Assembly: GCF_036014195.1 (NCBI RefSeq)
Contig: NZ_CP107918.1
Coordinates: 5,952,001 to 6,016,000 of the forward strand
From: Streptomyces sp. NBC_00442
GTDB lineage: Bacteria > Actinomycetota > Actinomycetes > Streptomycetales > Streptomycetaceae
Length of the DNA: 64,000 nucleotides
Direction: 5' to 3'
Under the pieces are notes generated by a model that made no database searches, was not told the origin of the DNA, and saw nothing but the letters and a program-made list of their open reading frames with translations. Each line of letters opens with the position of its first letter. Position 1 is the first letter of the stretch. This document shows positions 1 through 64,000 of the stretch, one piece after another. The position numbers and the translations under genes are program-made.

Positions 1-510
1 GTGCCCGGCGGCCCCGAACTCGACCCCGAACTGCGCTGGCGCGTCCTCACCCGCCTCGCCGTGCTCGGCGCCACCGACGAGAAGGAAATCGCCGCCCACC
101 TCGCCGACGACCCCAGCGCCACCGGCGAGGAAGGCGCCGCCCGCTGCCGCGCCGCCCTGCCCACCCCCGCCGCCAAGGAAGCCGCCTGGAACGCCATGTT
201 CCACGGCGACACCCTCTCCAACTACCTCTTCACCGCCACCGCCCAGGGTTTCTGGCAGCCCGAACAGGCCGACCTCCTGCGGCCCTACGTCGCCCGCTAC
301 TACGAGGACACCGTCCCCTTCGCAACCCGCCGCGGCCCCGCGATGGCCCAGGCCGCCGGCTACTACGCCTTCCCGCTGTTCGTCGTCGACGAGGAGAACC
401 TGCGCCTGGGCGAGGCCTGTCTGACCCACGAGGACCTCACGCCCGCCCTGCGCCGCCGGCTCGCCGACCAGGTCGACGACCTCGGCCGGGCCCTTCGCGT
501 CCGCGGCTGA
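1..510 (+). CDS. pepN: Aminopeptidase N, C-terminal fragment (cut by window start)
   Basis: Only the last 169 residues are present; frame 1 is open from the first base, so the true start lies outside the window. The helical, charged sequence (e.g. AAWNAMFHGDTLSNYLF, then FWQPEQADLLRPYV) resembles the ERAP1_C-type C-terminal domain of actinobacterial M1 aminopeptidase N. That domain closes over the active site of this cytosolic zinc peptidase, which trims N-terminal residues from peptides. The catalytic HExxH region is not in the window, so activity cannot be judged. It ends at a TGA and is followed by a 10-bp hairpin at 647-669. Confidence 0.8.
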   Translation: MPGGPELDPELRWRVLTRLAVLGATDEKEIAAHLADDPSATGEEGAARCRAALPTPAAKEAAWNAMFHGDTLSNYLFTATAQGFWQPEQADLLRPYVARYYEDTVPFATRRGPAMAQAAGYYAFPLFVVDEENLRLGEACLTHEDLTPALRRRLADQVDDLGRALRVRG

Positions 511-810
511 CCCCGGGCCGCCCGCGTACGCACCTGCCCCCCGGGCCGCACACGTACGCGGCCCGGACCCGCACCCGGCGCGCGGGACGCCCGCATCCGG
601 TCCGCCGGACCCCGCACCCGGCGCGCCAGCCCCCACCCCCGGCGCCGGCGGACCCGCTTCGGGTCCGCCATACCAGGAACCCCCCGCCCCAACTCGCCCT
701 CACCGCAAGGCGATACCACTTTCGGGTTGAGATCGTTGTGCACAGCGGCTTCACCGGCCCGCGCAGGACCACGCTGGTGAAGTCGCTGTCCACACCCCCG
801 AAGGAACCCC
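511..810. other. 300-bp intergenic region between pepN and the decarboxylase gene
   Basis: No coding potential that I trust. It holds two similar copies of a GGACCC(C)GCACCCGGCGCGC-like string near 573-625 and the perfect hairpin at 647-669. I looked for a DmdR/IdeR iron box (TTAGGTTAGGCTAACCTAA-like), which normally precedes desferrioxamine desA, and found none. Confidence 0.5.
647..669 (+). terminator. Hairpin downstream of pepN
   Basis: GGCGGACCCG and CGGGTCCGCC form a perfect 10-bp stem with a 3-nt loop, 137 bp after the pepN stop. There is no T-run, as is usual in Streptomyces, so termination is an inference from structure and position. Confidence 0.5.
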
Positions 811-2241
811 ATGCACAGCCCGCCCCTCGCCGGAGGCACCGCAGGGCCGGCGGCCCTGCGCCCCCTCCTCGACGTCGTACTCGACGCCCTCGACCACGGG
901 GCGAAGACCCGAGGCGGCCCGCTGCCCGCCGGCGGACCCCAAGCCGTCGCCGAGCGCGTCCACCACGCCGCCCGCGCCATCCTCCCCACCCACGGCACCG
1001 GCGCCGAAGAAGCCCTGACCACCCTCGTACGCGCCCTCGCCGAAGGCGCGGCCGACCCCGCCGAGCCCCTCTGCGCCGCACACCTCCACACCCCGCCGCT
1101 CGCCGTCGCGGCCGCCGCCGACCTCGCCGCGTCGGCGCTCAACCCCTCCCTCGACTCCTGGGACCAGGCCCCCGCCGCCTCCGCGCTCGAAGCCCTCCTC
1201 ACCCGGGCCGTCGCCCAGGAGATCTGGCCCCACGGCGACGCGCTCATCACGACCGGCGGCACCGAGTCCAACCAGCTCGCCCTCCTCCTCGCCCGCGAAC
1301 ACCACGACCGCGTGCAGATCGTGTGCGGCGCCCACACCCACCACTCGGTCCAACGCGCGGCCTGGCTCCTCGGCCTGCCCCGACCCGTGGTGGTCCCCGC
1401 CCCCACCGGCACCACCGATCTCATGGCTCTCGACCACACCCTCAGCGCGCTCCGTCCGCCCGCCCTCGTCGTCGCCACCGCCGGCACCACCGACGCCGGA
1501 GCCATCGACGACCTCCCCGCCATCGCCGGCCTGTGCGCCCGTCACCACGCCCGCCTCCACGTGGACGCCGCCTACGGCGGGCCCCTCCTCTTCAGCGAGC
1601 GCCACCGCCCCAAACTCGCCGGCCTCCACCACGCCGACACCGTCACCCTCGACCTGCACAAACTCGGCTGGCAACCCGTGGCCGCAGGCCTCCTCGCCGT
1701 CGCCGACCCGGGCCACCTCGCGCCCCTCGCGCACACCGCCGACTACCTCAACGCCGACGACGACACCCACCACGGCCTGCCCGACCTCCTCGGCCGCTCC
1801 CTGCGCACCACCCGCCGCCCCGACGCCCTCAAAATCGCCGTCACCCTGCGCGCCCTGGGCCGCGACGGCCTCGCCCACCTCGTCGACCGCGTCTGCGCCC
1901 ACGCCGCCGACCTCGCTCAACTCATCGAGCAGCAACCCCAGTTGGAGCTCCACCGGCGCCCCGCCATCTCCACCGTCCTCTTCCGCCCCCGCCACGCCAC
2001 CGACGCCACCGTCGCCCATATCCGGCGCACCCTGCTCACCCACGGCACCGCCGTCCTCGGCCGCGCCCACGCCGACGGCCGCCTCTGGCTCAAGGCCACC
2101 CTCCTCAACCCGCACCTCACCCCCGACGACCTGCGCACCCTGCTCACCCTCACCCTCGAAGCCGCCTCAACCTCCAGCACCCCACCCCCCAGCACCCCAC
2201 CCCCCATCACCCGGCCCCCCACGGAAGGCGTCCCGCAATGA
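811..2241 (+). CDS. PLP-dependent group II decarboxylase (diaminobutyrate/lysine decarboxylase, DesA-like)
   Basis: 476 residues, the usual length of group II pyridoxal-phosphate decarboxylases. The PLP-binding Lys is expected at K284 in DLHKLGW, the Asp that binds the pyridine nitrogen is D252 in VDAAYGG, and TGGTESNQLALLLARE is the family cofactor loop. Relatives decarboxylate lysine to cadaverine (DesA) or diaminobutyrate to diaminopropane. The next gene, overlapping by ATGA at 2238-2241, is an N-hydroxylase, so the pair should produce an N-hydroxylated diamine. The last ~25 residues are a low-complexity Pro/Thr/Ser tail. The N-terminus looks unlike the DesA of the desferrioxamine cluster as I remember it, and no acyl transferase or synthetase (DesC/DesD type) follows. 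Substrate is therefore open. Confidence 0.8.
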   Translation: MHSPPLAGGTAGPAALRPLLDVVLDALDHGAKTRGGPLPAGGPQAVAERVHHAARAILPTHGTGAEEALTTLVRALAEGAADPAEPLCAAHLHTPPLAVAAAADLAASALNPSLDSWDQAPAASALEALLTRAVAQEIWPHGDALITTGGTESNQLALLLAREHHDRVQIVCGAHTHHSVQRAAWLLGLPRPVVVPAPTGTTDLMALDHTLSALRPPALVVATAGTTDAGAIDDLPAIAGLCARHHARLHVDAAYGGPLLFSERHRPKLAGLHHADTVTLDLHKLGWQPVAAGLLAVADPGHLAPLAHTADYLNADDDTHHGLPDLLGRSLRTTRRPDALKIAVTLRALGRDGLAHLVDRVCAHAADLAQLIEQQPQLELHRRPAISTVLFRPRHATDATVAHIRRTLLTHGTAVLGRAHADGRLWLKATLLNPHLTPDDLRTLLTLTLEAASTSSTPPPSTPPPITRPPTEGVPQ

Positions 2242-3641
2242 CCCCCCAGCCCGAAGACCAACCCCACGACCTCGTCGGCATCGGCATCGGCCCCTTCAAC
2301 CTCTCCCTCGCCGCCCTCGCCCACGGCGTACCCGGCGGACTCGACACCGCCTTCTACGAACAGCGCCCCGCCTTCCACTGGCACCCCGGCCTCCTCATCG
2401 AAGGCACCACCCTCCAAGTCCCCTTCCTCGCCGACCTCGTCACCCTCGCCGACCCCGCCAACCCCTGGACCTTCCTCAACTACCTCAAGCACCGCGAACG
2501 GCTCTTCCCGTTCTACTTCGCCGAAAAGTTCCACATCCAGCGCACCGAATACGACGCCTACTGCCGCTGGGTCAGCGAAAACCTCGCCGACCTCCACTTC
2601 TCCCACCAGGTCGACGCCGTCCGCTGGAACGCCGAACGCGCCGTGTTCGAGATCGACTACACCCACCTCGACCTGAACGGCGAAGCCCAGGCGCTCGGCC
2701 GCGCCCACACCCGCCACCTCGCCATCGGCATCGGCACCCAGCCCCACGTACCCGAACCGCTCAAGCCCCTCGCCGACGCCCCCACCGTGCCCGTCCTGCA
2801 CTCCGCCGACTACCTCGACCACCGCGCACGCCTGCTCACCGCCGAACACATCACCGTCATCGGCTCGGGCCAGTCCGGCGCCGAGGTCTTCCTGGACCTC
2901 CTGCGCAACCGCCCCCAGGGCGCCGAGAAACTCACCTGGCTCACCCGCAGCGAAGCGTTCGCGCCCATGGAGTACTCCAAGCTCGGCCTCGAACACTTCA
3001 CCCCGGACTACACCCGCTACTTCCACGCCCTGCCCGAAGGCGTACGCGACCAGCTGCTGCCCCGCCAGGGGCAACTCCACAAGGGCATCGACGCCGACAC
3101 CATGGCCGCCATCCACGACGAGCTCTACCGCCGCACCCAGCACGGCGGCTGGCCCGACATCACCATGACGCCCGGCGTGAGCGTGCGCACCGCGGGACGC
3201 GTCGCCACCACCAAGGTCGAGCTCCACCTCGAACACGCCCAGCAGGGCACCCGCTCCCGCCTCACCACCGACGCCGTCGTCCTCGCCACCGGCTACCGCG
3301 AACGCCCCCTCGGCCGCATCCTCGCCGGACTCGACCCCTACATGCGGTACGACAGCTCCGAACGGCCCCGCGTCGACCAGGACTTCAGGCTCGTCCTCGA
3401 CCCCTCGGTCACCGGACACGTCCACGTCCAGAACGCCGAACAGCACACCCACGGTGTCGGCGCCCCCGACCTGGGCCTGGCCGCCTGGCGCAGCGCCACC
3501 ATTCTCAACTCCCTGACGGGGAAGGAGCCCTACCCGCTGCCGGCCCGCACCGCCTTCACCACGTTCGGCCTCGACAAAAAGAACCAGGCCCGCCCGGCAC
3601 ACCACCCGGGAAGCCTGGTTCCACTCGTCGAACAGCCGTGA
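2238..3641 (+). CDS. Lysine/ornithine N-monooxygenase (siderophore-type N-hydroxylase, DesB-like)
   Basis: 467 residues of the flavin-dependent N-hydroxylating monooxygenase family (IucD/SidA/DesB), which hydroxylates the terminal amine of lysine, ornithine or cadaverine. Visible motifs are the FAD loop GIGIGPFNLSLA (residues 14-25), the NADPH loop VIGSGQSGAEV (about 206-216) and the FATGY-type signature LATGYRERPL near residue 347. The start ATG overlaps the decarboxylase stop (ATGA), indicating translational coupling. In desferrioxamine clusters the equivalent enzyme hydroxylates cadaverine; here the acylation and condensation genes are missing. Product and fate are inferred. Confidence 0.85.
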   Translation: MTPQPEDQPHDLVGIGIGPFNLSLAALAHGVPGGLDTAFYEQRPAFHWHPGLLIEGTTLQVPFLADLVTLADPANPWTFLNYLKHRERLFPFYFAEKFHIQRTEYDAYCRWVSENLADLHFSHQVDAVRWNAERAVFEIDYTHLDLNGEAQALGRAHTRHLAIGIGTQPHVPEPLKPLADAPTVPVLHSADYLDHRARLLTAEHITVIGSGQSGAEVFLDLLRNRPQGAEKLTWLTRSEAFAPMEYSKLGLEHFTPDYTRYFHALPEGVRDQLLPRQGQLHKGIDADTMAAIHDELYRRTQHGGWPDITMTPGVSVRTAGRVATTKVELHLEHAQQGTRSRLTTDAVVLATGYRERPLGRILAGLDPYMRYDSSERPRVDQDFRLVLDPSVTGHVHVQNAEQHTHGVGAPDLGLAAWRSATILNSLTGKEPYPLPARTAFTTFGLDKKNQARPAHHPGSLVPLVEQP

Positions 3642-3684
3642 CGTTTCGCCGCCCGACGGCACGGGACCTGCCGGCAACGACGGC

Positions 3685-5505
3685 TCAGAACACCGCGACA
3701 CCGTTCTGCGTCAGCTTCCAGTCCACCGAAGCGAACTCCGCCTGATCGATGACACCCTTCGCCTTCACCCACGCGATCATCGTGTTCCGGATCTCGTCGG
3801 AGTTCGCCCACAGCTGCTTGGCGGTGGCCACCCCCGGGAAGTTACCGCCACCATTGGCCCGGTAATTGTTCACCGCCAGCACGAACTGCGCCGCGTCGTC
3901 GACCGGCTTCCCCTCGAACATCACCTTCGACACCCGCGACCCCGCCGGCTTCGCGATGTCGACCTCGTACGACACACCGCTCACCACGTCGTAGTTGTAG
4001 TCCGGCGTGCTGTTCGCGTTGGTGATCTTCGCCGGGTCCACCGCGCCCGTCGTCTGCACGTAGTAGTTCGCCGAGAACTCGATGTACGCCTTCACCTGAG
4101 CACCCGTCAGAAGCCGTGCCTCCAGGGTGTTCTCGTACACGTACAGACCGGCGACGTCCTTGATCGTCACCTTGCCCGCGGGAATCACCGCGGAACGCGA
4201 GAAACACGCCGCCTGCGACAGCACCGGCAGCGTGGCGTACTCCGACGACGCCAGCGCCGTCCTCACCGTCTCCGCCTGGATGTGGTTGATCAGATCGATG
4301 ATCGGCACATCCTTGAACGGGGCCTGCGTCGACCGCATCTCCGCCGCATTCGTGCCCACCACCTGGTTCACATACGCCACGACCTTGTCGTGCTCCGCCT
4401 TCACCAGACGCCTCACCACCGGATCCTCGGCCACCGCGTTGGCGTTGCGCACATCCGCCGTCACCGACGCGACGTGCCAGCGGCCCCGCGAGAACTCCAG
4501 CTCGAAGTCGAAGACACTCAGCCGCATGCCCCACATGTACGGCTCGGACAGCACCACGGACGTGCCGGTCTCCTTGTTGACCACCGTCCGCGACGCCACC
4601 TCCTTGTGCGTGTGGCCCACCAGAATCGCGTCGATCCCCGGCACCTGCTCCGCCACCAGCGACGAGGCGTTCTCCGGATACGGCAGCGCGTCCCCGTACG
4701 ACGTGGCACCGTCGAGACCCGAGTGATCCGTACAGATCACCACGTCACACCCCAGAGCCCGGAGCTTGGGCACAAAGATCTTCGCCTGCTCCACCAGGCC
4801 GGGGAACGTCATCTTCCCCTGCACATTGGCCTTGTCCCAGATCGCGATCCCCGGGTTGGTGAGCCCGAGGATGCCCACCTTCACATCCGGCCCGTGCGGC
4901 ACCTTCAGCCGCCGCACCGTGTACGGAGGGAACGCCGGCTTCAACGTCTTCGCATCCAGCGCGTTCGCGCCGAGCAGCGGGAAGTCCAACTGGTCCTGGA
5001 ACGCGCGCAGCGTCGGAATCCCGTAATTGAACTCGTGGTTGCCCAGCGCCGCCGCGTCGTAGCGCATGTGGTTCATGGCCAGCGCCATCGGATGCTTCGG
5101 ACCCCGCTTGCCGCCCGAACCCGTGATCGGCTCCACCCGCGCGTAGTAGTACGACAGTTGGGTGCCCTGGATGATGTCACCCGCGTCGATCAACAGCGTG
5201 TTGTGACGGCCCTTCTCCTCGCGGACCTGGTCCACCAGCGTCGAGATCTTCGCCAGCCCCACGTCGTTGTGCGCCGCGTCGTCGTACTCCGCGTCCGTGA
5301 AGTAGTCCCAGTTGAAGACATGACCGTGCAGATCCGTCGTGCCCATCACCGAGAACGCGTACCGCTTCGGCGGACGGCCGTGCCCGTGATCCCGATCCTG
5401 GTTCCGGGTGTCGGCCTCGGCGGGCAGCGCCGTACCCCCGGCCACGGCCACCCCGGCCCCGGCGGCGGCCGTAGTGCCCAGGAACGTCCTGCGGTTCAGC
5501 GGCAT
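3685..5505 (-). CDS. Secreted 5'-nucleotidase / 2',3'-cyclic phosphodiesterase family metallophosphatase
   Basis: 606 residues. The start ATG at 5505 has GGGAG 5 nt upstream and gives a twin-arginine signal, NRRTFLG at residues 4-10, followed by an Ala/Gly-rich hydrophobic stretch, so the enzyme should be exported folded by Tat. Calcineurin-like metal motifs are present: TTDLHGH, DAGDIIQG, GNHEFNYG and GHTHKEV. The C-terminal half has the layout of the 5'-nucleotidase C domain. The family dephosphorylates extracellular nucleotides for phosphate and nucleoside salvage. It converges on the hydroxylase gene. Two 12-bp direct repeats lie just upstream at 5527-5565. Confidence 0.88.
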   Translation of the reverse strand: MPLNRRTFLGTTAAAGAGVAVAGGTALPAEADTRNQDRDHGHGRPPKRYAFSVMGTTDLHGHVFNWDYFTDAEYDDAAHNDVGLAKISTLVDQVREEKGRHNTLLIDAGDIIQGTQLSYYYARVEPITGSGGKRGPKHPMALAMNHMRYDAAALGNHEFNYGIPTLRAFQDQLDFPLLGANALDAKTLKPAFPPYTVRRLKVPHGPDVKVGILGLTNPGIAIWDKANVQGKMTFPGLVEQAKIFVPKLRALGCDVVICTDHSGLDGATSYGDALPYPENASSLVAEQVPGIDAILVGHTHKEVASRTVVNKETGTSVVLSEPYMWGMRLSVFDFELEFSRGRWHVASVTADVRNANAVAEDPVVRRLVKAEHDKVVAYVNQVVGTNAAEMRSTQAPFKDVPIIDLINHIQAETVRTALASSEYATLPVLSQAACFSRSAVIPAGKVTIKDVAGLYVYENTLEARLLTGAQVKAYIEFSANYYVQTTGAVDPAKITNANSTPDYNYDVVSGVSYEVDIAKPAGSRVSKVMFEGKPVDDAAQFVLAVNNYRANGGGNFPGVATAKQLWANSDEIRNTMIAWVKAKGVIDQAEFASVDWKLTQNGVAVF

Positions 5506-5526
5506 GCTTTCTCCCTGAAGTCGTGT

Positions 5527-5565
5527 GACGCGCGTAGAAGTTGAGCGGACGGCGACGCGCGTAGA
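5527..5565 (-). promoter_or_regulatory. Pair of 12-bp direct repeats upstream of the 5'-nucleotidase gene
   Basis: GACGCGCGTAGA occurs at 5527-5538 and again, identically, at 5554-5565, a 27-bp period, starting 22 bp before the start codon. A paired direct repeat in this position suggests a regulator binding site. The repeats do not match the PhoP GTTCACC unit. Confidence 0.35.
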
Positions 5566-5673
5566 TCCACGGATTCTGACGCAGAACCAGTCGGCCGCAA
5601 CACCCCTCGCAGGTTGCGATCTGATGACCGGCCTCCGACATCGGGCCCACCGACGCGAAGCGCCCACCAGTGC

Positions 5674-5679
5674 CACAGT
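5674..5679 (+). promoter_or_regulatory. Candidate -10 box (leaderless) of the SIMPL gene
   Basis: CACAGT lies 6 nt before the ATG at 5686, the spacing expected for a leaderless transcript. There is no ribosome binding site before this ATG. Confidence 0.35.
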
Positions 5680-5685
5680 GGACCC

Positions 5686-6381
5686 ATGACCGACACCCAG
5701 CCCTACGGAACCCCCGACCAGCCCCGCCTCGCCGTCCACGGCGAAGCCCACCTCGAAGTCGACCCCGAACTCGCCGGCATCACCATCACCATCGCCACCC
5801 GCGGCCCCGACCGCCGCGCCACCCTCGACGACCTCACCCGCCGCAACACCTACGTCGTCGACCTCATCAAGACCTACGGCGACACCGTCGAAAAGCTCGA
5901 AACCGGCGCCTTCACCCTCACCCCCGAGCTCACCCGCCACGGCCGGGGCGAGCGCGTCCGCACGTACCACGGCAGCGTCCGCATCACCACCGAACTCACC
6001 GACTTCACCGCACTCGGCGAACTCACCACCCGCCTCGCCGACCTCGAACTCACCCGCGTCGACGGCCCCTGGTGGCGCCTGCGCCGCGACTCACCCGCCC
6101 ACACCGAAGTACGCCGCCGCGCCGTCCACCAAGCCGTCGCACGCGCCCGCGAATACGCCGACGCCCTCGACACCACCCTCGCCGCCCTCGTCGAACTCTC
6201 CGACCCCGGCGCCGAAGTCCCCACCCCCGGCTACGGCATGGCCCCCGCCGGCGGCAGGTCCTTCAGTCCTGGAGCCGCCGGAGCCGCCGAACCCGCCCCC
6301 GCCCTCGACCTCGAACCCCAACGCCAAACCGTCCGCGCCCGCGTCCACGCCCGCTTCATCATGACCCCGCCCAGCCTCTGA
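5686..6381 (+). CDS. SIMPL (DUF541) domain protein
   Basis: 231 residues. The body fits the SIMPL/DUF541 fold: ITITIATRGPDRR, then NTYVVDLIKTYGDTVEKLETGAFTLTPE, and a C-terminal strand ending VRARVHARFIM. The family includes periplasmic proteins of unclear function such as YggE (oxidative stress). No signal peptide or membrane segment is visible with this start, so this member should be cytosolic. A start further upstream is possible, but the region before ATG 5686 looks like promoter. The gene lies 158 bp upstream of pyk on the same strand. Family assignment is good; role unknown. Confidence 0.75.
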   Translation: MTDTQPYGTPDQPRLAVHGEAHLEVDPELAGITITIATRGPDRRATLDDLTRRNTYVVDLIKTYGDTVEKLETGAFTLTPELTRHGRGERVRTYHGSVRITTELTDFTALGELTTRLADLELTRVDGPWWRLRRDSPAHTEVRRRAVHQAVARAREYADALDTTLAALVELSDPGAEVPTPGYGMAPAGGRSFSPGAAGAAEPAPALDLEPQRQTVRARVHARFIMTPPSL

Positions 6382-6527
6382 CACCCCGTCGCGCCACCAC
6401 ACGCCGGGCGCCCCGAAACCGCTCATCGGAGCGCCCGCGCGCACACTTCAACACTTGTCAACCACCCTTCACGCAAAGGTTGTTGAGCAGTAACCCGCGA
6501 CCAAATACCTACCCGACGGTAAGCCCC

Positions 6528-6533
6528 TAGGCT
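6528..6533 (+). promoter_or_regulatory. Candidate -10 box of pyk (leaderless transcript)
   Basis: TAGGCT ends 6 nt before the pyk ATG, so transcription should begin at or next to the start codon. No Shine-Dalgarno sequence precedes the gene and no clear -35 is visible. Confidence 0.5.
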
Positions 6534-6539
6534 CACCCC

Positions 6540-7976
6540 ATGCGCCGAGCCAAAATCGTCTGCACCCTAGGGCCCGCCACCGACACATACGACCAGATCA
6601 AAGCCCTGGTCGAAGCCGGAATGGACGTCGCCCGTCTCAACCTCAGCCACGGCAGCTACGCCGAACACGAAGAGCGCTTCCACCGCGTCCGCAAGGCCTC
6701 CGAAGAGACCGGCCGCAACGTCGGCATCCTCGCCGACCTTCAAGGCCCGAAGATCCGCCTCGGCCGCTTCCGCGAAGGCCCCGTACTCCTTGAACGCGGC
6801 GACGAGTTCACCATCACCGTCGAACCCGACACCCAAGGCGACCGCCACCTCTGCGGCACCACCTACGCCGGCCTCGCCGCCGACGTCACCACCGGCGAAC
6901 GGATCCTCGTCGACGACGGCAAGGTCGCCCTCGACGTCACCCGCGTCGACGGCCCCCACGTCCACACCCTCGTCATCGAAGGAGGCATGGTCTCCGACCA
7001 CAAGGGCCTCAACCTCCCCGGCGTGGCCGTCTCCGTCCCCGCCCTCTCCGACAAGGACGAAGAAGACCTCCGCTGGGCCCTGCGCACCGGCGCCGACATC
7101 ATCGCCCTCTCCTTCGTCCGCAGCGGCCACGACATCCACGACGTCCACCGCATCATGGACGAAGAGGGCCGACGCCTCCCCGTCATCGCCAAAATCGAAA
7201 AACCCCAGGCCGTCGACAACATCGACGACATCGTCGCCGCCTTCGACGGCATCATGGTCGCCCGCGGCGACCTCGGCGTCGAAATGCCCCTCGAACAAGT
7301 CCCCATCGTCCAAAAGCGCGCCATCAAACTCGCCAAGCGCAACGCCAAACCAGTGATCGTGGCGACCCAGATGCTCGACTCCATGATCGACAACGCCCGC
7401 CCCACCAGGGCCGAAGCCAGCGACGTCGCCAACGCCGTCATCGACGGCACCGACGCCGTCATGCTCTCCGGCGAAACCAGCATCGGCAAACACCCCGTCG
7501 AAACCGTCAAGACGATGAGCCGCATCGTCGAAGCCGCCGAAGAAGACGTCCTCGCCAAGGGCCTCCCGCCCCTCACCGACCGCAACAAACCCCGCACCCA
7601 GGGCGGCGCCGTCGCCCGAGCCGCCGCCGACATGGGCGACTTCCTCGGCGCGAAATTCCTCGTCGCCTTCACCCAGTCCGGCGACACGGTCAAACGCCTC
7701 TCCCGCTACCGCTCCCCGATCCCGCTGCTCGCCTTCACCCCGGTACCGGCCACCCGCTCCCAGCTCAACCTCACGTGGGGCGTCGAGACGTTCCTCGGCC
7801 CGCACGTCGAATCCACCGACGAGATGGTGGCGCAGGTCGACGAGATGCTCCTCAAGGTCGGCCGCTGCCAGAAGGGCGACGTGGTCGTCATCACGGCCGG
7901 CTCCCCGCCCGGCGTCGCCGGCTCCACGAACCTGGTCCGCGTCCACCACATCGGCGAGGACGACAGCCCCAAGTAA
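6540..7976 (+). CDS. pyk: Pyruvate kinase
   Basis: 478 residues, full length for a bacterial pyruvate kinase, which converts phosphoenolpyruvate and ADP to pyruvate and ATP in glycolysis. Motifs run in order: DVARLNLSHGSYAEHEERF (active-site Arg/Asn), GPKIRLG, AKIEKPQAVDN with the catalytic Lys, MVARGDLGVEMPLEQVP (metal and phosphate contacts), ATQMLDSMI, and a C-terminal allosteric domain from about residue 350. The ATG has no SD sequence and a TAGGCT box at leaderless spacing. The following response regulator gene is separated from it by a convergent gene and a tRNA, so it is not an operon partner. Confidence 0.97.
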   Translation: MRRAKIVCTLGPATDTYDQIKALVEAGMDVARLNLSHGSYAEHEERFHRVRKASEETGRNVGILADLQGPKIRLGRFREGPVLLERGDEFTITVEPDTQGDRHLCGTTYAGLAADVTTGERILVDDGKVALDVTRVDGPHVHTLVIEGGMVSDHKGLNLPGVAVSVPALSDKDEEDLRWALRTGADIIALSFVRSGHDIHDVHRIMDEEGRRLPVIAKIEKPQAVDNIDDIVAAFDGIMVARGDLGVEMPLEQVPIVQKRAIKLAKRNAKPVIVATQMLDSMIDNARPTRAEASDVANAVIDGTDAVMLSGETSIGKHPVETVKTMSRIVEAAEEDVLAKGLPPLTDRNKPRTQGGAVARAAADMGDFLGAKFLVAFTQSGDTVKRLSRYRSPIPLLAFTPVPATRSQLNLTWGVETFLGPHVESTDEMVAQVDEMLLKVGRCQKGDVVVITAGSPPGVAGSTNLVRVHHIGEDDSPK

Positions 7977-8024
7977 CCCCGGGCCACGGCCCCTTGCCCC
8001 ACCCCTCGCAGGGGGCCCCTGGGC

Positions 8025-8810
8025 TCAGTACTTGGGGCCTATGTGCTGGTCCATGAGGGCGACGGATGCCTTGCGGGCGATGGAGACGTTCTGGACGCCC
8101 CCGCCCCGGCGCGCGGAGCGCCACTGCAGGCCGACCCGGTCGAGCACTCCGGTGAACAGGTTCACGATGTCGGCGGACGTATTGGTGAAGAAGTACCGCG
8201 TGTATTCGTACCGCTTGCGCTCGCCGCCGACGACCTTCTCGGTCCAGTTGGTGATGCGACAGCCGTCGGAGTGGATGAGCCCTCGGAGGAGCTCCCAGGG
8301 GTGGGCCTCGACGATGACTTGCTGCCACGGTTCGAGCGCGATGAGGCGATGGTGCTTCTTGCCCGGCCCGTGCTGAGGGAACAGGCAGGGCCAGTGGCGG
8401 TCGTAACTGGTCACCGACACGTACCCCTGCCTCTGCAGGTCGTACACGCCGCTCTTCGGGCGTACGGCCTTGATCGCGTTCCGGCACGCCTCGATGAGGC
8501 CGGGCCACGCGTCGGCGCACGCGATGCGCAGGTAGTGGCCGACACCTCGCGGGTGCGCGCTGATGCAGCCATCGCCGAGGTAGAGCCCGAGGAGATAGGC
8601 GTACGCGGCAGCGTCATCCGGAACGCCGGTGTCAGGGAGGCATCTTGGGCACGGGTTGGCATTGCCCAGCAGGCGGGGAAGCGGCTCGATACGGGTCTGC
8701 CAGGCGCGGATCGCTGCGCGGGATATGCCGGTCTGCTTGCTGACGGAGTTCAGGCTGTGGCCCTGGGCAACGAGTGCCAAGGCGTGGCGACGCTTCGATA
8801 TGTCGTACAT
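8025..8810 (-). CDS. HTH - LAGLIDADG endonuclease-like protein
   Basis: 261 residues. Residues about 9-40 (ALVAQGHSLNSVSKQTGISRAAI) form a helix-turn-helix of the Hin/transposase type. CPRC (54-57) looks like half of a zinc knuckle. Two LAGLIDADG-like helices follow: YLLGLYLGDG (72-81) and LLRGLIHSDG (174-183), each ending with the acidic residue expected at the active site. The protein is not inside another gene or an intron, so it is free-standing. It is encoded 110 bp downstream of a tRNA on the same strand. Base composition is less GC-skewed and less codon-biased than neighbours, suggesting transfer. It could be a homing nuclease, a domesticated regulator or a tRNA-linked element; cleavage activity is not shown. 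Confidence 0.75.
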   Translation of the reverse strand: MYDISKRRHALALVAQGHSLNSVSKQTGISRAAIRAWQTRIEPLPRLLGNANPCPRCLPDTGVPDDAAAYAYLLGLYLGDGCISAHPRGVGHYLRIACADAWPGLIEACRNAIKAVRPKSGVYDLQRQGYVSVTSYDRHWPCLFPQHGPGKKHHRLIALEPWQQVIVEAHPWELLRGLIHSDGCRITNWTEKVVGGERKRYEYTRYFFTNTSADIVNLFTGVLDRVGLQWRSARRGGGVQNVSIARKASVALMDQHIGPKY

Positions 8811-8920
8811 GCCTGCGAGATTCTTCGCACGTATGCCTTAGGGCAGCGATTCGACCACATGTTCACTGGGTCGAGTGAAGATCGCCAATCAATGTCTGAA
8901 CCTTAGAATCGAAGGAGAAG

Positions 8921-8993
8921 TGCCCCGAGTCGGATTCGAACCGACGCTGTATGGGTTTTGAATCCATCGCCTCTACCGCTGGGCTACCGGGGC
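8921..8993 (-). tRNA. tRNA-Leu(CAA)-like gene of unusual class I form
   Basis: On the minus strand a 73-nt cloverleaf can be drawn: acceptor GCCCCGG paired with TCGGGGC, discriminator A, D-arm GCC/GGC, T-arm GTCGG-TTCGAAT-CCGAC. The anticodon loop TTCAAAA gives CAA (8958-8960), which would read the Leu codon UUG. The variable region is only 5 nt, whereas normal tRNA-Leu has a long class II arm, and the anticodon stem closes with an A-C mismatch (31-39). No CCA is encoded. It may be a real but atypical tRNA or a tRNA-like element. Confidence 0.75.
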
Positions 8994-9092
8994 CCCTTCG
9001 AAACGAAGGATACCGGAGACCCCTCGTATCTCAAACATACAGGAGCTAGGTAGGCTCCTGTAGCAGCACCCTGCCTTTACCAAGGAGCCCCC

Positions 9093-9746
9093 GTGACCGC
9101 CCCCGAGTCGCCCCAGCCCACCGCAGACGACGACGCGTCGCACGTCCCCCCGTTGACGACCCGCGTCGTCATCGCCGAGGACGAGGCCCTCATCCGCCTC
9201 GATCTCAAAGAGATGCTCGAAGAAGAGGGCTACGCGGTCGTCGGTGAGGCCGGTGACGGGCAGAAGGCCGTCGAGCTCGCCCGGGAGCACCAGCCGGACC
9301 TGGTGATCCTGGATGTGAAGATGCCGGTTCTGGACGGGATCTCGGCGGCGGAGCTGATCGCGAAGGAGTCGATCGCGCCGGTGTTGATGCTGACGGCGTT
9401 CAGTCAGCGGGATCTGGTGGAGCGGGCGCGGGACGCGGGTGCGATGGCGTATCTGGTGAAGCCGTTCTCGAAGAGCGATGTGGTGCCGGCGATCGAGATG
9501 GCGGTGTCGCGGTTCACGGAGTTGAAGGCGTTGGAGCGGGAGGTCGCGGACCTTTCGCAGCGTCTGGAGACGCGGAAGCTGGTGGACCGGGCGAAGTCGG
9601 TGTTGCAGACGCAGTACGGGTTGTCGGAGCCGGCGGCGTTCCGGTGGATTCAGAAGACGTCGATGGATCGTCGCATGTCGATGCAGCAGGTGGCCGAGGC
9701 GGTTATTGAGGACGCCGAGGAGAAGAAGGCGGCGAAGGGGGAGTAG
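9093..9746 (+). CDS. pdtaR: ANTAR-domain response regulator (PdtaR type)
   Basis: 217 residues starting at GTG with AAGGAG 7 nt upstream. The receiver domain (about 24-140) has the acidic pair in IAEDEALIRLD, the phosphorylated Asp D74 in VILDVKMPVLDG, Thr in LMLTAFSQ and Lys in AYLVKPFSKSD. The C-terminal ANTAR RNA-binding domain (about 150-210) has the expected coiled coil and AxxRWIQ/MSxxQVAEAVI pattern. PdtaR proteins, paired with the unlinked histidine kinase PdtaS, bind tandem hairpins in nascent RNA and prevent termination. No kinase gene is near. The third-position base changes from C to G/T about one third into the gene, at the regional skew flip. Confidence 0.92.
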   Translation: MTAPESPQPTADDDASHVPPLTTRVVIAEDEALIRLDLKEMLEEEGYAVVGEAGDGQKAVELAREHQPDLVILDVKMPVLDGISAAELIAKESIAPVLMLTAFSQRDLVERARDAGAMAYLVKPFSKSDVVPAIEMAVSRFTELKALEREVADLSQRLETRKLVDRAKSVLQTQYGLSEPAAFRWIQKTSMDRRMSMQQVAEAVIEDAEEKKAAKGE

Positions 9747-9775
9747 CCCCGCTGTCTTACGCGTACGCGTTCGTG

Positions 9776-9819
9776 AGTGGCCCGCACCCGGGCGAATCCG
9801 GGTGCGGGCCACTTTTGTC
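9776..9819. terminator. Strong bidirectional terminator between pdtaR and livF
   Basis: A perfect 16-bp stem (9776-9791 with 9798-9813) and a 6-nt loop is followed by TTTGTCT on the plus strand. It sits between the convergent ends of pdtaR and the liv operon and should serve both. Confidence 0.9.
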
Positions 9820-9828
9820 TGCCGGGGT

Positions 9829-10545
9829 TCAGTCTTCGCCGAGGTAGGCCTTGCGGACTGATTCGTCGTGGAGGAGGTCCTGTCCGGTTCCGGAGAGGAC
9901 GATTTTGCCGATTTCCATGACGTGGCCGTGGTCGGCGAGGGAGAGCGCGGCTTGGGCGTTCTGTTCGACGAGCAGGATGGTGGTGCCTTGTGCTTTGAGT
10001 TCGGTGATGGTGGCCATGATTTTCTGCATCATGATCGGGGAGAGGCCCATGGAGGGTTCGTCCAGCATCAGCAATTTGGGCTGGGACATGAGGGCGCGGC
10101 CCATGGCGAGCATCTGTTGTTCGCCGCCGGAGAGGGTGCCGGCTGCTTGTTTGCGGCGTTCTCCGAGAATGGGGAAGAGGTCGTAGGCGCGCTGGATGTC
10201 TTTTTCGATGCCTGCTTTGTCGTCGCGGAGGTAGGCGCCGAGACGGAGGTTGTCCTCGATGGTCATGCGGGGGAATATGTGGCGGCCTTCGGGGGAGTGG
10301 GCCATTCCGAGGGCGACGATTTTGTGTGCGGGGACGTTTTTGAGGGGTTTGCCGTCGAAGGTGATGCTTCCGGCGAGGGGTTCGAGGAGGCCGGAGAGGG
10401 TGCGCAGGGTGGTGGTTTTTCCGGCGCCGTTGGTGCCGATGAGGGTGACGACTTGTCCTGCTTCGACGCTGAAGGAGATGCCTTTGACGGCTTCGATTTT
10501 GCCGTAGGCGACCCGGAGGTCCTCGACTTCGAGGAGTGCGGTCAC
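9829..10545 (-). CDS. livF: Branched-chain amino acid ABC transporter, ATP-binding protein LivF
   Basis: 238 residues. Walker A is GTNGAGKTT near residue 37, the ABC signature is LSGGEQQ, Walker B is LLMLDEPS and the switch His lies in LLVEQNAQAALSLADHGHVME. Length and sequence match LivF, the smaller ATPase of the high-affinity Leu/Ile/Val importer. The GTG start overlaps the livG stop (GTGA at 10542-10545), so the two are translationally coupled. It is the last gene of livKHMGF and ends at the terminator at 9776-9819. Confidence 0.95.
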   Translation of the reverse strand: MTALLEVEDLRVAYGKIEAVKGISFSVEAGQVVTLIGTNGAGKTTTLRTLSGLLEPLAGSITFDGKPLKNVPAHKIVALGMAHSPEGRHIFPRMTIEDNLRLGAYLRDDKAGIEKDIQRAYDLFPILGERRKQAAGTLSGGEQQMLAMGRALMSQPKLLMLDEPSMGLSPIMMQKIMATITELKAQGTTILLVEQNAQAALSLADHGHVMEIGKIVLSGTGQDLLHDESVRKAYLGED

Positions 10546-11402
10546 GGGGTGTCTCCTTCGGTGCGGGTGGTGCTCTGCGCCGTTTCGGCTGCTTCTACTT
10601 CGGCGAGTTCCTCGTCTCCGGGTGCGCCTTCGAAGGGGGTGCCGAGGTAGGCGGCGATGACGCGTTCGTCGGCCTGGACGACGTCGGGGGTGCCTTCGAG
10701 GAGTTTTTGGCCTTGGACGAGGACGGAGACGCGGTCGCAGAGGTTCATGATGAACCGCATGTCGTGTTCGATGACGAGGACGGCGATGCCTTGGTCGCGG
10801 ATGGCGAAGATGAGTTCTTCGGCGGCGCGGGTTTCTTGGGGGTTCATGCCGGCGGTGGGCTCGTCGAGGAGGAGGAGTCCGGGTTCGCTGGCGAGTGCGC
10901 GGGCGATTTCGAGCTTGCGTTGTTCGCCGTAGGGGAGGTTGCGGCTGAGGTGGTCGGCTTTTGCGGCGAGGCCGGTGAACTCGAGGAGTTCCATGGCTCG
11001 TTCGCGGGATGCGTCTTCGGCTTTTTTGAATCCGGGGAGGCGCAGTAGTGCGGACCAGAGGCCTTCTTTGGTGCGGGTGTGGCGGCCGACGAGGACGTTT
11101 TCCAGGACGGTCATGTTGGGGAAGAGGCGGATGTTCTGGAAGGTGCGGGCGACGCCGGCTTGGGTGACGAGGTGGGGTTTGGGGGGAAGAGTGGTGCCTT
11201 TGTAGGTCACTTTTCCTTCGGTGGGGACGTACAGGCCGGTGAGGCAGTTGAAGAAGGTGGTTTTGCCTGCGCCGTTGGGGCCGATGAGGCCGACGATTTC
11301 TCCGCTGTTGACGGTGAGGTCGACGTTGTGTACGGCGGTGAGGCCGCCGAAGCGCATGGTGACGCCGCTGGCGTGGAGGACGGTGTCGGTCGTGGTGGTC
11401 AT
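10542..11402 (-). CDS. livG: Branched-chain amino acid ABC transporter, ATP-binding protein LivG
   Basis: 286 residues. Walker A GPNGAGKTT, signature LPYGEQRKLEIARALA, Walker B LLLLDEPTAGMNP and switch region VLVIEHDMRFIM are all intact. It carries the LivG-type insert between Walker A and signature (ARTFQNIRLFPNMTVLENV) and an acidic C-terminal extension of about 35 residues. ATG 11402 is used here; GTG 11411, which overlaps the livM stop as GTGA, is an equally plausible start three codons upstream. It forms the ATPase pair with LivF. Confidence 0.95.
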   Translation of the reverse strand: MTTTTDTVLHASGVTMRFGGLTAVHNVDLTVNSGEIVGLIGPNGAGKTTFFNCLTGLYVPTEGKVTYKGTTLPPKPHLVTQAGVARTFQNIRLFPNMTVLENVLVGRHTRTKEGLWSALLRLPGFKKAEDASRERAMELLEFTGLAAKADHLSRNLPYGEQRKLEIARALASEPGLLLLDEPTAGMNPQETRAAEELIFAIRDQGIAVLVIEHDMRFIMNLCDRVSVLVQGQKLLEGTPDVVQADERVIAAYLGTPFEGAPGDEELAEVEAAETAQSTTRTEGDTP

Positions 11403-11407
11403 GCTGG

Positions 11408-13210
11408 TCACGCCCCCGCCTTGGTGACGCCGACGGGTGTGTCGGTGAGGCTGGTTTCTGGTGTGTCGAGTTGGCCGGTCTCGCGGAATTCGAGCTTTTT
11501 CCTGCGGTCGGCGACGATGCCTTCGGGGCGCAGGCGCATGAGGACGATGAGGGCTATTCCGAAGAGGAGGAGCTGGTAGTCCTGCATGAATTGGAGTTTG
11601 GCCGGGATGAGGTAGAGCAGGGCCGCGCCGATGAGGGGTCCGCTCATGGTTCCCATGCCGCCGAGGATGACGGCGGCGAGGAGGAAGGCGGAGTTGGGGG
11701 GTACGGAGCCGGCGAATTGGTATTGCTCGGGGGTGACGGTGCTGGTGAGGTGGCCTTGTACGGTGCCGGCGAGTCCGGCGAGGGTGGCGCCGAGTGCGAA
11801 GGCGATGAGTTTGACGCGGAAGCCGTTGATGCCCATGGCGGTGGCGGCGGTTTCGTCTTCGCGGATGGCGACCCAGGCGCGGCCGATGCGGGAGTCGGCG
11901 CTGCGTCGGAAGACGGTGACGACGACGAGGGTGATGACGAGCATCAGGAGGTAGTAGTTGCCGGGTTTGCCGAGGGTGAAGCCGGCGACGTCGTGGCTGA
12001 TGCCGAGGTCGTATCCGAAGATCGTGATGTCGGGGATGGCGGGGATGCCGCGGGAGCCGTTGGTGACGTTGGGTCCGCTGTTCCCGTTGAGGTTGTTCAT
12101 GGTGATGCGGAAGATCTCGCCGAAGCCGAGGGTGACGATGGCGAGGTAGTCGCCGCGCAGGCGCAGGGTGGGTGCGCCGATGAGGACGCCGAAGACGAGG
12201 GATGCGCCGGCGCCGACGAGGAGGGCGGCCCAGAAGGGGAAGTGGACGCCGAGGCTGGAGGTGCTGGCGCCGGAGACGAGGGCCGCGGCGTAGGCGCCGA
12301 CGCCGAGGAAGGCGACGTAGCCGAGGTCGAGGAGGCCGGCGAGGCCGACGACGACGTTGAGGCCGAGGGCGACGGTGGCGAAGATGAGGATGTTGGCGCC
12401 GATGAGGGCGTATTCGTCGCTGGACTGTGTGAAGGGGAAGCAGATCGCGGCGACGAAGGCGGCGCTGAGGGTGACGGTGCGGTGGTGTGCGGTGAGTGCG
12501 GAGAGGCGGGCGAGGAGGCCTGCCTGGGTGATGGCGGCGAACGTGAACACGGCGGTGATGAGGAAGCCGATGAACAGTTCGGTGTAGGCGGTGTCGATGC
12601 CGTAGGCGAAGACGTACAGGCCTATGGCGAAGGCGGCGACGATGATGAGGATGCCGGCCCAGTCGGGGATCGCCTGGGCGGGGCGGGGGCTGGGGGCGGC
12701 GAGGGTGTGCCGGATGCGCTGCCAGGCGTTGTCGCCGGTGGTGTCGGTGGCGGGGGTGTCGCCGGGGAGGGCGAAGGCGGCGATGAGGGCGATGAGGGAG
12801 CCGATGCCGGAGACGTAGGCGCCGGGTTCGAGGTTGACGATGCCGCCGAGGTCGCTGGATATCGCGCCGAGGGTGTAGCCGGTGGTGCCGAAGGTGGCGA
12901 GGGCGAGGAGGCGGAGGGGGGCGTTGGTGGCGGCGGGGGTGAGCCAGCGCAGTCCTGGGACGCCGTAGGTGGAGAGGGCGAAGAGGATGGTGAGGGCTGC
13001 GGTGGTGAGGGTGAGGAGTTGGAGGCCGCCGGGGTAGCCGGTGACGGTGAGGTCGCCGGGGAAGTCGCTGGTCCAGGTCCACGCCAGGAAGGTGCCGATG
13101 AGGGCGATGGCGGCGCCGGCGGTGACGGTGTGCCGGGCGAGGGTGGCGGGCAGCGGGATGAGGGGGGCCGCGCTGTCGGCGGCGGGGGTGCTGGGGGTGG
13201 TGGTTGTCAT
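11408..13210 (-). CDS. livM: Branched-chain amino acid ABC transporter permease LivM, N-terminally extended
   Basis: 600 residues, about twice the usual LivM. The C-terminal half (from about residue 265) is a standard permease: NVVVGLAGLLDLGYVAFLGVGAYAAAL, then the EAA-like loop DSRIGRAWVAIREDETAATAMGIN, which contacts the ATPases. The N-terminal 260 residues contain about six to eight extra hydrophobic segments of unknown role. ATG 13210 is preceded by GTG 13219, which overlaps the livH stop (GTGA), the same arrangement as at livM/livG. The C-terminus has a cytosolic tail after RPEGIVADRRKKLEF. Confidence 0.93.
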   Translation of the reverse strand: MTTTTPSTPAADSAAPLIPLPATLARHTVTAGAAIALIGTFLAWTWTSDFPGDLTVTGYPGGLQLLTLTTAALTILFALSTYGVPGLRWLTPAATNAPLRLLALATFGTTGYTLGAISSDLGGIVNLEPGAYVSGIGSLIALIAAFALPGDTPATDTTGDNAWQRIRHTLAAPSPRPAQAIPDWAGILIIVAAFAIGLYVFAYGIDTAYTELFIGFLITAVFTFAAITQAGLLARLSALTAHHRTVTLSAAFVAAICFPFTQSSDEYALIGANILIFATVALGLNVVVGLAGLLDLGYVAFLGVGAYAAALVSGASTSSLGVHFPFWAALLVGAGASLVFGVLIGAPTLRLRGDYLAIVTLGFGEIFRITMNNLNGNSGPNVTNGSRGIPAIPDITIFGYDLGISHDVAGFTLGKPGNYYLLMLVITLVVVTVFRRSADSRIGRAWVAIREDETAATAMGINGFRVKLIAFALGATLAGLAGTVQGHLTSTVTPEQYQFAGSVPPNSAFLLAAVILGGMGTMSGPLIGAALLYLIPAKLQFMQDYQLLLFGIALIVLMRLRPEGIVADRRKKLEFRETGQLDTPETSLTDTPVGVTKAGA

Positions 13211-13215
13211 GGTGA

Positions 13216-14145
13216 TCACGCCCTGTCCGCGACGCGTTCGCCGAGCAGGCCTTGGGGCCGCACGAGGAGGACGACGATGAGGAGGACGAAGGCCCATACG
13301 TCCTTCCAGGCGCCGCCGCCGAAGAGTTCCATGCTGGGGATGTTGCCGATGTAGCCGACGGCGAGTGCTTCGGCGAGTCCGAGGACGATGCCGCCGAGCA
13401 TGGCTCCGTAGATGTTGCCGATGCCGCCGAGTACGGCTGCGGTGAAGGCTTTGAGGCCCATGATGAAGCCCATGCGGAAGCCGACTTGGCCGTTGTGGAG
13501 GCCGTAGCCGACGGCGGCGACGGCGGCGAACGCGGCGCCGATGGCGAAGGCCATGACGATGATGCGGTCGGTGTTGATGCCCATGAGCTTGGCGGTGTCG
13601 GGGTCCTGGGCGGTGGCCTGCATGCCGCGGCCGGTGCGGGTCTTGTTGACGTAGATGCCGAGGGCGATCATGCAGACGGGGGCGGCGATCAGGATGAAGA
13701 GGTCGCCGCGCTGGATGTTGGCGCCGAGGACGTGGAAGGGGCTGCCGTCGAACTGGGGGAAGGAACGGTCCTTCTTGGCGTCCGGGTACCACTTCCACAC
13801 GGCCTGCTGGAGGGCGAGGGAGAGGCCGATCGCGGTGATGAGCGGGGCGAGGCGGGGTGCGCCCCGCAGGGGCCGGTAGGCGAAGCGCTCGGCCGCGGTG
13901 GCGACGAGTACGGAGACGATGACGCCGCCGATGATCATGAGCGGGATGGCGGCGAGGAGGGAGAAGCCCGCCGGGAGGGCGAGGAAGACGGTGAGGGCCC
14001 CGAAGCCCCCGACCATGAATATCTCGCCGTGGGCGAAGTTGATGAGCTGGACAATGCCGTAGACCATCGTGTAGCCGATCGCGATCAGTCCGTACATCGC
14101 GCCGAGGATGAGTCCATTGGCCAGCTGTTGCGGCAGTTCGTGCAC
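13216..14145 (-). CDS. livH: Branched-chain amino acid ABC transporter permease LivH
   Basis: 309 residues with about eight membrane segments. N-terminal NGLILGAMYGLIAIGYTMVYGIVQLINFAHGE is the typical LivH start, and KTRTGRGMQATAQDPDTAKLMGINTDR is the ATPase-contact loop. It forms the membrane channel with LivM. The GTG start has GGAGG about 8 nt upstream. A 14-bp hairpin lies between it and livK. Confidence 0.95.
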   Translation of the reverse strand: MHELPQQLANGLILGAMYGLIAIGYTMVYGIVQLINFAHGEIFMVGGFGALTVFLALPAGFSLLAAIPLMIIGGVIVSVLVATAAERFAYRPLRGAPRLAPLITAIGLSLALQQAVWKWYPDAKKDRSFPQFDGSPFHVLGANIQRGDLFILIAAPVCMIALGIYVNKTRTGRGMQATAQDPDTAKLMGINTDRIIVMAFAIGAAFAAVAAVGYGLHNGQVGFRMGFIMGLKAFTAAVLGGIGNIYGAMLGGIVLGLAEALAVGYIGNIPSMELFGGGAWKDVWAFVLLIVVLLVRPQGLLGERVADRA

Positions 14146-14178
14146 CGCGGGGCCTCCGTGAATGTGAGCGGATATGGC

Positions 14179-14213
14179 ACCGCGCGGGAGCGCTGGTGGC
14201 GCTCCCGCGCGGT
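14179..14213 (-). terminator. Intra-operon hairpin between livK and livH
   Basis: ACCGCGCGGGAGCG and its complement form a perfect 14-bp stem with a 7-nt loop. Placed after the binding-protein gene, it should attenuate transcription or protect livK mRNA, giving more LivK than transporter, as is common in such operons. Confidence 0.7.
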
Positions 14214-14245
14214 CCTTGGGTTGCGGCGTGGCGGGATTCGCCGGG

Positions 14246-15478
14246 TTACGGCTTGTAGGCCTCGCTGAGCTCGGGCTTCCAGGCGCCGTCGGTGACCTTG
14301 TAGGCGGTCATCATGGTGTTGGTGGTGTCGCCGTATTCGTCGAAGGAGACGGGGCCGGTGACTCCGTCGAACTTGACCTTGCCGACGGCGTCGAGGACCT
14401 TGGCGCGCAGGTCGCTGTCGGGGACCTTGCCGCTGTTGCCGGCGACGACGGCCTTGACGGCTTCGATGATCGCCCAGGTGGCGTCGTAGGTGCCGCCCCC
14501 GTAGGCCTCGTAGGCGTCCTTGTAGCCGGCGCCCTTGTAGTTGGCGATGAAGGTCTTCGCGGAGTCGAGCTGTTCGACGGGCTTGCCGACGGAGGTGGCG
14601 AGGTCGCCCGCCGCCTTCTTGTTGAGCTTGATGAAGTCGGCGCTGTAGATGCCGTCGCCGCCCATGAGCGGGATGTTGGTGCCGCTGTCCTTGAGCTGCT
14701 GGGACAGGGGGCCGGCGGCGGGGTATTCGCCGCCGTAGTAGAGGGCCTTGGCGCCGGTGGCCTTGACCTTGGCGACGATGGCGTTGAAGTCGCGGTCGTC
14801 GGGGTTGATGTGGTCGCTTCCGACGATCTTGCCGCCGAGCTTGGTGAAGGTGTCCTTGAAGGACGCGGCGAGGCCGGCGCCGTAGGTCTTCTGGTCGTCG
14901 ATGAGGTAGACCGAGTCGAGCTTGGCGTCGTTGAACAGGTACTTGGCGGCGAAGGCGCCCTGGACCTGGTCGGTGGTGGCGGTGCGGAAGAAGGTCTTGT
15001 AGGGGCGCTTCTTCGTGCCGGTCTTCCAGCCGTCGCCCTGGGTCAGCTCGGTGCCCGTGTTGGCGGGGGATATCTGGGTGAGGCCGGCGTCGTTGAGCGG
15101 TTTCTGCATGGACTGCGAGACGCTGGAGTTGAGCGGGCCGACGACGCCGACGACGCTCTTGTCGCCGATGAACTTGGTGGCGTTCTGCTGGCCGACGGAG
15201 GGCTGGGCCTGGTCGTCGAGCGGCTGGGTCTTGAACTCGACGCCGGGGACGAGGTTCTGCTTGTTCGCCGTCTGGGCGGCGAGGTCGGCGGAGTTCTTGA
15301 TGCCGAGGCCGAGGGCGGACAGGTCACCCGTGAGGGGTGCGTCTACGCCGATGACGACGGTCTGCTTCTTGCCGCTGCTGTCGTCGCCGCCGCTTTTGTC
15401 GCGCGAACCACAGGCGGTGAGCGTGAGTGCGCCTGTGGTGAGCACTGTAGTGAGGATGAGCAAGGAACGGTGTCGCAC
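14246..15478 (-). CDS. livK: Branched-chain amino acid ABC transporter substrate-binding lipoprotein LivK
   Basis: 410 residues. The GTG at 15478 is chosen because it has GGAAAGGA upstream and yields a lipoprotein signal: RHRSLLI, a hydrophobic run, then lipobox LTAC. The mature part starts with a Ser/Gly/Asp linker and continues as a periplasmic-binding-protein fold (VVIGVDAPLTGDLSALGLG, then VVGVVGPLNSSVSQSM), the Leu/Ile/Val-binding family. It delivers substrate to LivHM. First gene of the operon, with a leader of unknown length and a palindrome upstream at 15658-15681. Confidence 0.93.
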   Translation of the reverse strand: MRHRSLLILTTVLTTGALTLTACGSRDKSGGDDSSGKKQTVVIGVDAPLTGDLSALGLGIKNSADLAAQTANKQNLVPGVEFKTQPLDDQAQPSVGQQNATKFIGDKSVVGVVGPLNSSVSQSMQKPLNDAGLTQISPANTGTELTQGDGWKTGTKKRPYKTFFRTATTDQVQGAFAAKYLFNDAKLDSVYLIDDQKTYGAGLAASFKDTFTKLGGKIVGSDHINPDDRDFNAIVAKVKATGAKALYYGGEYPAAGPLSQQLKDSGTNIPLMGGDGIYSADFIKLNKKAAGDLATSVGKPVEQLDSAKTFIANYKGAGYKDAYEAYGGGTYDATWAIIEAVKAVVAGNSGKVPDSDLRAKVLDAVGKVKFDGVTGPVSFDEYGDTTNTMMTAYKVTDGAWKPELSEAYKP

Positions 15479-15874
15479 GGTGGGTCCTTTCCCTGGCGCG
15501 GCCTCCTCGTGGCGAGGTGCCGTGTCGGTCGCCGGGCCGTACTGGGTCGTGAGGGGCCGTGCAGCAGTCGCACCCGGCGGCGCGGTGACTGGCCGTGACT
15601 CTAAGCGCAGCCGGGGAGGGTGGGGAGCGGCCGGGACAGGATGTGACTTTCTTGTTATGCCAAGGCCAAACCTTGATGGCACAGGGCGGTCAATTTGTAC
15701 ATTTCGGGACACTGGGATTTCTCGCATGATGAGAACGCCCAGTTCCGCTAAGGGGCTTGAGGGGATCATGGTGCTGACAGGCCTCCGGGTGTCCGGAAGC
15801 CGGTCGCTGGCCGGGAAGGGGCCGCTCATTGGCCGGAAGGTGCCCTCGGCCTCCCGGTCGTTCGTTACGCAGCG
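15479..15874. other. 396-bp intergenic region upstream of livK
   Basis: No convincing gene. It should contain the livK promoter on the minus strand; a TTGACC string (rc of 15689-15694) is present but lacks a good -10 at 17 bp. The only clear structure is the palindrome at 15658-15681. Confidence 0.45.
15658..15681. promoter_or_regulatory. Imperfect 24-bp palindrome upstream of livK
   Basis: TGCCAAGG and CCTTGATGGCA are inverted around CCAAA. Size and symmetry suit a dimeric regulator (for example an Lrp/AsnC or GntR type), and the place, 180 bp upstream of livK, suits operon control. No regulator is identified. Confidence 0.35.
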
Positions 15875-16402
15875 TTACGAAGATGCGGATGGGGTGGGCA
15901 GCTTCGTCTGCGCCCAAGGGTCCGTCGTCGGGGCGCCGTTGCGATAGCGCTCGGCGCAACCGTGCTGCGCACGCTCCTCGATGAGCCGGTCGGCGGCGGC
16001 CCCGCCGTGCGCCGCGCGCTCTTGGCGTGCGGCGGCCAGTGTGGTCAGGAGGATCTCGTTCTGCCCGTCGGACAGGCCCTTCTCCTGATAGTCGAGGCCG
16101 GATCCCTTGCCCTGGTCCAGCTCCTGTTCCGCCCAGTAGACGATCAGGTGGGTACAGAGCTCCGCAGGTGAAGTGGCGTGCGGGGACGGCGAGTCGGAGG
16201 AGGAGGAGGAGGAGGAGGAGGGCGGGGGCGGGGACGCGGCGCCGTGCGGGGAGGGGGTGGCGGTGGACGAGCACCCCGCGAGTGCGGCCGACAGGGCGAG
16301 CGCTCCCGCGAGGGCCGGCCGCGCCCGTGCCGGTATGCGTGCCCAGGCCCGCGTCCGTACCCGTGGCTGTACCCGCGCCCGCCGCCCCGCTCGGGTCCTC
16401 AT
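15875..16402 (-). CDS. Small secreted lipoprotein of unknown function
   Basis: 175 residues. An unusually Arg-rich N-region (about 12 Arg in 28 residues) precedes a hydrophobic core and lipobox LAGC near residue 44. Next comes a low-complexity Pro/Ser linker with a run of eight Ser, encoded by a GGA/GGAG-type microsatellite at 16198-16222. A conserved-looking domain follows: ELCTHLIVYWAEQELDQGKGSGLDYQEKGLSDGQNEILLTTL with two Cys. I do not recognise the family. Its ATG follows a well-formed promoter at leaderless spacing. Confidence 0.7.
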   Translation of the reverse strand: MRTRAGRRARVQPRVRTRAWARIPARARPALAGALALSAALAGCSSTATPSPHGAASPPPPSSSSSSSSDSPSPHATSPAELCTHLIVYWAEQELDQGKGSGLDYQEKGLSDGQNEILLTTLAAARQERAAHGGAAADRLIEERAQHGCAERYRNGAPTTDPWAQTKLPTPSASS

Positions 16403-16408
16403 GACACG

Positions 16409-16437
16409 ACGTTAGAACGCGGTCCGCGACGTGACAA
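16409..16437 (-). promoter_or_regulatory. Promoter of the lipoprotein gene (leaderless)
   Basis: TTGTCA (rc of 16432-16437), 17-bp spacer, TAACGT (rc of 16409-16414), then 6 nt to the ATG. It is a regular sigma-HrdB-like promoter. The spacer is 17 bp, unlike the 11 bp between TTGTCA and the -10 in the DNA-damage motifs elsewhere in the window. Confidence 0.6.
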
Positions 16438-16506
16438 TGGCCGGTGAGCGGTCAACTCACCGGCCATGAACCGGAGTTGGATGATCCGGTGCGTTCTCGC
16501 GCAGGG

Positions 16507-16974
16507 TCAGCCCTTCAGGCCGTCGGCGTCGCGCAGCAGGCACGTCAGCCGGGCCGAGCAGACCCGCTTGTCCTGCTCGTCGGTGATGACGATCTCGTAC
16601 GTGGCCGTCGAGCGGCCGCGGTGCACGGGGGTGGCGACCCCGGTGACCAGGCCGCTCTTCACCCCGCGGTGGTGGGTGCAGTTCAGGTCCACCCCGACCG
16701 CGACCTTGCTGATCCCGCCGTGCAGCATCGAGCCCACCGAACCCAGCGTCTCGGCCAGGACCGCGGAGGCGCCGCCGTGCAGCAGGCCGTACGGCTGGGT
16801 GTTGCCCTCGACGGGCATGGTGCCCACGACACGCTCGGCGGAGGCCTCGATGATCTGCACGCCCATGCGGGTGCCCAGATGGCCGGCGGAGAACATCGCA
16901 TGGAGGTCGACGCCGAGGGCCGCGTATTCGTCGACGACTTCCTGCGGGAACTTCACGCTGCTCTGCTCGCCCAT
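16507..16974 (-). CDS. Hotdog-fold acyl-CoA thioesterase (PaaI/YdiI type)
   Basis: 155 residues from ATG 16974, chosen because GGAG sits 8 nt before it; an ATG six codons upstream (16992) has no SD. The hotdog helix motif GLLHGGASAVLAETLGSVG carries the His-Gly-Gly and catalytic Glu of the PaaI family. Such enzymes hydrolyse aromatic or other acyl-CoA thioesters and act as tetramers in the cytosol. No phenylacetate pathway genes are nearby, so substrate is open. Confidence 0.85.
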   Translation of the reverse strand: MGEQSSVKFPQEVVDEYAALGVDLHAMFSAGHLGTRMGVQIIEASAERVVGTMPVEGNTQPYGLLHGGASAVLAETLGSVGSMLHGGISKVAVGVDLNCTHHRGVKSGLVTGVATPVHRGRSTATYEIVITDEQDKRVCSARLTCLLRDADGLKG

Positions 16975-17091
16975 GGGCCCGGCTCCGTTCATCTGCGTTA
17001 CTGCTCGTCTGCGGTTGCTGCGCTGCGCGCACCGTCATAACTGTCCGCACCGTCATACCAGATGGCTGAGCAAACGCTTAGGGCGCGGCTC

Positions 17092-19389
17092 TCATTCCCC
17101 GGCCGTGACGCCGTCCCGCGCCGCGGGCTCGAAGCGCACCACCACCGACTTGCTGGCCGGGGTGTTGCTGACGTCGGCCGTGGAGCCGAGGGGGACCAGG
17201 ACGTTGGTCTCGGGATAGTAGGCGGCGGCGCAACCCCGCGCCGTCGGGTAGTGCACGACGCGGAAGCCCGGCGCGCGCCGCTCCACGCCGTCCTTCCACT
17301 CGCTCACGAGATCCGTGTACGCCCCGTCGGCCAGGCCCAGTGCGGCCGCGTCGGCGGGGTTGACCATGACGACGCGGCGGCCGCCCTTGATGCCGCGGTA
17401 GCGGTCGTCGAGGCCGTAGATGGTGGTGTTGTACTGGTCGTGCGAGCGCAGGGTCTGGAGCAGCAGCCGGCCCTCGGGCAGCTCGGGGAACTCGACGGGC
17501 GCTGCCGTGAAGTTGGCCTTGCCGGTGGCGGTGGGGAAGCGCCGCTCGTCGCGCGGGGCGTGCGGCAGCTGGAAGCCGCCGGGATGGGCGACCTTGGCGT
17601 TGAAGTCCTCGAAGCCGGGAACGACCCGCGCGATGCGGTCGCGGATCGTGGCGTAGTCCTGCTCGAACTCCGCCCAGTCGATCACCGAGGCGGCGCCCAG
17701 GGTGGCCCGCGCCATGCGGGCCACGATGGCCGGCTCGGACAGCAGGTGGCGGCCGGCGGGGGTGAGGTTGCCGCGGGAGGCGTGCACCATGGCCATGGAG
17801 TCCTCCACCGTCACGAACTGCCGGCCGCTCTTTTGCACGTCCTTGTCGGTGCGCCCCAGGGTGGGCAGGATCAGGGCGCGCCGGCCGGTCACCGCGTGCG
17901 AGCGGTTGAGCTTGGTCGAGACGTGCACGGTGAGCGAGGCCCGGCGCATGGCGGCCTCGGTGACGTCGGTGTCGGGGGTGGCGCTCACGAAGTTGCCGCC
18001 CATGGCGAAGAACACCTTCGCCCTGCCGTCGCGCAGCGCCTCGATGGACCGCACGACGTCGTAGCCGTGGTGGCGGGGCGGGGCGAAGCCGAATTCCTTC
18101 TCCAGGGCGTCGAGGAAGGCTGGGGCGGGCCGCTCGAAGATGCCCATGGTGCGGTCGCCCTGCACGTTGGAGTGGCCGCGCACCGGGCAGACCCCGGCAC
18201 CGGGACGGCCGATGTTGCCGCGCAGGAGAAGGAAGTTGACGACCTCGCGGATGGTCGGCACGGAGTGGTTGTGCTGGGTCAGGCCCATGGCCCAGCACAC
18301 GATGGTGCGCTTGGAGGCGAGGACCATCGCCAGGGCCCGCTCGATCTCGGCGCGGCTCAGGCCGGTCGCGGCCAGGGCGGGCTCCCAGTCGGCTTCGCGC
18401 GCGGCGGCCCTGAACTCCTCGAAGCCGTGGGTGTGTTCGCGGACGAACAGCTCGTCGACGGCGCCCTCGGTCTCCAGGATCAGCTTGTTGAGGAGACGGA
18501 ACAGGGCCTGGTCGCCGCCGATGCGGATCTGCAGGAACAGGTCGGTGAGGGCGGCGCCCTTGATCATGCCCTGCGGGGTCTGCGGGTTCTTGAACTTCTC
18601 CAGGCCCGCCTCCGGCAGCGGATTCACGGAGATGATCTTGGCGCCGGCGTGCTTCGCCTTCTCCAGGGCGGACAGCATCCGGGGATGGTTGGTGCCCGGG
18701 TTCTGCCCGGCGACCACGATGAGGTCGGCCTGGTGGAGGTCTTCGAGGGAGACGCTGCCCTTGCCGATGCCGATGGTCTCGGTGAGCGCCGAACCGGACG
18801 ACTCGTGGCACATGTTGGAGCAGTCCGGCAGGTTGTTGGTGCCGAACTCGCGGGCGAAGAGCTGGAGCAGGAACGCGGCTTCGTTGCTGGTGCGGCCCGA
18901 GGTGTAGAAGAGCGCCTCGTCGGGGGAGGCGAGCGCGGTGAGCTCCTCGGCGATGATCTCGAAGGCCCGCTCCCAGGCGACGGCCTCGTACCGGTCGGCG
19001 CCCTCGGGCAGATACATCGGCTGGGTGATGCGGCCCTGCTGGCCCAGCCAGTACCCACTGCGCGTGGCGAGGTCGGCGAGGGGGTGCGCGGCGAAGAAGT
19101 CGGGCGTGACGCGGCGCAGCGTGGCCTCCTCGGCGACCGCCTTCGCGCCGTTCTCGCAGAATTCCGCCGTGTGCCGCTTGTCGCCCTCCGGCCAGGCGCA
19201 GCCGGGGCAGTCGAAGCCGTCCTTCTGGTTGACCTTGAGGAGGGTCTGCGCCGTGCGGCGCACGCCCATCTGCTGCTGGGCCATGAGCAGGGTGTGACCG
19301 ATGGCGGGGAGCCCGGCGGCGGCGTGCTTGGGCGCGGCGACCTGCGGCGCGTCCTGGACCGGATCACCTGCGGGCGGCTTGCTGGCCAT
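17092..19389 (-). CDS. FdhF/YdeP family molybdopterin oxidoreductase
   Basis: 765 residues from ATG 19389, which has GGGGAG 8 nt upstream. Motifs are DCPGCAW and AEFCENG near residues 60-80 (metal/cofactor Cys), SGRTSNEAAFLLQLFAREFGTNN, WAMGLTQHNHSVPTIREVVNFLLLRGNIGRPGAGVCPVRGHSNVQGDRTMGI, and a C-terminal molybdopterin-dinucleotide-binding domain (RSHDQYNTTIYGLDDRYRG). The family resembles formate dehydrogenase alpha; E. coli YdeP is linked to acid resistance, but the substrate is generally unknown. It is divergent from polA, with both promoters packed into 75 bp, and the promoter resembles the DNA-damage motif. Confidence 0.88.
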   Translation of the reverse strand: MASKPPAGDPVQDAPQVAAPKHAAAGLPAIGHTLLMAQQQMGVRRTAQTLLKVNQKDGFDCPGCAWPEGDKRHTAEFCENGAKAVAEEATLRRVTPDFFAAHPLADLATRSGYWLGQQGRITQPMYLPEGADRYEAVAWERAFEIIAEELTALASPDEALFYTSGRTSNEAAFLLQLFAREFGTNNLPDCSNMCHESSGSALTETIGIGKGSVSLEDLHQADLIVVAGQNPGTNHPRMLSALEKAKHAGAKIISVNPLPEAGLEKFKNPQTPQGMIKGAALTDLFLQIRIGGDQALFRLLNKLILETEGAVDELFVREHTHGFEEFRAAAREADWEPALAATGLSRAEIERALAMVLASKRTIVCWAMGLTQHNHSVPTIREVVNFLLLRGNIGRPGAGVCPVRGHSNVQGDRTMGIFERPAPAFLDALEKEFGFAPPRHHGYDVVRSIEALRDGRAKVFFAMGGNFVSATPDTDVTEAAMRRASLTVHVSTKLNRSHAVTGRRALILPTLGRTDKDVQKSGRQFVTVEDSMAMVHASRGNLTPAGRHLLSEPAIVARMARATLGAASVIDWAEFEQDYATIRDRIARVVPGFEDFNAKVAHPGGFQLPHAPRDERRFPTATGKANFTAAPVEFPELPEGRLLLQTLRSHDQYNTTIYGLDDRYRGIKGGRRVVMVNPADAAALGLADGAYTDLVSEWKDGVERRAPGFRVVHYPTARGCAAAYYPETNVLVPLGSTADVSNTPASKSVVVRFEPAARDGVTAGE

Positions 19390-19433
19390 GGCGCTGCTCC
19401 CCTTCGAGCGGACACGAGATGCGTACGCCTCCG

Positions 19434-19456
19434 ATCCTGTCACGCACCGCTGACAG
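19434..19456 (-). promoter_or_regulatory. Weaker copy of the TTGTCAG-N7-(-10) motif facing the FdhF gene
   Basis: On the minus strand CTGTCAGCGG is followed by 7 nt and CAGGAT, the same spacing as the polA motif with two changes in the left half. Predicted transcription start is about 38 nt before ATG 19389. It lies back to back with the polA site. Confidence 0.45.
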
Positions 19457-19485
19457 CGAAGGGCCCGGACCGGGACTGGCCAGGA

Positions 19486-19508
19486 TTGTCAGTGGGGCGT
19501 GGCAGGAT
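19486..19508 (+). promoter_or_regulatory. DNA-damage-type promoter of polA (PafBC/RecA-NDp-like)
   Basis: TTGTCAGTGG (19486-19495), 7 nt, then CAGGAT (19503-19508) ending 7 nt before the polA ATG, so the transcript should be leaderless. The same architecture precedes uvrB, ogt and the SNF2 gene in this window. The resemblance to the mycobacterial RecA-independent damage motif is from knowledge of that motif. Confidence 0.75.
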
Positions 19509-19515
19509 CGGGGTC

Positions 19516-22227
19516 ATGGCTGAGACAGCATCGAAGAAGACCCCGGACCCCCGACCGCGCCTGCTCCTCATGGACGGGCACTCCCTGGCGTACCGGGCGT
19601 TCTTCGCGCTGCCCGCGGAGAACTTCACAACCGCGACGGGCCAGCCGACCAACGCGGTCTACGGCTTCATGTCCATGCTCGCGAACACCCTGCGTGACGA
19701 GGCACCCACGCATTTCGCGGTGGCGTTCGACGTGTCCCGCAAGACGTGGCGCTCCACGGAGTTCCCCGAGTACAAGGCGAACCGCTCGAAGACGCCCGAC
19801 GAGTTCAAGGGCCAGGTCGAGCTGATCGGCGAGCTGCTCGACGCGATGCACGTCGACCGCTTCGCCACCGACGGCTTCGAGGCGGACGACATCATCGCCA
19901 CCCTGGCCACCCAGGCCGAGGCGGCCGGCTTCGAGGTCCTGATCGTCACCGGCGACCGCGACTCCTTCCAGCTGGTCTCCGACCACGTCACCGTCCTCTA
20001 TCCCACCAAGGGCGTCTCCGAGCTGACCCGGTTCACCCCGGCGAAGGTCGAGGAGAAGTACGGCCTGACCCCGGCGCAGTACCCGGACTTCGCGGCCCTG
20101 CGCGGCGACCCGTCCGACAACCTGCCGGGCATCCCCGGCGTCGGTGAGAAGACCGCCGCGAAGTGGATCAACCAGTTCGGTTCGTTCGCGGAGCTCGTCG
20201 AGCGAGCCGAAGAGGTCAAGGGCAAGGCAGGGCAGAACTTCCGCGACCACCTCGACGCGGTCAAGCTCAACCGCCGCCTCACCGAGATGGTCAAGGACGT
20301 CGAGCTGCCCAAGGGCCCGGCCGAGCTGGAGCGCGCCGCCTACGACCGTGCCGCGGTGACCGGCGTCCTCGATGTCCTGGAGATCCGCAATCCGTCGCTG
20401 CGCGAGCGCCTCCTCGCCGTCGACCCGGGCGCGGGCGAGGCCCAGGCCCCCGAGCCGGCCGCGGGCGTCGACGTCGACGGCACGGTTCTGGGCGCGGGCG
20501 AGCTCGCTCCGTGGCTGGCCGAGCACGGTGGGCAGCCGCTCGGCGTGGCCACCGTCGACACCTGGGCGCTCGGCACCGGAAGCGTCACGGAGATCGCGCT
20601 GGCCGCGGCGGACGGGGCGGCCGGCTGGTTCGACCCGGCGCTGATCGACGAGAGCGACGAGCGGGCCTTCGCCGCCTGGATGGCCGACGCCGCCCAGCCC
20701 AAGATCATGCACAACGCCAAGGCCGCCATGCGGGTCTTCCCCGAGCACGGCTGGAGCATCGCCGGCGTCACCATGGACACCGCGCTCGCCGCCTACCTCG
20801 TCAAGCCCGGCCGCCGCTCCTTCGCCCTGGACGCCCTGTCGGTGGAGTACTTGGGCCGAGAGCTGGCCCCGGCCGGCGCCGCCGACGGACAGCTCGCGTT
20901 CGGCGCGGACGACGAGGCGGAGGCAGCCGCCCTGATGACGCAGGCGCGCGCCGTCCTCGACCTGGGCGGTGCGTTCACCGAGCGGCTCAAGGAAGTCGGC
21001 GCCGCCGACCTGCTGCACGACGTGGAGCTGCCCACCTCCCTCCTCCTGGCCCGTATGGAGCGGTACGGCATCGCCGCCGACCGCGCCCACCTGGAAGCGA
21101 TGGAGCAGCAGTTCGCCGGCGCGGTCCAGCAGGCCGTGAAGGAGGCGCACGCCTCGGTGGGTCACGAGTTCAACCTGGGCTCGCCCAAGCAGCTCCAGGA
21201 AGTCCTCTTCGGTGAACTGGCGCTGCCCAAGACGAAGAAGACCAAGACCGGCTACACCACCGACGCCGACGCGCTGGCCTGGCTCGCCGCCCAGACCGAG
21301 CACGAACTGCCCGTCGTCATGCTGCGCCACCGCGAACAGGCGAAGCTGCGCGTCACCGTCGAAGGCCTGGTCAAGACGATCGCGGCGGACGGCCGCATCC
21401 ACACCACGTTCAACCAGACCGTCGCCGCGACCGGCCGTCTCTCCTCCACCGATCCCAACCTGCAGAACATTCCCGTCCGCACCGACGAGGGCCGTGCGAT
21501 CAGGCGGGGCTTCGTGGTCGGCGAAGGCTACGAGTCGCTGCTCACCGCGGACTACAGCCAGATCGAACTGCGCGTGATGGCCCACCTGTCGGAGGACGCG
21601 GGCCTGATCGAGGCGTTCACCTCCGGCGAGGACCTGCACACCACGGTCGCCTCCCAGGTCTTCGGCGTCGCCAAGTCCCAGGTCGACCCGGAGATGCGGC
21701 GCAAGATCAAGGCGATGTCGTACGGCCTGGCGTACGGTCTGTCCGCCTTCGGTCTCTCGCAGCAGCTGAACATCGAGGCCGGCGAGGCGCGCGGCCTGAT
21801 GGACACGTTCTTCGAGCGCTTCGGCGGCGTACGGGAGTATCTGCAGCGCGCCGTCGAGGAAGCCCGCGCGACGGGCTACACGGAGACGATGCTGGGCCGG
21901 CGCCGCTACCTGCCCGACCTCAACAGCGACAACCGCCAGCGCCGCGAGATGGCCGAGCGGATGGCTCTCAACGCCCCGATCCAGGGCACGGCGGCCGACA
22001 TCGTGAAGGTCGCGATGCTGAACGTGGACCGCGCCCTGACCGAAGCGGGCCTCACTTCCCGTCTGCTGCTCCAGGTCCACGACGAAATCGTCCTGGAAGT
22101 CGCACCGGGGGAGCGCGAGCGGGTCGAGGCCCTGGTCCGCCGCGAGATGGCGGGAGCGGTGCAGCTGCGCGCCCCGCTGGACGTGTCGGTGGGCTCGGGC
22201 GACGACTGGGAGTCCGCGGCCCACTGA
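19516..22227 (+). CDS. polA: DNA polymerase I
   Basis: 903 residues. The 5'-3' nuclease domain (about 12-300) has LLLMDGHSLAYRAFFA, DGFEADDIIATLA and the helix-hairpin-helix GDPSDNLPGIPGVGEKTA. The middle 3'-5' exonuclease region (about 320-500) lacks the DxE motif (VDTWALGTGS instead), so proofreading should be lost, as in other actinobacterial Pol I. The polymerase domain has motif A DYSQIELRVMAH, motif B RRKIKAMSYGLAYGLS and motif C LLQVHDEIVLEV. It fills gaps in repair and removes Okazaki primers. The promoter is of the damage type; a hairpin terminator follows at 22254. Confidence 0.97.
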   Translation: MAETASKKTPDPRPRLLLMDGHSLAYRAFFALPAENFTTATGQPTNAVYGFMSMLANTLRDEAPTHFAVAFDVSRKTWRSTEFPEYKANRSKTPDEFKGQVELIGELLDAMHVDRFATDGFEADDIIATLATQAEAAGFEVLIVTGDRDSFQLVSDHVTVLYPTKGVSELTRFTPAKVEEKYGLTPAQYPDFAALRGDPSDNLPGIPGVGEKTAAKWINQFGSFAELVERAEEVKGKAGQNFRDHLDAVKLNRRLTEMVKDVELPKGPAELERAAYDRAAVTGVLDVLEIRNPSLRERLLAVDPGAGEAQAPEPAAGVDVDGTVLGAGELAPWLAEHGGQPLGVATVDTWALGTGSVTEIALAAADGAAGWFDPALIDESDERAFAAWMADAAQPKIMHNAKAAMRVFPEHGWSIAGVTMDTALAAYLVKPGRRSFALDALSVEYLGRELAPAGAADGQLAFGADDEAEAAALMTQARAVLDLGGAFTERLKEVGAADLLHDVELPTSLLLARMERYGIAADRAHLEAMEQQFAGAVQQAVKEAHASVGHEFNLGSPKQLQEVLFGELALPKTKKTKTGYTTDADALAWLAAQTEHELPVVMLRHREQAKLRVTVEGLVKTIAADGRIHTTFNQTVAATGRLSSTDPNLQNIPVRTDEGRAIRRGFVVGEGYESLLTADYSQIELRVMAHLSEDAGLIEAFTSGEDLHTTVASQVFGVAKSQVDPEMRRKIKAMSYGLAYGLSAFGLSQQLNIEAGEARGLMDTFFERFGGVREYLQRAVEEARATGYTETMLGRRRYLPDLNSDNRQRREMAERMALNAPIQGTAADIVKVAMLNVDRALTEAGLTSRLLLQVHDEIVLEVAPGERERVEALVRREMAGAVQLRAPLDVSVGSGDDWESAAH

Positions 22228-22253
22228 CGAGGCGGGCGGGGGTTCGGCTTCAT

Positions 22254-22294
22254 GGGGCCGCGGCCGGTGGGAGTGTTCCCCCGGCCGCGGCCCC
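22254..22294 (+). terminator. polA terminator hairpin
   Basis: A perfect 14-bp GC stem (22254-22267 with 22281-22294) and 13-nt loop, 27 bp after the polA stop. No T-run. Confidence 0.7.
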
Positions 22295-22493
22295 TCGCGT
22301 TAGCCGTCCGTTAGCGGTGAGCCGTTGGATGGCAGTCGCCGCCCGGCTGTCATGCGTCGGTACGGGCACATGGCGAATCAGTGAAAACCGGTCGGACAGC
22401 GGTGCCGCGGCACAGCAGGTTGCCGTAGGGTCACCTGAGTTCATGCAGCGCCGGGGAGCGCGAACATTCGAGTACCGGGGAGGGACTTGACGT

Positions 22494-24266
22494 ATGGCAC
22501 CGCACATGGGCCGACGACTGCGCAAGGGAGCGGGCACCACGGCGGTGGCCGCGCTGGCGGTGGCGGCGCTTTCCGCATCGCAGGCGCCGGGGGTCGTGCA
22601 CGCGAGCAACCCGACCGACCAGGCGGCCTCGGACGTGACGCCGACCCCGGCGCCCGACGCCCCGGCCTCGGGCAACTCCCCGTACTACACCGACCTTCCG
22701 CCCCTGGTGTCGCCGACGCCGCCGCCGAACGCCTCGGCCCCGCCGATCGGTCAGCTCCCCGCCGGTGACCAGCAGGGCATACCGGCGACGGTGCTCGACG
22801 CGTACCAGAAGGCGCAGGCGGCCCTCGCGCGCGACAGGCCCGACTGCCACCTTCCCTGGCAGCTGCTCGGCGGCATCGGCAAGGTCGAGTCGGGCCACGC
22901 CAACGGCGGCCGGGTCAATGCCAACGGCACCACGCTCACCCCGATCCTCGGCCCGGTGCTCAACGGCGCCGGGTTCGCCAACATCAGCGACACCGATGGC
23001 GGCGTGTACGACGGTGACAAGGTGCACGACCGGGCGGTCGGGCCGATGCAGTTCATCCCGTCGACCTGGGCGCACTCCGGCCGGGACGGCAACGGCGACG
23101 GTGTCAACGACCCGAACAACGTGTACGACGCCGCGCTCGCCGCCGGCTTCTACCTGTGCGGCAACGGTCGCGACCTCGCGGTCAAGGCCGATCTCGACAA
23201 GGCGATCCTGAGCTACAACCAGTCGCAGGAGTACCTGACGACGGTCACGACGTGGTTCGACTTCTACCGGCGCGGCACCCACGAGGTTCCCGACGGCACG
23301 GGCTCGCTGCCGAGCGGCCGCAGCGACCAGAACGCCGGCAAGCGGTCGACGCCGTCGGCGCCGCCGAGCACCCCGGCGACCAAGCCGGGCTCGAAGCCGG
23401 GCTCCAAGCCCACGACCAAGCCGACGTCACCCGCGACGCCGACCGCTCCGCCGGCCAAGCCGCCGGTCACGCCCACCAAGCCGGGCGGCGGCGAGGGCAC
23501 ACCGACGCCGGTGCCGAGGGCCAAGACGCTGGAGAACGCGGGCACCAAGGAGCTGACGGCGTTCGCCGGCGGCGCGTTCTCCGGGCAGCCGACGGTGCGC
23601 GTCAAGGACGACTCCGGCAAGGCGATGGCGCAGGCGACCGTGAAGTTCGAGATCGTCGGCGACACCGACACCCGCTTCGCCGGCGGCGCGACCACCGCGT
23701 CCGTGCCCACCGCGGCCGACGGCACCGTGGCGGCCCCGGCGTTGAAGGCCGGTGAGAAGACCGGCACGTTCACCGTGCGCGCCACGGTCGTCACGTCCTC
23801 CGTGCCCGCCGTCGAGTGGAAGGCGACCGTCGTCGCCCGCCAGGCCGACGTGCTCACCCGCGGCGACACGAAGGCGCTGACGGCGGCTCCCGGCGCCGAG
23901 TTCGCGGACGTCGTGTCGCTCAAGGCGACCTACAAGGGCGCCGCGGCCTCCGGTGTCGCGGCCTCCGCCACCATGATCGCGACCCCGGCCGCGGGCGCCG
24001 ACCCGAAGGCCGCGCCGAAGACCAACGACCCCAAGAGCAACGACCCCAAGAGCAACGACCCCAAGGTCAACGACAAGGGCCCGTACTTCAAGGACGCCAA
24101 GGGCAACCCGGTCCGCGAGCTGAAGGATCTGAAGACCGACGACAAGGGCGTGCTTGCCCTGCCCAAGATGTACGCGGACGGCGAGAGCGGCACGTTCCTG
24201 CTGCGCGTCACCACCGAGGGCGGCGCCACGATCACCGTCGAACTCAAGGTGGCCGCCGCCTCCTGA
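22494..24266 (+). CDS. Secreted lytic transglycosylase with C-terminal beta-sandwich domains
   Basis: 590 residues; ATG 22494 has GAGGG about 9 nt upstream. A Sec signal (RRLRKG, Ala-rich core) comes first. Residues about 100-265 are a goose-lysozyme-like SLT_2 domain: LLGGIGKVESGHANGG with catalytic Glu E132, then GPMQFIPSTW, DPNNVYDAALAAGFYLC and YNQSQEYL. A Pro/Lys/Thr wall-spanning linker follows, then one or two Ig/invasin-like domains (about 345-590) interrupted by three NDPKS repeats. It should cleave peptidoglycan glycan strands outside the cell. The C-terminal domains may bind the wall or position the enzyme. Confidence 0.85.
   Translation: MAPHMGRRLRKGAGTTAVAALAVAALSASQAPGVVHASNPTDQAASDVTPTPAPDAPASGNSPYYTDLPPLVSPTPPPNASAPPIGQLPAGDQQGIPATVLDAYQKAQAALARDRPDCHLPWQLLGGIGKVESGHANGGRVNANGTTLTPILGPVLNGAGFANISDTDGGVYDGDKVHDRAVGPMQFIPSTWAHSGRDGNGDGVNDPNNVYDAALAAGFYLCGNGRDLAVKADLDKAILSYNQSQEYLTTVTTWFDFYRRGTHEVPDGTGSLPSGRSDQNAGKRSTPSAPPSTPATKPGSKPGSKPTTKPTSPATPTAPPAKPPVTPTKPGGGEGTPTPVPRAKTLENAGTKELTAFAGGAFSGQPTVRVKDDSGKAMAQATVKFEIVGDTDTRFAGGATTASVPTAADGTVAAPALKAGEKTGTFTVRATVVTSSVPAVEWKATVVARQADVLTRGDTKALTAAPGAEFADVVSLKATYKGAAASGVAASATMIATPAAGADPKAAPKTNDPKSNDPKSNDPKVNDKGPYFKDAKGNPVRELKDLKTDDKGVLALPKMYADGESGTFLLRVTTEGGATITVELKVAAAS
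24024..24068 (+). repeat. Three 15-bp tandem repeats in the transglycosylase gene
   Basis: AACGACCCCAAGAGC occurs at 24024-24038 and 24039-24053, with a variant at 24054-24068, encoding NDPKS NDPKS NDPKV. It is in frame, so copy-number change would alter only linker length. Confidence 0.85.
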
Positions 24267-24403
24267 CGGGCCTCCCGGTCCCCGCTTGTCCAGCAGCCCC
24301 TTCGCCGCCCCGCGGCAGAGGGGCTGTTCGACGTGTTCTCATCTCGGCCGTGCGTTGCTACGGTGCCCACTCCTGACGACCCATCAGTTTGTGGAGGCCG
24401 AGC

Positions 24404-24559
24404 ATGCGCGCCCTGATAGCCGCCGCGATCGGTCTTGCCGCCGCCCTCGCCCTCGTCCTGACCGTCTCGGCCATCGGCGCCCCCGAGGGCAAGACTTCAC
24501 CGAAGCCCCTGCTCACCACCGTGCCCAGCGCCCCCGGGAAGATCACCCAGACCAAGTAG
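24404..24559 (+). CDS. 51-residue single-pass membrane peptide (SPW_0924-like)
   Basis: ATG 24404 has GGAGG 7 nt upstream. The product is 51 residues: a short Met-Arg start, a hydrophobic helix of about 20 residues rich in Ala, Leu and Val, then a polar tail with TSPKPLLTTVPSAPGK. I recall small Streptomyces proteins of this type annotated as the SPW_0924 family, function unknown. It lies 35 bp upstream of the DUF3068 gene on the same strand and is probably co-transcribed. Good SD and codon use make it a real gene despite its size. Confidence 0.75.
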   Translation: MRALIAAAIGLAAALALVLTVSAIGAPEGKTSPKPLLTTVPSAPGKITQTK

Positions 24560-24594
24560 CGATGTCCCAGAGCCAGTTGAGGGAGAGCAGGTCC

Positions 24595-25590
24595 ATGCGA
24601 CGCAAAGCCGGTCTCGTCCTGCTCGCCCTTGCCGTGTTCTTCGCCGCCCTCTCACCCCTGCTGCGCTGGTACGCCTTCCCACGGCTGGCGAAGATCCCGC
24701 CGAGCCAGTACCAGGAAGCGGTCCTCGAAGCGAAGAACGCCACCCTCATCGACTACGCCACCATGCAGTCCAGGACGGTGCCCAAGGTGACGGTCGTCCA
24801 GACGCTCAAGGGCAACGTGGAGGCGGCCAAGGAGATAGAGAAGAGCGCCGGCAAGGACGTCGTCGTGTGGGACACCCTCTCCTATGTGCAGGGACCCGAC
24901 GGCAAGATGGTCTCCCAGATACCCGAGCGCTACATCTTCGACGCGCACACCCAGGCACCCGTCCACGCCACCGGCGAGATGGTCGACGGCGACGCCGTCC
25001 AGCGCAAGGGCATCGAGTTCAAGTGGCCGTTCCTGACCGAGAAGCGGGACTACGAGTACTTCGACTTCCAGGCCCGCACCTCCGCGCCCATCCACTACCA
25101 GGGCACCCAGAAGTTCCACGGACTCGACGTCTACTACTTCGAGCAGACCATCCCCTGGACTAAAGTGCCCTACCCGAAGAAGATGCCGCTGCCCGGCATC
25201 GACTCCAGCACGCTGGAGAAGACCACCGGCACCTCCCTCTGGTACACCACCACCCGCAAGTTCTGGATCGACCCGGTCACCGGCGCTCCGGTCAACGGTG
25301 AGGAGATCAACAAGGAGGAGATGCGCGGCGGCACCCTCCTCGGTGGCCGCGACAAGGTCACCGTGTTCGCCGGCGACGTCAAGATGCGCGACGACTACGT
25401 CCGTTACACCGTCGACCTGGTGAAGAAGAACCGCACCCTGGTCCTGCTGCTCACCTCCTATCTGCCCTGGGGGTTCCTCGGACTCGCCCTGGCCCTGCTC
25501 GCGCTCTCCCTCTGGCTGGAGGCACGCGGCAGGCGCCCCGGCGGCCCGGCTCCCGACGCGACGCAACCGCTCGAACCCGTCATGACCTGA
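24595..25590 (+). CDS. DUF3068 membrane-anchored extracytoplasmic protein
   Basis: 331 residues. One N-terminal helix (KAGLVLLALAVFFAALSPLL), a large outside domain (about 35-275) with YAFPRLAKIP and many Tyr/Trp strands, and a second helix near residue 285 (TLVLLLTSYLPWGFLGLALALLALSLW) before a cytosolic tail. This matches the DUF3068 (PorA-like) family of actinobacterial envelope proteins; role unknown. ATG 24595 has GGGAG upstream; an in-frame ATG at 24562 is also possible. Its 3' end overlaps the convergent hrpB by 11 bp. Confidence 0.85.
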   Translation: MRRKAGLVLLALAVFFAALSPLLRWYAFPRLAKIPPSQYQEAVLEAKNATLIDYATMQSRTVPKVTVVQTLKGNVEAAKEIEKSAGKDVVVWDTLSYVQGPDGKMVSQIPERYIFDAHTQAPVHATGEMVDGDAVQRKGIEFKWPFLTEKRDYEYFDFQARTSAPIHYQGTQKFHGLDVYYFEQTIPWTKVPYPKKMPLPGIDSSTLEKTTGTSLWYTTTRKFWIDPVTGAPVNGEEINKEEMRGGTLLGGRDKVTVFAGDVKMRDDYVRYTVDLVKKNRTLVLLLTSYLPWGFLGLALALLALSLWLEARGRRPGGPAPDATQPLEPVMT

Positions 25591-28084
25591 GCCGCGCCGT
25601 GGTGAACCGCGTCGCCTGCGCCCGGGTCGGATCCTCCGGCCACGGATGCTTGGGATAGCGGCCGCGCAACTCGGCCCGCACGGCCCGGTACCCCTCGCGC
25701 CAGAAGTTCGCGAGGTCGGCGGTGACGGCGGCCGGGCGGCCCGCGGGGGAGAGCAGATGGACCAGGACGGGCACCCCGGCCACCTCCGGCGTGCCGTCCA
25801 GGCCGAACATCTCCTGCAACTTGACGGCGAGGACGGGCTGTTCGCCCCCGTACTCCACCCGTATCCGTGACCCGCTGGGCACCTGGATCCGCTCCGGGGC
25901 CAGCTCGTCCAGGCGCGCCGCCTCCCCGCCCGCCCACGGCAGCAGCCGGTTGAGGGCCGCGCCGGCCTCGATGCGGCCCAGGTCGGCCCGGCGCCGGGCC
26001 CGGGACAGCTCGGGTTCGAGCCACGCGTCTGCTTGGGCGAGCAGTGCCGTGTCGGCGACATCCGGCCAGGGCCGGCCCCGTACCCGGTGCAGGAAGGCGA
26101 GCCGCTCGCGCAGGTTCTCCGCGTCACGGGTCCAGCGCAGAAGCCCGAGCCCGTCCCGCGCGAGCCCGTCGAGCAGGGCGCCCCTCACGAGCGCGGCGTC
26201 CGGATTCCTCAAGGGGCGTACGGACAACTCGACCGCGCCGAGCCTGGCCACCCGGCGGGCCACGACGTCTCCGTCCTCCCAGTGCACCTCCTCGCCCTCG
26301 GCCAGCAGATGCCCCGCCGCGAACCGGGCGGTCCCCTCGTCGACGACGGCGGCGAGCCGTACCCGGGCCGACGCCGCCTGCACCGGCCGGTTGGCGACGG
26401 ACACCGCGAGCCAAGCGGCGCCGGCCAGACCCGACCCGCCGGCCACCTCCGCGCCCGTCCCGGACACCATCAGGAACGAGCCGCCCCCGCGCGCCCGCGC
26501 CACCCGTTCGGGAAACGCCAGCGCCGCGACCAGCCCGGCGGCGCTCTCGTCGGAACCCCGCGCGCAAGCACTCTCCGCGCGGCTCCCGGCAGCGGAAGTC
26601 AGACGCCGCACCTCCTGGAGCCAGCGCGCCGCATACCCGTCCCCGCCACGGCGGGCGGTGCGCCATGCCGCCGCCAGATCGTCCCCGTACTCCCGCGGCG
26701 GCTCCTCGCTGAGCAGCGCCACCACCTCGGCGGCCCGCCTCCCGCCGACCTCCGAAGCGCCGTCGAGGAGGGCCCGAGCGAGCCGGGGGTGCAGTCCCAG
26801 CCGGGACATCCTGGCGCCCCGGTCGGTGGCGCGGCCCTGCTCGTCGACCGCCCCGATCGCCGCAAGGACGGCTCGGGCCGCGGCCATCGCGCCCGCGGGC
26901 GGCGCGTCAAGCAGGGCGAGGTCTTCGGCCGACGGGTCGCCCCAGCAAGCGGCCTGCAGGGCGAAGGCGGCAAGGTCGGCGACCTTGATCTCGGGGGCCG
27001 GGAAGCGGGGAAGCCGGCTGTTCTCCGCCTCGGTCCAGCAGCGGTAGACCGCACCCGGGGCCTCGCGCCCGGCCCGGCCCGCGCGCTGGCGGGCCGCCGC
27101 CCGCGAGGCCCGGACCGTGGTCAGCGCGCCGAGCCCCCGGGCATGGTCGACCCGCGGTTCGCGGGCCAGGCCGCAGTCCACGACCACCCGCACCCCCGGG
27201 ACGGTCAGCGACGACTCGGCGACCGAGGTCGCGAGAACGACGCGCCGTCCGACCGACCCGGCGAGCACCGCGTCCTGCACCGACGCCGGAGCGCGGCCGT
27301 GGACCTGGAGGACCTCGATGCCGGGCAGATCGCCCAACTGCCGTGCCACACGGCCGATTTCACCCACCCCGGGCAGGAAGCAGAGCACATCGCCGTCCCG
27401 CTCCGACAGCGCCCGGCGCACCGTGGAGGCCACATGGGAGAGCAGCGCGGGGTCCACCCGCATGCCGTGCGGCGGGCGGACCGGCTGGGCGGGCGGCGCC
27501 CACACCACCTCCACCGGGTGGGCCACCCCGGCCGCCTCGACGACCGGGGCGTCGCCCAGCAGCTCGGACCAGCCCCCGGCGTCCGTCGTCGCGGACGCCG
27601 CCACCAGGCGCAGCTCGGGCCGGAGCGCCGCCCGTACGTCGAGAAGGAAGGCGGCGACCGTGTCCGCGTCCAGGTGGCGCTCGTGGCATTCGTCGAGGAC
27701 GACGACATCGACGCCCGCCAACTCCTGGTCGCGCTGCAGGCGTTGGAGGAGCACGCCGGTGGTGACGACCTCGACGACGGTGCCGGGTCCCACCGACCGC
27801 TCGCCGCGCACGGTGAACCCGACCCGTCCGCCCGTCCGCTCGCCGAGCAGCCACGCCATCCGGCGCGCGGCCGCCCTGGCCGCTATGCGGCGGGGCTCGG
27901 CCACCACGACCCGTCGCGCGGGGCCGCCGCCCACCAGCCCTGCGAGAACCAGCGGTACCAGGGTGGTCTTGCCTGTGCCGGGCGGAGCGCACAGCACGGC
28001 CGTCCCGTGCCCGTCGAGCGCGGCGAGCAGCTCGGGCACGGCCTCGCTGACGGGGAGGGCGTCGAGTGCGTCGGTTCGGATCAT
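25580..28084 (-). CDS. hrpB: ATP-dependent helicase HrpB
   Basis: 834 residues, the family's usual length. The first RecA-like domain has TAVLCAPPGTGKTTLVPLVLAG (Walker A) and the DEAH-type box DECHERHLDAD. The second has QRAGRAGREAPGAVYRCW (motif VI). An HA2/helicase-associated region and the HrpB C-terminal domain (from about 700) follow. HrpB is a DExH helicase of uncertain bacterial role, thought to act on RNA or RNP complexes. ATG 28084 is the first Met of the conserved region (IRTDALDALPVSEAVPELLAAL). It is transcribed alone and ends tail to tail with DUF3068. Confidence 0.92.
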   Translation of the reverse strand: MIRTDALDALPVSEAVPELLAALDGHGTAVLCAPPGTGKTTLVPLVLAGLVGGGPARRVVVAEPRRIAARAAARRMAWLLGERTGGRVGFTVRGERSVGPGTVVEVVTTGVLLQRLQRDQELAGVDVVVLDECHERHLDADTVAAFLLDVRAALRPELRLVAASATTDAGGWSELLGDAPVVEAAGVAHPVEVVWAPPAQPVRPPHGMRVDPALLSHVASTVRRALSERDGDVLCFLPGVGEIGRVARQLGDLPGIEVLQVHGRAPASVQDAVLAGSVGRRVVLATSVAESSLTVPGVRVVVDCGLAREPRVDHARGLGALTTVRASRAAARQRAGRAGREAPGAVYRCWTEAENSRLPRFPAPEIKVADLAAFALQAACWGDPSAEDLALLDAPPAGAMAAARAVLAAIGAVDEQGRATDRGARMSRLGLHPRLARALLDGASEVGGRRAAEVVALLSEEPPREYGDDLAAAWRTARRGGDGYAARWLQEVRRLTSAAGSRAESACARGSDESAAGLVAALAFPERVARARGGGSFLMVSGTGAEVAGGSGLAGAAWLAVSVANRPVQAASARVRLAAVVDEGTARFAAGHLLAEGEEVHWEDGDVVARRVARLGAVELSVRPLRNPDAALVRGALLDGLARDGLGLLRWTRDAENLRERLAFLHRVRGRPWPDVADTALLAQADAWLEPELSRARRRADLGRIEAGAALNRLLPWAGGEAARLDELAPERIQVPSGSRIRVEYGGEQPVLAVKLQEMFGLDGTPEVAGVPVLVHLLSPAGRPAAVTADLANFWREGYRAVRAELRGRYPKHPWPEDPTRAQATRFTTARLRS

Positions 28085-28255
28085 GCGCTCAGTGTCGTAC
28101 GTCCCGCCGGGCCGTGCGGCGCTCTGTCCACAGAGACGGTGGGCTTGTATGACCAATACCGGGTGTGTGCGGGTCGGGCGGCGTCCACGCCCGGTTCGGG
28201 AGCGCCGCGTCGGGCCCGTGCGCGTGGGGCACGTGCGGGTCGGACGGGGCCCGCG

Positions 28256-29104
28256 TCAGGCCCGTACGCACACGAAGATCGCGGTCCCGGGGATCAGATT
28301 GCCCCGGAGCGGGGACCAGCCGCCCCACTCCTGGGAGTTCCAGGCCGGCCATTCCGGCTCGACGAGGTCCTTCAGGTGGAAGCCGCCCGCGACCACGTCC
28401 CGCACCCGGTCGCCGAGCGTGCGGTGATGCTCCACATAGACGGCGCGACCGCTCTCGTCCTGCTCGACGTAGGGCGTCCGGTCGAAATAGGAGGCCGCGA
28501 CGGACAGGCCCTCGGGGCCGGGCTCGTCGGGGAACGCCCAGCGGATGGGATGCGTGACGGAGAAGACCCAGCGACCGCCGGGCCGCAGTACCCGGCGCAC
28601 CTCGCGGAAGACCTTCACGGGGTCCGCCACGAAGGGGACCGCGCCGTAGGCCGAGCACGCCAGGTCGAAGGAGCCGTCCGCGAAGGGCAGCGCGCCCGCG
28701 TCCGCCTCCACCAGGCCGAACGTGCCCCCGTCGATGCGCAGCGCGTGCTGGAGCTGGCGGTGCGAGAGGTCGAGTGCCACCGGGCGGGCGCCCTGGGCGG
28801 CGAGCCACCGCGAACACTGGGCGGCGCCCGCGCCGATCTCCAGGACGTCGAGCCCCTTCAGGGACTCCGTGGGGCCCAGGAGCTGGACGTCCGCCTCGTC
28901 CACGCCCTCGGGGCCCCACACGAAGCGGTCGTCGCCGAGGAACGCCCCGTGATCGGTCTGGTACTCGTCGGCGTTGCGGTCCCACCAGCCGCGGCTGGCC
29001 CGGCTGCTCTCCGTGTCGCTCGCGGCACGACGCGTCGCCTCCGGCTCGAAACCGGCTGCGTTTCCGGAGTTCTCGGACTCGTACGCATGGATCTCTTGGC
29101 TCAT
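28256..29104 (-). CDS. Class I SAM-dependent methyltransferase (type 11)
   Basis: 282 residues. SAM-binding motif I is VLEIGAGAAQCSRWLA with the acidic residue after strand 2 in ARPVALDLSHRQL; motif II-like FDLACSAYGAVPFV and RRVLRPGGRWVFSVTHP complete the Rossmann pattern. An N-terminal extension of about 30 charged residues precedes RGWWDRNADEYQ. Substrate unknown. It is divergent from rpsA, sharing a 375-bp intergenic region. Confidence 0.88.
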   Translation of the reverse strand: MSQEIHAYESENSGNAAGFEPEATRRAASDTESSRASRGWWDRNADEYQTDHGAFLGDDRFVWGPEGVDEADVQLLGPTESLKGLDVLEIGAGAAQCSRWLAAQGARPVALDLSHRQLQHALRIDGGTFGLVEADAGALPFADGSFDLACSAYGAVPFVADPVKVFREVRRVLRPGGRWVFSVTHPIRWAFPDEPGPEGLSVAASYFDRTPYVEQDESGRAVYVEHHRTLGDRVRDVVAGGFHLKDLVEPEWPAWNSQEWGGWSPLRGNLIPGTAIFVCVRA

Positions 29105-29249
29105 CGTGCCCGTCGTTGTAGTTTGCGCGGAACGCGACCTCGTGTTCGCGAAGGCCCTCGAAAGAGGTTCCCGGAGCCCATCGTGGCCTCGGGGAACCTT
29201 AGTTGTGCCGGGATTGCGCGGATCCGCCCCGGGTGTGCGCCTTCGCGCA

Positions 29250-29278
29250 TTGACCCTGTCCGGCTGCCCCCGTATGCT
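29250..29278 (+). promoter_or_regulatory. rpsA promoter
   Basis: TTGACC (29250-29255), a 17-bp spacer, TATGCT (29273-29278): close to the vegetative sigma consensus. The expected start near 29285 leaves a leader of about 195 nt before rpsA. Confidence 0.75.
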
Positions 29279-29343
29279 ACAAGTTGCGCTGCGAGCCTGC
29301 GCACCTCAGACCTAGCAGGCGCGCCTCCATCTGTTGCATGTCC

Positions 29344-29387
29344 CCTCGGTTTGTCGAGGCACCATCCGGACCGACCCGGATCGGTGC
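29344..29387 (+). promoter_or_regulatory. Two abutting hairpins in the rpsA leader
   Basis: CCTCG/CGAGG (5 bp, loop GTTTGT, 29344-29359) abuts an 11-bp stem with a single bulge (29359-29369 with 29376-29387, loop ACCGAC). A structured leader is a candidate site for S1 autoregulation, as known for E. coli rpsA. Confidence 0.5.
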
Positions 29388-29479
29388 TTCCCTGGCTGTC
29401 CGGCTTCTGCAGAGGCGATACGGGCTTACGGCGTGGCAGTACCTACGACTTTCTGTCCGTAACCGGAGCCCTTTCCCAC

Positions 29480-30979
29480 ATGACGAGCAGCACCGAGACC
29501 ACCTCTACCACTCCGCAGGTAGCGGTCAACGACATCGGTAACGAGGAAGCCTTCCTCGCCGCGATCGACGAGACGATCAAGTACTTCAACGACGGCGACA
29601 TCGTCGACGGCGTCATCGTGAAGGTCGACCGGGACGAGGTCCTGCTCGACATCGGTTACAAGACCGAAGGCGTGATCCCGAGCCGTGAGCTCTCGATCAA
29701 GCACGACGTCGACCCGAACGAGGTCGTCAAGGTCGGCGACGAGATCGAGGCCCTGGTTCTCCAGAAGGAGGACAAGGAAGGCCGTCTGATCCTGTCCAAG
29801 AAGCGCGCTCAGTACGAGCGTGCCTGGGGCACGATCGAGAAGATCAAGGAAGAAGACGGCATCGTCACCGGTACCGTCATCGAGGTCGTCAAGGGTGGTC
29901 TCATCCTCGACATCGGCCTCCGTGGCTTCCTGCCGGCTTCCCTCGTCGAGATGCGCCGCGTCCGCGACCTCCAGCCCTACGTGGGCAAGGAGCTCGAGGC
30001 GAAGATCATCGAGCTGGACAAGAACCGCAACAACGTGGTCCTGTCCCGCCGCGCCTGGCTCGAGCAGACCCAGTCCGAGGTTCGCCAGACGTTCCTCACC
30101 ACCCTGCAGAAGGGTCAGGTCCGCTCCGGCGTCGTCTCCTCGATCGTCAACTTCGGTGCGTTCGTGGACCTGGGTGGCGTCGACGGTCTCGTTCACGTCT
30201 CCGAGCTGTCCTGGAAGCACATCGACCACCCGTCCGAGGTTGTCGAGGTCGGCCAGGAAGTCACCGTCGAGGTCCTCGACGTCGACATGGACCGCGAGCG
30301 TGTCTCCCTGTCGCTGAAGGCGACGCAGGAAGACCCGTGGCAGCAGTTCGCCCGTACGCACCAGATCGGGCAGGTCGTCCCCGGTAAGGTCACCAAGCTC
30401 GTTCCGTTCGGTGCGTTCGTGCGCGTCGACGAGGGCATCGAGGGCCTGGTCCACATCTCCGAGCTGGCCGAGCGCCACGTCGAGATCCCGGAGCAGGTCG
30501 TCCAGGTCAACGACGAGATCTTCGTCAAGGTCATCGACATCGACCTCGAGCGTCGCCGGATCTCGCTGTCCCTGAAGCAGGCCAACGAGTCCTTCGGTGC
30601 CGACCCGGCGTCGGTCGAGTTCGACCCGACCCTGTACGGCATGGCCGCGTCCTACGACGACCAGGGCAACTACATCTACCCCGAGGGCTTCGACCCCGAG
30701 ACCAACGACTGGCTCGAGGGCTACGAGACCCAGCGCGAGGCGTGGGAGGGCCAGTACGCCGAGGCGCAGTCGCGCTTCGAGCAGCACCAGGCCCAGGTCA
30801 TCAAGTCCCGCGAGGCCGACGAGGCCGCCGCTGCCGAGGGTGCTGCCGCCCCGGCCGGTGCCCCGGCGGGCGTCTCCGGCGGTTCGTACTCCTCGGAGTC
30901 GGACGACAACTCCGGCGCCCTGGCGTCGGACGAGGCGCTGGCTGCCCTGCGCGAGAAGCTGGCGGGCGGCCAGAGCTGA
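29480..30979 (+). CDS. rpsA: 30S ribosomal protein S1
   Basis: 499 residues, four S1 (OB-fold) RNA-binding domains at about 36-105, 123-190, 207-277 and 294-363; the third (GVVSSIVNFGAFVDLGGVDGLVHVSELSWKHI) and fourth (GKVTKLVPFGAFVRVDEGIEGLVHISELAERHV) are the best conserved. Gram-negative S1 has six domains; four is usual for actinobacteria. The acidic, Gln/Ala-rich C-terminal tail is typical. It helps the ribosome bind structured mRNA. Codon use is the most biased of the window (gtc, ctc, aag, cgt), consistent with high expression. A long leader precedes it and a strong terminator follows. Confidence 0.97.
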   Translation: MTSSTETTSTTPQVAVNDIGNEEAFLAAIDETIKYFNDGDIVDGVIVKVDRDEVLLDIGYKTEGVIPSRELSIKHDVDPNEVVKVGDEIEALVLQKEDKEGRLILSKKRAQYERAWGTIEKIKEEDGIVTGTVIEVVKGGLILDIGLRGFLPASLVEMRRVRDLQPYVGKELEAKIIELDKNRNNVVLSRRAWLEQTQSEVRQTFLTTLQKGQVRSGVVSSIVNFGAFVDLGGVDGLVHVSELSWKHIDHPSEVVEVGQEVTVEVLDVDMDRERVSLSLKATQEDPWQQFARTHQIGQVVPGKVTKLVPFGAFVRVDEGIEGLVHISELAERHVEIPEQVVQVNDEIFVKVIDIDLERRRISLSLKQANESFGADPASVEFDPTLYGMAASYDDQGNYIYPEGFDPETNDWLEGYETQREAWEGQYAEAQSRFEQHQAQVIKSREADEAAAAEGAAAPAGAPAGVSGGSYSSESDDNSGALASDEALAALREKLAGGQS

Positions 30980-31008
30980 CGCTCCGACCCCGGCTGGTAG
31001 ATAGCTGA

Positions 31009-31048
31009 AAGCAAGGCCCGCTCCCCCTCCGGGGAGCGGGCCTTGCTT
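31009..31048 (+). terminator. rpsA terminator
   Basis: An 18-bp stem (AAGCAAGGCCCGCTCCCC with its complement, 4-nt loop at 31027-31030), 30 bp after the rpsA stop; T-rich for two bases after the stem. Confidence 0.88.
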
Positions 31049-31165
31049 CATGTCCGGGGTCAACTCGCCCCGCCCCGCGCCGGTTTCGGTGAAAGCGGCG
31101 CGTCGCGGGAATGCCCCGGACCCGACGGTCGTTCTTCCAGGTGAACACGAGGAGGAGCGGTAATC

Positions 31166-32104
31166 GTGCTTGATCCGCAGGATTTGTACGAATGGGAGCC
31201 GAAGGGCCTCGCCGTCGTCGACATGGCGCTCGCGCAGGAGTCGGCCGGCCTGGTCATGCTGTACCACTTCGACGGCTACATCGACGCGGGTGAGACCGGC
31301 GAGCAGATCGTCGAGAAGCTGCTCGACACACTGCCCCACCAGGTGGTGGCCCGGTTCGACCACGACCGGCTCGTGGACTACCGCGCCCGCCGCCCACTGC
31401 TCACGTTCCGGCGCGACCGCTGGACCGACTTCGAGATCCCCTCGCTGGAAGTCCGTCTGGTGCAGGACGCCACGGGCGCGCCCTTCCTGCTGATGTCGGG
31501 CCCCGAGCCGGACGTCGAGTGGGAGCGCTTCGCGCTCGCCGTCCGGCAGATCGTCGAGCGCCTCGGCGTCCGACTGGCGGTCAACTTCCACGGCATCCCG
31601 ATGGGCGTACCGCACACGCGGCCCGTGGGCCTCACCCCGCACGGCAACCGCACGGACCTGATGCCGGGCCACCGTTCGCCGTTCGACGAGGCACAGGTCC
31701 CGGGCAGCGCCGAGTCCCTGATCGAGTACCGCCTGATGGAGGCCGGCCACGACGTCCTGGGCGTCGCCGCACACGTCCCGCACTACGTGGCGCGCTCGTC
31801 CTACCCGGACGCGGCGCTGACCGCCCTCGAAGCCGTCACCGCCGCCACGGGCCTCGTCCTGCCGAGCGTCGCGCACGGCCTCCGTACGGAGGCGCAGCGC
31901 ACCCAGACCGAAATCGAGCGCCAGATCGGCGAGGGCGACGAGGAACTGGTCAGCCTGGTACAGGGACTTGAGCACCAGTACGACGCGGTGGCGGGCGCCG
32001 AATCGCGCGGCAACCTGGTCGCCGAACCGGCGGACCTCCCCTCCGCGGAGGAGCTGGGCATGGAGTTCGAACGCTTTCTCGCCGAGCGGGAGGGCGACCT
32101 GTAG
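31166..32104 (+). CDS. PAC2 family protein (proteasome-assembly-chaperone-like)
   Basis: 312 residues from GTG 31166, with GAGGAG upstream. The sequence [25 protein letters not shown] and [22 protein letters not shown] matches the actinobacterial PAC2 family, related to archaeal and eukaryotic proteasome assembly chaperones. Actinobacteria carry a 20S proteasome, but direct involvement is not shown. A C-terminal coiled-coil-like Glu/Arg region ends the protein. It lies 22 bp upstream of coaE and is probably co-transcribed with it. Confidence 0.85.
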
Positions 32105-32126
32105 CGGCGGCGCCTAAGCTTCGGCC

Positions 32127-32726
32127 ATGCTGAAGGTGGGCCTGACCGGCGGTATCGGCGCCGGCAAGAGCGAAGTGTCACGGCTCCTCGTCTCCTACGG
32201 AGCCGTACTGATCGACGCGGACAGGATCGCGCGGGAGGTCGTCGAGCCCGGAACGCCGGGCCTGACGGCGGTGGTCGAGGCCTTCGGCCCCGCCATCCTC
32301 TCCGCGGACGGCACGCTCGACCGCCCCAAGCTGGGCGGCATCGTCTTCTCCGACCCCGAGAAGCTCGCGACCCTGAACAAGATCGTGCATCCGTTGGTCG
32401 GCGCGCGGTCGGCGGCGCTCGAATCGACCGCGGGCCCCGACTCGGTGGTCATCCACGACGTGCCGCTCCTCACGGAGAACGGTCTCGCGGCCCTGTACGA
32501 CCTGGTCGTCGTCGTCGACGCATCACCCGAGACCCAGCTCGACCGGCTCGTGCGCCTGCGTGGCATGACGTCCGACGAAGCCCGCGCCCGCATGGCCGCC
32601 CAGGCGGACCGGGCCCAGCGGCTGGCCGTCGCCGACCTCGTCATCGACAACGACGGCGCCCTTGCGGCCCTTGAACCACAGGTGCGGAAGGTCTGGGCCG
32701 AACTGGTGGAGCGCGCCGAAAGCTGA
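32127..32726 (+). CDS. coaE: Dephospho-CoA kinase
   Basis: 199 residues, standard for the short form. P-loop [14 protein letters not shown] begins at residue 4, [10 protein letters not shown] carries the catalytic Asp, and [11 protein letters not shown] and [20 protein letters not shown] form the lid. It catalyses the final step of CoA synthesis, phosphorylating the ribose of dephospho-CoA. It follows the PAC2 gene by 22 bp. Confidence 0.95.
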
Positions 32727-32988
32727 GGAGCCCGAGCCGCGAGCCCGGTAGGTCCGCGTGCGGCGTGGTCTGCTGCGGCGGGGTCCAAGAGCGGCGCGGC
32801 CAACCGAGGCCCGTGGCCATGGGTGCGGCGCCCGCAGGGCCGGGCGGAGCGTACACGGCGCGCTCGTCCGCCGGGCCGGGGGAGCGCACACGGCGCGCAC
32901 TCCCGAACCGGCGCGCATCCGGATCGCGGGGATTCCCTCATCATGCTGGGTTTCCCGCGCTTGGCCCGCCGTCCGGGGCCGCGCGGCC

Positions 32989-32994
32989 TACGAT
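32989..32994 (+). promoter_or_regulatory. Candidate -10 box of the DUF3592 gene
   Basis: TACGAT ends 7 nt before the GTG at 33002, leaderless spacing; this supports the chosen start. Confidence 0.4.
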
Positions 32995-33001
32995 CCGGAC
33001 T

Positions 33002-33388
33002 GTGCTCTTCGTACTGGCGGGTTTCACTGTCCTCGGCGGCCTGGTGGCACTGCTCGCCGGGGCGTACGGGCTACGGGAGACCCGGCGCGTCGAGCGGGCC
33101 GGCGCGCTCGCGTGGGCGCTGGTGAAGCCCGCTCCACAGGGCTCCGAGCGCCCCCTCCTGCAGTTCGAGACCGCCGACGGCGATGTCCTCGAACTTCCCT
33201 CGCCCGTCCCGCCCAGCCGCCGCGAACCGCTCCCCGCCGGCTCCGGCGTCCGGGTGTCCTACGACCCGGAGGATCCGCGCACCGTCGTCGTGCTGGGCCG
33301 CGAACGCACCGTCGTGGACCGGGCGTTCGTGGCCTCCGGCGCGGCCATCGTGCTGCTGGGACTGGCCCTGGCAGCGGCCGCGCTCTGA
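33002..33388 (+). CDS. DUF3592 small membrane protein
   Basis: 128 residues with one helix at each end (LFVLAGFTVLGGLVALLAGAYGL and AIVLLGLALAAAAL) and a soluble middle with QFETADGDVLELPSP and VRVSYDPEDPRTVVV, the DUF3592 pattern of an OB-like domain between two membrane helices. GTG 33002 is chosen because it sits at leaderless distance from TACGAT and starts the first helix. Function unknown. Confidence 0.75.
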   Translation: MLFVLAGFTVLGGLVALLAGAYGLRETRRVERAGALAWALVKPAPQGSERPLLQFETADGDVLELPSPVPPSRREPLPAGSGVRVSYDPEDPRTVVVLGRERTVVDRAFVASGAAIVLLGLALAAAAL

Positions 33389-33524
33389 GCCGCGCGCCCG
33401 CTGCCACCGCCTTCGGTGCGCATGCCGCGCCGCCACCGGCTTCGACTGCCTGCTTCGGCACGCATACGGAATACCGCAGCCGGGCATGGCGTTGACATCG
33501 CGCAGCGAGGGAAAGGAAAGGCAC

Positions 33525-33896
33525 GTGGGCGAGAACACCCCCGAGACGCACGTCATCGACTTCCGCGCCGCCGAGCAGCTCCTGGCAGCCCGGGATCCGC
33601 GCGGTGCCGTCAAGCTTCTCGACTCGGTCGTCGCGGCCCACCCCGAGAACACCGCGGCCCGCCTGCTCAGGGCGCGCGCCTTCTTCGCGTCGGCCCAACT
33701 CCGTGCCGCGGAAATGGAGTTCCAGCTGGTCCTGGAGCGCGAGCCGGACAATGCCTTCGCCCACTTCGCGCTGGCCCGCACCTACGAGCGCCAGGCCCGC
33801 CCCGACCAGGCCAAGCGCCACTTCCGCCTCGCGGCGGCCCTCGATCCCAAGCCGGACTATCTGGCGGCGGCGCGGTTCGAGGACGAGGCGGAGTAG
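33525..33896 (+). CDS. Small tetratricopeptide-repeat protein
   Basis: 123 residues. About three TPR units: AAEQLLAARDPRGAVKLLDSVVAAHPENTAA, RLLRARAFFASAQLRAAEMEFQLVLEREPDNAFA and HFALARTYERQARPDQAKRHFRLAAALDPKPDY. GTG 33525 is chosen for its strong purine-rich SD (GGAAAGGAAAGG). TPR proteins are scaffolds; no partner can be named from context. Confidence 0.85.
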   Translation: MGENTPETHVIDFRAAEQLLAARDPRGAVKLLDSVVAAHPENTAARLLRARAFFASAQLRAAEMEFQLVLEREPDNAFAHFALARTYERQARPDQAKRHFRLAAALDPKPDYLAAARFEDEAE

Positions 33897-33938
33897 CCGC
33901 ACGGAAGGCGCGCGAGCGGCGTCACGTCAGGCGCCGCG

Positions 33939-34202
33939 TCAGCGGGTGCGCGGCGGCTCGTACGGAGGGATGTCGCGGCCCGGCTGATAGTGCGGGCCCT
34001 GCCGCATATGGCGAACGATCATGACGAGGTCGACGACGATCACGGCGGCCAGCACCGCACAGGCGGCCATCCACCCGGGCCGTCCCTCGACGGCGAACCC
34101 CACCGTGCCTCCGACGGCCCAGATCAGGCCCCAGACGCTCAGCCAGAGCCGCATCCGCAGGGGGCTGCGGGCGGTGATCGGTTCGTTACCCGTGCGCGGC
34201 AT
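33939..34202 (-). CDS. DUF6343 small membrane protein
   Basis: 87 residues: N-terminal MPRTGNEPITARSPLRMRL, two helices (WGLIWAVGGTVGFAV and WMAACAVLAAVIVVDLVMIV) and a polar tail HMRQGPHYQPGRDIPPYEPP. This fits a Streptomyces family I recall as DUF6343. ATG 34202 has GGGAGG 8 nt upstream. Function unknown. Confidence 0.75.
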   Translation of the reverse strand: MPRTGNEPITARSPLRMRLWLSVWGLIWAVGGTVGFAVEGRPGWMAACAVLAAVIVVDLVMIVRHMRQGPHYQPGRDIPPYEPPRTR

Positions 34203-34257
34203 GGTGCATCGCCTCCCTAGAGGTGTACCCGCTGGGGTCCCAGGTGAAAGCTGTTGA

Positions 34258-34341
34258 GCACGGCCGATCCGTGCGACGGCACGGCCGATCCGTGCGACAG
34301 CCGGCCACCGCTCGTGGGGTCAGCCACCGCCCGTGGGGCCG
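34258..34341. repeat. Two consecutive pairs of tandem repeats
   Basis: GCACGGCCGATCCGTGCGAC repeats with a 21-bp period (34258-34278, 34279-34299); each copy holds the inverted repeat GCACGG...CCGTGC. Next, GCCACCGCtCGTGGGG-type units repeat with a 19-bp period (34304-34322, 34323-34341). They lie between the divergent DUF6343 and acyltransferase genes. Confidence 0.8.
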
Positions 34342-34446
34342 GGGCGCGCGGGGGTCACGGGTGCGCGCCACGCGACGCGCGGCCGGGGAACAGAGACGGA
34401 ACGGATGCGCGTCGCCCAAGCCGGGGCGCGGGGCGGACAGGGTGGC

Positions 34447-34452
34447 TAGGGT
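34447..34452 (+). promoter_or_regulatory. Candidate -10 box of the acyltransferase gene
   Basis: TAGGGT ends 7 nt before ATG 34460, the spacing of a leaderless promoter. Confidence 0.5.
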
Positions 34453-34459
34453 GGCGCGC

Positions 34460-35356
34460 ATGCTGCTCCTCGACGACCTCCCCGAGACGCTGCTCGACCT
34501 TGCCGTACCGCACGAGGACATCAACGAACTGACCTCACTGGCCGCCCGGTTCACCGCAGAACCCGAGCTGGCTGACCTCCTGGAACAGTCCGCACGTGCC
34601 CTCGTCGAGGGCATCGGCACGATCGGTGCCCGACCCGAACCGCCGCCCCTGCCCGAGGGGTTGGGCGATCTGGAGCGCTGGTTCCCCGTGTACGTCGCCG
34701 TCGCCGCGCTGCCGTACACCAGGGCGTACCACCGTGAGCGGGGCATCCCCGACGACATCGCCCGCCGTACGCTCGCCGACCTCGGGCGACAGATCGCGCT
34801 GCACCACAGGCGGCACGGAATCGGCGGCCTCAACGCCCCGCACTGGCTGCGGCTGCACTTCCGCGGGGAGATCTACCAGCTCGGCCGGCTCCAGTTCCAG
34901 CGCGCGGAACTCGGGGAGCGCACGAGCCGGGCCGTCCGCGCGGCGGGCTTCGACGCCCAGCGCGGCGACCCCTGCCTGAATCTGCACATTCCCGACTGCC
35001 AGGGCCCCTTGACGCCCCGGGCGTGCGCCGACTCCATCGCTCGGGCCAAGACGTTCTTCGCCCGCCACTTCCCCGAGGAGCGCCACCGTGTGGCGGTGTG
35101 CCACTCGTGGCTGCTCGACGACCAGCTGCGGGACCACCTTCCCGAGGACTCCAACATTGTCCGCTTCCAGGGTTTGTTCCGTATCGACCACAGAAGCGAC
35201 GAGCCGGCCGACAGCGAGCCTGTCGGCTTCGTCTTCGGCGATCCCGAACTCCCCGTGGCGGGACTTCCCCAGCGCACCGGGGTGCAGCGCGCCGTCACCC
35301 GGCACCTTCTCGACGGCGGGCACTGGTACCTGGGCCACGGCTGGTTCCAGCTGTAG
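34460..35356 (+). CDS. GNAT-like acyltransferase-domain protein (DUF5596 type)
   Basis: 298 residues. An N-terminal helical part (LLLDDLPETLLDLAVPHEDINEL) is followed by a region with LGRQIALHHRRHGIGGLNAPHWLRLHFRGEIYQLGRLQFQRAEL and later CHSWLLDDQLRDHLPEDSNIVRFQGLF, ending DGGHWYLGHGWF. This is the pattern of a family annotated as acyltransferase domain-containing (tandem GNAT-like). Substrate unknown. ATG 34460 is supported by the TAGGGT box at leaderless spacing; GTG 34451 is a less likely alternative. Confidence 0.75.
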   Translation: MLLLDDLPETLLDLAVPHEDINELTSLAARFTAEPELADLLEQSARALVEGIGTIGARPEPPPLPEGLGDLERWFPVYVAVAALPYTRAYHRERGIPDDIARRTLADLGRQIALHHRRHGIGGLNAPHWLRLHFRGEIYQLGRLQFQRAELGERTSRAVRAAGFDAQRGDPCLNLHIPDCQGPLTPRACADSIARAKTFFARHFPEERHRVAVCHSWLLDDQLRDHLPEDSNIVRFQGLFRIDHRSDEPADSEPVGFVFGDPELPVAGLPQRTGVQRAVTRHLLDGGHWYLGHGWFQL

Positions 35357-35394
35357 GTGCCGGCCGGCGGGACCGGTTCCGTCGGCGGCCTCGC

Positions 35395-35766
35395 TCAGTG
35401 CACGAAGCTGTAGCTGCGCCAGGGCGGGGCCTGCGGTGCGACATTGTTGGTGAGCCGGCTGCCGATGTACGTCGTGTCCTTGCCGGTGCAGTCGGGTGTC
35501 CGGTACATCACCATGTCGACCAGGGTGTTGTTGAAGACCTCGTTCGTGCCGGCCGGCAGCACCCGGTGGCAGCCCGTCACCTTCGGGCTGGTCAGCGAGA
35601 CGGCGGCGTTCCGCCCCACCGGATAGCTGACGGTGCCGACCGCCGTCCGCCCGAGGCTGGAGCAGGCGGTGGTGGCGAGGGTGAGCAGCACGGCCCCGGC
35701 GGCGATCCGCGTACGGCGACGACGGCGCGAGGCGGGGGCGGGGGACTGGGACGCGGTCACGGACAT
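35395..35766 (-). CDS. Small secreted lipoprotein of unknown function
   Basis: 123 residues from ATG 35766, which has GAGGA 7 nt upstream. An Arg-rich n-region (SRRRRRTRI), hydrophobic core and lipobox TTAC near residue 33 mark a lipoprotein. The mature 90 residues have two further Cys (GCHR and DCTGKD) that could form a disulfide. I do not recognise the family. It converges on the acyltransferase gene, 38 bp away. Confidence 0.65.
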   Translation of the reverse strand: MSVTASQSPAPASRRRRRTRIAAGAVLLTLATTACSSLGRTAVGTVSYPVGRNAAVSLTSPKVTGCHRVLPAGTNEVFNNTLVDMVMYRTPDCTGKDTTYIGSRLTNNVAPQAPPWRSYSFVH

Positions 35767-36147
35767 GAGTGGTCCTCGTCTGTACGGCATGGCTGCGGCG
35801 GTCAGTGTCGCCAGCCTGCCCCGTGTCGCCGTACCCGGCATCCGGGGTGCCCCGCGGATAGCCCGGCCGGGCGACCGGGCCTGTCGCGAGGCAACCTCGC
35901 TGCTTCGGACACCCCCCCCCGCAACTTTGGACACCCCCGCCACTTCGGACGCCCGTAGCGCTCCGCGGCACCGGTTCCGCCGGGCTCGTTTCGAGTCACC
36001 CGGCCCCGGGTGGGGTCTTTACACCGGGCGGGCGCCGGGGTACGAGAGAGATTGCGCTGCCCGCGGCCGGGCACGCGGTCCCTGTCGAACGCCCCGAGAA
36101 CGCGGCGCGGCACCGCTCGAAACCCTGTCGGAAGGCGCACGAACCTG
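35767..36147. other. 381-bp divergent region with a C9 tract and three related repeats
   Basis: No gene seen. At 35901-35955 the pattern (A)CTTyGGACaCCCCCGC occurs three times, the first containing nine consecutive C. The carboxylesterase promoter should lie at the right end but I could not define it. Confidence 0.5.
35901..35955. repeat. Three tandem ~20-bp repeats with a C9 homopolymer
   Basis: Units start at 35902, 35923 and 35941: CTTCGGACAC(C9)GC, ACTTTGGACACCCCCGC and ACTTCGGACGCCCG. The spacing is about 20 bp, two helical turns. It may be an operator array or a slippage-prone site. Confidence 0.6.
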
Positions 36148-37602
36148 ATGGAACCCATCCGTACGACCCACCAGGGAGCGGTGCGAGGACGACTCGTCGC
36201 CGACGACGTGGCCGCCTTCCTCGGCATCCCTTTCGCCGCACCCCCCTTCGGTGAGGCACGCTTTCGGGCTCCGGCACCAGCCGTCCCCTGGGACGGCGTA
36301 CGCGAGGCGCACTCCTACGGGGCGAGCGTCCCCCGGGCCCCCTACGCGCCGCCCTTCGACGCCCTCATCGCGGACGAGGGGCCCCAGGGCGAGGACTGCC
36401 TCAACCTGAACATCTGGACCCCGCACCCGGCCTCCGGCGGCGGGCTCCCTGTCATGGTGTGGATCCATGGTGGAGCCTTCGCCAACGGCTCGGGCTCCGC
36501 CTCCTCCTACGACGGAAGCGCCTTCGCACGCGACGGCGTCGTCTACGTCAGCATCAACTACCGGCTCGGCGCCGACGGCTTCCTGAAGCTGCCCGACCGG
36601 CCGGACAACCGCGGTCTGCTCGATCAGATCGCCGCCCTCGAATGGGTGCGCGACAACATCGAGGCCTTCGGCGGCGACCCCGGACAGGTGACCGTGTTCG
36701 GCGAGTCCGCGGGCGCCATGAGCATCGGCGCCCTGCTTTCCCTGCCCCGCGCCCGCGGCCTGTTCCGGCGCGCCATCCTGCAGAGCGGCGCCGCCCACCA
36801 CTTCCTTCGCCCCGCCTCCGCCGACCTGATCACGGCCCGCCTCGCCGAGAAGCTCGGCATCGAGGCGAGCGCCGAGGAGTTCGCCGCCGTCCCCCTGGAC
36901 ACGCTGCTGCCCGCCCAGGCCGAGCTGCGGGGCGAGATCGGGGCACGCCCGGACCCCGCGCTGTGGGGTGAGGCGGCGCTCAACATGATGCCGTTCGAAC
37001 CCGTCCTCGACGCGTTCGCGCTCCCCGGCCAGGACTGCGGGGTGGAATTCCTCGTCGGCAGCAACCGCGAGGAGTACCGGCTGTTCCTGGTGCCCACCGA
37101 GCGCCTCGACGCCCTGTCGCATTCCAGGCTCCGCCTGGCGACGGCGGCGTACGGGCTCGACCCGGACAAGGCGCTGCCCGTGTACGCGGAACGCCGTCCG
37201 GACGCCGTGCCCGGCGAGCTGTTCGACGCCGTCACCACCGACTGGTTCTACCGGATCCCCGCCCTGCGCATCGCCGAGTCGGTTCCGGGTTCGTACGTGT
37301 ACGAGTTCGCCCGGCGCTCCCCGGCGTACGACGGCCGGCTCGGTGCCTGCCACGCCTCCGAGCTCGCCTACGTCTTCGACCGGCTCGACGACCCCGCCTA
37401 TGCCCCGATGGTCGGCCCGCGCCCCCCGCAGTCCTTGGCGGACGCGATGCACGGCGCCTGGGTGGCCTTCGCGAAGACGGGCGACCCCGGCTGGGCACCC
37501 TACGACCTGGAGCGCCGCGCCACCCAGGTCTTCGACACCGACCCGAGCGTCGAGGACGACCTTCGCGGCAATGAACGCGCCTTGTGGGAGGGGGTGCGCT
37601 GA
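36148..37602 (+). CDS. Carboxylesterase/type-B lipase family enzyme
   Basis: 484 residues. N-terminal QGAVRGR and FLGIPFAAPPFGEARFRAP are typical of type-B carboxylesterases, EDCLNLNIWTP is the family signature, VMVWIHGGAF forms the oxyanion hole, and the nucleophile Ser lies in VFGESAGAMS. The acidic and His triad members are expected near GSNREEYRLF and in LGACHASELAYVF. It hydrolyses carboxylic esters; physiological substrate unknown. ATG 36148 has GGAAGG upstream. No signal peptide, so probably intracellular. Confidence 0.9.
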   Translation: MEPIRTTHQGAVRGRLVADDVAAFLGIPFAAPPFGEARFRAPAPAVPWDGVREAHSYGASVPRAPYAPPFDALIADEGPQGEDCLNLNIWTPHPASGGGLPVMVWIHGGAFANGSGSASSYDGSAFARDGVVYVSINYRLGADGFLKLPDRPDNRGLLDQIAALEWVRDNIEAFGGDPGQVTVFGESAGAMSIGALLSLPRARGLFRRAILQSGAAHHFLRPASADLITARLAEKLGIEASAEEFAAVPLDTLLPAQAELRGEIGARPDPALWGEAALNMMPFEPVLDAFALPGQDCGVEFLVGSNREEYRLFLVPTERLDALSHSRLRLATAAYGLDPDKALPVYAERRPDAVPGELFDAVTTDWFYRIPALRIAESVPGSYVYEFARRSPAYDGRLGACHASELAYVFDRLDDPAYAPMVGPRPPQSLADAMHGAWVAFAKTGDPGWAPYDLERRATQVFDTDPSVEDDLRGNERALWEGVR

Positions 37603-37616
37603 GGCCGTGGGGCCCA

Positions 37617-37639
37617 TTGTCAGACCCCGCCCGTAAGGT
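37617..37639 (+). promoter_or_regulatory. DNA-damage-type promoter of the SNF2-SWIM operon
   Basis: TTGTCAGACC (37617-37626), 7 nt, TAAGGT (37634-37639): the same geometry as the polA and uvrB sites. Expected start near 37646, leaving a 60-nt leader with a strong SD before the helicase ATG. Confidence 0.65.
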
Positions 37640-37705
37640 CGTAGATCAGTCGTCGCGCATCACGCGACGGGTCATGACCGTGCGGACGAAGGGAGGTGAC
37701 CGGCG

Positions 37706-40700
37706 ATGGACCGGCCGACACCGATGCGGCACCCCGAGCGCGAGCCGGTCGCCTCAGGACCCGCCGGGCCCGCCCGGCGCGATCATCCGGACCGGCGGCC
37801 CGAGCGCGGAACGGCCCTCACCCGGCCGTCCGGCGCCTCGTCGGCCCGTACCCGGACCGGCGGCCCCGAGGGCATGACCCGCACGTGGCCCGGTGTGACG
37901 GCGGCCGCCGTGTTCTTGCCCGCCGGGCTGCCCCGCGAGGGCAAGGTCGCCTTCTGGGTCCCGGACCAGGGCCCTCTCGCACACGGAGCCGACGGCCCAG
38001 CGGGAGAGGTGGCCGAGCTGACGGTGGTACGCCGCCACGGCGGAGGAGCCCGCAGCCGCAAGGTCGCCGCCCTGCTCGTGCCCGTCGCCGAAGCGCTCCC
38101 CCTGCTGATCGAGGCCAGGAGCCACCCCGCGGCCCACCCGACGGCCGCGTGCTGGGGCGCCGCAGCGCTGCACGCCCTGCACCTCGTCGCGCGCGGCCGG
38201 CTGCTGCCCGGCCTCACCCCCACCAGCCACGACGCCTGGCGGGCCGGCCCGCTCGACGCGGACGACATCGCCCAGCTGCGCGCCATCGCCGCCGCCATGC
38301 CGTACGAGGCGTACGGCGTGCCCGTCCCCGGCCGCGGCGCGCTCCAGCTGCCCGAGCCCGAAGCCCTGGTGCGCGCCTTCCTCGACGCGGTCGCCGACAC
38401 CCTGCCGCGCACCCCGGCCGCCGCCCACGCCGCCGGGGCGCCCTTCGCCGCGCCCACCGCCCAGCACCTGCCGGCCGCCCACGCCTGGGCGGCGGAGGCG
38501 GCCGCGGGGATGGACGCGGGCGTACGGGTCTCCCTGCGCCTCGACCTCGCCGGATTCGAGCTGTTCGACACGGCCGCGGAAGAAGAGGGCGAGGCGAGGC
38601 GCGCCGGCTCGGCGATCGTCCAGGTGCACAGCCTCGCCGACCCCACGCTCGTCGTCGACGCCGCCCGCCTCTGGTCGGACGACGTCCCCCAAAGCACGGC
38701 CACCACGGGGCCACGACGGTCCGCGACCACGACCGGGTCCGCCACGGGCCACGGCGGACCCACGGCCACGGCGTCGACGGGCACCCCCCAGCGGCAGCCC
38801 GCACCCCCAACGAGCGGCGCGGAAAACGGAGTTGACGCCTTCGGTCCGCGTGCCCGGATCGACGCGCTGCTCGCGCTGCGCCGCGCCTCCCGCGTCTGGC
38901 CACCGCTCGGGCTGCTCCTGGAGCGCAGCGTCCCCGACGTCCTGCCCCTCACCGAGGCCGAGCTGTACGAGCTGCTCGGCGAGGCGTCGGCACGGCTGGC
39001 CGCGGCGGGCGTCACCGTCCACTGGCCGCGCGAGCTGGCCCGCACGCTCAGCGCCACCGCCGTCGTGCGCCCGGCACCAGGCTCGGCCACCGACGGCACC
39101 TCCTTCTTCGATGCCGAGGAACTCCTTTCCTTCAACTGGCAGTTGGCGCTCGGCGGCGAACCCCTCACCAACGCCGAGATGGACGTGCTCGCCGAGTCCC
39201 ACCGCCCGATCGTGCGCCTGCGCGACCAATGGGTGGTCGCCGACCCCGAGCTCGTCCGCAAGGCCAGAAAGCGGGACCTGGGCCTGCTCGACCCGGTGGA
39301 CGCCCTGTCGGTCGCCCTCACCGGCACCGCCGACGTCGACGGCGAGACCGTCGAGGCGGTCCCGACCGGGGCGCTCGCGGTGCTCCGCGACCGCCTCCTG
39401 GAAGGGCCCGCGACGGCCGAACAGCCGGCGGGCCTCGACGCGACGCTCCGCGACTACCAACTGCGCGGCCTGGCCTGGCTGTCCATGATGACCTCCATGG
39501 GCCTCGGCGGCTGCCTCGCCGACGACATGGGCCTCGGCAAGACGATCACCGTGATCGCCCTGCACCTGCGGCGCGCCCGCCGCGAGCCCACCCTGGTGAT
39601 CTGCCCGGCCTCGCTGCTCGGCAACTGGCAGCGCGAGATCGCCCGCTTCGCGCCGGGCGTCCCCGTGCACCGCTTCCACGGCAGCAGCCGCACCCTGGAA
39701 ACGCGGAGCGGCGAAGGCGGCTTCGTCCTCACCACGTACGCCACCATGCGCACCAGCGCGCCCCAACTCGCCTCCCGCGCCTGGAACATGGTGGTCGCCG
39801 ACGAGGCGCAACACGTCAAGAACCCGTTCTCCGCCACCGCCAAGGCGCTGCGCACCATCCCCGCCCCCGCCCGGATCGCGCTCACCGGCACCCCGGTGGA
39901 GAACAATCTCTCCGAGCTGTGGGCGCTGCTCGACTGGACGACCCCCGGCCTGCTCGGCCCCCTCAAGGCGTTCCGGGCCCGGCACGCCCGCCTGGTGGAG
40001 AACGGCGAGGACGACGACGCGGCGGACCGCCTCGCCCGCCTGGTGCGGCCCTTCCTCCTCAGGAGGAAGAAGTCCGACCCGGGCATCGTGCCCGAGCTGC
40101 CACCCAAGACCCAGACCGACCACCCCGTGCCGCTGACACGCGAACAGGCCGCCCTCTACGAGGCGGTGGTCCGCGAAGTGATGGCCGCCGTCGAGGCCTC
40201 CGAAGGCATCGCACGGCGCGCCCAGGTCATGAAGCTGCTCACCGCCCTCAAGCAGATCTGCAACCACCCCGCGCAGTACCTGAAGGAGGAGTCACCGCGT
40301 CTCGCGGCCCGCTCGGGCAAACTGGCCCTGCTCGACGAGCTCGTGGACACCATCGTCAGCGAGGACGGCTCGGTCCTCGTCTTCACCCAGTACGTCGCGA
40401 TGGCCCGGCTGCTCTCCCGCCACCTCACCGCACGCGGCGTGCCCTCCCAACTGCTCCACGGAGGAACCCCGGTGGCCGAGCGGGACCGCCTCGTCGACGC
40501 CTTCCAGACCGGCGAGGTGCCCGTGTTCATCCTTTCCCTCAAGGCCGCGGGCACCGGCCTCAACCTCACCCGCGCCGGCCATGTCATCCACTACGACCGC
40601 TGGTGGAACCCGGCGGTCGAGGAACAGGCCACCGACCGCGCCTACCGCATCGGCCAGACCCAGCCGGTCCAGGTCCACCGCCTGATCGCCGAGGGCACCG

Positions 40701-40837
40701 TCGAGGAGCGCATCGCCGAGATGCTGGAACAAAAACGCCGCCTCGCCGACGCCGTCCTCGGCTCCTCGGAGAGCGCCCTGACCGAACTCACCGACCGCGA
40801 ACTGGCCGACCTGATCTCCCTGCGGAGAGCCACATGA
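37706..40837 (+). CDS. SNF2-family DEAD/DEAH-like helicase (ATP-dependent DNA translocase)
   Basis: 1043 residues; ATG 37706 sits behind an almost perfect SD (GGGAGGTGA). The N-terminal 560 residues form the bacterial-SNF2 accessory region. Helicase motif I DDMGLGKTI is near residue 610, motif II DEAQHVKNP near 698, motif III ALTGTPVENNLSELW; the C-terminal half has LVFTQYVAMARLL, LSLKAAGTGLNLT and the motif VI stretch DRAYRIGQTQPVQVHRL. SNF2 proteins translocate on double-stranded DNA and remodel bound proteins. The next gene, a SWIM zinc-finger protein, overlaps by ATGA, the usual pairing in bacteria. The damage-type promoter suggests a repair role. Confidence 0.92.
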   Translation: MDRPTPMRHPEREPVASGPAGPARRDHPDRRPERGTALTRPSGASSARTRTGGPEGMTRTWPGVTAAAVFLPAGLPREGKVAFWVPDQGPLAHGADGPAGEVAELTVVRRHGGGARSRKVAALLVPVAEALPLLIEARSHPAAHPTAACWGAAALHALHLVARGRLLPGLTPTSHDAWRAGPLDADDIAQLRAIAAAMPYEAYGVPVPGRGALQLPEPEALVRAFLDAVADTLPRTPAAAHAAGAPFAAPTAQHLPAAHAWAAEAAAGMDAGVRVSLRLDLAGFELFDTAAEEEGEARRAGSAIVQVHSLADPTLVVDAARLWSDDVPQSTATTGPRRSATTTGSATGHGGPTATASTGTPQRQPAPPTSGAENGVDAFGPRARIDALLALRRASRVWPPLGLLLERSVPDVLPLTEAELYELLGEASARLAAAGVTVHWPRELARTLSATAVVRPAPGSATDGTSFFDAEELLSFNWQLALGGEPLTNAEMDVLAESHRPIVRLRDQWVVADPELVRKARKRDLGLLDPVDALSVALTGTADVDGETVEAVPTGALAVLRDRLLEGPATAEQPAGLDATLRDYQLRGLAWLSMMTSMGLGGCLADDMGLGKTITVIALHLRRARREPTLVICPASLLGNWQREIARFAPGVPVHRFHGSSRTLETRSGEGGFVLTTYATMRTSAPQLASRAWNMVVADEAQHVKNPFSATAKALRTIPAPARIALTGTPVENNLSELWALLDWTTPGLLGPLKAFRARHARLVENGEDDDAADRLARLVRPFLLRRKKSDPGIVPELPPKTQTDHPVPLTREQAALYEAVVREVMAAVEASEGIARRAQVMKLLTALKQICNHPAQYLKEESPRLAARSGKLALLDELVDTIVSEDGSVLVFTQYVAMARLLSRHLTARGVPSQLLHGGTPVAERDRLVDAFQTGEVPVFILSLKAAGTGLNLTRAGHVIHYDRWWNPAVEEQATDRAYRIGQTQPVQVHRLIAEGTVEERIAEMLEQKRRLADAVLGSSESALTELTDRELADLISLRRAT

Positions 40838-42087
40838 CCGCCGCCCGCCCCGCCGGCCCCTCCCTGCGCACCCCCCGCCACGACGACCGCCGGCGCACCT
40901 ACCCCGCGCTCGGCGCCCGCACCGAGCGGACCGGCACCTGGTGGGGCGATGCCTGGGTGGAGGCCCTGGAGGAGCTGGCCCTCGACGCCGGCCGGCTGGC
41001 GCGCGGCCATGCCTACGCGCAGTCCGGTCACGTCGACGCGATCACTGTCACGCCCGGCCGCATCACCGCCTACGTCCACGGCTCCCGGCCCCGCCCCTAC
41101 CGGACGGAACTGCGGCTGCGTACCCTGCCCGACCAGGCGTGGGAGGAGTTCCTCGACACCGCGGCGCAGGCACCCGCTCACATCGCCGCCCTCCTGGACA
41201 AGGATCTGCCGCACGCCCTGGCCGACGAGGCGGCCCTGCTGCCCGCCTCCGGCGACCTGATCCCCGACTGCTCGTGTCCCGACGACGGCTACCCCTGCAA
41301 GCACGCGGCGGCTCTCTGCTACCAGACGGCCCGCCTCCTGGACGAGGACCCGTTCGTGCTGCTGCTGATGCGCGGGCGCGGCGAGCAGGAGCTCCTGGCC
41401 GCGCTCACCCGGCGCAATGCCGCCCGTATGGCCGTGGAGCGGAGCGCCCCGCTGCCTCAACTCCCCACCGTCCAGGCCCGCTCCGCGGTCCAGCCGCGCA
41501 CCAGGCCGCCGCTGCCGCCGCCGTTCCCCCTGCCGTCGCGTCCGGGACATCCGCCCGCGTTCCCCGCGGTGGCCGGTGGCCCCGACCCCCTTTCGCTCGA
41601 CCTCCTCGCCACGGAGGCGGCCATCCGCGCCCACACCCTGCTCACCACCGGGCAGGATCCGATCGCCCCGCTCACCACCTGGCAGGACGCGGTGCGCCTG
41701 GCCGCGGCACATCCCGGCTCCGGGCTCACCTCCGCCACCCGCGCCCTCTACACCGCCTTGACCCGCGCCACCGACCGCACCCCCACGGATCTCGCGCGCG
41801 CGGTGGCCGCCTGGCGCCAGGGCGGCATCGAGGCGCTCGCCGTCCTCGAATCCCCCTGGGACCCGCCGGCCGGCCCCTTCGACCGGGCCCGCCCGGCCCT
41901 GAGCGCCGCCGGGTTCCCCGGTTTCCGGCCCAGCCGCAACCGCCTGTCCACCCCCAGCACCCAGCTCCGCTACGGCCGCGACGGGCTCTGGTACGGCTAC
42001 GAGTCGGACCCGGGCCGGGACGACTGGTGGCCCCGGGGCAGCCCCGACGCCGACCCGGTGGGCGCGCTCACCACCCGCCTCGGCTGA
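40834..42087 (+). CDS. SWIM zinc-finger protein partnered with the SNF2 helicase
   Basis: 417 residues. The SWIM motif is CSCPDDGYPCKHAAALC near residue 148, giving C-x-C-xn-C-x-H zinc ligands; such domains bind DNA or protein. N-terminal TWWGDAWVEALEELALDAGRLARGHAYAQSGHVDAITVTPGRITA is the conserved start of SNF2-linked SWIM proteins. A Pro-rich linker (about 205-245) separates it from a helical C-terminal part. The ATGA overlap with the helicase indicates equal synthesis and probable complex formation. Precise role unknown. Confidence 0.88.
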   Translation: MTAARPAGPSLRTPRHDDRRRTYPALGARTERTGTWWGDAWVEALEELALDAGRLARGHAYAQSGHVDAITVTPGRITAYVHGSRPRPYRTELRLRTLPDQAWEEFLDTAAQAPAHIAALLDKDLPHALADEAALLPASGDLIPDCSCPDDGYPCKHAAALCYQTARLLDEDPFVLLLMRGRGEQELLAALTRRNAARMAVERSAPLPQLPTVQARSAVQPRTRPPLPPPFPLPSRPGHPPAFPAVAGGPDPLSLDLLATEAAIRAHTLLTTGQDPIAPLTTWQDAVRLAAAHPGSGLTSATRALYTALTRATDRTPTDLARAVAAWRQGGIEALAVLESPWDPPAGPFDRARPALSAAGFPGFRPSRNRLSTPSTQLRYGRDGLWYGYESDPGRDDWWPRGSPDADPVGALTTRLG

Positions 42088-42167
42088 CGTTCACGGGCGA
42101 GCGAGGCGCCACCGGGCCGGCCGGGGCACGGCCCCAGCTGGGTCAGGCGGCGGGTCAGACAGCCGGG

Positions 42168-44327
42168 TCAGGCGGCCGTGCCGGGTGCCGTCGCCCTGCG
42201 CTGCGCCGGGCGGGGCCGCTCCAGGCGTGTCACCACATGGGAGTGGAACACGTCGACCGCCGCGTCGACACCGCGGATGAACCCGGTCTCGGCATTGCCG
42301 CGCGTATGGCCCACGCTCTTGGAGAGCGACAGGCGGAATCCAGTGATCCCCTCCGACCCCTTCGGGAGCAGGTCCCCGGGCTCGGGGCGCAACTTCTCCA
42401 GGGTGCCGCGCGGACCGACCCCGTCCCCTTCGAGCAGGGTCTGCACATGCAGATCGGCCGGCGCCTCGGCGAGCTGCCTCATCAGGCGCTTCACCCAGGA
42501 GAGCGGATAGCCCTGCTCGGGGGCCGGGATCTCGATGGACGTCCTGAGCCGCCCCATCCGCAGGTCGGCGACGACACCCAGCACCCCGGGCGCACCCTCG
42601 ACCCGGATCTCCGCCCGGAGCTGCCCGTCCACGCAGAGGCGGTGTGCCAGTTCGGCCCGGCGCGACTGGGGGTCGGTGCCGCGCCGAGCCCGCTGCACGG
42701 GCACCACCTTCGCGCCGAGCTCACCGCCGAGCCGCAGACAGACCTGGCGGATCAGCCGCTCCCAGCTCTCGACGACCTGCACGGACCGCGGGTCGCCCGG
42801 CGTCAGGGTCTCCTCGTCGATTCCATTGCGCACCGGCACCCACGCCGGGCCCATGTTCTGGAAGCCGTGGCAGCCGGAGTTGTCGTGCTGGAGGTAGTGC
42901 AGCAATTCCTGGAGCAGCCAGGCGTGCGCCTCGTTGCGTACGCCCTCGTGGCGGATGAGGAGCTGTGCCTGGTGCGTCACCTCGGCCCAGGACAGGTGCC
43001 ACAACGCGACCTTGTGCTTACGCCGCCCGTCGGTCTTCACCTCGACCAGGGAACTTCCCTCCAGGGCCACGTCGTTGGACAGGGTGATGACCGCCTCGTA
43101 GCCCCGCCGGGCGGCGATGTCCATGTACGCCTGGATCTGCTCGTCCTTGAGCGCGTTGCCGTTGGTCTTGGTTTCGACGAGCGCGGTCCACAGCTTCCCC
43201 GCGCGTTCCACGCGGATGACGCCGTCGGGCCGCTTGGGGCTGTCGCCGTGCGGGAGTGAGACCTCGGTGAAGGCCTCCATCCGCCCGGTGGGCGCGCCGA
43301 ACGCGGCGGTGAGCCGGCGTCCGAACTCGGGCACCTGGGTCATCACCGCCAGCAGCACGGACGTCGCCCGCATCTCGCGTTCCCGGTCGCTCTTCAGCGA
43401 GGACGCGGGGAACAGCCGCGCGGCGCGCCACGTGTCGTTCTCCGCGAGGGAGGCCTTGGACGCCCTGGGCAGCGTGACCTTCTTCTTGGCCGTACGCAGG
43501 CGGCGCGCGGCGGCAGGGGCAGGGGCGGAGGCCGGTTCCGTGGCGGCCGGCTCGGAGCCGCTCTGGGCAGGCACCGTGGCCGAGGCCGACACTGCCACCT
43601 CAACTGCACCAGCCGGTACGGTGGTTGTCGCCCTGGCCTCGACAGCTGCCTCACCGGTGGCGCCGGAGACATCGGCCACAACGGTCTCCACGGCCACAAC
43701 AGCCACCTCAGAAACCTCAGGGATCTCGGCGGCCTCCACCCCTTCACCCGCACCGCCGGGCCCGTCGCCGTCCTGCTCGTCGTCCTCGTCGATCTCGATG
43801 CCGTAGTCGGTGGCCAGCCCTGCGAGTCCGGAGTCGTAGCCCTGGCCGATGGCCCGGAACTTCCATGCGTCCCCGCGCCGGTAGACCTCGCCGAAGACGA
43901 ACGCGCTCTCCGTGCTCGCCCCGTCGATGGAGAAGCCGAGCAGCCCGTCGCCCGAGCCGTCCGTCACCACCAGGCGGATGTTCTCCAACTCCCCGAAATG
44001 GGCCCTGCGGTGGCGGCTGGCCGCCACAATGACCCGGTCGACATCGCCGGGAATCGCGGTCAGATCGAGCCGAATTCGGTCCTCGGTGCCGTTCTCGGTC
44101 GGTGTGGCGCCGAGGAGCTGCACCGTGCCGTCGGCCGCGGCCGGGTTGTTGTAGAAGAAGAAGTCCGCGTTGTCGCGCACTTTTCCGTTCGCGCCGAGCA
44201 GCAGCACGGAGACATCGGCGTCACCCTCGCCGTTCGGGCTGCTCCAGCTCAGGCTGACGATGACGGAGCCGGCGTTCTCGCTCAGCGCGGACAGGGCGAC
44301 GTTGGCACCCTTGACCATTTCCTGCAT
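42168..44327 (-). CDS. TerD domain fused to a PD-(D/E)XK-like nuclease region
   Basis: 719 residues from ATG 44327 (GGGGGGAT upstream). Residues 1-175 are a TerD domain (MVKGANVALSAL, SWSSPNGEGDADVSVLLLG, then FVFGEVYRRGDAWKFRAIGQGYDSGLAGLA), a calcium-binding stress module. A Glu/Ala/Thr/Pro linker (about 175-300) leads to a region near 366-400 reading DGVIRVERAG, LWTALVETKTNG, ALKDEQIQAYMDIA, the layout of a PD-(D/E)XK nuclease (Asp, Glu-x-Lys, then a Gln helix). The last 250 residues are unassigned. TerD-nuclease fusions would connect stress signalling to DNA cutting; activity is an inference. Confidence 0.75.
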   Translation of the reverse strand: MQEMVKGANVALSALSENAGSVIVSLSWSSPNGEGDADVSVLLLGANGKVRDNADFFFYNNPAAADGTVQLLGATPTENGTEDRIRLDLTAIPGDVDRVIVAASRHRRAHFGELENIRLVVTDGSGDGLLGFSIDGASTESAFVFGEVYRRGDAWKFRAIGQGYDSGLAGLATDYGIEIDEDDEQDGDGPGGAGEGVEAAEIPEVSEVAVVAVETVVADVSGATGEAAVEARATTTVPAGAVEVAVSASATVPAQSGSEPAATEPASAPAPAAARRLRTAKKKVTLPRASKASLAENDTWRAARLFPASSLKSDREREMRATSVLLAVMTQVPEFGRRLTAAFGAPTGRMEAFTEVSLPHGDSPKRPDGVIRVERAGKLWTALVETKTNGNALKDEQIQAYMDIAARRGYEAVITLSNDVALEGSSLVEVKTDGRRKHKVALWHLSWAEVTHQAQLLIRHEGVRNEAHAWLLQELLHYLQHDNSGCHGFQNMGPAWVPVRNGIDEETLTPGDPRSVQVVESWERLIRQVCLRLGGELGAKVVPVQRARRGTDPQSRRAELAHRLCVDGQLRAEIRVEGAPGVLGVVADLRMGRLRTSIEIPAPEQGYPLSWVKRLMRQLAEAPADLHVQTLLEGDGVGPRGTLEKLRPEPGDLLPKGSEGITGFRLSLSKSVGHTRGNAETGFIRGVDAAVDVFHSHVVTRLERPRPAQRRATAPGTAA

Positions 44328-44447
44328 ATGAGATCCCCCCACGGGATGGAGGGCTGCACGGGCATGGCCGAACTGCCCTCTGTTCACGGAAAGTTGTTGC
44401 TCTCCCCAAGAGCGCGAATTCAGCCTACTGGTCGGGGTGACCGGCGA

Positions 44448-45014
44448 TCACGGTAATGGGCGCTCTTCGGTCAAGACCGTCGTCGCCCACCGGGTCAGCG
44501 TGGTGAAATCGGCCTCCCGCAGACCGCGTCGCGGATGCACGCGCACCAGCAGTGCGGGCGCGTCGTGGTGGTCGCGCACATAGGTCTCGTCCAGATCGGT
44601 GATCATGTCGTCGACCCAGGCGAACGGGCGTCCCGCCGCCCATTTCAGCAGGGGCCTGGTCTTCCAGTACAGGCCGTCCGGGTCGGTGGCGAAGAGCTCG
44701 GGCCAGGCGATGAAGGGGAGGTCGGGCGGGAGGCCGATGGCGGGGGCGATCATCTCGTTCGCCTCGTTCATCCAGGTGGTGGCCCAGGCGAGTTCGTAGG
44801 GCAGCGAACGGAGCCGGGGCCCGTGCGCCGGATTGAGCCGGACGCGCAGGCCCCGTCGGTGGGAGCGGGAGCCCGGGGCCTGGCGCGCGAGCCAGATCGC
44901 CGGGTGGAGCCGGTGGGCGCGGTAGCCGCGCAGTTGGGCCAGGCGGGCGGCGTACGGGTTGAGGGGGCCGTCGACGTCGAGGAGCAGCAGGGGACGGTGC
45001 GGCGCGGTCGTCAT
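44448..45014 (-). CDS. HAD-superfamily hydrolase-like protein
   Basis: 188 residues. Motif I LLLLDVDGPLNPY has the two Asp (13 and 15) of the HAD phosphatase nucleophile; WVDDMITDLDETYVRDH near residue 135 supplies the C-terminal acidic motif. The usual motif II Thr/Ser and motif III Lys (K in YWKTRPLLKW) can be assigned tentatively. Substrate unknown. It lies between the TerD fusion and the MFS gene, all on the minus strand. Confidence 0.8.
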   Translation of the reverse strand: MTTAPHRPLLLLDVDGPLNPYAARLAQLRGYRAHRLHPAIWLARQAPGSRSHRRGLRVRLNPAHGPRLRSLPYELAWATTWMNEANEMIAPAIGLPPDLPFIAWPELFATDPDGLYWKTRPLLKWAAGRPFAWVDDMITDLDETYVRDHHDAPALLVRVHPRRGLREADFTTLTRWATTVLTEERPLP

Positions 45015-45041
45015 GGGGGAGGGATACCCACGAGCGTGCCG

Positions 45042-46388
45042 TCAGCCGCCCGAAGTGGTCACCGACTCCCGCGTCTCCGGGGCCCACGCGAGCGACACCA
45101 GCATGCCCGCCAGTAGAACCGCCGCCAGCCAGTACATCGAGCCGCTCAGCCCGAGGTGTTCCAGACTGACCGGCAGGATGAACGTGCCGACGGCCGAAGC
45201 GATACGGCTCGTGCCGTTGAGGAAGCCCACGCCGGTGGCGCGCAGATGCGTCGGGTAGAGCTCGGCCGGATACACCTGCGTGAGGTTTGAAGCGCCGGCC
45301 ATCACAAAGGTGTAGACGAGGAAGGGAATCATGAGGGCGGTCGTCGAGGCGTGGGCGAAGGCGCCCATCAGCGCCAGCGCCGCCGTCATCACGCCGAACG
45401 TGACGATCGTCAAGGGGCGGCGCCCGGTCTTCTGCAGGAACCAGAGCCCGATGATGCCGCCGGCGAGCAGGAACAGGTTGAGCAGCAGGTTTTGCAGGTC
45501 GGGGTCGGGGACGTTCAGGGCGGCCAGAATGGTCGGCATGAAGGTGTAGATCGCGAAGTAGGGGAGCACCTGCGCGCTGTAGAACACCGTGCCGAACCAG
45601 GTGCGCCGGGCCTGACCGGGGGAGAAGAGCTCCCGGTACGCGGCGGTCGCACCCGCGTGGTGCCGGGCCGGGGCGGCCTCGGCGGGGCCGAGCTCCGACT
45701 TCAGATACCTCCGGGCGATGGCCCGCGCCTCCTCGACCCTGCCCTGACTGATGAGCCAGCTCGGTGACTCCGGCGTACCGATGCGCAGGAGCAGCACCAC
45801 GAGCGCGGGGATTGCCCCGGAGGCGAGCAGCAGGTAGGCGGCGCCTTCGGACTTGCCGAGGTAGGTGCCGAGGATGCCCGCGATGACGTATCCGACGGTC
45901 CACATCACGGTCAGGGAGCCCAGGAGCACGCCCCGGAGCCTGCGGGGTGCGAATTCCGACAGCATCGTCGGACCCACCGCGTAGTCGGCGCCGAGCCCGA
46001 AGCCGATGAGCAGGCGCAGGGTGAACAGGAGCGCCGGATCGCGGGCCCAGAGCTGAAGGGCGGAGGCCACGGTGATCAGGACGAAGTTGTAGATGTACAG
46101 CTTCTGGCGGCCGATGATGTCGCCGACGCGACCGAGCACGATGCTGCCGAAGAACAGTCCGATCAGCGCGGAGGCGCCCAGCAGGCCCTGCCAGACGCCC
46201 GACAGGTGCCGGGCGTCGGTGAGGGTGGCGAGGACCGCGCCGATCATGCCCAGCGCATAGCCGTCGGAGAAGTTCGCCCCGAACGTTGTCGCCGTCACCC
46301 GCAGGTGAAAGGGGCGCAGGGGCGCCTCGTCGAGCGACGGGGCGAGTCGCTCAGGTGCGTCGGTTTCCGCGGTGGCCGGCTTCGGCAT
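45042..46388 (-). CDS. MFS transporter of the sugar/aromatic-acid type
   Basis: 448 residues, twelve predicted membrane segments. The loop 2-3 signature GRVGDIIGRQKLY and loop 4-5 RLLIGFGLGADYAVGPTMLSEFAPRRLRG are typical of the sugar porter/AAHS branch, as are PESPSWLISQGRVEEARAIARRYL in the central loop and QVYPAELYPTHLRATGVG in loop 10-11. It is a proton-coupled importer of unknown substrate. A sharp palindrome lies 102 bp upstream. Confidence 0.88.
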   Translation of the reverse strand: MPKPATAETDAPERLAPSLDEAPLRPFHLRVTATTFGANFSDGYALGMIGAVLATLTDARHLSGVWQGLLGASALIGLFFGSIVLGRVGDIIGRQKLYIYNFVLITVASALQLWARDPALLFTLRLLIGFGLGADYAVGPTMLSEFAPRRLRGVLLGSLTVMWTVGYVIAGILGTYLGKSEGAAYLLLASGAIPALVVLLLRIGTPESPSWLISQGRVEEARAIARRYLKSELGPAEAAPARHHAGATAAYRELFSPGQARRTWFGTVFYSAQVLPYFAIYTFMPTILAALNVPDPDLQNLLLNLFLLAGGIIGLWFLQKTGRRPLTIVTFGVMTAALALMGAFAHASTTALMIPFLVYTFVMAGASNLTQVYPAELYPTHLRATGVGFLNGTSRIASAVGTFILPVSLEHLGLSGSMYWLAAVLLAGMLVSLAWAPETRESVTTSGG

Positions 46389-46489
46389 CGGCTGTTACCT
46401 CGCCTTGGGCGTGGGCCCGCCTGGGGTGGCGGGGACGGACGGCTTGAGTCGAGCGCAGCCATCCTGCCTGCCCGAGCCCTGGAAGGGAA

Positions 46490-46506
46490 TCTTTCTATGC
46501 GAAAGA
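46490..46506. promoter_or_regulatory. Palindrome upstream of the MFS gene
   Basis: TCTTTC-TATGC-GAAAGA: 6-bp perfect arms around 5 nt, in an AT-rich patch (46480-46540) of otherwise GC-rich DNA between the MFS and DUF2293 genes. Good candidate operator for the transporter. Confidence 0.4.
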
Positions 46507-46526
46507 AGTGTGAGTGAATGGAATTC

Positions 46527-47300
46527 TTACGTATCCGGAGGATTGCCTTCCGCGACCATGGAGGCTACCTTGCCGGGCGCTGAGGGCGCTGAGGGCGCTG
46601 AGGGTGCTGAGGGTGCTGAGGGTGCTGAGGGCGTCGAGGGGGCCGACGGCGTCGGCTGCGGCAGCGACCACGCGGCCAGAACGGCGTCGATCGCGGCGGC
46701 CACCCTGACCCGCGCCCGGTTGTGCGGCACCCGGGCCATGAGCAGCGCGTCGTACTCCGTATCCAGATGGCGAACGGAGGCGCGTACGGCCAGCGTCACC
46801 GCCGTCTCGTCCAGCGCCCTGCCCGCCGCCGACCGCCCCACCCGCCCGCTGCCGCGCACCGAGGCGTGCTCGGCGATCTCGCGGGCACGCCCGGCCGGAC
46901 ACCTCGGAAAGAGCCGCAGGATCTCGCCCGTCAAGGCCGCGGTGAACCGGACGTCCTCGGCTGCCCGCCGCTCGGCATCGCGGGCGCGCCGCCGAGCACG
47001 CGCCTCGCCGTCGGCAAGACAGGCGGCCTCGGCGGCGGCGAGGGCGCGTTCTTCGACGAACACGCCCTGCCGCTCGTAGCGCCGTCGGCGCCGGTTGAAG
47101 CGGACCACGACGGCCGAGAGCGAACTGCCCGCCCGCGCGCGGCGGGTGAGCGCGGTGTCGCCGCGTGGCAGGAACACCAAGTGCCCCAGGTCCGAACAGT
47201 CAAGACAGCGCGGCGAGCCCGACTCCAGGACGAGACGGCGCAACGGTCCGCTATCGCAGTCGGCGCAGCGGTGGTGGCGCCGGGGTTCAATGACGAGAAT
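46527..47300 (-). CDS. DUF2293 protein, predicted to start at AUU
   Basis: 257 residues if it begins at the ATT at 47300. Conserved N-terminal sequence (HHRCADC, then SPRCLDCSDLGHLVFLPRGDTALTRR) lies upstream of the first conventional start (TTG 47243), yet the frame back to the in-frame TGA has no ATG, GTG, TTG or CTG. The ATT has AAGGAGG 8 nt before it (47309-47315), a perfect SD. Two CxxC motifs suggest a zinc site. RFNRRRRRYERQGVFVEE and RFTAALTGEILRLFPRCP are DUF2293 hallmarks. The C-terminus is a Ser-Ala-Pro repeat tail. Function unknown. Confidence 0.75.
   Translation of the reverse strand: MLVIEPRRHHRCADCDSGPLRRLVLESGSPRCLDCSDLGHLVFLPRGDTALTRRARAGSSLSAVVVRFNRRRRRYERQGVFVEERALAAAEAACLADGEARARRRARDAERRAAEDVRFTAALTGEILRLFPRCPAGRAREIAEHASVRGSGRVGRSAAGRALDETAVTLAVRASVRHLDTEYDALLMARVPHNRARVRVAAAIDAVLAAWSLPQPTPSAPSTPSAPSAPSAPSAPSAPSAPGKVASMVAEGNPPDT
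46577..46639 (-). repeat. Seven 9-bp tandem repeats in the DUF2293 tail
   Basis: Units GyGCTGAGG run six times from 46577 to 46630 with a degenerate seventh to 46639, encoding (PSA)n on the minus strand. It is in frame, so slippage changes tail length only. Confidence 0.9.
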
Positions 47301-47456
47301 GGCGGCAGCCTCCTTGCCCGCGTCCGCCCCCGGGACCTTCTCTTCTCTGTCCGGCCTCGCCGGCTCCCTCCCTTTCCCTTCCTGATTCCCCGCTCAACCG
47401 CCTCTGGAACAGGCCAAGTTGACGCAGGTGACCACGCGCTCCGCCCAGTACTCCGT

Positions 47457-48587
47457 TCAGACGGCCGTCGACGCGGTGTCCCGCAGCGTGACGTTGGCGT
47501 GGCTCTCCTGGAAACTCTGGTCGGAAACGAGCGTCAGGCGGGCCGATGAGCGGAACTCCGCCAGCGTCGTGGAACCGCAGGAGACCATCGTGGTCTTGAG
47601 CTTGGCGATGGTCAGGGCGAGCCCTTCGTCGAGGTCGCCCGCGTAGGGAACGTAACCGTCCACGCCCTCCTCGAAGAGGAGCCCCTGACCGCCCTGCCCG
47701 TAGCGCCGCCAGTTACGGGCGCGGTTCGAGCCCTCCCCCCAGTACTCCTTCACGAAGCCGTCCCGCGTGGGGAGTTTCGCGCCGGCCGCCTGGTCGAAGC
47801 GTGCGAAGTAGCGCCCCATCATGACGAAGTCCGCCCCCATCGCCAGGGCCAGCGCCACGTGGTAGTCGTGGACGAGGCCGCCGTCGGAACAGATCGGCAC
47901 GTACTCGCCGGTCCGCTCGCGAAAGGCGTCCCGCGCCGCCGCGACATCCAGCACCGCGCTCGCCTGACCGCGGCCGATCCCCTTCTGGTCGCGGGTGATG
48001 CAGATGGAGCCGCCGCCCACACCGACCTTGACGAAGTCCGCCCCCGCCTCGGCGAGGAAGGTGAACGCCTCGCCGTCGACCACATTGCCGCCGCCCGCCG
48101 CGATCTCGGGATAGTGCTTCTTCACCCAGGCCAGAGCCTCCGCCTGCCAGTCGCTGTAGCCGTCGGAGGAGTCGAAGCACAACGCGTCCACGCCCGCCTC
48201 GGCGAGCGCCGGCACGCGCTCTCGGTAGTCGTGGGTGTTGACGCCCGCGCCGACCCGCGGACGCCCGGCGCCGTCCACCGCTGTGGCCTTGGCGTTCTTG
48301 ACCTGGCAGACCGCCGCGACGTGATCCTGGATCGGACGGTTGTGGTGCAGGAAGCTGAGACCGCCGTTGCGGGCGAGGGCGATCGCGAGTTCCGGCGTGC
48401 TGACGGCCTGCATGATCGCGGACGTGAACGGCACATGCAGCTCGATGGCCGGCCGCTCACCCACGACGTGCCGGACCAGCGGCGTGCTCAGCCCCACCGT
48501 CGAGGGCGAACAGCCTGCCCGTGTGCGATTGGGCAGCAGAAGAAATTCGTTGAACGTCCGCGAGACCTCGGCGATGATCCGTGCCAC
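47457..48587 (-). CDS. IMP dehydrogenase / GMP reductase family enzyme without CBS domains
   Basis: 376 residues from GTG 48587 (GGAGG upstream). The TIM-barrel is complete: FDSSDGYSDWQAEALAWVKK for substrate/NAD, GVGGGSICITRDQKG with the catalytic Cys C196, ICSDGGLVHDYHVALALAMGADFVMMGRYFA for phosphate, and the flap region EYWGEGSNRARN. The regulatory CBS pair found in normal GuaB is missing, as is enough length for it. GMP reductases are of this size, so it may act as a reductase (GMP to IMP) rather than IMPDH. Divergent from the uridine-kinase-like gene. Confidence 0.85.
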   Translation of the reverse strand: MARIIAEVSRTFNEFLLLPNRTRAGCSPSTVGLSTPLVRHVVGERPAIELHVPFTSAIMQAVSTPELAIALARNGGLSFLHHNRPIQDHVAAVCQVKNAKATAVDGAGRPRVGAGVNTHDYRERVPALAEAGVDALCFDSSDGYSDWQAEALAWVKKHYPEIAAGGGNVVDGEAFTFLAEAGADFVKVGVGGGSICITRDQKGIGRGQASAVLDVAAARDAFRERTGEYVPICSDGGLVHDYHVALALAMGADFVMMGRYFARFDQAAGAKLPTRDGFVKEYWGEGSNRARNWRRYGQGGQGLLFEEGVDGYVPYAGDLDEGLALTIAKLKTTMVSCGSTTLAEFRSSARLTLVSDQSFQESHANVTLRDTASTAV

Positions 48588-48758
48588 TCGTTCCTCCTGA
48601 CCCGTCGGCAGGGGCCCGACTGCCCCGCCGTGGAGACCGCCCCGGTCGTACCGGGGCCGGGCTGAGGCAGAGATCGGCACGGAAGTCGTGGAGGTGCCAC
48701 AACCGCGGCAGAGCCCTGACCGGCCCATGGATCGAACTGGGTGCGGTCGTGACCTGGC

Positions 48759-48793
48759 ACCCTACCGATCACGCGGCCGCCGCACGAATCGTG
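48759..48793 (-). promoter_or_regulatory. Promoter with overlapping palindrome, IMPDH-like gene
   Basis: TTCGTG (rc of 48783-48788), 18 bp, TAGGGT (rc of 48759-48764). The -35 half is part of the symmetric CACGAATCGTG (48783-48793), a plausible operator. Confidence 0.4.
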
Positions 48794-48888
48794 GCTTCCA
48801 GTCGCCAACGGCCGCTCCCGCACGTCCCCTTGGGGCGCCGACACCGCGGCGCACTCCAGGCCGCGCACCCGCACCCACCCCGACCACG

Positions 48889-48894
48889 CATGAT
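48889..48894 (+). promoter_or_regulatory. Candidate -10 box of the uridine-kinase-like gene
   Basis: CATGAT ends 6 nt before GTG 48901, matching leaderless spacing. Confidence 0.35.
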
Positions 48895-48900
48895 GGAAGC

Positions 48901-49545
48901 GTGCGATTCGAAGCGATCACCTGGGAACGGCTGACCGACGCCCTCGCCGAGCGGGCCATGCGTCTGAAGCCCGCCGATGGCGGCTCCTGGCTGCGCGTCG
49001 GCATCGACGGGGCCCCCGCGGCCCGCACCGGAGAGCTCGCGCAACGCCTCGCGCAGTCGCTCCGGCTGGGCGGCAGGTCGGTGCTCGACGTCTCCACCGA
49101 GGGCTTCCTGCGACCCGCGTCGCTCCGCTACGAATACGGACATCAGGACCCGGACACGTACTACGACGGCTGGTTCGACACCGGCGCGCTGTGGCGGGAG
49201 GTCTTCGGGCCGCTGGACCCCGGCGGCACCGGACGGGTGCTGTCCGACCTGTGGGACCCGGTGACCGACCGGGCAACCCGGAGCCCCTACCAAGTCCTCC
49301 CGGAGGGCGGGGTGCTGATCGTGCACGGCCCGATGCTCCTTGGCCGCTGGTTCCCCCTCGACCTCACCGTGCACCTGCGCCTCGCGCCCCACGCGCTGCG
49401 CCGCAGAACGGAGGAGGACGCCCGCTGGACGCTCACCGCTCTCGAACGCTACGAGTCCGAGGTGCGGCCGACGGACGTGGCCGATGTCGTGGTGCGGGTG
49501 GACGACCCTCGCCATCCGGCCTGGGAGGCGAAGGGGGAACAGTAG
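48901..49545 (+). CDS. Uridine-kinase-like protein lacking a Walker A lysine
   Basis: 214 residues. The fold matches uridine/phosphoribulokinase family P-loop proteins: VLDVSTEGFLRPASLRYEYGHQDPDTYYDGWFD (substrate region), LPEGGVLIVHGPMLLGRWFPLDLTVHL (Walker B/strand) and a lid helix RRRTEEDARW. The nucleotide loop reads GIDGAPAARTGEL where GxxxxGKT is expected; no Lys is present. It is therefore probably not a normal kinase. I recall Streptomyces relatives with the same gap, so this is a lineage rather than a local mutation. GTG 48901 is supported by the CATGAT box. Confidence 0.75.
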   Translation: MRFEAITWERLTDALAERAMRLKPADGGSWLRVGIDGAPAARTGELAQRLAQSLRLGGRSVLDVSTEGFLRPASLRYEYGHQDPDTYYDGWFDTGALWREVFGPLDPGGTGRVLSDLWDPVTDRATRSPYQVLPEGGVLIVHGPMLLGRWFPLDLTVHLRLAPHALRRRTEEDARWTLTALERYESEVRPTDVADVVVRVDDPRHPAWEAKGEQ

Positions 49546-49624
49546 ACGGGTGAACAGCAGACGGGGCCCAGTGGACGGGGGCCAGTGGACGGGGCGCCAG
49601 TAAGGGCCGCCGTCCTCTACTCCC

Positions 49625-50563
49625 TTACTCCCTCGACAGCGGCCGCCCTCCCACCGCGCCCACCGCCAGCGCCCCGGCCCGGCACCCCGCCTCCGCGGCC
49701 CGCACCGGGGACGCCCCCAGCAGACGGGCGGCGAGAAAACCGCCGGTGAAGGCGTCGCCGGCACCCGTGGAGTCCAGGGCCCGCGCCCTCGGCGCCGGCA
49801 CCCTCGCGACGACCTCCCCGGCCGCGGCCACCAGCGCGCCGGCCGAACCGAGCGTTACCGCCACCAAGGGGAACAGCCTGCTCAACTTGGCCGCCGCGTC
49901 GGCGGGTTCGGGCAGGCCCGTCAGGTACGTCGCCTCCTGCGCGTTGGGCAGCAGGACGTCCGCGCCCTCGGCCGCGGCAAGGAACCGTTCGACGCCGAGA
50001 TCGGCGAGGAAGCCCGACGACGCCGGGTCGACGCTCACGCTGACGCCGGCGCCCCTGGCCGAATCCCGCGCCAGCAGAGCGAGTTGGCGGCTCCGGTCGG
50101 CGAACAGGAGATAGCCCGACAGATGGAGGTGGGCGACGCCGTCGAGGAGGGCGGGGGACCAGTCGGCGGGGCCCAGATGATGCACCGCGCCACTGTCCGT
50201 GAGGAAGGTCCGCTCCGCCGTGGCGGCGTCGACCAGGGAGATCACGGTCGCCGTCGGCGTGTCGGCGTCCTGGACCAGCAAGGGGCGCACACCCGCGCGA
50301 CGCAACCGCAGATCGTGCCAAGCGGCGGCGTCCCGGCCGACCCGGGCGAGCAGCCGTACGTCCGGTAAGCCCGAATGAACCGCCCAGCACGCCGCGTTGG
50401 CGCCCGCGCCGCCCGCCACCGTAACAATGTCGGCCGCGGTGTCGCTGGCGGTACTGAGCGGTCCGCGGTACCGGGCGACCACGTCGGTCACGACGTCCCC
50501 GACCACCAGGAGCCCGCCCGCGGCACGGCCACGGCCCGCCTCGGCACCACCCGCTCCGCTCAC
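49625..50563 (-). CDS. psuK: PfkB-family kinase, probable pseudouridine kinase
   Basis: 312 residues. PfkB signatures are VAGGAGANAACWAVHSGLPDVRLLARVGRDA near the N-terminus and ALDSTGAGDAFTGGFLAARLL near residue 260, with the catalytic Asp in GAGDAF. The GTG start overlaps the psuG stop (GTGA at 50560-50563). The pair matches the pseudouridine salvage route: the kinase makes pseudouridine 5'-phosphate and PsuG splits it to uracil and ribose 5-phosphate. The substrate is inferred from this pairing. Confidence 0.85.
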   Translation of the reverse strand: MSGAGGAEAGRGRAAGGLLVVGDVVTDVVARYRGPLSTASDTAADIVTVAGGAGANAACWAVHSGLPDVRLLARVGRDAAAWHDLRLRRAGVRPLLVQDADTPTATVISLVDAATAERTFLTDSGAVHHLGPADWSPALLDGVAHLHLSGYLLFADRSRQLALLARDSARGAGVSVSVDPASSGFLADLGVERFLAAAEGADVLLPNAQEATYLTGLPEPADAAAKLSRLFPLVAVTLGSAGALVAAAGEVVARVPAPRARALDSTGAGDAFTGGFLAARLLGASPVRAAEAGCRAGALAVGAVGGRPLSRE

Positions 50564-51492
50564 AGCGCTGCCGCGATCTCCGCCGCGAGCCGCACGTTGC
50601 CGCGTACGGCCGCCACATTGGCCTCCAGGGACGCGCCCTGCGTGTGCTCGACGAGATGGGCCAACAGGAAGGGAGTGACCGCCTGCCCCGTGATCCCTTG
50701 GGCGCGGCAGGCGGCGAGACCCGAGGCGAGCACCTCGTCGTGCAGCCGGGGATCGAGCTGCTCCGCCTCCGGCACCGGATTGGCCACGATGACCGCCGAG
50801 CCGAGCGCGAGCGAGCGATGGGCCCGCAGGACGTCCGCCGCCTCCCGAGGCGTCCGCACCGTCCAGTCGACGGGCTCGCCCGAACTCGACAGGTAGAACC
50901 CGGGGAAGCGGTCGGTGCCGTATCCGACGACCGGGACCCCGAGCGTCTCCAGGCGCTGGAGCGTGGCCGGCACGTCGAGGATCGACTTCACGCCCGCGCA
51001 CACCACCGCGATCGGCGTCGTCGCGAGCAGCCGAAGATCCGCCGACTCGTCCTGAGTGCGGTCCCACTCGCGGTGTACGCCGCCGAGGCCGCCCGTGGCG
51101 AAGACGCGCAGCCCCGCCCGCTCGGCCAGGAACGCGGTGGCCGACACCGTCGTCGCCCCGCTGACCCCCGTCGCCAGCGCCATCGGCAGATCACGGTGGC
51201 CGAGCTTGCGCAGCTCGTCATGGGCCACGCGCTCCAACTGCCCCTTGTCCAGGCCCACCCGGGGACGCCCGTCGAGCACGGCGATCGTCGCGGGAACGGC
51301 ACCCCCGGCCCGAACCAGCTGCTCCAGCTCCTGGGCGACCCGCAGATTGCATGGCCGGGGGAGGCCGTGCGAGATGATCGTCGACTCCAGGGCCACCACG
51401 GGGCGGCCCTCTTCCAGGGCGGTCCGTACTTCCTTCGAGATCTCGGTGACATCGGTGATCTCGCGCGCGTCACGTACGTCGTCACAGGACAT
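50560..51492 (-). CDS. psuG: Pseudouridine-5'-phosphate glycosidase
   Basis: 310 residues, full length. Motifs: ALESTIISHGLPRPCNL (with the active-site Glu), GLDKGQLERVAH, ATGVSGATTVSATAFLAERAGLRVFATGGLGGVHR (with the Lys/Asp region following) and SILDVPATLQRLETLGVPVVGY. It cleaves the C-C glycosidic bond of pseudouridine 5'-phosphate. It is translationally coupled to the downstream PfkB kinase, forming a two-gene RNA-nucleoside salvage operon. Confidence 0.93.
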   Translation of the reverse strand: MSCDDVRDAREITDVTEISKEVRTALEEGRPVVALESTIISHGLPRPCNLRVAQELEQLVRAGGAVPATIAVLDGRPRVGLDKGQLERVAHDELRKLGHRDLPMALATGVSGATTVSATAFLAERAGLRVFATGGLGGVHREWDRTQDESADLRLLATTPIAVVCAGVKSILDVPATLQRLETLGVPVVGYGTDRFPGFYLSSSGEPVDWTVRTPREAADVLRAHRSLALGSAVIVANPVPEAEQLDPRLHDEVLASGLAACRAQGITGQAVTPFLLAHLVEHTQGASLEANVAAVRGNVRLAAEIAAAL

Positions 51493-51634
51493 GTCCCATC
51501 CCTGGCGCGCCCGGAGGGCGGATAAACGCGTCCGGCGTGTCCGGCGGGGCCGACCGGAGGCCGCTCGACAGTGTGTCGCGCCGGGGCGCCCGGAGCGGGT
51601 CGCGGTGTCGCTCGAAGCCCCGGCCGGGCGCGGC

Positions 51635-51640
51635 TAGATT
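51635..51640 (+). promoter_or_regulatory. Candidate -10 box of the cupin gene
   Basis: TAGATT ends 8 nt before ATG 51649, near leaderless spacing; no SD is present. Confidence 0.4.
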
Positions 51641-51648
51641 GAGCGGCC

Positions 51649-52041
51649 ATGAGCACCATGGACGACGCCACCGCCCCCGCAGGCCACAACCCCCAGGGCC
51701 CCGCATCCTTCGCCGTGCGCGTGTCCGACGCCGCACTGGAACCCGAGCCGCTCGATCCGGCCCAGATCGTCTCCGGCAGCCCCGAGGTGACGGGGAAGGT
51801 GCTGTGGGAGTCGCCGGACGGCAAGCAGATCCGGGGCATCTGGCAGATCACTCCGGGCGTGGTCACCGATACCGAGGCCGACGAACTCTTCGTGGTGGTC
51901 AGCGGGCGCGCCACCGTCGAGGTGGCCGGAGGCGCCACCCTTGAGCTCGGGCCCGGCGACGCCTGCGTGCTGCGTGAAGGCGACCGCACCACCTGGACCG
52001 TGCACGAGACGCTCCGCAAGGTCTACCAGATCAGCTCGTAG
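51649..52041 (+). CDS. Cupin-domain protein
   Basis: 130 residues. A single small beta-barrel: GIWQITPGVVTDTEADELFVVVSGRATVEV, then LELGPGDACVLREGDRTTWTVHETLRKVY. The first motif lacks the two His of metal cupins (TDTEADE instead), but E and the later H in TVHET remain; it resembles the DUF861/(S)-ureidoglycine aminohydrolase-like cupin_3 subgroup. Substrate unknown; it might be a sugar or small-molecule binder. Confidence 0.8.
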   Translation: MSTMDDATAPAGHNPQGPASFAVRVSDAALEPEPLDPAQIVSGSPEVTGKVLWESPDGKQIRGIWQITPGVVTDTEADELFVVVSGRATVEVAGGATLELGPGDACVLREGDRTTWTVHETLRKVYQISS

Positions 52042-52143
52042 GCCCCTGCGCTGGAGGCCGGGGGCGGGGGGCAGGGGCGGGGGCAGCGCCCAGACCAGTG
52101 ACGCCGCTCGGAACAGAGGCGCCGCTCGGGACAGAGGCGCCTC

Positions 52144-52695
52144 TCAGAACAGAGGCTGCGGCAGCACCCCTTCGAGCGCGAGCAGCTGTCGCTTGGTCTC
52201 CAGGCCGCCGCCGAACCCGCCCAGGCCGCCGCCGCTCTCCACCACGCGGTGACAGGGCACCACCACGGGCAGCGGGTTCGCCCCCATGGCCGCGCCCACC
52301 GCCTGCGCCGCCCCGGGCTGGCCGACCCGGCCTGCCAGATCGCCGTAGCCCACCACCGTGCCGTACGGCACCCCGGCCGCGAGCTCGCGCAACACCTGCC
52401 GATTGAATCCGGACGCGAGCGACCAGTCGAGCGGCAGCGTGAATTCGCGCAGCCGGCCGTCGAAGTACGCCCCGATCTGGCGTATGGGCTCCTCCAGAGG
52501 GCCCGCGCGGCCGGGCACGGCCGGGGCGGGCTCCGTGCCGAACCGGGCGGCCAGGGCCCGCACGGCACGGGCCCGTACCGCTTCGTCGGCATGGAACACC
52601 ACGTTCACCAGACCCTGGCCCGTCGCGGCCAGGAGCAGCGGACCGATGTCACTGCCGACCACGGTCCACTCGACGAACTGCGCATCGCTGTCCAT
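52144..52695 (-). CDS. ogt: Methylated-DNA-protein-cysteine methyltransferase
   Basis: 183 residues. The acceptor Cys is C148 in VVPCHRVVESGG; YGTVVGYGDLA and GAAMGANPLPVVVPCHR are the family signature, and FNRQVLRELAAGVPYGT starts the DNA-binding winged helix. It directly reverses O6-alkylguanine in DNA and is used up once per lesion. ATG 52695 lies 7 nt after the -10 of a damage-type promoter, so the transcript should be leaderless; this fixes the start. Confidence 0.93.
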   Translation of the reverse strand: MDSDAQFVEWTVVGSDIGPLLLAATGQGLVNVVFHADEAVRARAVRALAARFGTEPAPAVPGRAGPLEEPIRQIGAYFDGRLREFTLPLDWSLASGFNRQVLRELAAGVPYGTVVGYGDLAGRVGQPGAAQAVGAAMGANPLPVVVPCHRVVESGGGLGGFGGGLETKRQLLALEGVLPQPLF

Positions 52696-52702
52696 GCCGA
52701 CC

Positions 52703-52725
52703 ACGGTACGACCGCCCACTGACAA
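52703..52725 (-). promoter_or_regulatory. DNA-damage-type promoter of ogt
   Basis: On the minus strand TTGTCAGTGG (rc of 52716-52725), 7 nt, TACCGT (rc of 52703-52708), then 7 nt to the ATG. Left half identical to the polA and uvrB sites. Confidence 0.75.
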
Positions 52726-52991
52726 CGCGGCCCCGCCCGCCGGCACCGAAACCCCGCCCGCCGACGGCACAGCCCGTCCGCTGACACCAGCGCCCCGTCC
52801 GCCAGGGAAGCCACGAAGGCGGTGCCAAAGCGAACAGATCCCCCCAGAGGGGAACGCCCCGAGCGCCCGGAGTCGATAAATTGCCCGGAAAATGTTTGCC
52901 TGTCGCGCGGCGAGCCCTAATGTCGCCCCGAACCAGGGCCGCAACAGGAGTAGGGCCTCTTCAGTCGGTACGGGGTGAAGGGCACACGCGT

Positions 52992-53858
52992 ATGCACGGG
53001 ACGGTCGACGGATTCAGCTATGGCCTGGTGACGCCGGTGGCGGCGTTCATCATGGCCTGTCTAGGCGGAGCGCTCGGGCTGCGCTGCACCGCACGGTCCG
53101 TGCTGAGCGGGCGCTCCTTCAAGGCCGCCTGGCTCGCGCTCGGCGCCACGTCCATAGGCTCGGGCATCTGGACCATGCACTTCATCGCGATGATGGGCTT
53201 CAGCGTCCACGCGGTGCCGCTGGGCTACGACCGCGGCATCACCTTCGCCAGCCTCGTCGTGGCGATCGTCATGGTCGGCATCGGCATCTTCATCGTCGGC
53301 TACCGGGGCGCCACCCCCATGGCCCTGGTCACCGGCGGCACCATCACCGGGCTCGGCGTCGCCACCATGCACTACCTGGGCATGGCCGGGATCAAGATGA
53401 ACGGAGAGTTCGAGTACAACACCTTCGTCGTCAGCATCTCCGTGGTGATCGCCGTGGTGGCCGCCACGGCCGCCCTCTGGGCGGCCGTCTCCGTGCACGG
53501 GTTCATGGCGAGCCTGGTGGCCAGCCTCGTCATGGGCGTCGCGGTCAGCGGCATGCACTACACCGGCATGGCCGCACTCAGCGTCCAGCTCCACGGCGGC
53601 GCCACCGGAACGTCCAGCGGCGGTGAGTCGCCCGCCGCCCTGCTCGCACCCATGCTGATCGGACCCGTCGCCTTCCTGGTCCTGGCCGGCGTGGTCGTGA
53701 TGTTCGACCCCCTCGTGGTCATGGGCAAGCCGGACTGGCAAAAGCGCCCGCCGCGCCAGATCCCCACCCCCAGGCACCGCCCGTCCTTCCCGGAACGCAC
53801 CAGCTGGGCGGCGTCCGAGCCACCGCGCGAAGGCTCCGCGTCGCCGCACGACTGGTGA
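52992..53858 (+). CDS. MHYT-domain integral membrane sensor
   Basis: 288 residues with seven membrane segments. Three MHYT motifs are visible: MHFIAMMGF, MHYLGMAGI and MHYTGMAAL, each near the outer face, with His and Met thought to bind copper or sense gases such as O2, CO or NO. There is no attached GGDEF, EAL or kinase domain; the C-terminal 55 residues are a Pro/Arg-rich cytosolic tail. ATG 52992 has GGTGAAGG upstream. Partner unknown. Confidence 0.88.
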   Translation: MHGTVDGFSYGLVTPVAAFIMACLGGALGLRCTARSVLSGRSFKAAWLALGATSIGSGIWTMHFIAMMGFSVHAVPLGYDRGITFASLVVAIVMVGIGIFIVGYRGATPMALVTGGTITGLGVATMHYLGMAGIKMNGEFEYNTFVVSISVVIAVVAATAALWAAVSVHGFMASLVASLVMGVAVSGMHYTGMAALSVQLHGGATGTSSGGESPAALLAPMLIGPVAFLVLAGVVVMFDPLVVMGKPDWQKRPPRQIPTPRHRPSFPERTSWAASEPPREGSASPHDW

Positions 53859-53880
53859 CGGGAACCCGATCGGACCGCGG

Positions 53881-53903
53881 TTGTCAGTGGCGGGTCGTAC
53901 GGT
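53881..53903 (+). promoter_or_regulatory. DNA-damage-type promoter of uvrB
   Basis: TTGTCAGTGG (53881-53890), 7 nt, TACGGT (53898-53903), then 6 nt to the ATG: leaderless. Confidence 0.75.
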
Positions 53904-53909
53904 GGTTGC

Positions 53910-56033
53910 ATGCGGCCCGTTTCCAAGATCGAACGTACGGTGGCGCCCTTCGAGGTCGTCAGTCCCTACCAGCCCAGCGGTGACCAGCCGGCGGCCATCG
54001 CCGAGCTGGAGAAGCGCATCCGCGCAGGTGAGAAGGACGTCGTCCTGCTCGGCGCCACCGGCACCGGAAAGTCGGCGACGACTGCCTGGATGATCGAGAA
54101 GCTCCAGCGCCCCACCCTCGTCATGGCGCCGAACAAAACGCTGGCCGCCCAGCTGGCGAACGAGTTCCGTGAGCTGCTGCCCAACAACGCCGTCGAGTAC
54201 TTCGTGTCGTACTACGACTACTACCAGCCCGAGGCGTACGTCCCGCAGTCGGACACCTACATCGAGAAGGACTCCTCGATCAACGAGGAGGTCGAGCGGC
54301 TGCGCCACTCCGCGACCAACTCCCTGCTGACCCGCCGTGACGTGATCGTGGTCGCCTCCGTCTCCTGCATCTACGGCCTGGGCACCCCGCAGGAGTACGT
54401 CGACCGCATGGTGCAGCTGAAGGTCGGCGACGAAATCGACCGCGACCAGCTGCTGCGCCGCTTCGTCGACATCCAGTACACCCGCAACGACGTGGCGTTC
54501 GCCCGCGGCACCTTCCGGGTGCGCGGCGACACCATCGAGATCTTCCCGGTGTACGAGGAACTGGCCGTCCGCATCGAGATGTTCGGGGACGAGATCGAGG
54601 CCCTCTCCACCCTGCACCCGATCACCGGCGAGATCATCAGCGAGGACCAGTCGCTGTACGTCTTCCCGGCGAGCCACTACGTGGCCGGCCCGGAGCGCAT
54701 GGAGAAGGCCGTCAACGGCATCGAGAAGGAGCTGGAGCAGCGCCTGGCGGAGCTGGAGAAGCAGGGCAAGCTCCTGGAGGCGCAGCGGCTGCGCATGCGC
54801 ACCACGTACGACCTGGAGATGCTCCGCCAGATCGGCAGCTGCTCGGGCGTCGAGAACTATTCGATGCACTTCGACGGCCGCGACCCCGGCACCGCGCCCA
54901 ACACCCTGATCGACTACTTCCCCGAGGACTTCCTGCTGGTCCTGGACGAGTCGCACGTGACGGTGCCGCAGATCGGCGCGATGTACGAGGGCGACGCCTC
55001 CCGCAAGCGCACCCTCGTCGACCACGGTTTCCGGCTGCCCTCCGCGCTGGACAACCGGCCGCTGAAGTGGGAGGAGTTCCTGGGCCGCATCGGCCAGACC
55101 GTCTACCTGTCGGCCACCCCCGGCAAGTACGAACTGTCCCGCGGCGACGGCTTCGTGGAGCAGATCATCCGCCCGACCGGCCTGGTCGACCCGGAGGTCG
55201 TGGTCAAGCCCACCGAGGGGCAGATCGACGACCTGGTGCACGAGATCCGGCAGCGCACCGAGAAGGACGAGCGCATCCTGGTCACCACCCTGACCAAGAA
55301 GATGGCCGAGGACCTCACCGACTACTTCCTCGAACTGGGCATCCAGGTGCGCTACTTGCACAGCGACGTCGACACGCTGCGCCGCATCGAGCTCCTGCGC
55401 GAACTGCGGGCCGGCGAGTACGACGTCCTGGTCGGCATCAACCTGCTCCGTGAGGGCCTCGACCTGCCCGAGGTCTCCCTGGTGGCGATCCTCGATGCCG
55501 ACAAGGAGGGCTTCCTCCGTTCGGGCACCTCTCTGATCCAGACCATCGGCCGTGCGGCACGCAACGTCTCCGGCCAGGTCCACATGTACGCCGACCGCGT
55601 CACCCCGGCGATGGAGAAGGCCATCGAGGAGACCAACCGGCGCCGCGAGAAGCAGATCGCGTACAACACGGAGAGGGGCATCGATCCGCAGCCGCTGCGG
55701 AAGAAGATCAACGACATCGTCGCGACCATCGCGCGCGAAGAGGTCGACACCGAGCAGCTGCTCGGCACCGGATACCGCCAGGGCAAGGAGGGGAAGGCCG
55801 CCAAAGCGCCGGTCCCCGCACTCGGAGGCAAGGCGGCGAAGACGGCCAAGGGCGCCAAGAAGGAGCTCACCGACCGGCCGGCGGCCGAACTGGCGGGAAT
55901 CATCGAGGAGATGACCGACCGGATGCGGGCCGCGGCCGCGGACCTGCAGTTCGAGGTGGCGGCCCGGCTGCGCGACGAGGTCGGCGAACTGAAGAAGGAA
56001 CTCCGTCAGATGAGGGAGGCGGGTCTCGCCTGA
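53910..56033 (+). CDS. uvrB: Excinuclease ABC subunit B
   Basis: 707 residues. Walker [15 protein letters not shown] begins near residue 47; the damage-probing beta-hairpin lies in [40 protein letters not shown] is motif [34 protein letters not shown] and QTIGRAARN complete the helicase core. The C-terminal UVR motif ([30 protein letters not shown], about 660-695) binds UvrC. It loads onto damage handed over by UvrA, whose gene begins at 63627. A lysine/alanine-rich insert (about 625-655) is lineage-specific. Confidence 0.97.
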
Positions 56034-56066
56034 CGGGCGGGGCGCGGGGGCGGGGCCCTTGCGTGC

Positions 56067-56086
56067 GCGGTGTGTTGCAACACCGC
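56067..56086. promoter_or_regulatory. Inverted repeat downstream of uvrB / upstream of terD
   Basis: GCGGTGT-N6-ACACCGC, 34 bp after the uvrB stop and 125 bp before the terD GTG. Could be a terminator stem or an operator; a TAGGGT box follows at 56129-56134. Confidence 0.35.
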
Positions 56087-56210
56087 CACAAAAGGCCCCC
56101 GCGTAGTGGCGTGGGGCGCGTCACTGCGTAGGGTCGGGCGCGAGAACGTACAACAACGCAAAGCATGTCAAGGCACATCAAGAACGACACATGGGGAGAG
56201 GGGACAGCGC

Positions 56211-56789
56211 GTGACGGTCAATCTGTCCAAGGGTCAGGCCATCAGCCTGGAGAAGCAGGGTGGCGGCACCCTGACCGCGGTGCGCATGGGGCTCGGCTGG
56301 CAGGCGGCCCCGCGCCGAGGTCTGTTCGGCAAGCGGACGCAGGAGATCGACCTGGACGCCTCGGCGGTGCTCTTCGCCGACAAGCAGCCCGTGGACGTGG
56401 TCTTCTTCCGTCACCTCGTCAGCGACGACGGCTCGGTCCGGCACACCGGTGACAACCTGGTGGGCGGTGCGGGCCAGGGCGGTGACGACGAGTCGATCCT
56501 GGTCGACCTCGCGCGCGTGCCGGTCCACATCGACCAGATCGTCTTCACGGTGAACTCGTTCACCGGCCAGACGTTCCAGGAGGTGCAGAACGCCTTCTGC
56601 CGTCTGGTCGACGAGACGAACGGCCAGGAGCTGGCCCGCTACACGCTGGACGGCGGCGGCCAGTACACCGCGCAGATCATGGCCAAGGTGCACCGCGCGG
56701 GCGCCGGCTGGCAGATGACGGCCATCGGCAACCCGGCCAACGGACGCACCTTCCAGGACCTGATGCCGGCGATCCTGCCCCACCTCTGA
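56211..56789 (+). CDS. TerD-family stress protein
   Basis: 192 residues from GTG 56211 (GGAGAGGGG upstream). Standard single TerD domain: VNLSKGQAISLEKQ, RMGLGWQ, the acidic DLDASAVLF, FRHLVSDDGSVRHTGDNLVGGAGQGGDDESILVDLARVPVHIDQIVFTVN, ending RTFQDLMPAILP. The Asp-rich loops bind calcium. TerD proteins belong to tellurite/stress response systems whose chemistry is unresolved. It is the first of two terD genes upstream of terC. Confidence 0.93.
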   Translation: MTVNLSKGQAISLEKQGGGTLTAVRMGLGWQAAPRRGLFGKRTQEIDLDASAVLFADKQPVDVVFFRHLVSDDGSVRHTGDNLVGGAGQGGDDESILVDLARVPVHIDQIVFTVNSFTGQTFQEVQNAFCRLVDETNGQELARYTLDGGGQYTAQIMAKVHRAGAGWQMTAIGNPANGRTFQDLMPAILPHL

Positions 56790-57110
56790 TCGCACCGCAG
56801 TACGGACACCGCAGTAGTACGAAACACCGCAGCTCCCGGAGGCACGACGCCGCCGGGAGCTGCATCACAACCACCGATGCATCGCCGTCCGCAACTGACG
56901 GTCCGTAACTGACAGTTGGAGAAGGGTAGTTGGGGACCAGTGGTCGGCCACTGACAGCGAAGTCTGCCAGCCGACGACTGACAGCCGAAGTCTGCCAGCC
57001 GTCAGCTGCCAGCCGACAGCTGACAGCCGGCGACTGACAATCGACGGCTGACAGCGGACAACTGACAACCGCGCACGCACGACCATCAACTCGACGAGGG
57101 GACAGAGGCG
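56790..57110. other. 321-bp region between the two terD genes, mostly degenerate repeats
   Basis: No gene supported. A short GC hairpin region near 56836-56863 could terminate the first terD; the rest up to 57071 is the repeat patch described separately. Confidence 0.6.
56894..57071. repeat. Degenerate CTGACAG/CTGCCAGCCG repeat patch
   Basis: ACTGACAG-type octamers start at 56894, 56908, 56950, 56977, 57033 and 57061, with GCTGACAG between them. The best-preserved unit is about 27 bp (56950-56976 and 56977-57003: ACTGACAGC, GAAGTCTGCCAGCCG). Later units are rearranged. The patch ends 40 bp before the second terD ATG. Confidence 0.8.
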
Positions 57111-59072
57111 ATGACGGCCGAGCTGGTACGGGGACAGAACCACCCCCTGCCCCAGACCCGACTGGAAATCCGGGTGTCGGCCGGCACCCCGATCGTGGCG
57201 GGCGCCACGCTCGGCGACGAGCAGGGCAGGGTGCACGGCGTCGAGCGGGTCGCCCACCCCGGCTCGCCGGCCCTGCCCGGCGTCGAGGTCTCCCGGCAGG
57301 CCGCCGCCGAGCACCGCTTGGCCGTGGACCTGGAGGCCCTGGGCGAGGGAGTGCACCGGGTCGGCGTGCTCCTCGCGCTGCCGCTCGGGACGCCGGGCCC
57401 CAGCCGTTTCGCCGCCGTCGCCGCGCCCTTCGTCGCCGTCACCGGCCTCGACGGCGCGGAGATCGCGAGTTACACGATCACGGGCCTCGGCGAGGAGTCC
57501 GCGGTCGTGGCCCTGGAGCTCTACCGCCGCCAAGGCGCATGGAAGATCCGCGCCGTCGGCCAGGGGTACGCGGGAGGCCTCGCGGACCTGCTGGCCGACC
57601 ACGGCCTGCCCGAGGCCGGGCGGCTGGCCACCGCCGTCCAGGAGGCCATCGCGGTCGGTGTCTCCCGCTCCGTGGCGGCGCCGTCGCCGCGTACGAGCGA
57701 CGACGCCCGCGTTCGCGCGTCCGGGGCGGCGCCCGGCGCTGGGCCCGCGCGGACCGACGTCGAGCCACCCGGCGCCCAGCCGTCAGTTGCTCAGCCGTCC
57801 GTTGCCGTGCCGCCCCAACAGGGAGTCGCCGACGGCGGTCCCATCAGCTATGCGCATCCGCGCCGCCGGACCACCCCACCGCCACCGCCATCGTCGGTGC
57901 CCTCCGCCGCGCCGGCGGCCGCCCCGGGTGAGCCGGCCCGTCCGGTCGCGGGCGACGCCGCCGGCTGGTCCATGGACGAGCGGCTCTACAACCAGGTGTG
58001 GGGCATGTTCGAGGACCTGGCCCGCGCCGTCGCGGCCTTCCGAAGCGCCGTCGACTTCGCGGACTCGCGCAGGGAGCAGGAGCTGGACCGGGCCCTGTCC
58101 GACCCGTGCGGCCGCCTGGGCTCCGCCGGAAACCAGGCACGGGAAGAGGCCCACGCCAAGCGGGAGGACCTCGTCGCACGGGCCAAGGAGGTGCTCGACC
58201 GCGACCTCGCTCAGCTGACCGCCGAGTCCGAGGTCGTCGAGCCCGCGCTGCCGCCCGCGTACGCCCGCTGGGACAACCCGGTCTGGCATGCCTACCGGGT
58301 GCCGATGGAGATTCCCATGGCGCTGCGGATCGGTGACGTCCGGCTGCCCGAGCGGCCGGAGCTGCGCATCCCGATGCTGGTCAGGCTGCCGTTGGAACGG
58401 GGCCTGTGGATCGACGCGGGCCGCGTCGGCTCCGAGGCGGCCGCGTTCATGGATGCCGCGCAGATCAAGGGCCTCGCCGTGGACACGGCCGTGGCGATCG
58501 CGGCCCGGCTCCTTGCGGTCTACCCTGCCCATGAGTTCGCCGTCCATGTCATCGATCCCGCGGGCTCGGCCGCGAGTCGGCTCGCCCCGCTCACGCGGTC
58601 CGGGGTGCTGGCCGCGCCGCCCGCCGCGGGCGCCGCGGGCGTGTCCGAGGTGCTGGCGCGGCTCACCGAGCGGGTGGACCTCGTACAGATGGCGGCCCGG
58701 GGCGGAGCGGGCGCCGACGCCCTGCCGCCCGACATGGACACCGCCGAGCAGCTCCTGATCGTCAACGACTTTCCGCACGGCTTCGACGACCGCGCCCTGA
58801 ACCAGCTGCGCTACCTGGCCGACGAGGGCCCCTCGGTGGGCGTCCACCTCCTGATGGTCGCCGACCGCGAGGACGCGAGCGAGTACGGGCCGGTGCTGCA
58901 CCCGTTGTGGCGCTCGCTGCTGCGGCTGACGCCCATCCCCGAAGACCACCTCGCCGACCCGTGGGTGGGGCACGCCTGGACGTACGAGCCGCCGCTGGCG
59001 CCGTCGGGCAGCCGGGTCCTGGAGCAGGTGCTCGACCGGGTCGGCGAGGCCCGCGCGGCCTGGCCCCGCTAG
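57111..59072 (+). CDS. TerD domain fused to an FtsK/SpoIIIE-like domain without Walker A
   Basis: 653 residues. A diverged TerD domain occupies 1-190 (YTITGLGEESAVVALELYRRQGAWKIRAVGQGYAGGLADLLADHG is its end). A Pro/Ala linker (190-285) and a coiled-coil-like helical stretch (285-380) precede a domain (about 400-650) resembling the nucleotide-binding part of FtsK/HerA ATPases: RIPMLVRLPLERGLWIDAG at the expected P-loop strand, but no GxGKS; LLIVNDFPHGFDD as a Walker-B-like strand; GVHLLMVADREDASEY as the sensor strand. It is probably an ATPase-derived scaffold. ATG 57111 has an AGAGG SD. Confidence 0.75.
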   Translation: MTAELVRGQNHPLPQTRLEIRVSAGTPIVAGATLGDEQGRVHGVERVAHPGSPALPGVEVSRQAAAEHRLAVDLEALGEGVHRVGVLLALPLGTPGPSRFAAVAAPFVAVTGLDGAEIASYTITGLGEESAVVALELYRRQGAWKIRAVGQGYAGGLADLLADHGLPEAGRLATAVQEAIAVGVSRSVAAPSPRTSDDARVRASGAAPGAGPARTDVEPPGAQPSVAQPSVAVPPQQGVADGGPISYAHPRRRTTPPPPPSSVPSAAPAAAPGEPARPVAGDAAGWSMDERLYNQVWGMFEDLARAVAAFRSAVDFADSRREQELDRALSDPCGRLGSAGNQAREEAHAKREDLVARAKEVLDRDLAQLTAESEVVEPALPPAYARWDNPVWHAYRVPMEIPMALRIGDVRLPERPELRIPMLVRLPLERGLWIDAGRVGSEAAAFMDAAQIKGLAVDTAVAIAARLLAVYPAHEFAVHVIDPAGSAASRLAPLTRSGVLAAPPAAGAAGVSEVLARLTERVDLVQMAARGGAGADALPPDMDTAEQLLIVNDFPHGFDDRALNQLRYLADEGPSVGVHLLMVADREDASEYGPVLHPLWRSLLRLTPIPEDHLADPWVGHAWTYEPPLAPSGSRVLEQVLDRVGEARAAWPR

Positions 59073-59188
59073 CGCGCGGCCTGTCCCCAGCCGGCCTCGT
59101 CCGTCGGGTTGAGGCGGCTCGGGCTGGGCCGAAAGAATGAGCGAGGAACCGCCTCCACCTGGCCTTTTGGTTCTTCTTTACCCATCTC

Positions 59189-59218
59189 TTTACCTTCTCT
59201 TGGTTATTCGGGTAGGCT
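59189..59218 (+). promoter_or_regulatory. terC promoter
   Basis: TTTACC (59189-59194), 18 bp, TAGGCT (59213-59218). The expected start near 59225 coincides with the first base pair of the riboswitch. Confidence 0.5.
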
Positions 59219-59225
59219 TCCTCCC

Positions 59226-59340
59226 AGCGGAGGGGAGTACTCCCGACTGCGGCGTTCCCGTCAATACGGACCCACGGGACGGGTCCCGGGGCGCCGGCCC
59301 GCGGTGCGAGGGAAGGCGCCCGGGTGGAAGAGACCTCCGG
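59226..59340 (+). ncRNA. yybP-ykoY manganese riboswitch upstream of terC
   Basis: The P1 stem pairs CGGAGG (59228-59233) with CCTCCG (59334-59339). Conserved elements are the GGGGAGTA loop right after P1, CGTCAATACG in the second arm, and GAAGAGACC before the closing strand, as in RF00080. This class binds Mn2+ and controls TerC/MntP-type exporters, matching the downstream gene. Structure was drawn by eye. Confidence 0.8.
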
Positions 59341-59383
59341 CAGCGACGACGCTGATCAGTAGCCGTACGACGCCGGAGGCGCA

Positions 59384-60364
59384 GTGGACGTTTCAATGAC
59401 TTTGTGGGTGCTGACCATTCTTGGTCTGTGCGCCCTGATCGCGGCCGACTTCTTCATCGGGCGCAAGCCCCACGACGTATCGGTCAAGGAAGCCGGCATC
59501 TGGACCGTGGTCTGGATCGTGCTGGCCGCGCTCTTCGGCGTGGGTCTGCTGCTCTTCGGCAGCAGTCAGGCGTCGGGTGAGTTCTTCGCCGGATTCATCA
59601 CCGAGAAGTCGCTCTCCGTCGACAACCTCTTCGTCTTCATCCTGATCATGGCGAAGTTCTCGGTGCCCTCGCACCTGCAGCAACGGGTGCTGCTCTTCGG
59701 CGTGTTGATCGCCCTCGTGCTGCGCGCCATCTTCATCGCGGCCGGCGCGGCGGTCATCGCCAACTTCTCGTGGGTCTTCTACATCTTCGGCGCGTTCCTG
59801 ATCTACACCGCCTGGAAGCTCATCCAGGAGGCGCGCTCCGGCGACGAGGAGGAGGAGTTCGAGGAGAACCGCCTCCTGAAGTCCGTCGAGAAGAAGTTCG
59901 GCGTCGCCGACAAGTACCACGGCACCAAGCTGTTCGTGGCGAAGAACGGCAAGAAGATCATGACGCCGCTGATGGTCGTCATGCTCGCCATCGGCACCAC
60001 CGACGTGCTCTTCGCGATGGACTCGATCCCGGCGATCTTCGGCCTCACCCAGGACCCGTACATCGTCTTCACCGCCAACGCCTTCGCGCTGATGGGCCTG
60101 CGCCAGCTGTACTTCCTGATCGGCGGACTGCTCAAGAAGCTGGTCCACCTCAGCTACGGCCTCTCGGTGATCCTCGGCTTCATCGGCGTGAAACTGGTGC
60201 TGCACGCCCTGCACGAGAACGGGGTGCACGTCCCGGAGATCTCCATCCCGGTCTCCCTCGGTGTCATCTGCGGCGTGCTGGTCATCACCACCATCACCAG
60301 CTTCGTCGCCGCCAAGAAGCAGGGGGCGGCCGAGGCGCCGGAGAAGGACAGCATCGGCGCCTGA
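59384..60364 (+). CDS. TerC-family integral membrane protein, probable Mn2+ exporter
   Basis: 326 residues, about nine membrane segments. KSLSVDNLFVFILIM and TTDVLFAMDSIPAIFGLTQDPYIVFTANAFALMGLRQLYFL hold the paired acidic residues of the TerC/LysE-type transport core. A charged cytosolic loop (about 140-185, RSGDEEEEFEENRLLKSVEKKFG) separates the halves. GTG 59384 has GGAGG close upstream; ATG 59396 is an alternative. Bacterial TerC proteins export manganese and help metallate exoenzymes; the Mn riboswitch in the leader supports this here. Confidence 0.93.
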   Translation: MDVSMTLWVLTILGLCALIAADFFIGRKPHDVSVKEAGIWTVVWIVLAALFGVGLLLFGSSQASGEFFAGFITEKSLSVDNLFVFILIMAKFSVPSHLQQRVLLFGVLIALVLRAIFIAAGAAVIANFSWVFYIFGAFLIYTAWKLIQEARSGDEEEEFEENRLLKSVEKKFGVADKYHGTKLFVAKNGKKIMTPLMVVMLAIGTTDVLFAMDSIPAIFGLTQDPYIVFTANAFALMGLRQLYFLIGGLLKKLVHLSYGLSVILGFIGVKLVLHALHENGVHVPEISIPVSLGVICGVLVITTITSFVAAKKQGAAEAPEKDSIGA

Positions 60365-60458
60365 CCCAAAGCCGGAAGGGCCCCGAAGCCTGAAGGGCCC
60401 CGGGGTACCCATGGGCCCAAGACCCCAGGCCCTAGGGGCCGTGGCGGCACGACGAGAG

Positions 60459-60477
60459 GGCCCCCTACGCGGGGGCC
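60459..60477. terminator. Hairpin at the convergent ends of terC and the MHS transporter gene
   Basis: GGCCCCC-TACGC-GGGGGCC; it spans the transporter stop codon. The same gap holds two GAAGGGCCCCG copies (60374-60400), which may form further structure. Confidence 0.5.
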
Positions 60478-61790
60478 GTCTCCGATTCCGTCCCGGGCGC
60501 CGGCCGCATCACCGCGTGCGGGCCCGTCTCGGGCAGCAGCGCGAAACAGCCCAGACTCAGCAGCCCGAGCCCGGTCAGATACGCGGCGACGCCCCACGGC
60601 GGGCTGTCACCGCGTGACAGCGCGGTCGCCACGATCGGGGTCAGCGCGCCGCCGAGCACCCCACCCAGGTTGTAGCCGACCGCGGCGCCCGTGCAACGCA
60701 CCCTCGGCTCGTACAGTTCCGGCAGGTACGCGGCGATCACCGCGAACATCGAGATGAACGCCAGCATCGCGCCGAGGAACCCCACGAACATCCACAGCGG
60801 CTCGGCGGTCCCGAGCAGGGCCACCATCGGGAACATCCAGACCACTGTCGCCGCGCACCCCACGAGGCACAGCGGCCGCCTTCCGTAGCGGTCGCCCAGC
60901 AGCGCCGCGAGCGGGGTCAGCGCGCCCATGATCGCGACGGCCGCCATGATGCAGGCCAGCATCACCGTGCGGTCCACCCCGAGGCGCTCCGTCGCGTACG
61001 CGAGGGACCAGGTGGAGACCGCGTAGAAGACGGCGTATCCGACCGCGAGCGCACCCGCGGTCAGCAGGACCAACCGGCCGTGTCCACGCGCCACTTCGAG
61101 CAGCGGCAGCCTGACCGGTTCGCCCATCTCGCGGAAGTGCGGCGTCTCCGCGAGGGAGGTCCGCAGCAGCAGCCCGGTCAGCGCGAGCAGCCCCGCGCCC
61201 CAGAACGGGACCCGCCACCCCCAGGCGTGGAACTGGGCGTCGCTCAGGGCCGAGGACAGGGCGAGGACGACGCCGTTGGCGAGCAGGAAGCCGACGGACG
61301 GCCCGATCTGCGGAAAGCTCGTCCACAGCCCGCGCCGGTGGGCGGGCGCGTGCTCGGCGGTGAGCAGTACCGCGCCGCCCCATTCGCCGCCGAGCCCCAG
61401 CCCCTGGAGGAAGCGCAGCACGAGGAGCAGGACGGGCGCCGCGATGCCGAGCGTCGCGTACGAGGGCACACAGCCGACCGCCACCGTGGCGAGCCCGGTC
61501 AGGGCGAGTGAGGCGAACATGACCGGGCGGCGCCCGTAGCGGTCGCCGATGTGTCCGAAGACGACGGAGCCCAGGGGGCGGGCGAGGAAGCCGGCCCCGA
61601 AGGTGCCGAAGGCGGCCAGGGTTCCCGCGAGCGCGGAGAAGGTCGGGAAGAAGAGCGGGCCGAGAACGAGTGCGGCCGCGGTCCCGTACACGAAGAAGTC
61701 GTAGAACTCGATGGCGGTGCCCGCGAGCGAGGCGGCCGCGAGGCGGACCATCGACGGGGGACCGGGGGCAGGTGTGGTGCTGGTGCGCAT
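60465..61790 (-). CDS. MFS transporter of the metabolite:H+ symporter (MHS) family
   Basis: 441 residues, twelve membrane segments. SLAGTAIEFYDFFVYGTAAALVLGPLFFP is the hallmark MHS start, GHIGDRYGRRPVM the loop 2-3 motif, RFLQGLGLGGEWGGAVLLTAEHAP the segment 4-5 signature. Such proteins import dicarboxylates, shikimate, proline/betaine and similar compounds with protons. ATG 61790 precedes TSTTPAPG; an upstream TTG is less likely. Substrate unknown. Confidence 0.9.
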   Translation of the reverse strand: MRTSTTPAPGPPSMVRLAAASLAGTAIEFYDFFVYGTAAALVLGPLFFPTFSALAGTLAAFGTFGAGFLARPLGSVVFGHIGDRYGRRPVMFASLALTGLATVAVGCVPSYATLGIAAPVLLLVLRFLQGLGLGGEWGGAVLLTAEHAPAHRRGLWTSFPQIGPSVGFLLANGVVLALSSALSDAQFHAWGWRVPFWGAGLLALTGLLLRTSLAETPHFREMGEPVRLPLLEVARGHGRLVLLTAGALAVGYAVFYAVSTWSLAYATERLGVDRTVMLACIMAAVAIMGALTPLAALLGDRYGRRPLCLVGCAATVVWMFPMVALLGTAEPLWMFVGFLGAMLAFISMFAVIAAYLPELYEPRVRCTGAAVGYNLGGVLGGALTPIVATALSRGDSPPWGVAAYLTGLGLLSLGCFALLPETGPHAVMRPAPGTESETAPA

Positions 61791-61929
61791 GCCGCGCCAA
61801 CTACCCGCGGTGATCAAGCGTTACGGGGGCGCGCGGAAGCGCAGGGGGCGGGGTGGAGGCTCGGCGGCGGGGTGGGTGCCGCGCGCGCCGTGGGCCCGGA
61901 AACGGGGCGGACCCCGCGCACGGACCCGA

Positions 61930-61952
61930 TTGTCAGTGGCGGGTGCCACGAT
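61930..61952 (+). promoter_or_regulatory. Orphan DNA-damage-type promoter
   Basis: TTGTCAGTGG (61930-61939), 7 nt, CACGAT (61947-61952), then 6 nt to an ATG at 61959, exactly the uvrB layout. No intact plus-strand gene follows. Confidence 0.65.
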
Positions 61953-61958
61953 CGGGGC

Positions 61959-62030
61959 ATGGACTTCTTCGGCGCGGCGAACGGACCGGTTCCCCCGGTG
62001 GGGCCGGCGGCGCGTGCCGCCGGCGGGCGG
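61959..62030 (+). pseudogene. Remnant 5' end of a damage-inducible gene
   Basis: After the orphan promoter an ATG opens the frame MDFFGAANGPVPPVG..., which runs only about 24 codons before it enters the antisense of the metallo-hydrolase gene. Promoter and start look intact while a body is missing, so a deletion that removed the rest of the gene is the simplest reading. The original product cannot be told from so few residues. Confidence 0.4.
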
Positions 62031-62687
62031 CTACCAGCCCCGTGCGTGCCATTCCGGCAGGTGCGGGCGCTCGTCACCGAGCGTGGTGTCGTTGCCGTGG
62101 CCGGGATAGACCCAGGTTTCGTCCGGCAGGGTGTCGAAGAGCTTGGTCTCGACATCGCGGATGAGGCTGGCGAACGCCTCGGGGTCCTTCCAGGTGTTGC
62201 CCACACCGCCGGGGAAAAGGCAGTCGCCGGTGAACACATGGGGGTGCCCGTGCGGGTCGTCGTAGACCAGGGCGATCGAGCCCGGCGTGTGGCCGACGAG
62301 GTGGCGCGCGGTCAGCTGGACACGGCCCACGGCGATCGTGTCGCCGTCCTCGACGAGCACGTCGGTCGCCACCGGGATGCCCTCGGCGTCATGACGGCCC
62401 GCGTAGGTGCGCGCGCCGGTCGCGGCGACGACCTCGGCGAGCGCCTGCCAGTGGTCGCCGTGGCGGTGCGTGGTGACGACGGACGCGATGCCGTCGTCAC
62501 CGATCAGCGTGAGCAGCGTCCCGGGCGCCGCGGCCGCGTCGATGAGCAGCTGCTCGCCGGTGGCGCGGCAGCGCAGCAGGTAGGCGTTGTTTCCCATGGA
62601 TCCGACCTGCACCTTGGAGATCATCAGGTCGGTCAACTCGTGCACATCGGCGGGACCGCCGGCCTTCACCGCTCCGCTGTACGTCAT
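62031..62687 (-). CDS. MBL-fold metallo-hydrolase (glyoxalase II-like)
   Basis: 218 residues. The metal motif THRHGDH gives H74, H76, D78 and H79; further ligands are H in HLVGHTPGS, D in FTGDCLFPGG and H in YPGHGND. The layout matches the glyoxalase II/ lactonase-like branch, two-metal hydrolases of thioesters or esters. It is followed at its 5' side by the isomerase gene, 21 bp away, and probably shares a transcript with it; mycothiol-linked thioester hydrolysis is a possible role. Confidence 0.88.
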   Translation of the reverse strand: MTYSGAVKAGGPADVHELTDLMISKVQVGSMGNNAYLLRCRATGEQLLIDAAAAPGTLLTLIGDDGIASVVTTHRHGDHWQALAEVVAATGARTYAGRHDAEGIPVATDVLVEDGDTIAVGRVQLTARHLVGHTPGSIALVYDDPHGHPHVFTGDCLFPGGVGNTWKDPEAFASLIRDVETKLFDTLPDETWVYPGHGNDTTLGDERPHLPEWHARGW

Positions 62688-62708
62688 GGGCTCAGCCTAG
62701 CGCCGGGG

Positions 62709-63398
62709 TCACAGCGGGGGCAGGGCGGGCAGCGTTCCGCCGGACGCCTTGAGGGCCGCGCCGTCGCGCCGTCCCGCGAGCCAGCCGACGAGATCGGCGG
62801 CGCGGCCGCTGACCTGGACGGGATCGCCCTCGGCGCCGCCTCCGGTGGTCCACGTCCGCCCCTTGTCGTCGCTGAGGCCGATCGACGGGAGGTCCTTGTG
62901 CCCGGCGAAGCGATCGGTGAGGAAGTCGGTCTCGCGGCGCACGAAGTCCTCGGGGAGGTCTTCGAGTTCATAGCCGATCCCGAGGTCCACGTGGTGCAGC
63001 TCGACCTCGACGAGCCGGCGGAACGGCACGCGGGCCGCGGCGTCCGTCACGCCGTTGCGCAACTCGACGGTGCGGGACCAGTCGGCGGGACGCTCACCCT
63101 CCGCCTGGAAGCCGGCCGCGCTGTCGCGTACGTCCGCGAGCTGGACCTCCAGCGGGCGGGGCGCGTCGCGGTCGATGTCCGCGTCCCGGGTCTCGGCGCT
63201 CGCATACATGGGCCGCCCCGCGAGCACATTGACGAGCGCGTCCGCATTGCGTGCGACGTGGGCCAGCACATGGCCTCGGCTCCAGCCCGGCAGCCGTGAC
63301 GGCTCGGCGGCGGAGGCGTTGTCCAGGGCGGCGGCTGCGGTGAGCAGCCGGTCGGTGGCTTCGCGTACAGAGGCCAGGTCGCGCGCGTGATCAATCAT
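62709..63398 (-). CDS. Maleylpyruvate isomerase family mycothiol-dependent enzyme
   Basis: 229 residues. The DinB-like four-helix bundle has metal ligands at H47 region in GWSRGHVLAHVARNADAL and in RLVEVELHHVDLG. The C-terminal part (from about 165) is the smaller MDMPI_C-like domain. Enzymes of this fold use mycothiol, the actinobacterial thiol, for isomerisation or detoxification. It lies just upstream of, and probably in one transcript with, the metallo-hydrolase. Substrate unknown. Confidence 0.85.
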   Translation of the reverse strand: MIDHARDLASVREATDRLLTAAAALDNASAAEPSRLPGWSRGHVLAHVARNADALVNVLAGRPMYASAETRDADIDRDAPRPLEVQLADVRDSAAGFQAEGERPADWSRTVELRNGVTDAAARVPFRRLVEVELHHVDLGIGYELEDLPEDFVRRETDFLTDRFAGHKDLPSIGLSDDKGRTWTTGGGAEGDPVQVSGRAADLVGWLAGRRDGAALKASGGTLPALPPL

Positions 63399-63626
63399 GA
63401 CGCCGACGATAGCCCCGCCACTCGTCCGGGTGAAGGTGGCTGGACGAGGCCGTAAATCGAATGCACGTGCTATACGCTCGGGAATGGGTTCCCGCTCAGA
63501 ACCGTTGAGGAACCCGGCGGACCCTGTCCGGGTTCATCCAAGAATCAACGACATCACCGTGGCGGCCCCCCTACCCTGGATGGGGGCTCCTGCAGCTCCC
63601 TCCCCCCAAGAAAGGTGCGGACCGGC

Positions 63627-64000
63627 GTGGCCGACCGTCTCATCGTCCGTGGCGCGCGCGAGCACAACCTCAAGAACGTCTCGCTCGACCTGCCGCGCGA
63701 CTCCCTCATCGTCTTCACGGGTCTGTCCGGGTCGGGCAAGTCCTCGCTCGCCTTCGACACGATCTTCGCCGAGGGCCAGCGGCGGTACGTCGAGTCGCTC
63801 TCCTCGTACGCCCGCCAGTTCCTGGGCCAGATGGACAAGCCGGACGTCGACTTCATCGAAGGTCTCTCGCCCGCCGTCTCCATCGACCAGAAGTCGACCT
63901 CGCGCAACCCGCGCTCGACGGTCGGCACCATCACCGAGGTCTACGACTACCTGCGTCTGCTCTTCGCGCGCATCGGCAAGCCGCACTGCCCCCAGTGCCA
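63627..64000 (+). CDS. uvrA: Excinuclease ABC subunit A, 5' end (cut by window end)
   Basis: The first 124 residues from GTG 63627, with GAAAGGTG about 10 nt upstream. [42 protein letters not shown] contains the first Walker A (GLSGSGKSS), followed by [24 protein letters not shown] and [17 protein letters not shown], with the start of the first zinc-binding CPQC. UvrA recognises distorted DNA and loads UvrB. The rest lies beyond the window. I did not find the TTGTCAG motif or a clear LexA box in the 228 bp upstream. Confidence 0.97.

Follow-up and report, generated by a model that had tools for sequence, protein, structure and literature searches.

A rigid promoter-like motif, TTGTCAG-N10-YANNNT, marks five sites in the window (the whole 64,000-nt stretch of Streptomyces DNA analysed here). 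We consider it very probable (about 0.86) that these are promoters of the RecA-NDp class, serving a PafBC-activated DNA damage response as in mycobacteria, which would comprise about 60 promoters, half of them leaderless, and would include the promoter of an SNF2-SWIM operon. The RecA-NDp, PafBC-dependent promoter class is described in the consulted parts of two earlier reports (PMC8223512, PMC6789036).

Motif, spacing and downstream genes

The first-pass annotation had placed the five sites at 19486 to 19508, 37617 to 37639, 53881 to 53903, and 61930 to 61952 on the plus strand and at 52703 to 52725 on the minus strand, and all five were found there, against 0.03 matches expected (100 dinucleotide shuffles, none of which reached 5). 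TTGTCAG alone occurs seven times in the window against 2.85 expected, and at least seven copies were present in 3 of the 100 shuffles; the extra copies, at 57034 and 57062 on the minus strand, lie outside the full-motif matches. Four of the sites (polA, ogt, uvrB, and the orphan) contain the element TTGTCAGTG and the one before SNF2 contains the variant TTGTCAGAC, and the -10 hexamer at the polA and orphan sites is CANNNT, not TANNNT.

Three of the five sites precede known repair genes, whose identities were given by NCBIfam profiles, and the hexamer-to-start-codon distances agree with those claimed earlier. The polA site (TTGTCAGTGGGGCGTGGCAGGAT, 19486 to 19508) ends 7 nt before the ATG of the predicted leaderless gene for DNA polymerase I (19516 to 22227, plus strand; PRK05755, 1042 bits, cut-off 720), and the uvrB site (TTGTCAGTGGCGGGTCGTACGGT, 53881 to 53903) ends 6 nt before uvrB, also predicted to be leaderless (53910 to 56033, plus strand; PRK05298, 1077 bits, cut-off 743). 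The distance is again 7 nt at the ogt site (TTGTCAGTGGGCGGTCGTACCGT, 52703 to 52725, minus strand), which precedes the predicted leaderless gene for O6-methylguanine-DNA methyltransferase (52144 to 52695, minus strand; TIGR00589), the start codon of ogt having been picked by the leaderless rule itself. With one mismatch allowed, the uvrB site is present at 37 of 39 loci (25 exact), in all of which the start lies 6 or 7 nt downstream, and the ogt site at 21 of 22 (14 exact); the antisense control for the uvrB, ogt, and uvrA loci gave no sites. Judged from sequence, polA, uvrB, and ogt would be conventional members of a RecA-NDp-type set.

Random occurrence across the genome had been raised as the case against such a reading; the 7.73-Mb genome contains 59 sites compared with 4 for the reversed control, and the motif marks a regulon rather than a peculiarity of this stretch. 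When the gap was left free between 2 and 20, all 27 of the 27 matches to TTGTCAGTG followed by TANNNT had a gap of exactly 8. An ATG or GTG begins 6 to 7 nt past the hexamer in 30 of the 59 sites, whereas other offsets average 1.9 each, so that the placement is that expected for leaderless mRNAs. Site centres fall inside predicted genes in only 9 of 59 cases, against a predicted coding share of 85% in that sequence. A first gene could be assigned to 54 sites (at most 600 nt from the site), and 18 of these 54 genes act in DNA repair, replication, or precursor supply, recA included; polA, uvrB, ogt, radA, ruvC, dinB, ung, ligA, and dnaX are also found downstream of sites. For the other 36, no link to repair or replication is evident (for instance DtxR, sigma factors, and transporters).

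One pair of identical site copies has similar ORFs behind it (loci L043 and L065), as might be expected if the shared motif were a functionless dispersed repeat. However, the probability of this explanation, or of chance, is virtually nil; both are ruled out by the enrichment over shuffles and reversed controls and by the fixed spacing, and the motif is kept at the orthologous uvrB, ogt, and SNF2 genes.

PafBC and conservation within the genus

In mycobacteria, single-stranded DNA derived from damage activates PafBC, and ordinary RNA polymerase then starts at RecA-NDp promoters, whose -26 element reads TTGTCRGTG and whose -10 element reads TANNNT. Both PafB and PafC are encoded in the present genome and match PDB chains of 7p5x, 9fnd, and 6sj9, the recognition helix of PafB being conserved (FNRMFERDKDDLRELG here versus FSRMFERDKNELRDLG in 7p5x). 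The -26 element, its fixed spacing to the -10 element, and PafB and PafC with the conserved helix are thus all present, whereas the repair genes, including recA, are assigned only by the position of sites upstream of them. Together with the genome-wide enrichment and the conservation described below, these features uphold the previously suggested likeness to the RecA-NDp/PafBC class.

Another regulator could read the motif because the genome has seven WYL-domain matches, namely PafB, PafC, and five others. Reading by a WYL paralogue, or by an alternative sigma factor, without specificity for damage would also suit the 36 of 54 assigned genes that lack an evident repair role, but we regard it as improbable: the motif fits the RecA-NDp consensus at the same spacing, the set of recA, polA, uvrB, ruvC, radA, dinB, and ung resembles a repair regulon, and the PafB recognition helix is conserved. 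Under the PafBC reading, TTGTCAGTG would be the -26 element recognised by the activator, and (T/C)ANNNT at its fixed spacing would be the -10 element for the housekeeping sigma factor; PafBC would bind these sites and induce them upon damage independently of LexA and RecA, by the mycobacterial route, at about 60 promoters in this Streptomyces. At half of them, transcription would start at or beside the start codon, yielding leaderless mRNAs.

All 28 genomes in a sample of the genus carry the RecA-NDp consensus, with 9 to 52 copies each (709 in total versus 4 in the control), and all 28 encode a PafB-like protein of at least 80% identity. PafB-like proteins are nearly universal in the class (284 of 296 genomes), which makes the co-occurrence of motif and regulator uninformative. 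Inspection by eye across the phylum shows the strict TTGTCAG pattern to be low relative to its control in most of the other families, and among the matches listed, their consensus copies mostly read TTGTCGG.

SNF2-SWIM operon and orphan site

The SNF2-SWIM operon is preceded by a RecA-NDp-type site of the ACC variant (TTGTCAGACCCCGCCCGTAAGGT, 37617 to 37639, plus strand). Its first gene (37706 to 40837, plus strand) encodes an SNF2 helicase of the SCO1167/SCO6262 family (NF058637, 1505 bits, cut-off 1200) with DUF3670, SNF2-rel, and Helicase_C domains, and the conserved protein start may lie at about 37874. The second (40834 to 42087, plus strand; Pfam SWIM) encodes a SWIM zinc-finger protein, shares its first 4 nt with the end of SNF2, and follows SNF2 on the same strand in all 20 regions fetched; another model for this gene, 40941 to 43259, was rejected as being in the wrong frame. 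The pair probably consists of a helicase/translocase and its zinc-finger partner, acting on damaged or stalled DNA.

The proposal that this operon is a new member of the damage response holds within the genus, where the motif (at most one mismatch) lies upstream of 40 of 46 close SNF2 homologues and was missed in 6; it was upstream of none of 20 distant homologues of the genus (49 to 59% identity). It did not carry over to one other family, which we take to be Mycobacteriaceae, where exact TTGTCRG in the gene direction was seen at 0 of 30 SNF2 loci (two of which offered just 0 and 124 nt to the scan) and one-mismatch sites at 5 of 30 in the gene direction and 9 of 30 on the opposite strand. 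The orthology of these homologues is unsure because they are only 32 to 45% identical. The operon would be a genus-conserved member of the PafBC set, singled out as a repair candidate by testing the conservation of its site with distant homologues as the control.

The orphan site (61930 to 61952, plus strand) has an ATG (61959) exactly 6 nt past its hexamer. It had been put forward as marking a new damage-response gene; the promoter architecture is present, but comparison of the related loci revealed no conserved gene downstream of it, and 79 of 80 such loci lack it at this place, the exception being L086. Its role as the promoter of a conserved gene finds no support. Among 149 further relatives (five candidates scored per genome), no orthologous placement was established among the matches listed. 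A one-mismatch match lies elsewhere in the scanned 400 nt of another locus (L155), and one 72% match among those listed comes from genome G696 and may or may not be syntenic. A perfect GC-rich 9-bp hairpin (62003 to 62024) follows the site and adjoins the 3' end of an opposite-strand MBL gene; L086 is able to form a similar one. We take the site to be a candidate lineage-specific promoter.

That the orphan is a working damage-induced promoter of a short leaderless micro-ORF, or of a small RNA ending at this hairpin, is a tentative and rather doubtful reading. The complete -26/-10/ATG architecture argues for it, as do the GC-rich hairpins possible in both loci and the alignment of the promoter and first codons with L086, whereas the upstream spacer does not align; against it stand the rarity of the site among relatives, five of seven changed codons before the first indel that alter the amino acid relative to L086 (by eye), and a hairpin whose folding energy is no better than that of shuffles and which may instead terminate the gene on the other strand. 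The 5' part of uvrA (63627 to 64000, plus strand) begins 1.7 kb downstream and lacks in the window the RecA-NDp site (at most one mismatch) found 55 to 58 nt upstream of uvrA in 49 of 76 relatives, for which the orphan might stand in as a distal promoter. Such a replacement is very unlikely, since 27 relatives are missing the uvrA site and 26 of these have no orphan either (L086 is the sole exception); two opposite-strand genes and a hairpin also lie between the two.

Relation to known damage responses

The likeness to the mycobacterial RecA-NDp/PafBC regulon comprises TTGTCRGTG at a fixed spacing to TANNNT, repair genes including recA, and the PafB and PafC pair. The set differs in that R is A in 27 of the 28 TTGTCRGTG...TANNNT sites of the genome, that 24 of the 59 hexamers start with C, off the consensus, and that the TTGTCAGACC variant is also present; half of the sites here are placed for leaderless mRNAs, a share counted in this genome alone, and no exact SNF2 site turned up in the presumed Mycobacteriaceae.

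The LexA/SOS operator is a palindrome, CGAAC-N4-GTTCG, near the promoter. Within 120 nt of the 59 sites, perfect LexA boxes were absent, and 2 had one mismatch and 11 two mismatches (raw counts), which points to a weak overlap at most; single genes may still come under dual control by LexA and a RecA-NDp-type promoter. LexA uses a repressor operator, whereas the present motif has a non-palindromic, activator-type promoter form. The LexA SOS regulon of Streptomyces venezuelae is likewise a DNA damage response of the genus; in the portion of that report consulted, a first search suggested that the Mycobacterium smegmatis PafBC motif has not been conserved in S. venezuelae, and a RecA/LexA-independent response in Streptomyces was said to await demonstration (PMC9380542). 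The genus-wide counts bear on that statement of non-conservation. A precedent within the genus is the UV-inducible macrodomain gene SCO6735 of Streptomyces coelicolor, which also has a RecA-NDp promoter (PMC5087735, PMC9411070); as far as the part of the report consulted goes, it treats a single gene and its orthologues, and neither a set of sites across the genome nor a regulator nor a leaderless rule is given (PMC5087735).

An exact motif, the list of genes behind it in one genome, and its count across the genus make the question of a RecA/LexA-independent response directly testable. We lean, by a little, toward a PafBC regulon that is independent of LexA, spans the genus, and has tens of promoters, half of which would be leaderless; damage-induced repair mRNAs would then bypass Shine-Dalgarno initiation. 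The SNF2-SWIM pair would belong to it, forming a complex for repair or fork remodelling that is lineage-specific and has gone unrecognised. The set of switches is most likely the damage response known from mycobacteria, with a little-studied, conserved SNF2-SWIM pair as a candidate for a new repair role, and producers of DNA-damaging antibiotics may depend on such a response.

A fixed-gap promoter motif in the window, the genome and the genus

All five TTGTCAG-N10-YANNNT sites that the first-pass annotation had claimed are borne out at 19486 (polA), 37617 (SNF2-SWIM), 52725 on the minus strand (ogt), 53881 (uvrB), and 61930 (orphan), against 0.03 matches expected from shuffled sequence. Occurrence at random frequency across the genome, set beforehand as the outcome that counts against the claim, is ruled out, with 59 matches on the one 7.73-Mb chromosome searched, of which the window is positions 5952001-6016000, versus 4 for the pattern read backward. 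With the spacing of TTGTCAGTG to TANNNT freed to 2-20, all 27 genome matches had a gap of 8, and the reversed control of this variable-gap search gave 0 matches. A purine stands directly 5' of TTGTCAG in 57 of the 59 genome sites, with a T (49/59) and a G (50/59) directly 3' of it. Genes were predicted with a simple codon-usage model in about 19 kb around each of the 54 out-of-window sites; although 85% of 968 kb is predicted to be coding, only 9 of 59 site centers fall inside predicted genes. An ATG or GTG follows the hexamer at offset 6 in 13 sites and at offset 7 in 17 (together 30/59), and the remaining 58 offsets of 0-59 have a mean of 1.9 each. Offset 6 after the -10 hexamer is where a sigma-70 promoter usually has its +1; the mRNAs from these sites should therefore be leaderless.

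We counted the RecA-NDp consensus, taken to be TTGTCRGTG-N8-TANNNT, across 296 genomes of the organism's class. Each of the 28 genomes in the window's genus, taken to be Streptomyces, has 9 to 52 copies, 709 in total versus 4 in the reversed control. PafB-like proteins are found in 284 of the 296 genomes, and because of this, co-occurrence of motif and PafB cannot test the link between them. Across the phylum, the strict TTGTCAG pattern is, by eye, low versus the control in most other families, and the consensus sites of these families are mostly TTGTCGG among the matches listed. One genome of family f91 (G534) contains 119 consensus sites versus 0 reversed, the highest among the genomes listed, possibly reflecting expansion or mobile copies.

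Conservation was followed in the best 80 loci with a relative of the MBL-fold gene (79 Streptomyces, one Kitasatospora), scanning genes that had 150 nt or more of sequence upstream and allowing up to one mismatch. Upstream of uvrB, 37 of 39 loci carry the site (25 exact), and its distance to the start is 6 or 7 nt in all 37. The counts are 21 of 22 for ogt (14 exact) and 49 of 76 for uvrA (39 exact); no set had a match upstream of these genes in the antisense control.

Genes behind the sites and PafBC as the probable regulator

A gene, defined by a same-strand start within 600 nt of the site and named by NCBIfam, is assigned to 54 of the 59 sites; the window's orphan is among the five without one. 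DNA repair, replication, or precursor supply accounts for 18 of the 54: recA, an Lhr-type helicase, a topoisomerase IV/gyrase A subunit, thyX, ligA, a UvrD/AddA-like helicase, radA, dnaX, a PRK14975 polymerase, a RecD2-like helicase, ruvC, rarA, dinB, ung, ogt, polA, uvrB, and the SNF2 helicase. Three of the names, UvrD-like, RecD2-like, and rarA, did not reach the curated NCBIfam cut-off. Among the remaining 36 are dtxR, sigma factors, acetyltransferases, transporters, and unknowns. We do not claim that all 59 sites work or that every gene assignment is correct.

Several own-genome loci have further features. Similar-looking ORFs of 59-60 aa (L043:9461-9637, minus strand; L065:8973-9152, plus strand) stand 6 nt behind identical RecA-NDp motifs; they have no match in Pfam or NCBIfam and could be a damage-induced small protein family. 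At L047:8380-11207, a divergent pair of sites separates an AAA_5 (MoxR-like) ATPase gene from a second, leaderless SWIM protein, whose similarity to the window's SWIM protein is limited to a short zinc-finger stretch. At L053:8829-9509 (minus strand), a leaderless site is followed by a pentapeptide-repeat gene that resembles Qnr/MfpA with a score below cut-off. In the window, two TTGTCAG copies 28 nt apart (57034-57068, minus strand) lie just upstream of the 57111 ORF, outside the full-motif matches.

The genome has seven WYL-domain matches, two of them adjacent at 6.39 Mb. The first protein of this pair aligns to chains of 7p5x, 9fnd, and 6sj9, and the second matches PafC of 7p5x and the fused PafBC of 6sj9; 7p5x is presumably the M. 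smegmatis structure and 6sj9 the Arthrobacter one. Assignment of the five sites to the RecA-NDp/PafBC promoter class, the likeness proposed at first pass, is strong (a PafBC pair is encoded, repair genes lie behind the sites, and the motif is genus-wide). In the recognition helix, R44 and R48 are singled out (PMC6789036, in part); by alignment, the stretch containing both reads GRMFER in 6sj9, FNRMFERDKDDLRELG in this genome, and FSRMFERDKNELRDLG in the 7p5x chain. In mycobacteria, PafBC is activated by single-stranded DNA, PafB reads the -26 element, and PafC contacts SigA domain 4, a mode called sigma adaptation (PMC11804915, in part). Carried over by homology, single-stranded DNA would activate PafBC here as well, with PafB at -26 and PafC at SigA domain 4.

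The SNF2-SWIM operon and the orphan site

Site 37617 is upstream of a SNF2 helicase gene (37706..40837, plus strand) of the SCO1167/SCO6262 family, and the SWIM zinc-finger gene (40834..42087, plus strand) overlaps its stop codon by 4 nt. The N-terminal part of SNF2 is matched in 59 of 61 genus genomes. With up to one mismatch, the motif precedes SNF2 in all of the best 30 loci, the window's own included (22 exact), with no antisense or reversed motif in their 280-nt windows, and in 10 of 16 among the next 17 (one excluded at a contig edge; 9 exact; windows of 801-901 nt); chance expectation is about 0.02 per 530 nt. Close homologues of the genus thus total 40/46, a count exceeding the number of independent events, as these relatives are not independent lineages. 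Lower-identity homologues (49-59%; 20 in rank order, 7 skipped) have the motif in 0/20; in four genomes (G661, G670, G709, and G711), such a homologue is the sole match, and distant homologues therefore need not be paralogues. Among 30 loci of another family (f3, guessed to be Mycobacteriaceae), whose SNF2 homologues are 32-45% identical, none has an exact site facing that gene. In nine of these loci (L284, L285, L289, L292, L295, L297, L298, L300, and L306), a one-mismatch RecA-NDp-like site lies on the opposite strand, perhaps serving a divergent gene. A SWIM homologue lies 3' of SNF2 on the same strand in 20/20 fetched regions, from contact to about 1.7 kb; in locus L238, it is 3.2 kb from SNF2, which is aligned in part only.

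Of the two new members proposed at first pass, the operon holds within the genus and the orphan does not. On sequence evidence, SNF2-SWIM is a predicted member of the RecA-NDp/PafBC set in this genus, and an older origin is unsupported, given the lack of an exact site facing SNF2 in the 30 f3 loci. Regulation and domain content are what suggest a repair role; the parts of main texts searched contain no link between this operon and PafBC.

The orphan (61930) is flanked by an MFS transporter gene and by the MBL-fold gene's 3' end, both on the opposite strand; its hexamer is followed after 6 nt by an ATG at 61959. One of the 80 relatives, Streptomyces sp. WM6378 (L086), shares the site at this position; there, the promoter and first codons align with the window and the upstream spacer does not. 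Another relative's locus (L155) has a one-mismatch match elsewhere within the scanned 400 nt. A DNA search of 149 further relatives (five candidates scored each) gave short matches, several of which proved on inspection to be other promoters of the same class; the matches listed include one of 72% in genome G696. The reading frame behind the orphan is antisense to the MBL gene; of the 7 codons that differ from WM6378 before the first indel, 5 alter the amino acid (by eye). A perfect hairpin lies 3' of the orphan, its energy no better than that of shuffles. With low confidence, we regard the orphan as a promoter that is either young or in decay and that may drive a short RNA.

Upstream of uvrA (63480-63640), 1.7 kb past the orphan, the conserved RecA-NDp site is absent in the window and in 27 of the 76 relatives scanned among loci L086-L165, indicating promoter turnover. 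The orphan is very unlikely to be a stand-in promoter for uvrA: 26 of these 27 loci also lack the orphan.

Relation to known RecA-NDp promoters

A review confirms that the RecA-NDp class exists and is known outside mycobacteria (PMC8223512, in part), and the Streptomyces gene SCO6735 has such a promoter and is UV inducible (PMC5087735 and PMC9411070, in part). We found no genome-wide map of these promoters in Streptomyces in the portions of open-access literature covered. For S. venezuelae, the M. smegmatis motif is reportedly not conserved, and a RecA/LexA-independent response in Streptomyces is described as yet to be shown (PMC9380542, in part). The preference for A in TTGTCAG, together with the many CANNNT sites, may explain why the mycobacterial matrix failed in S. 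venezuelae. The PafBC-type set proposed here is a testable claim against that printed statement.
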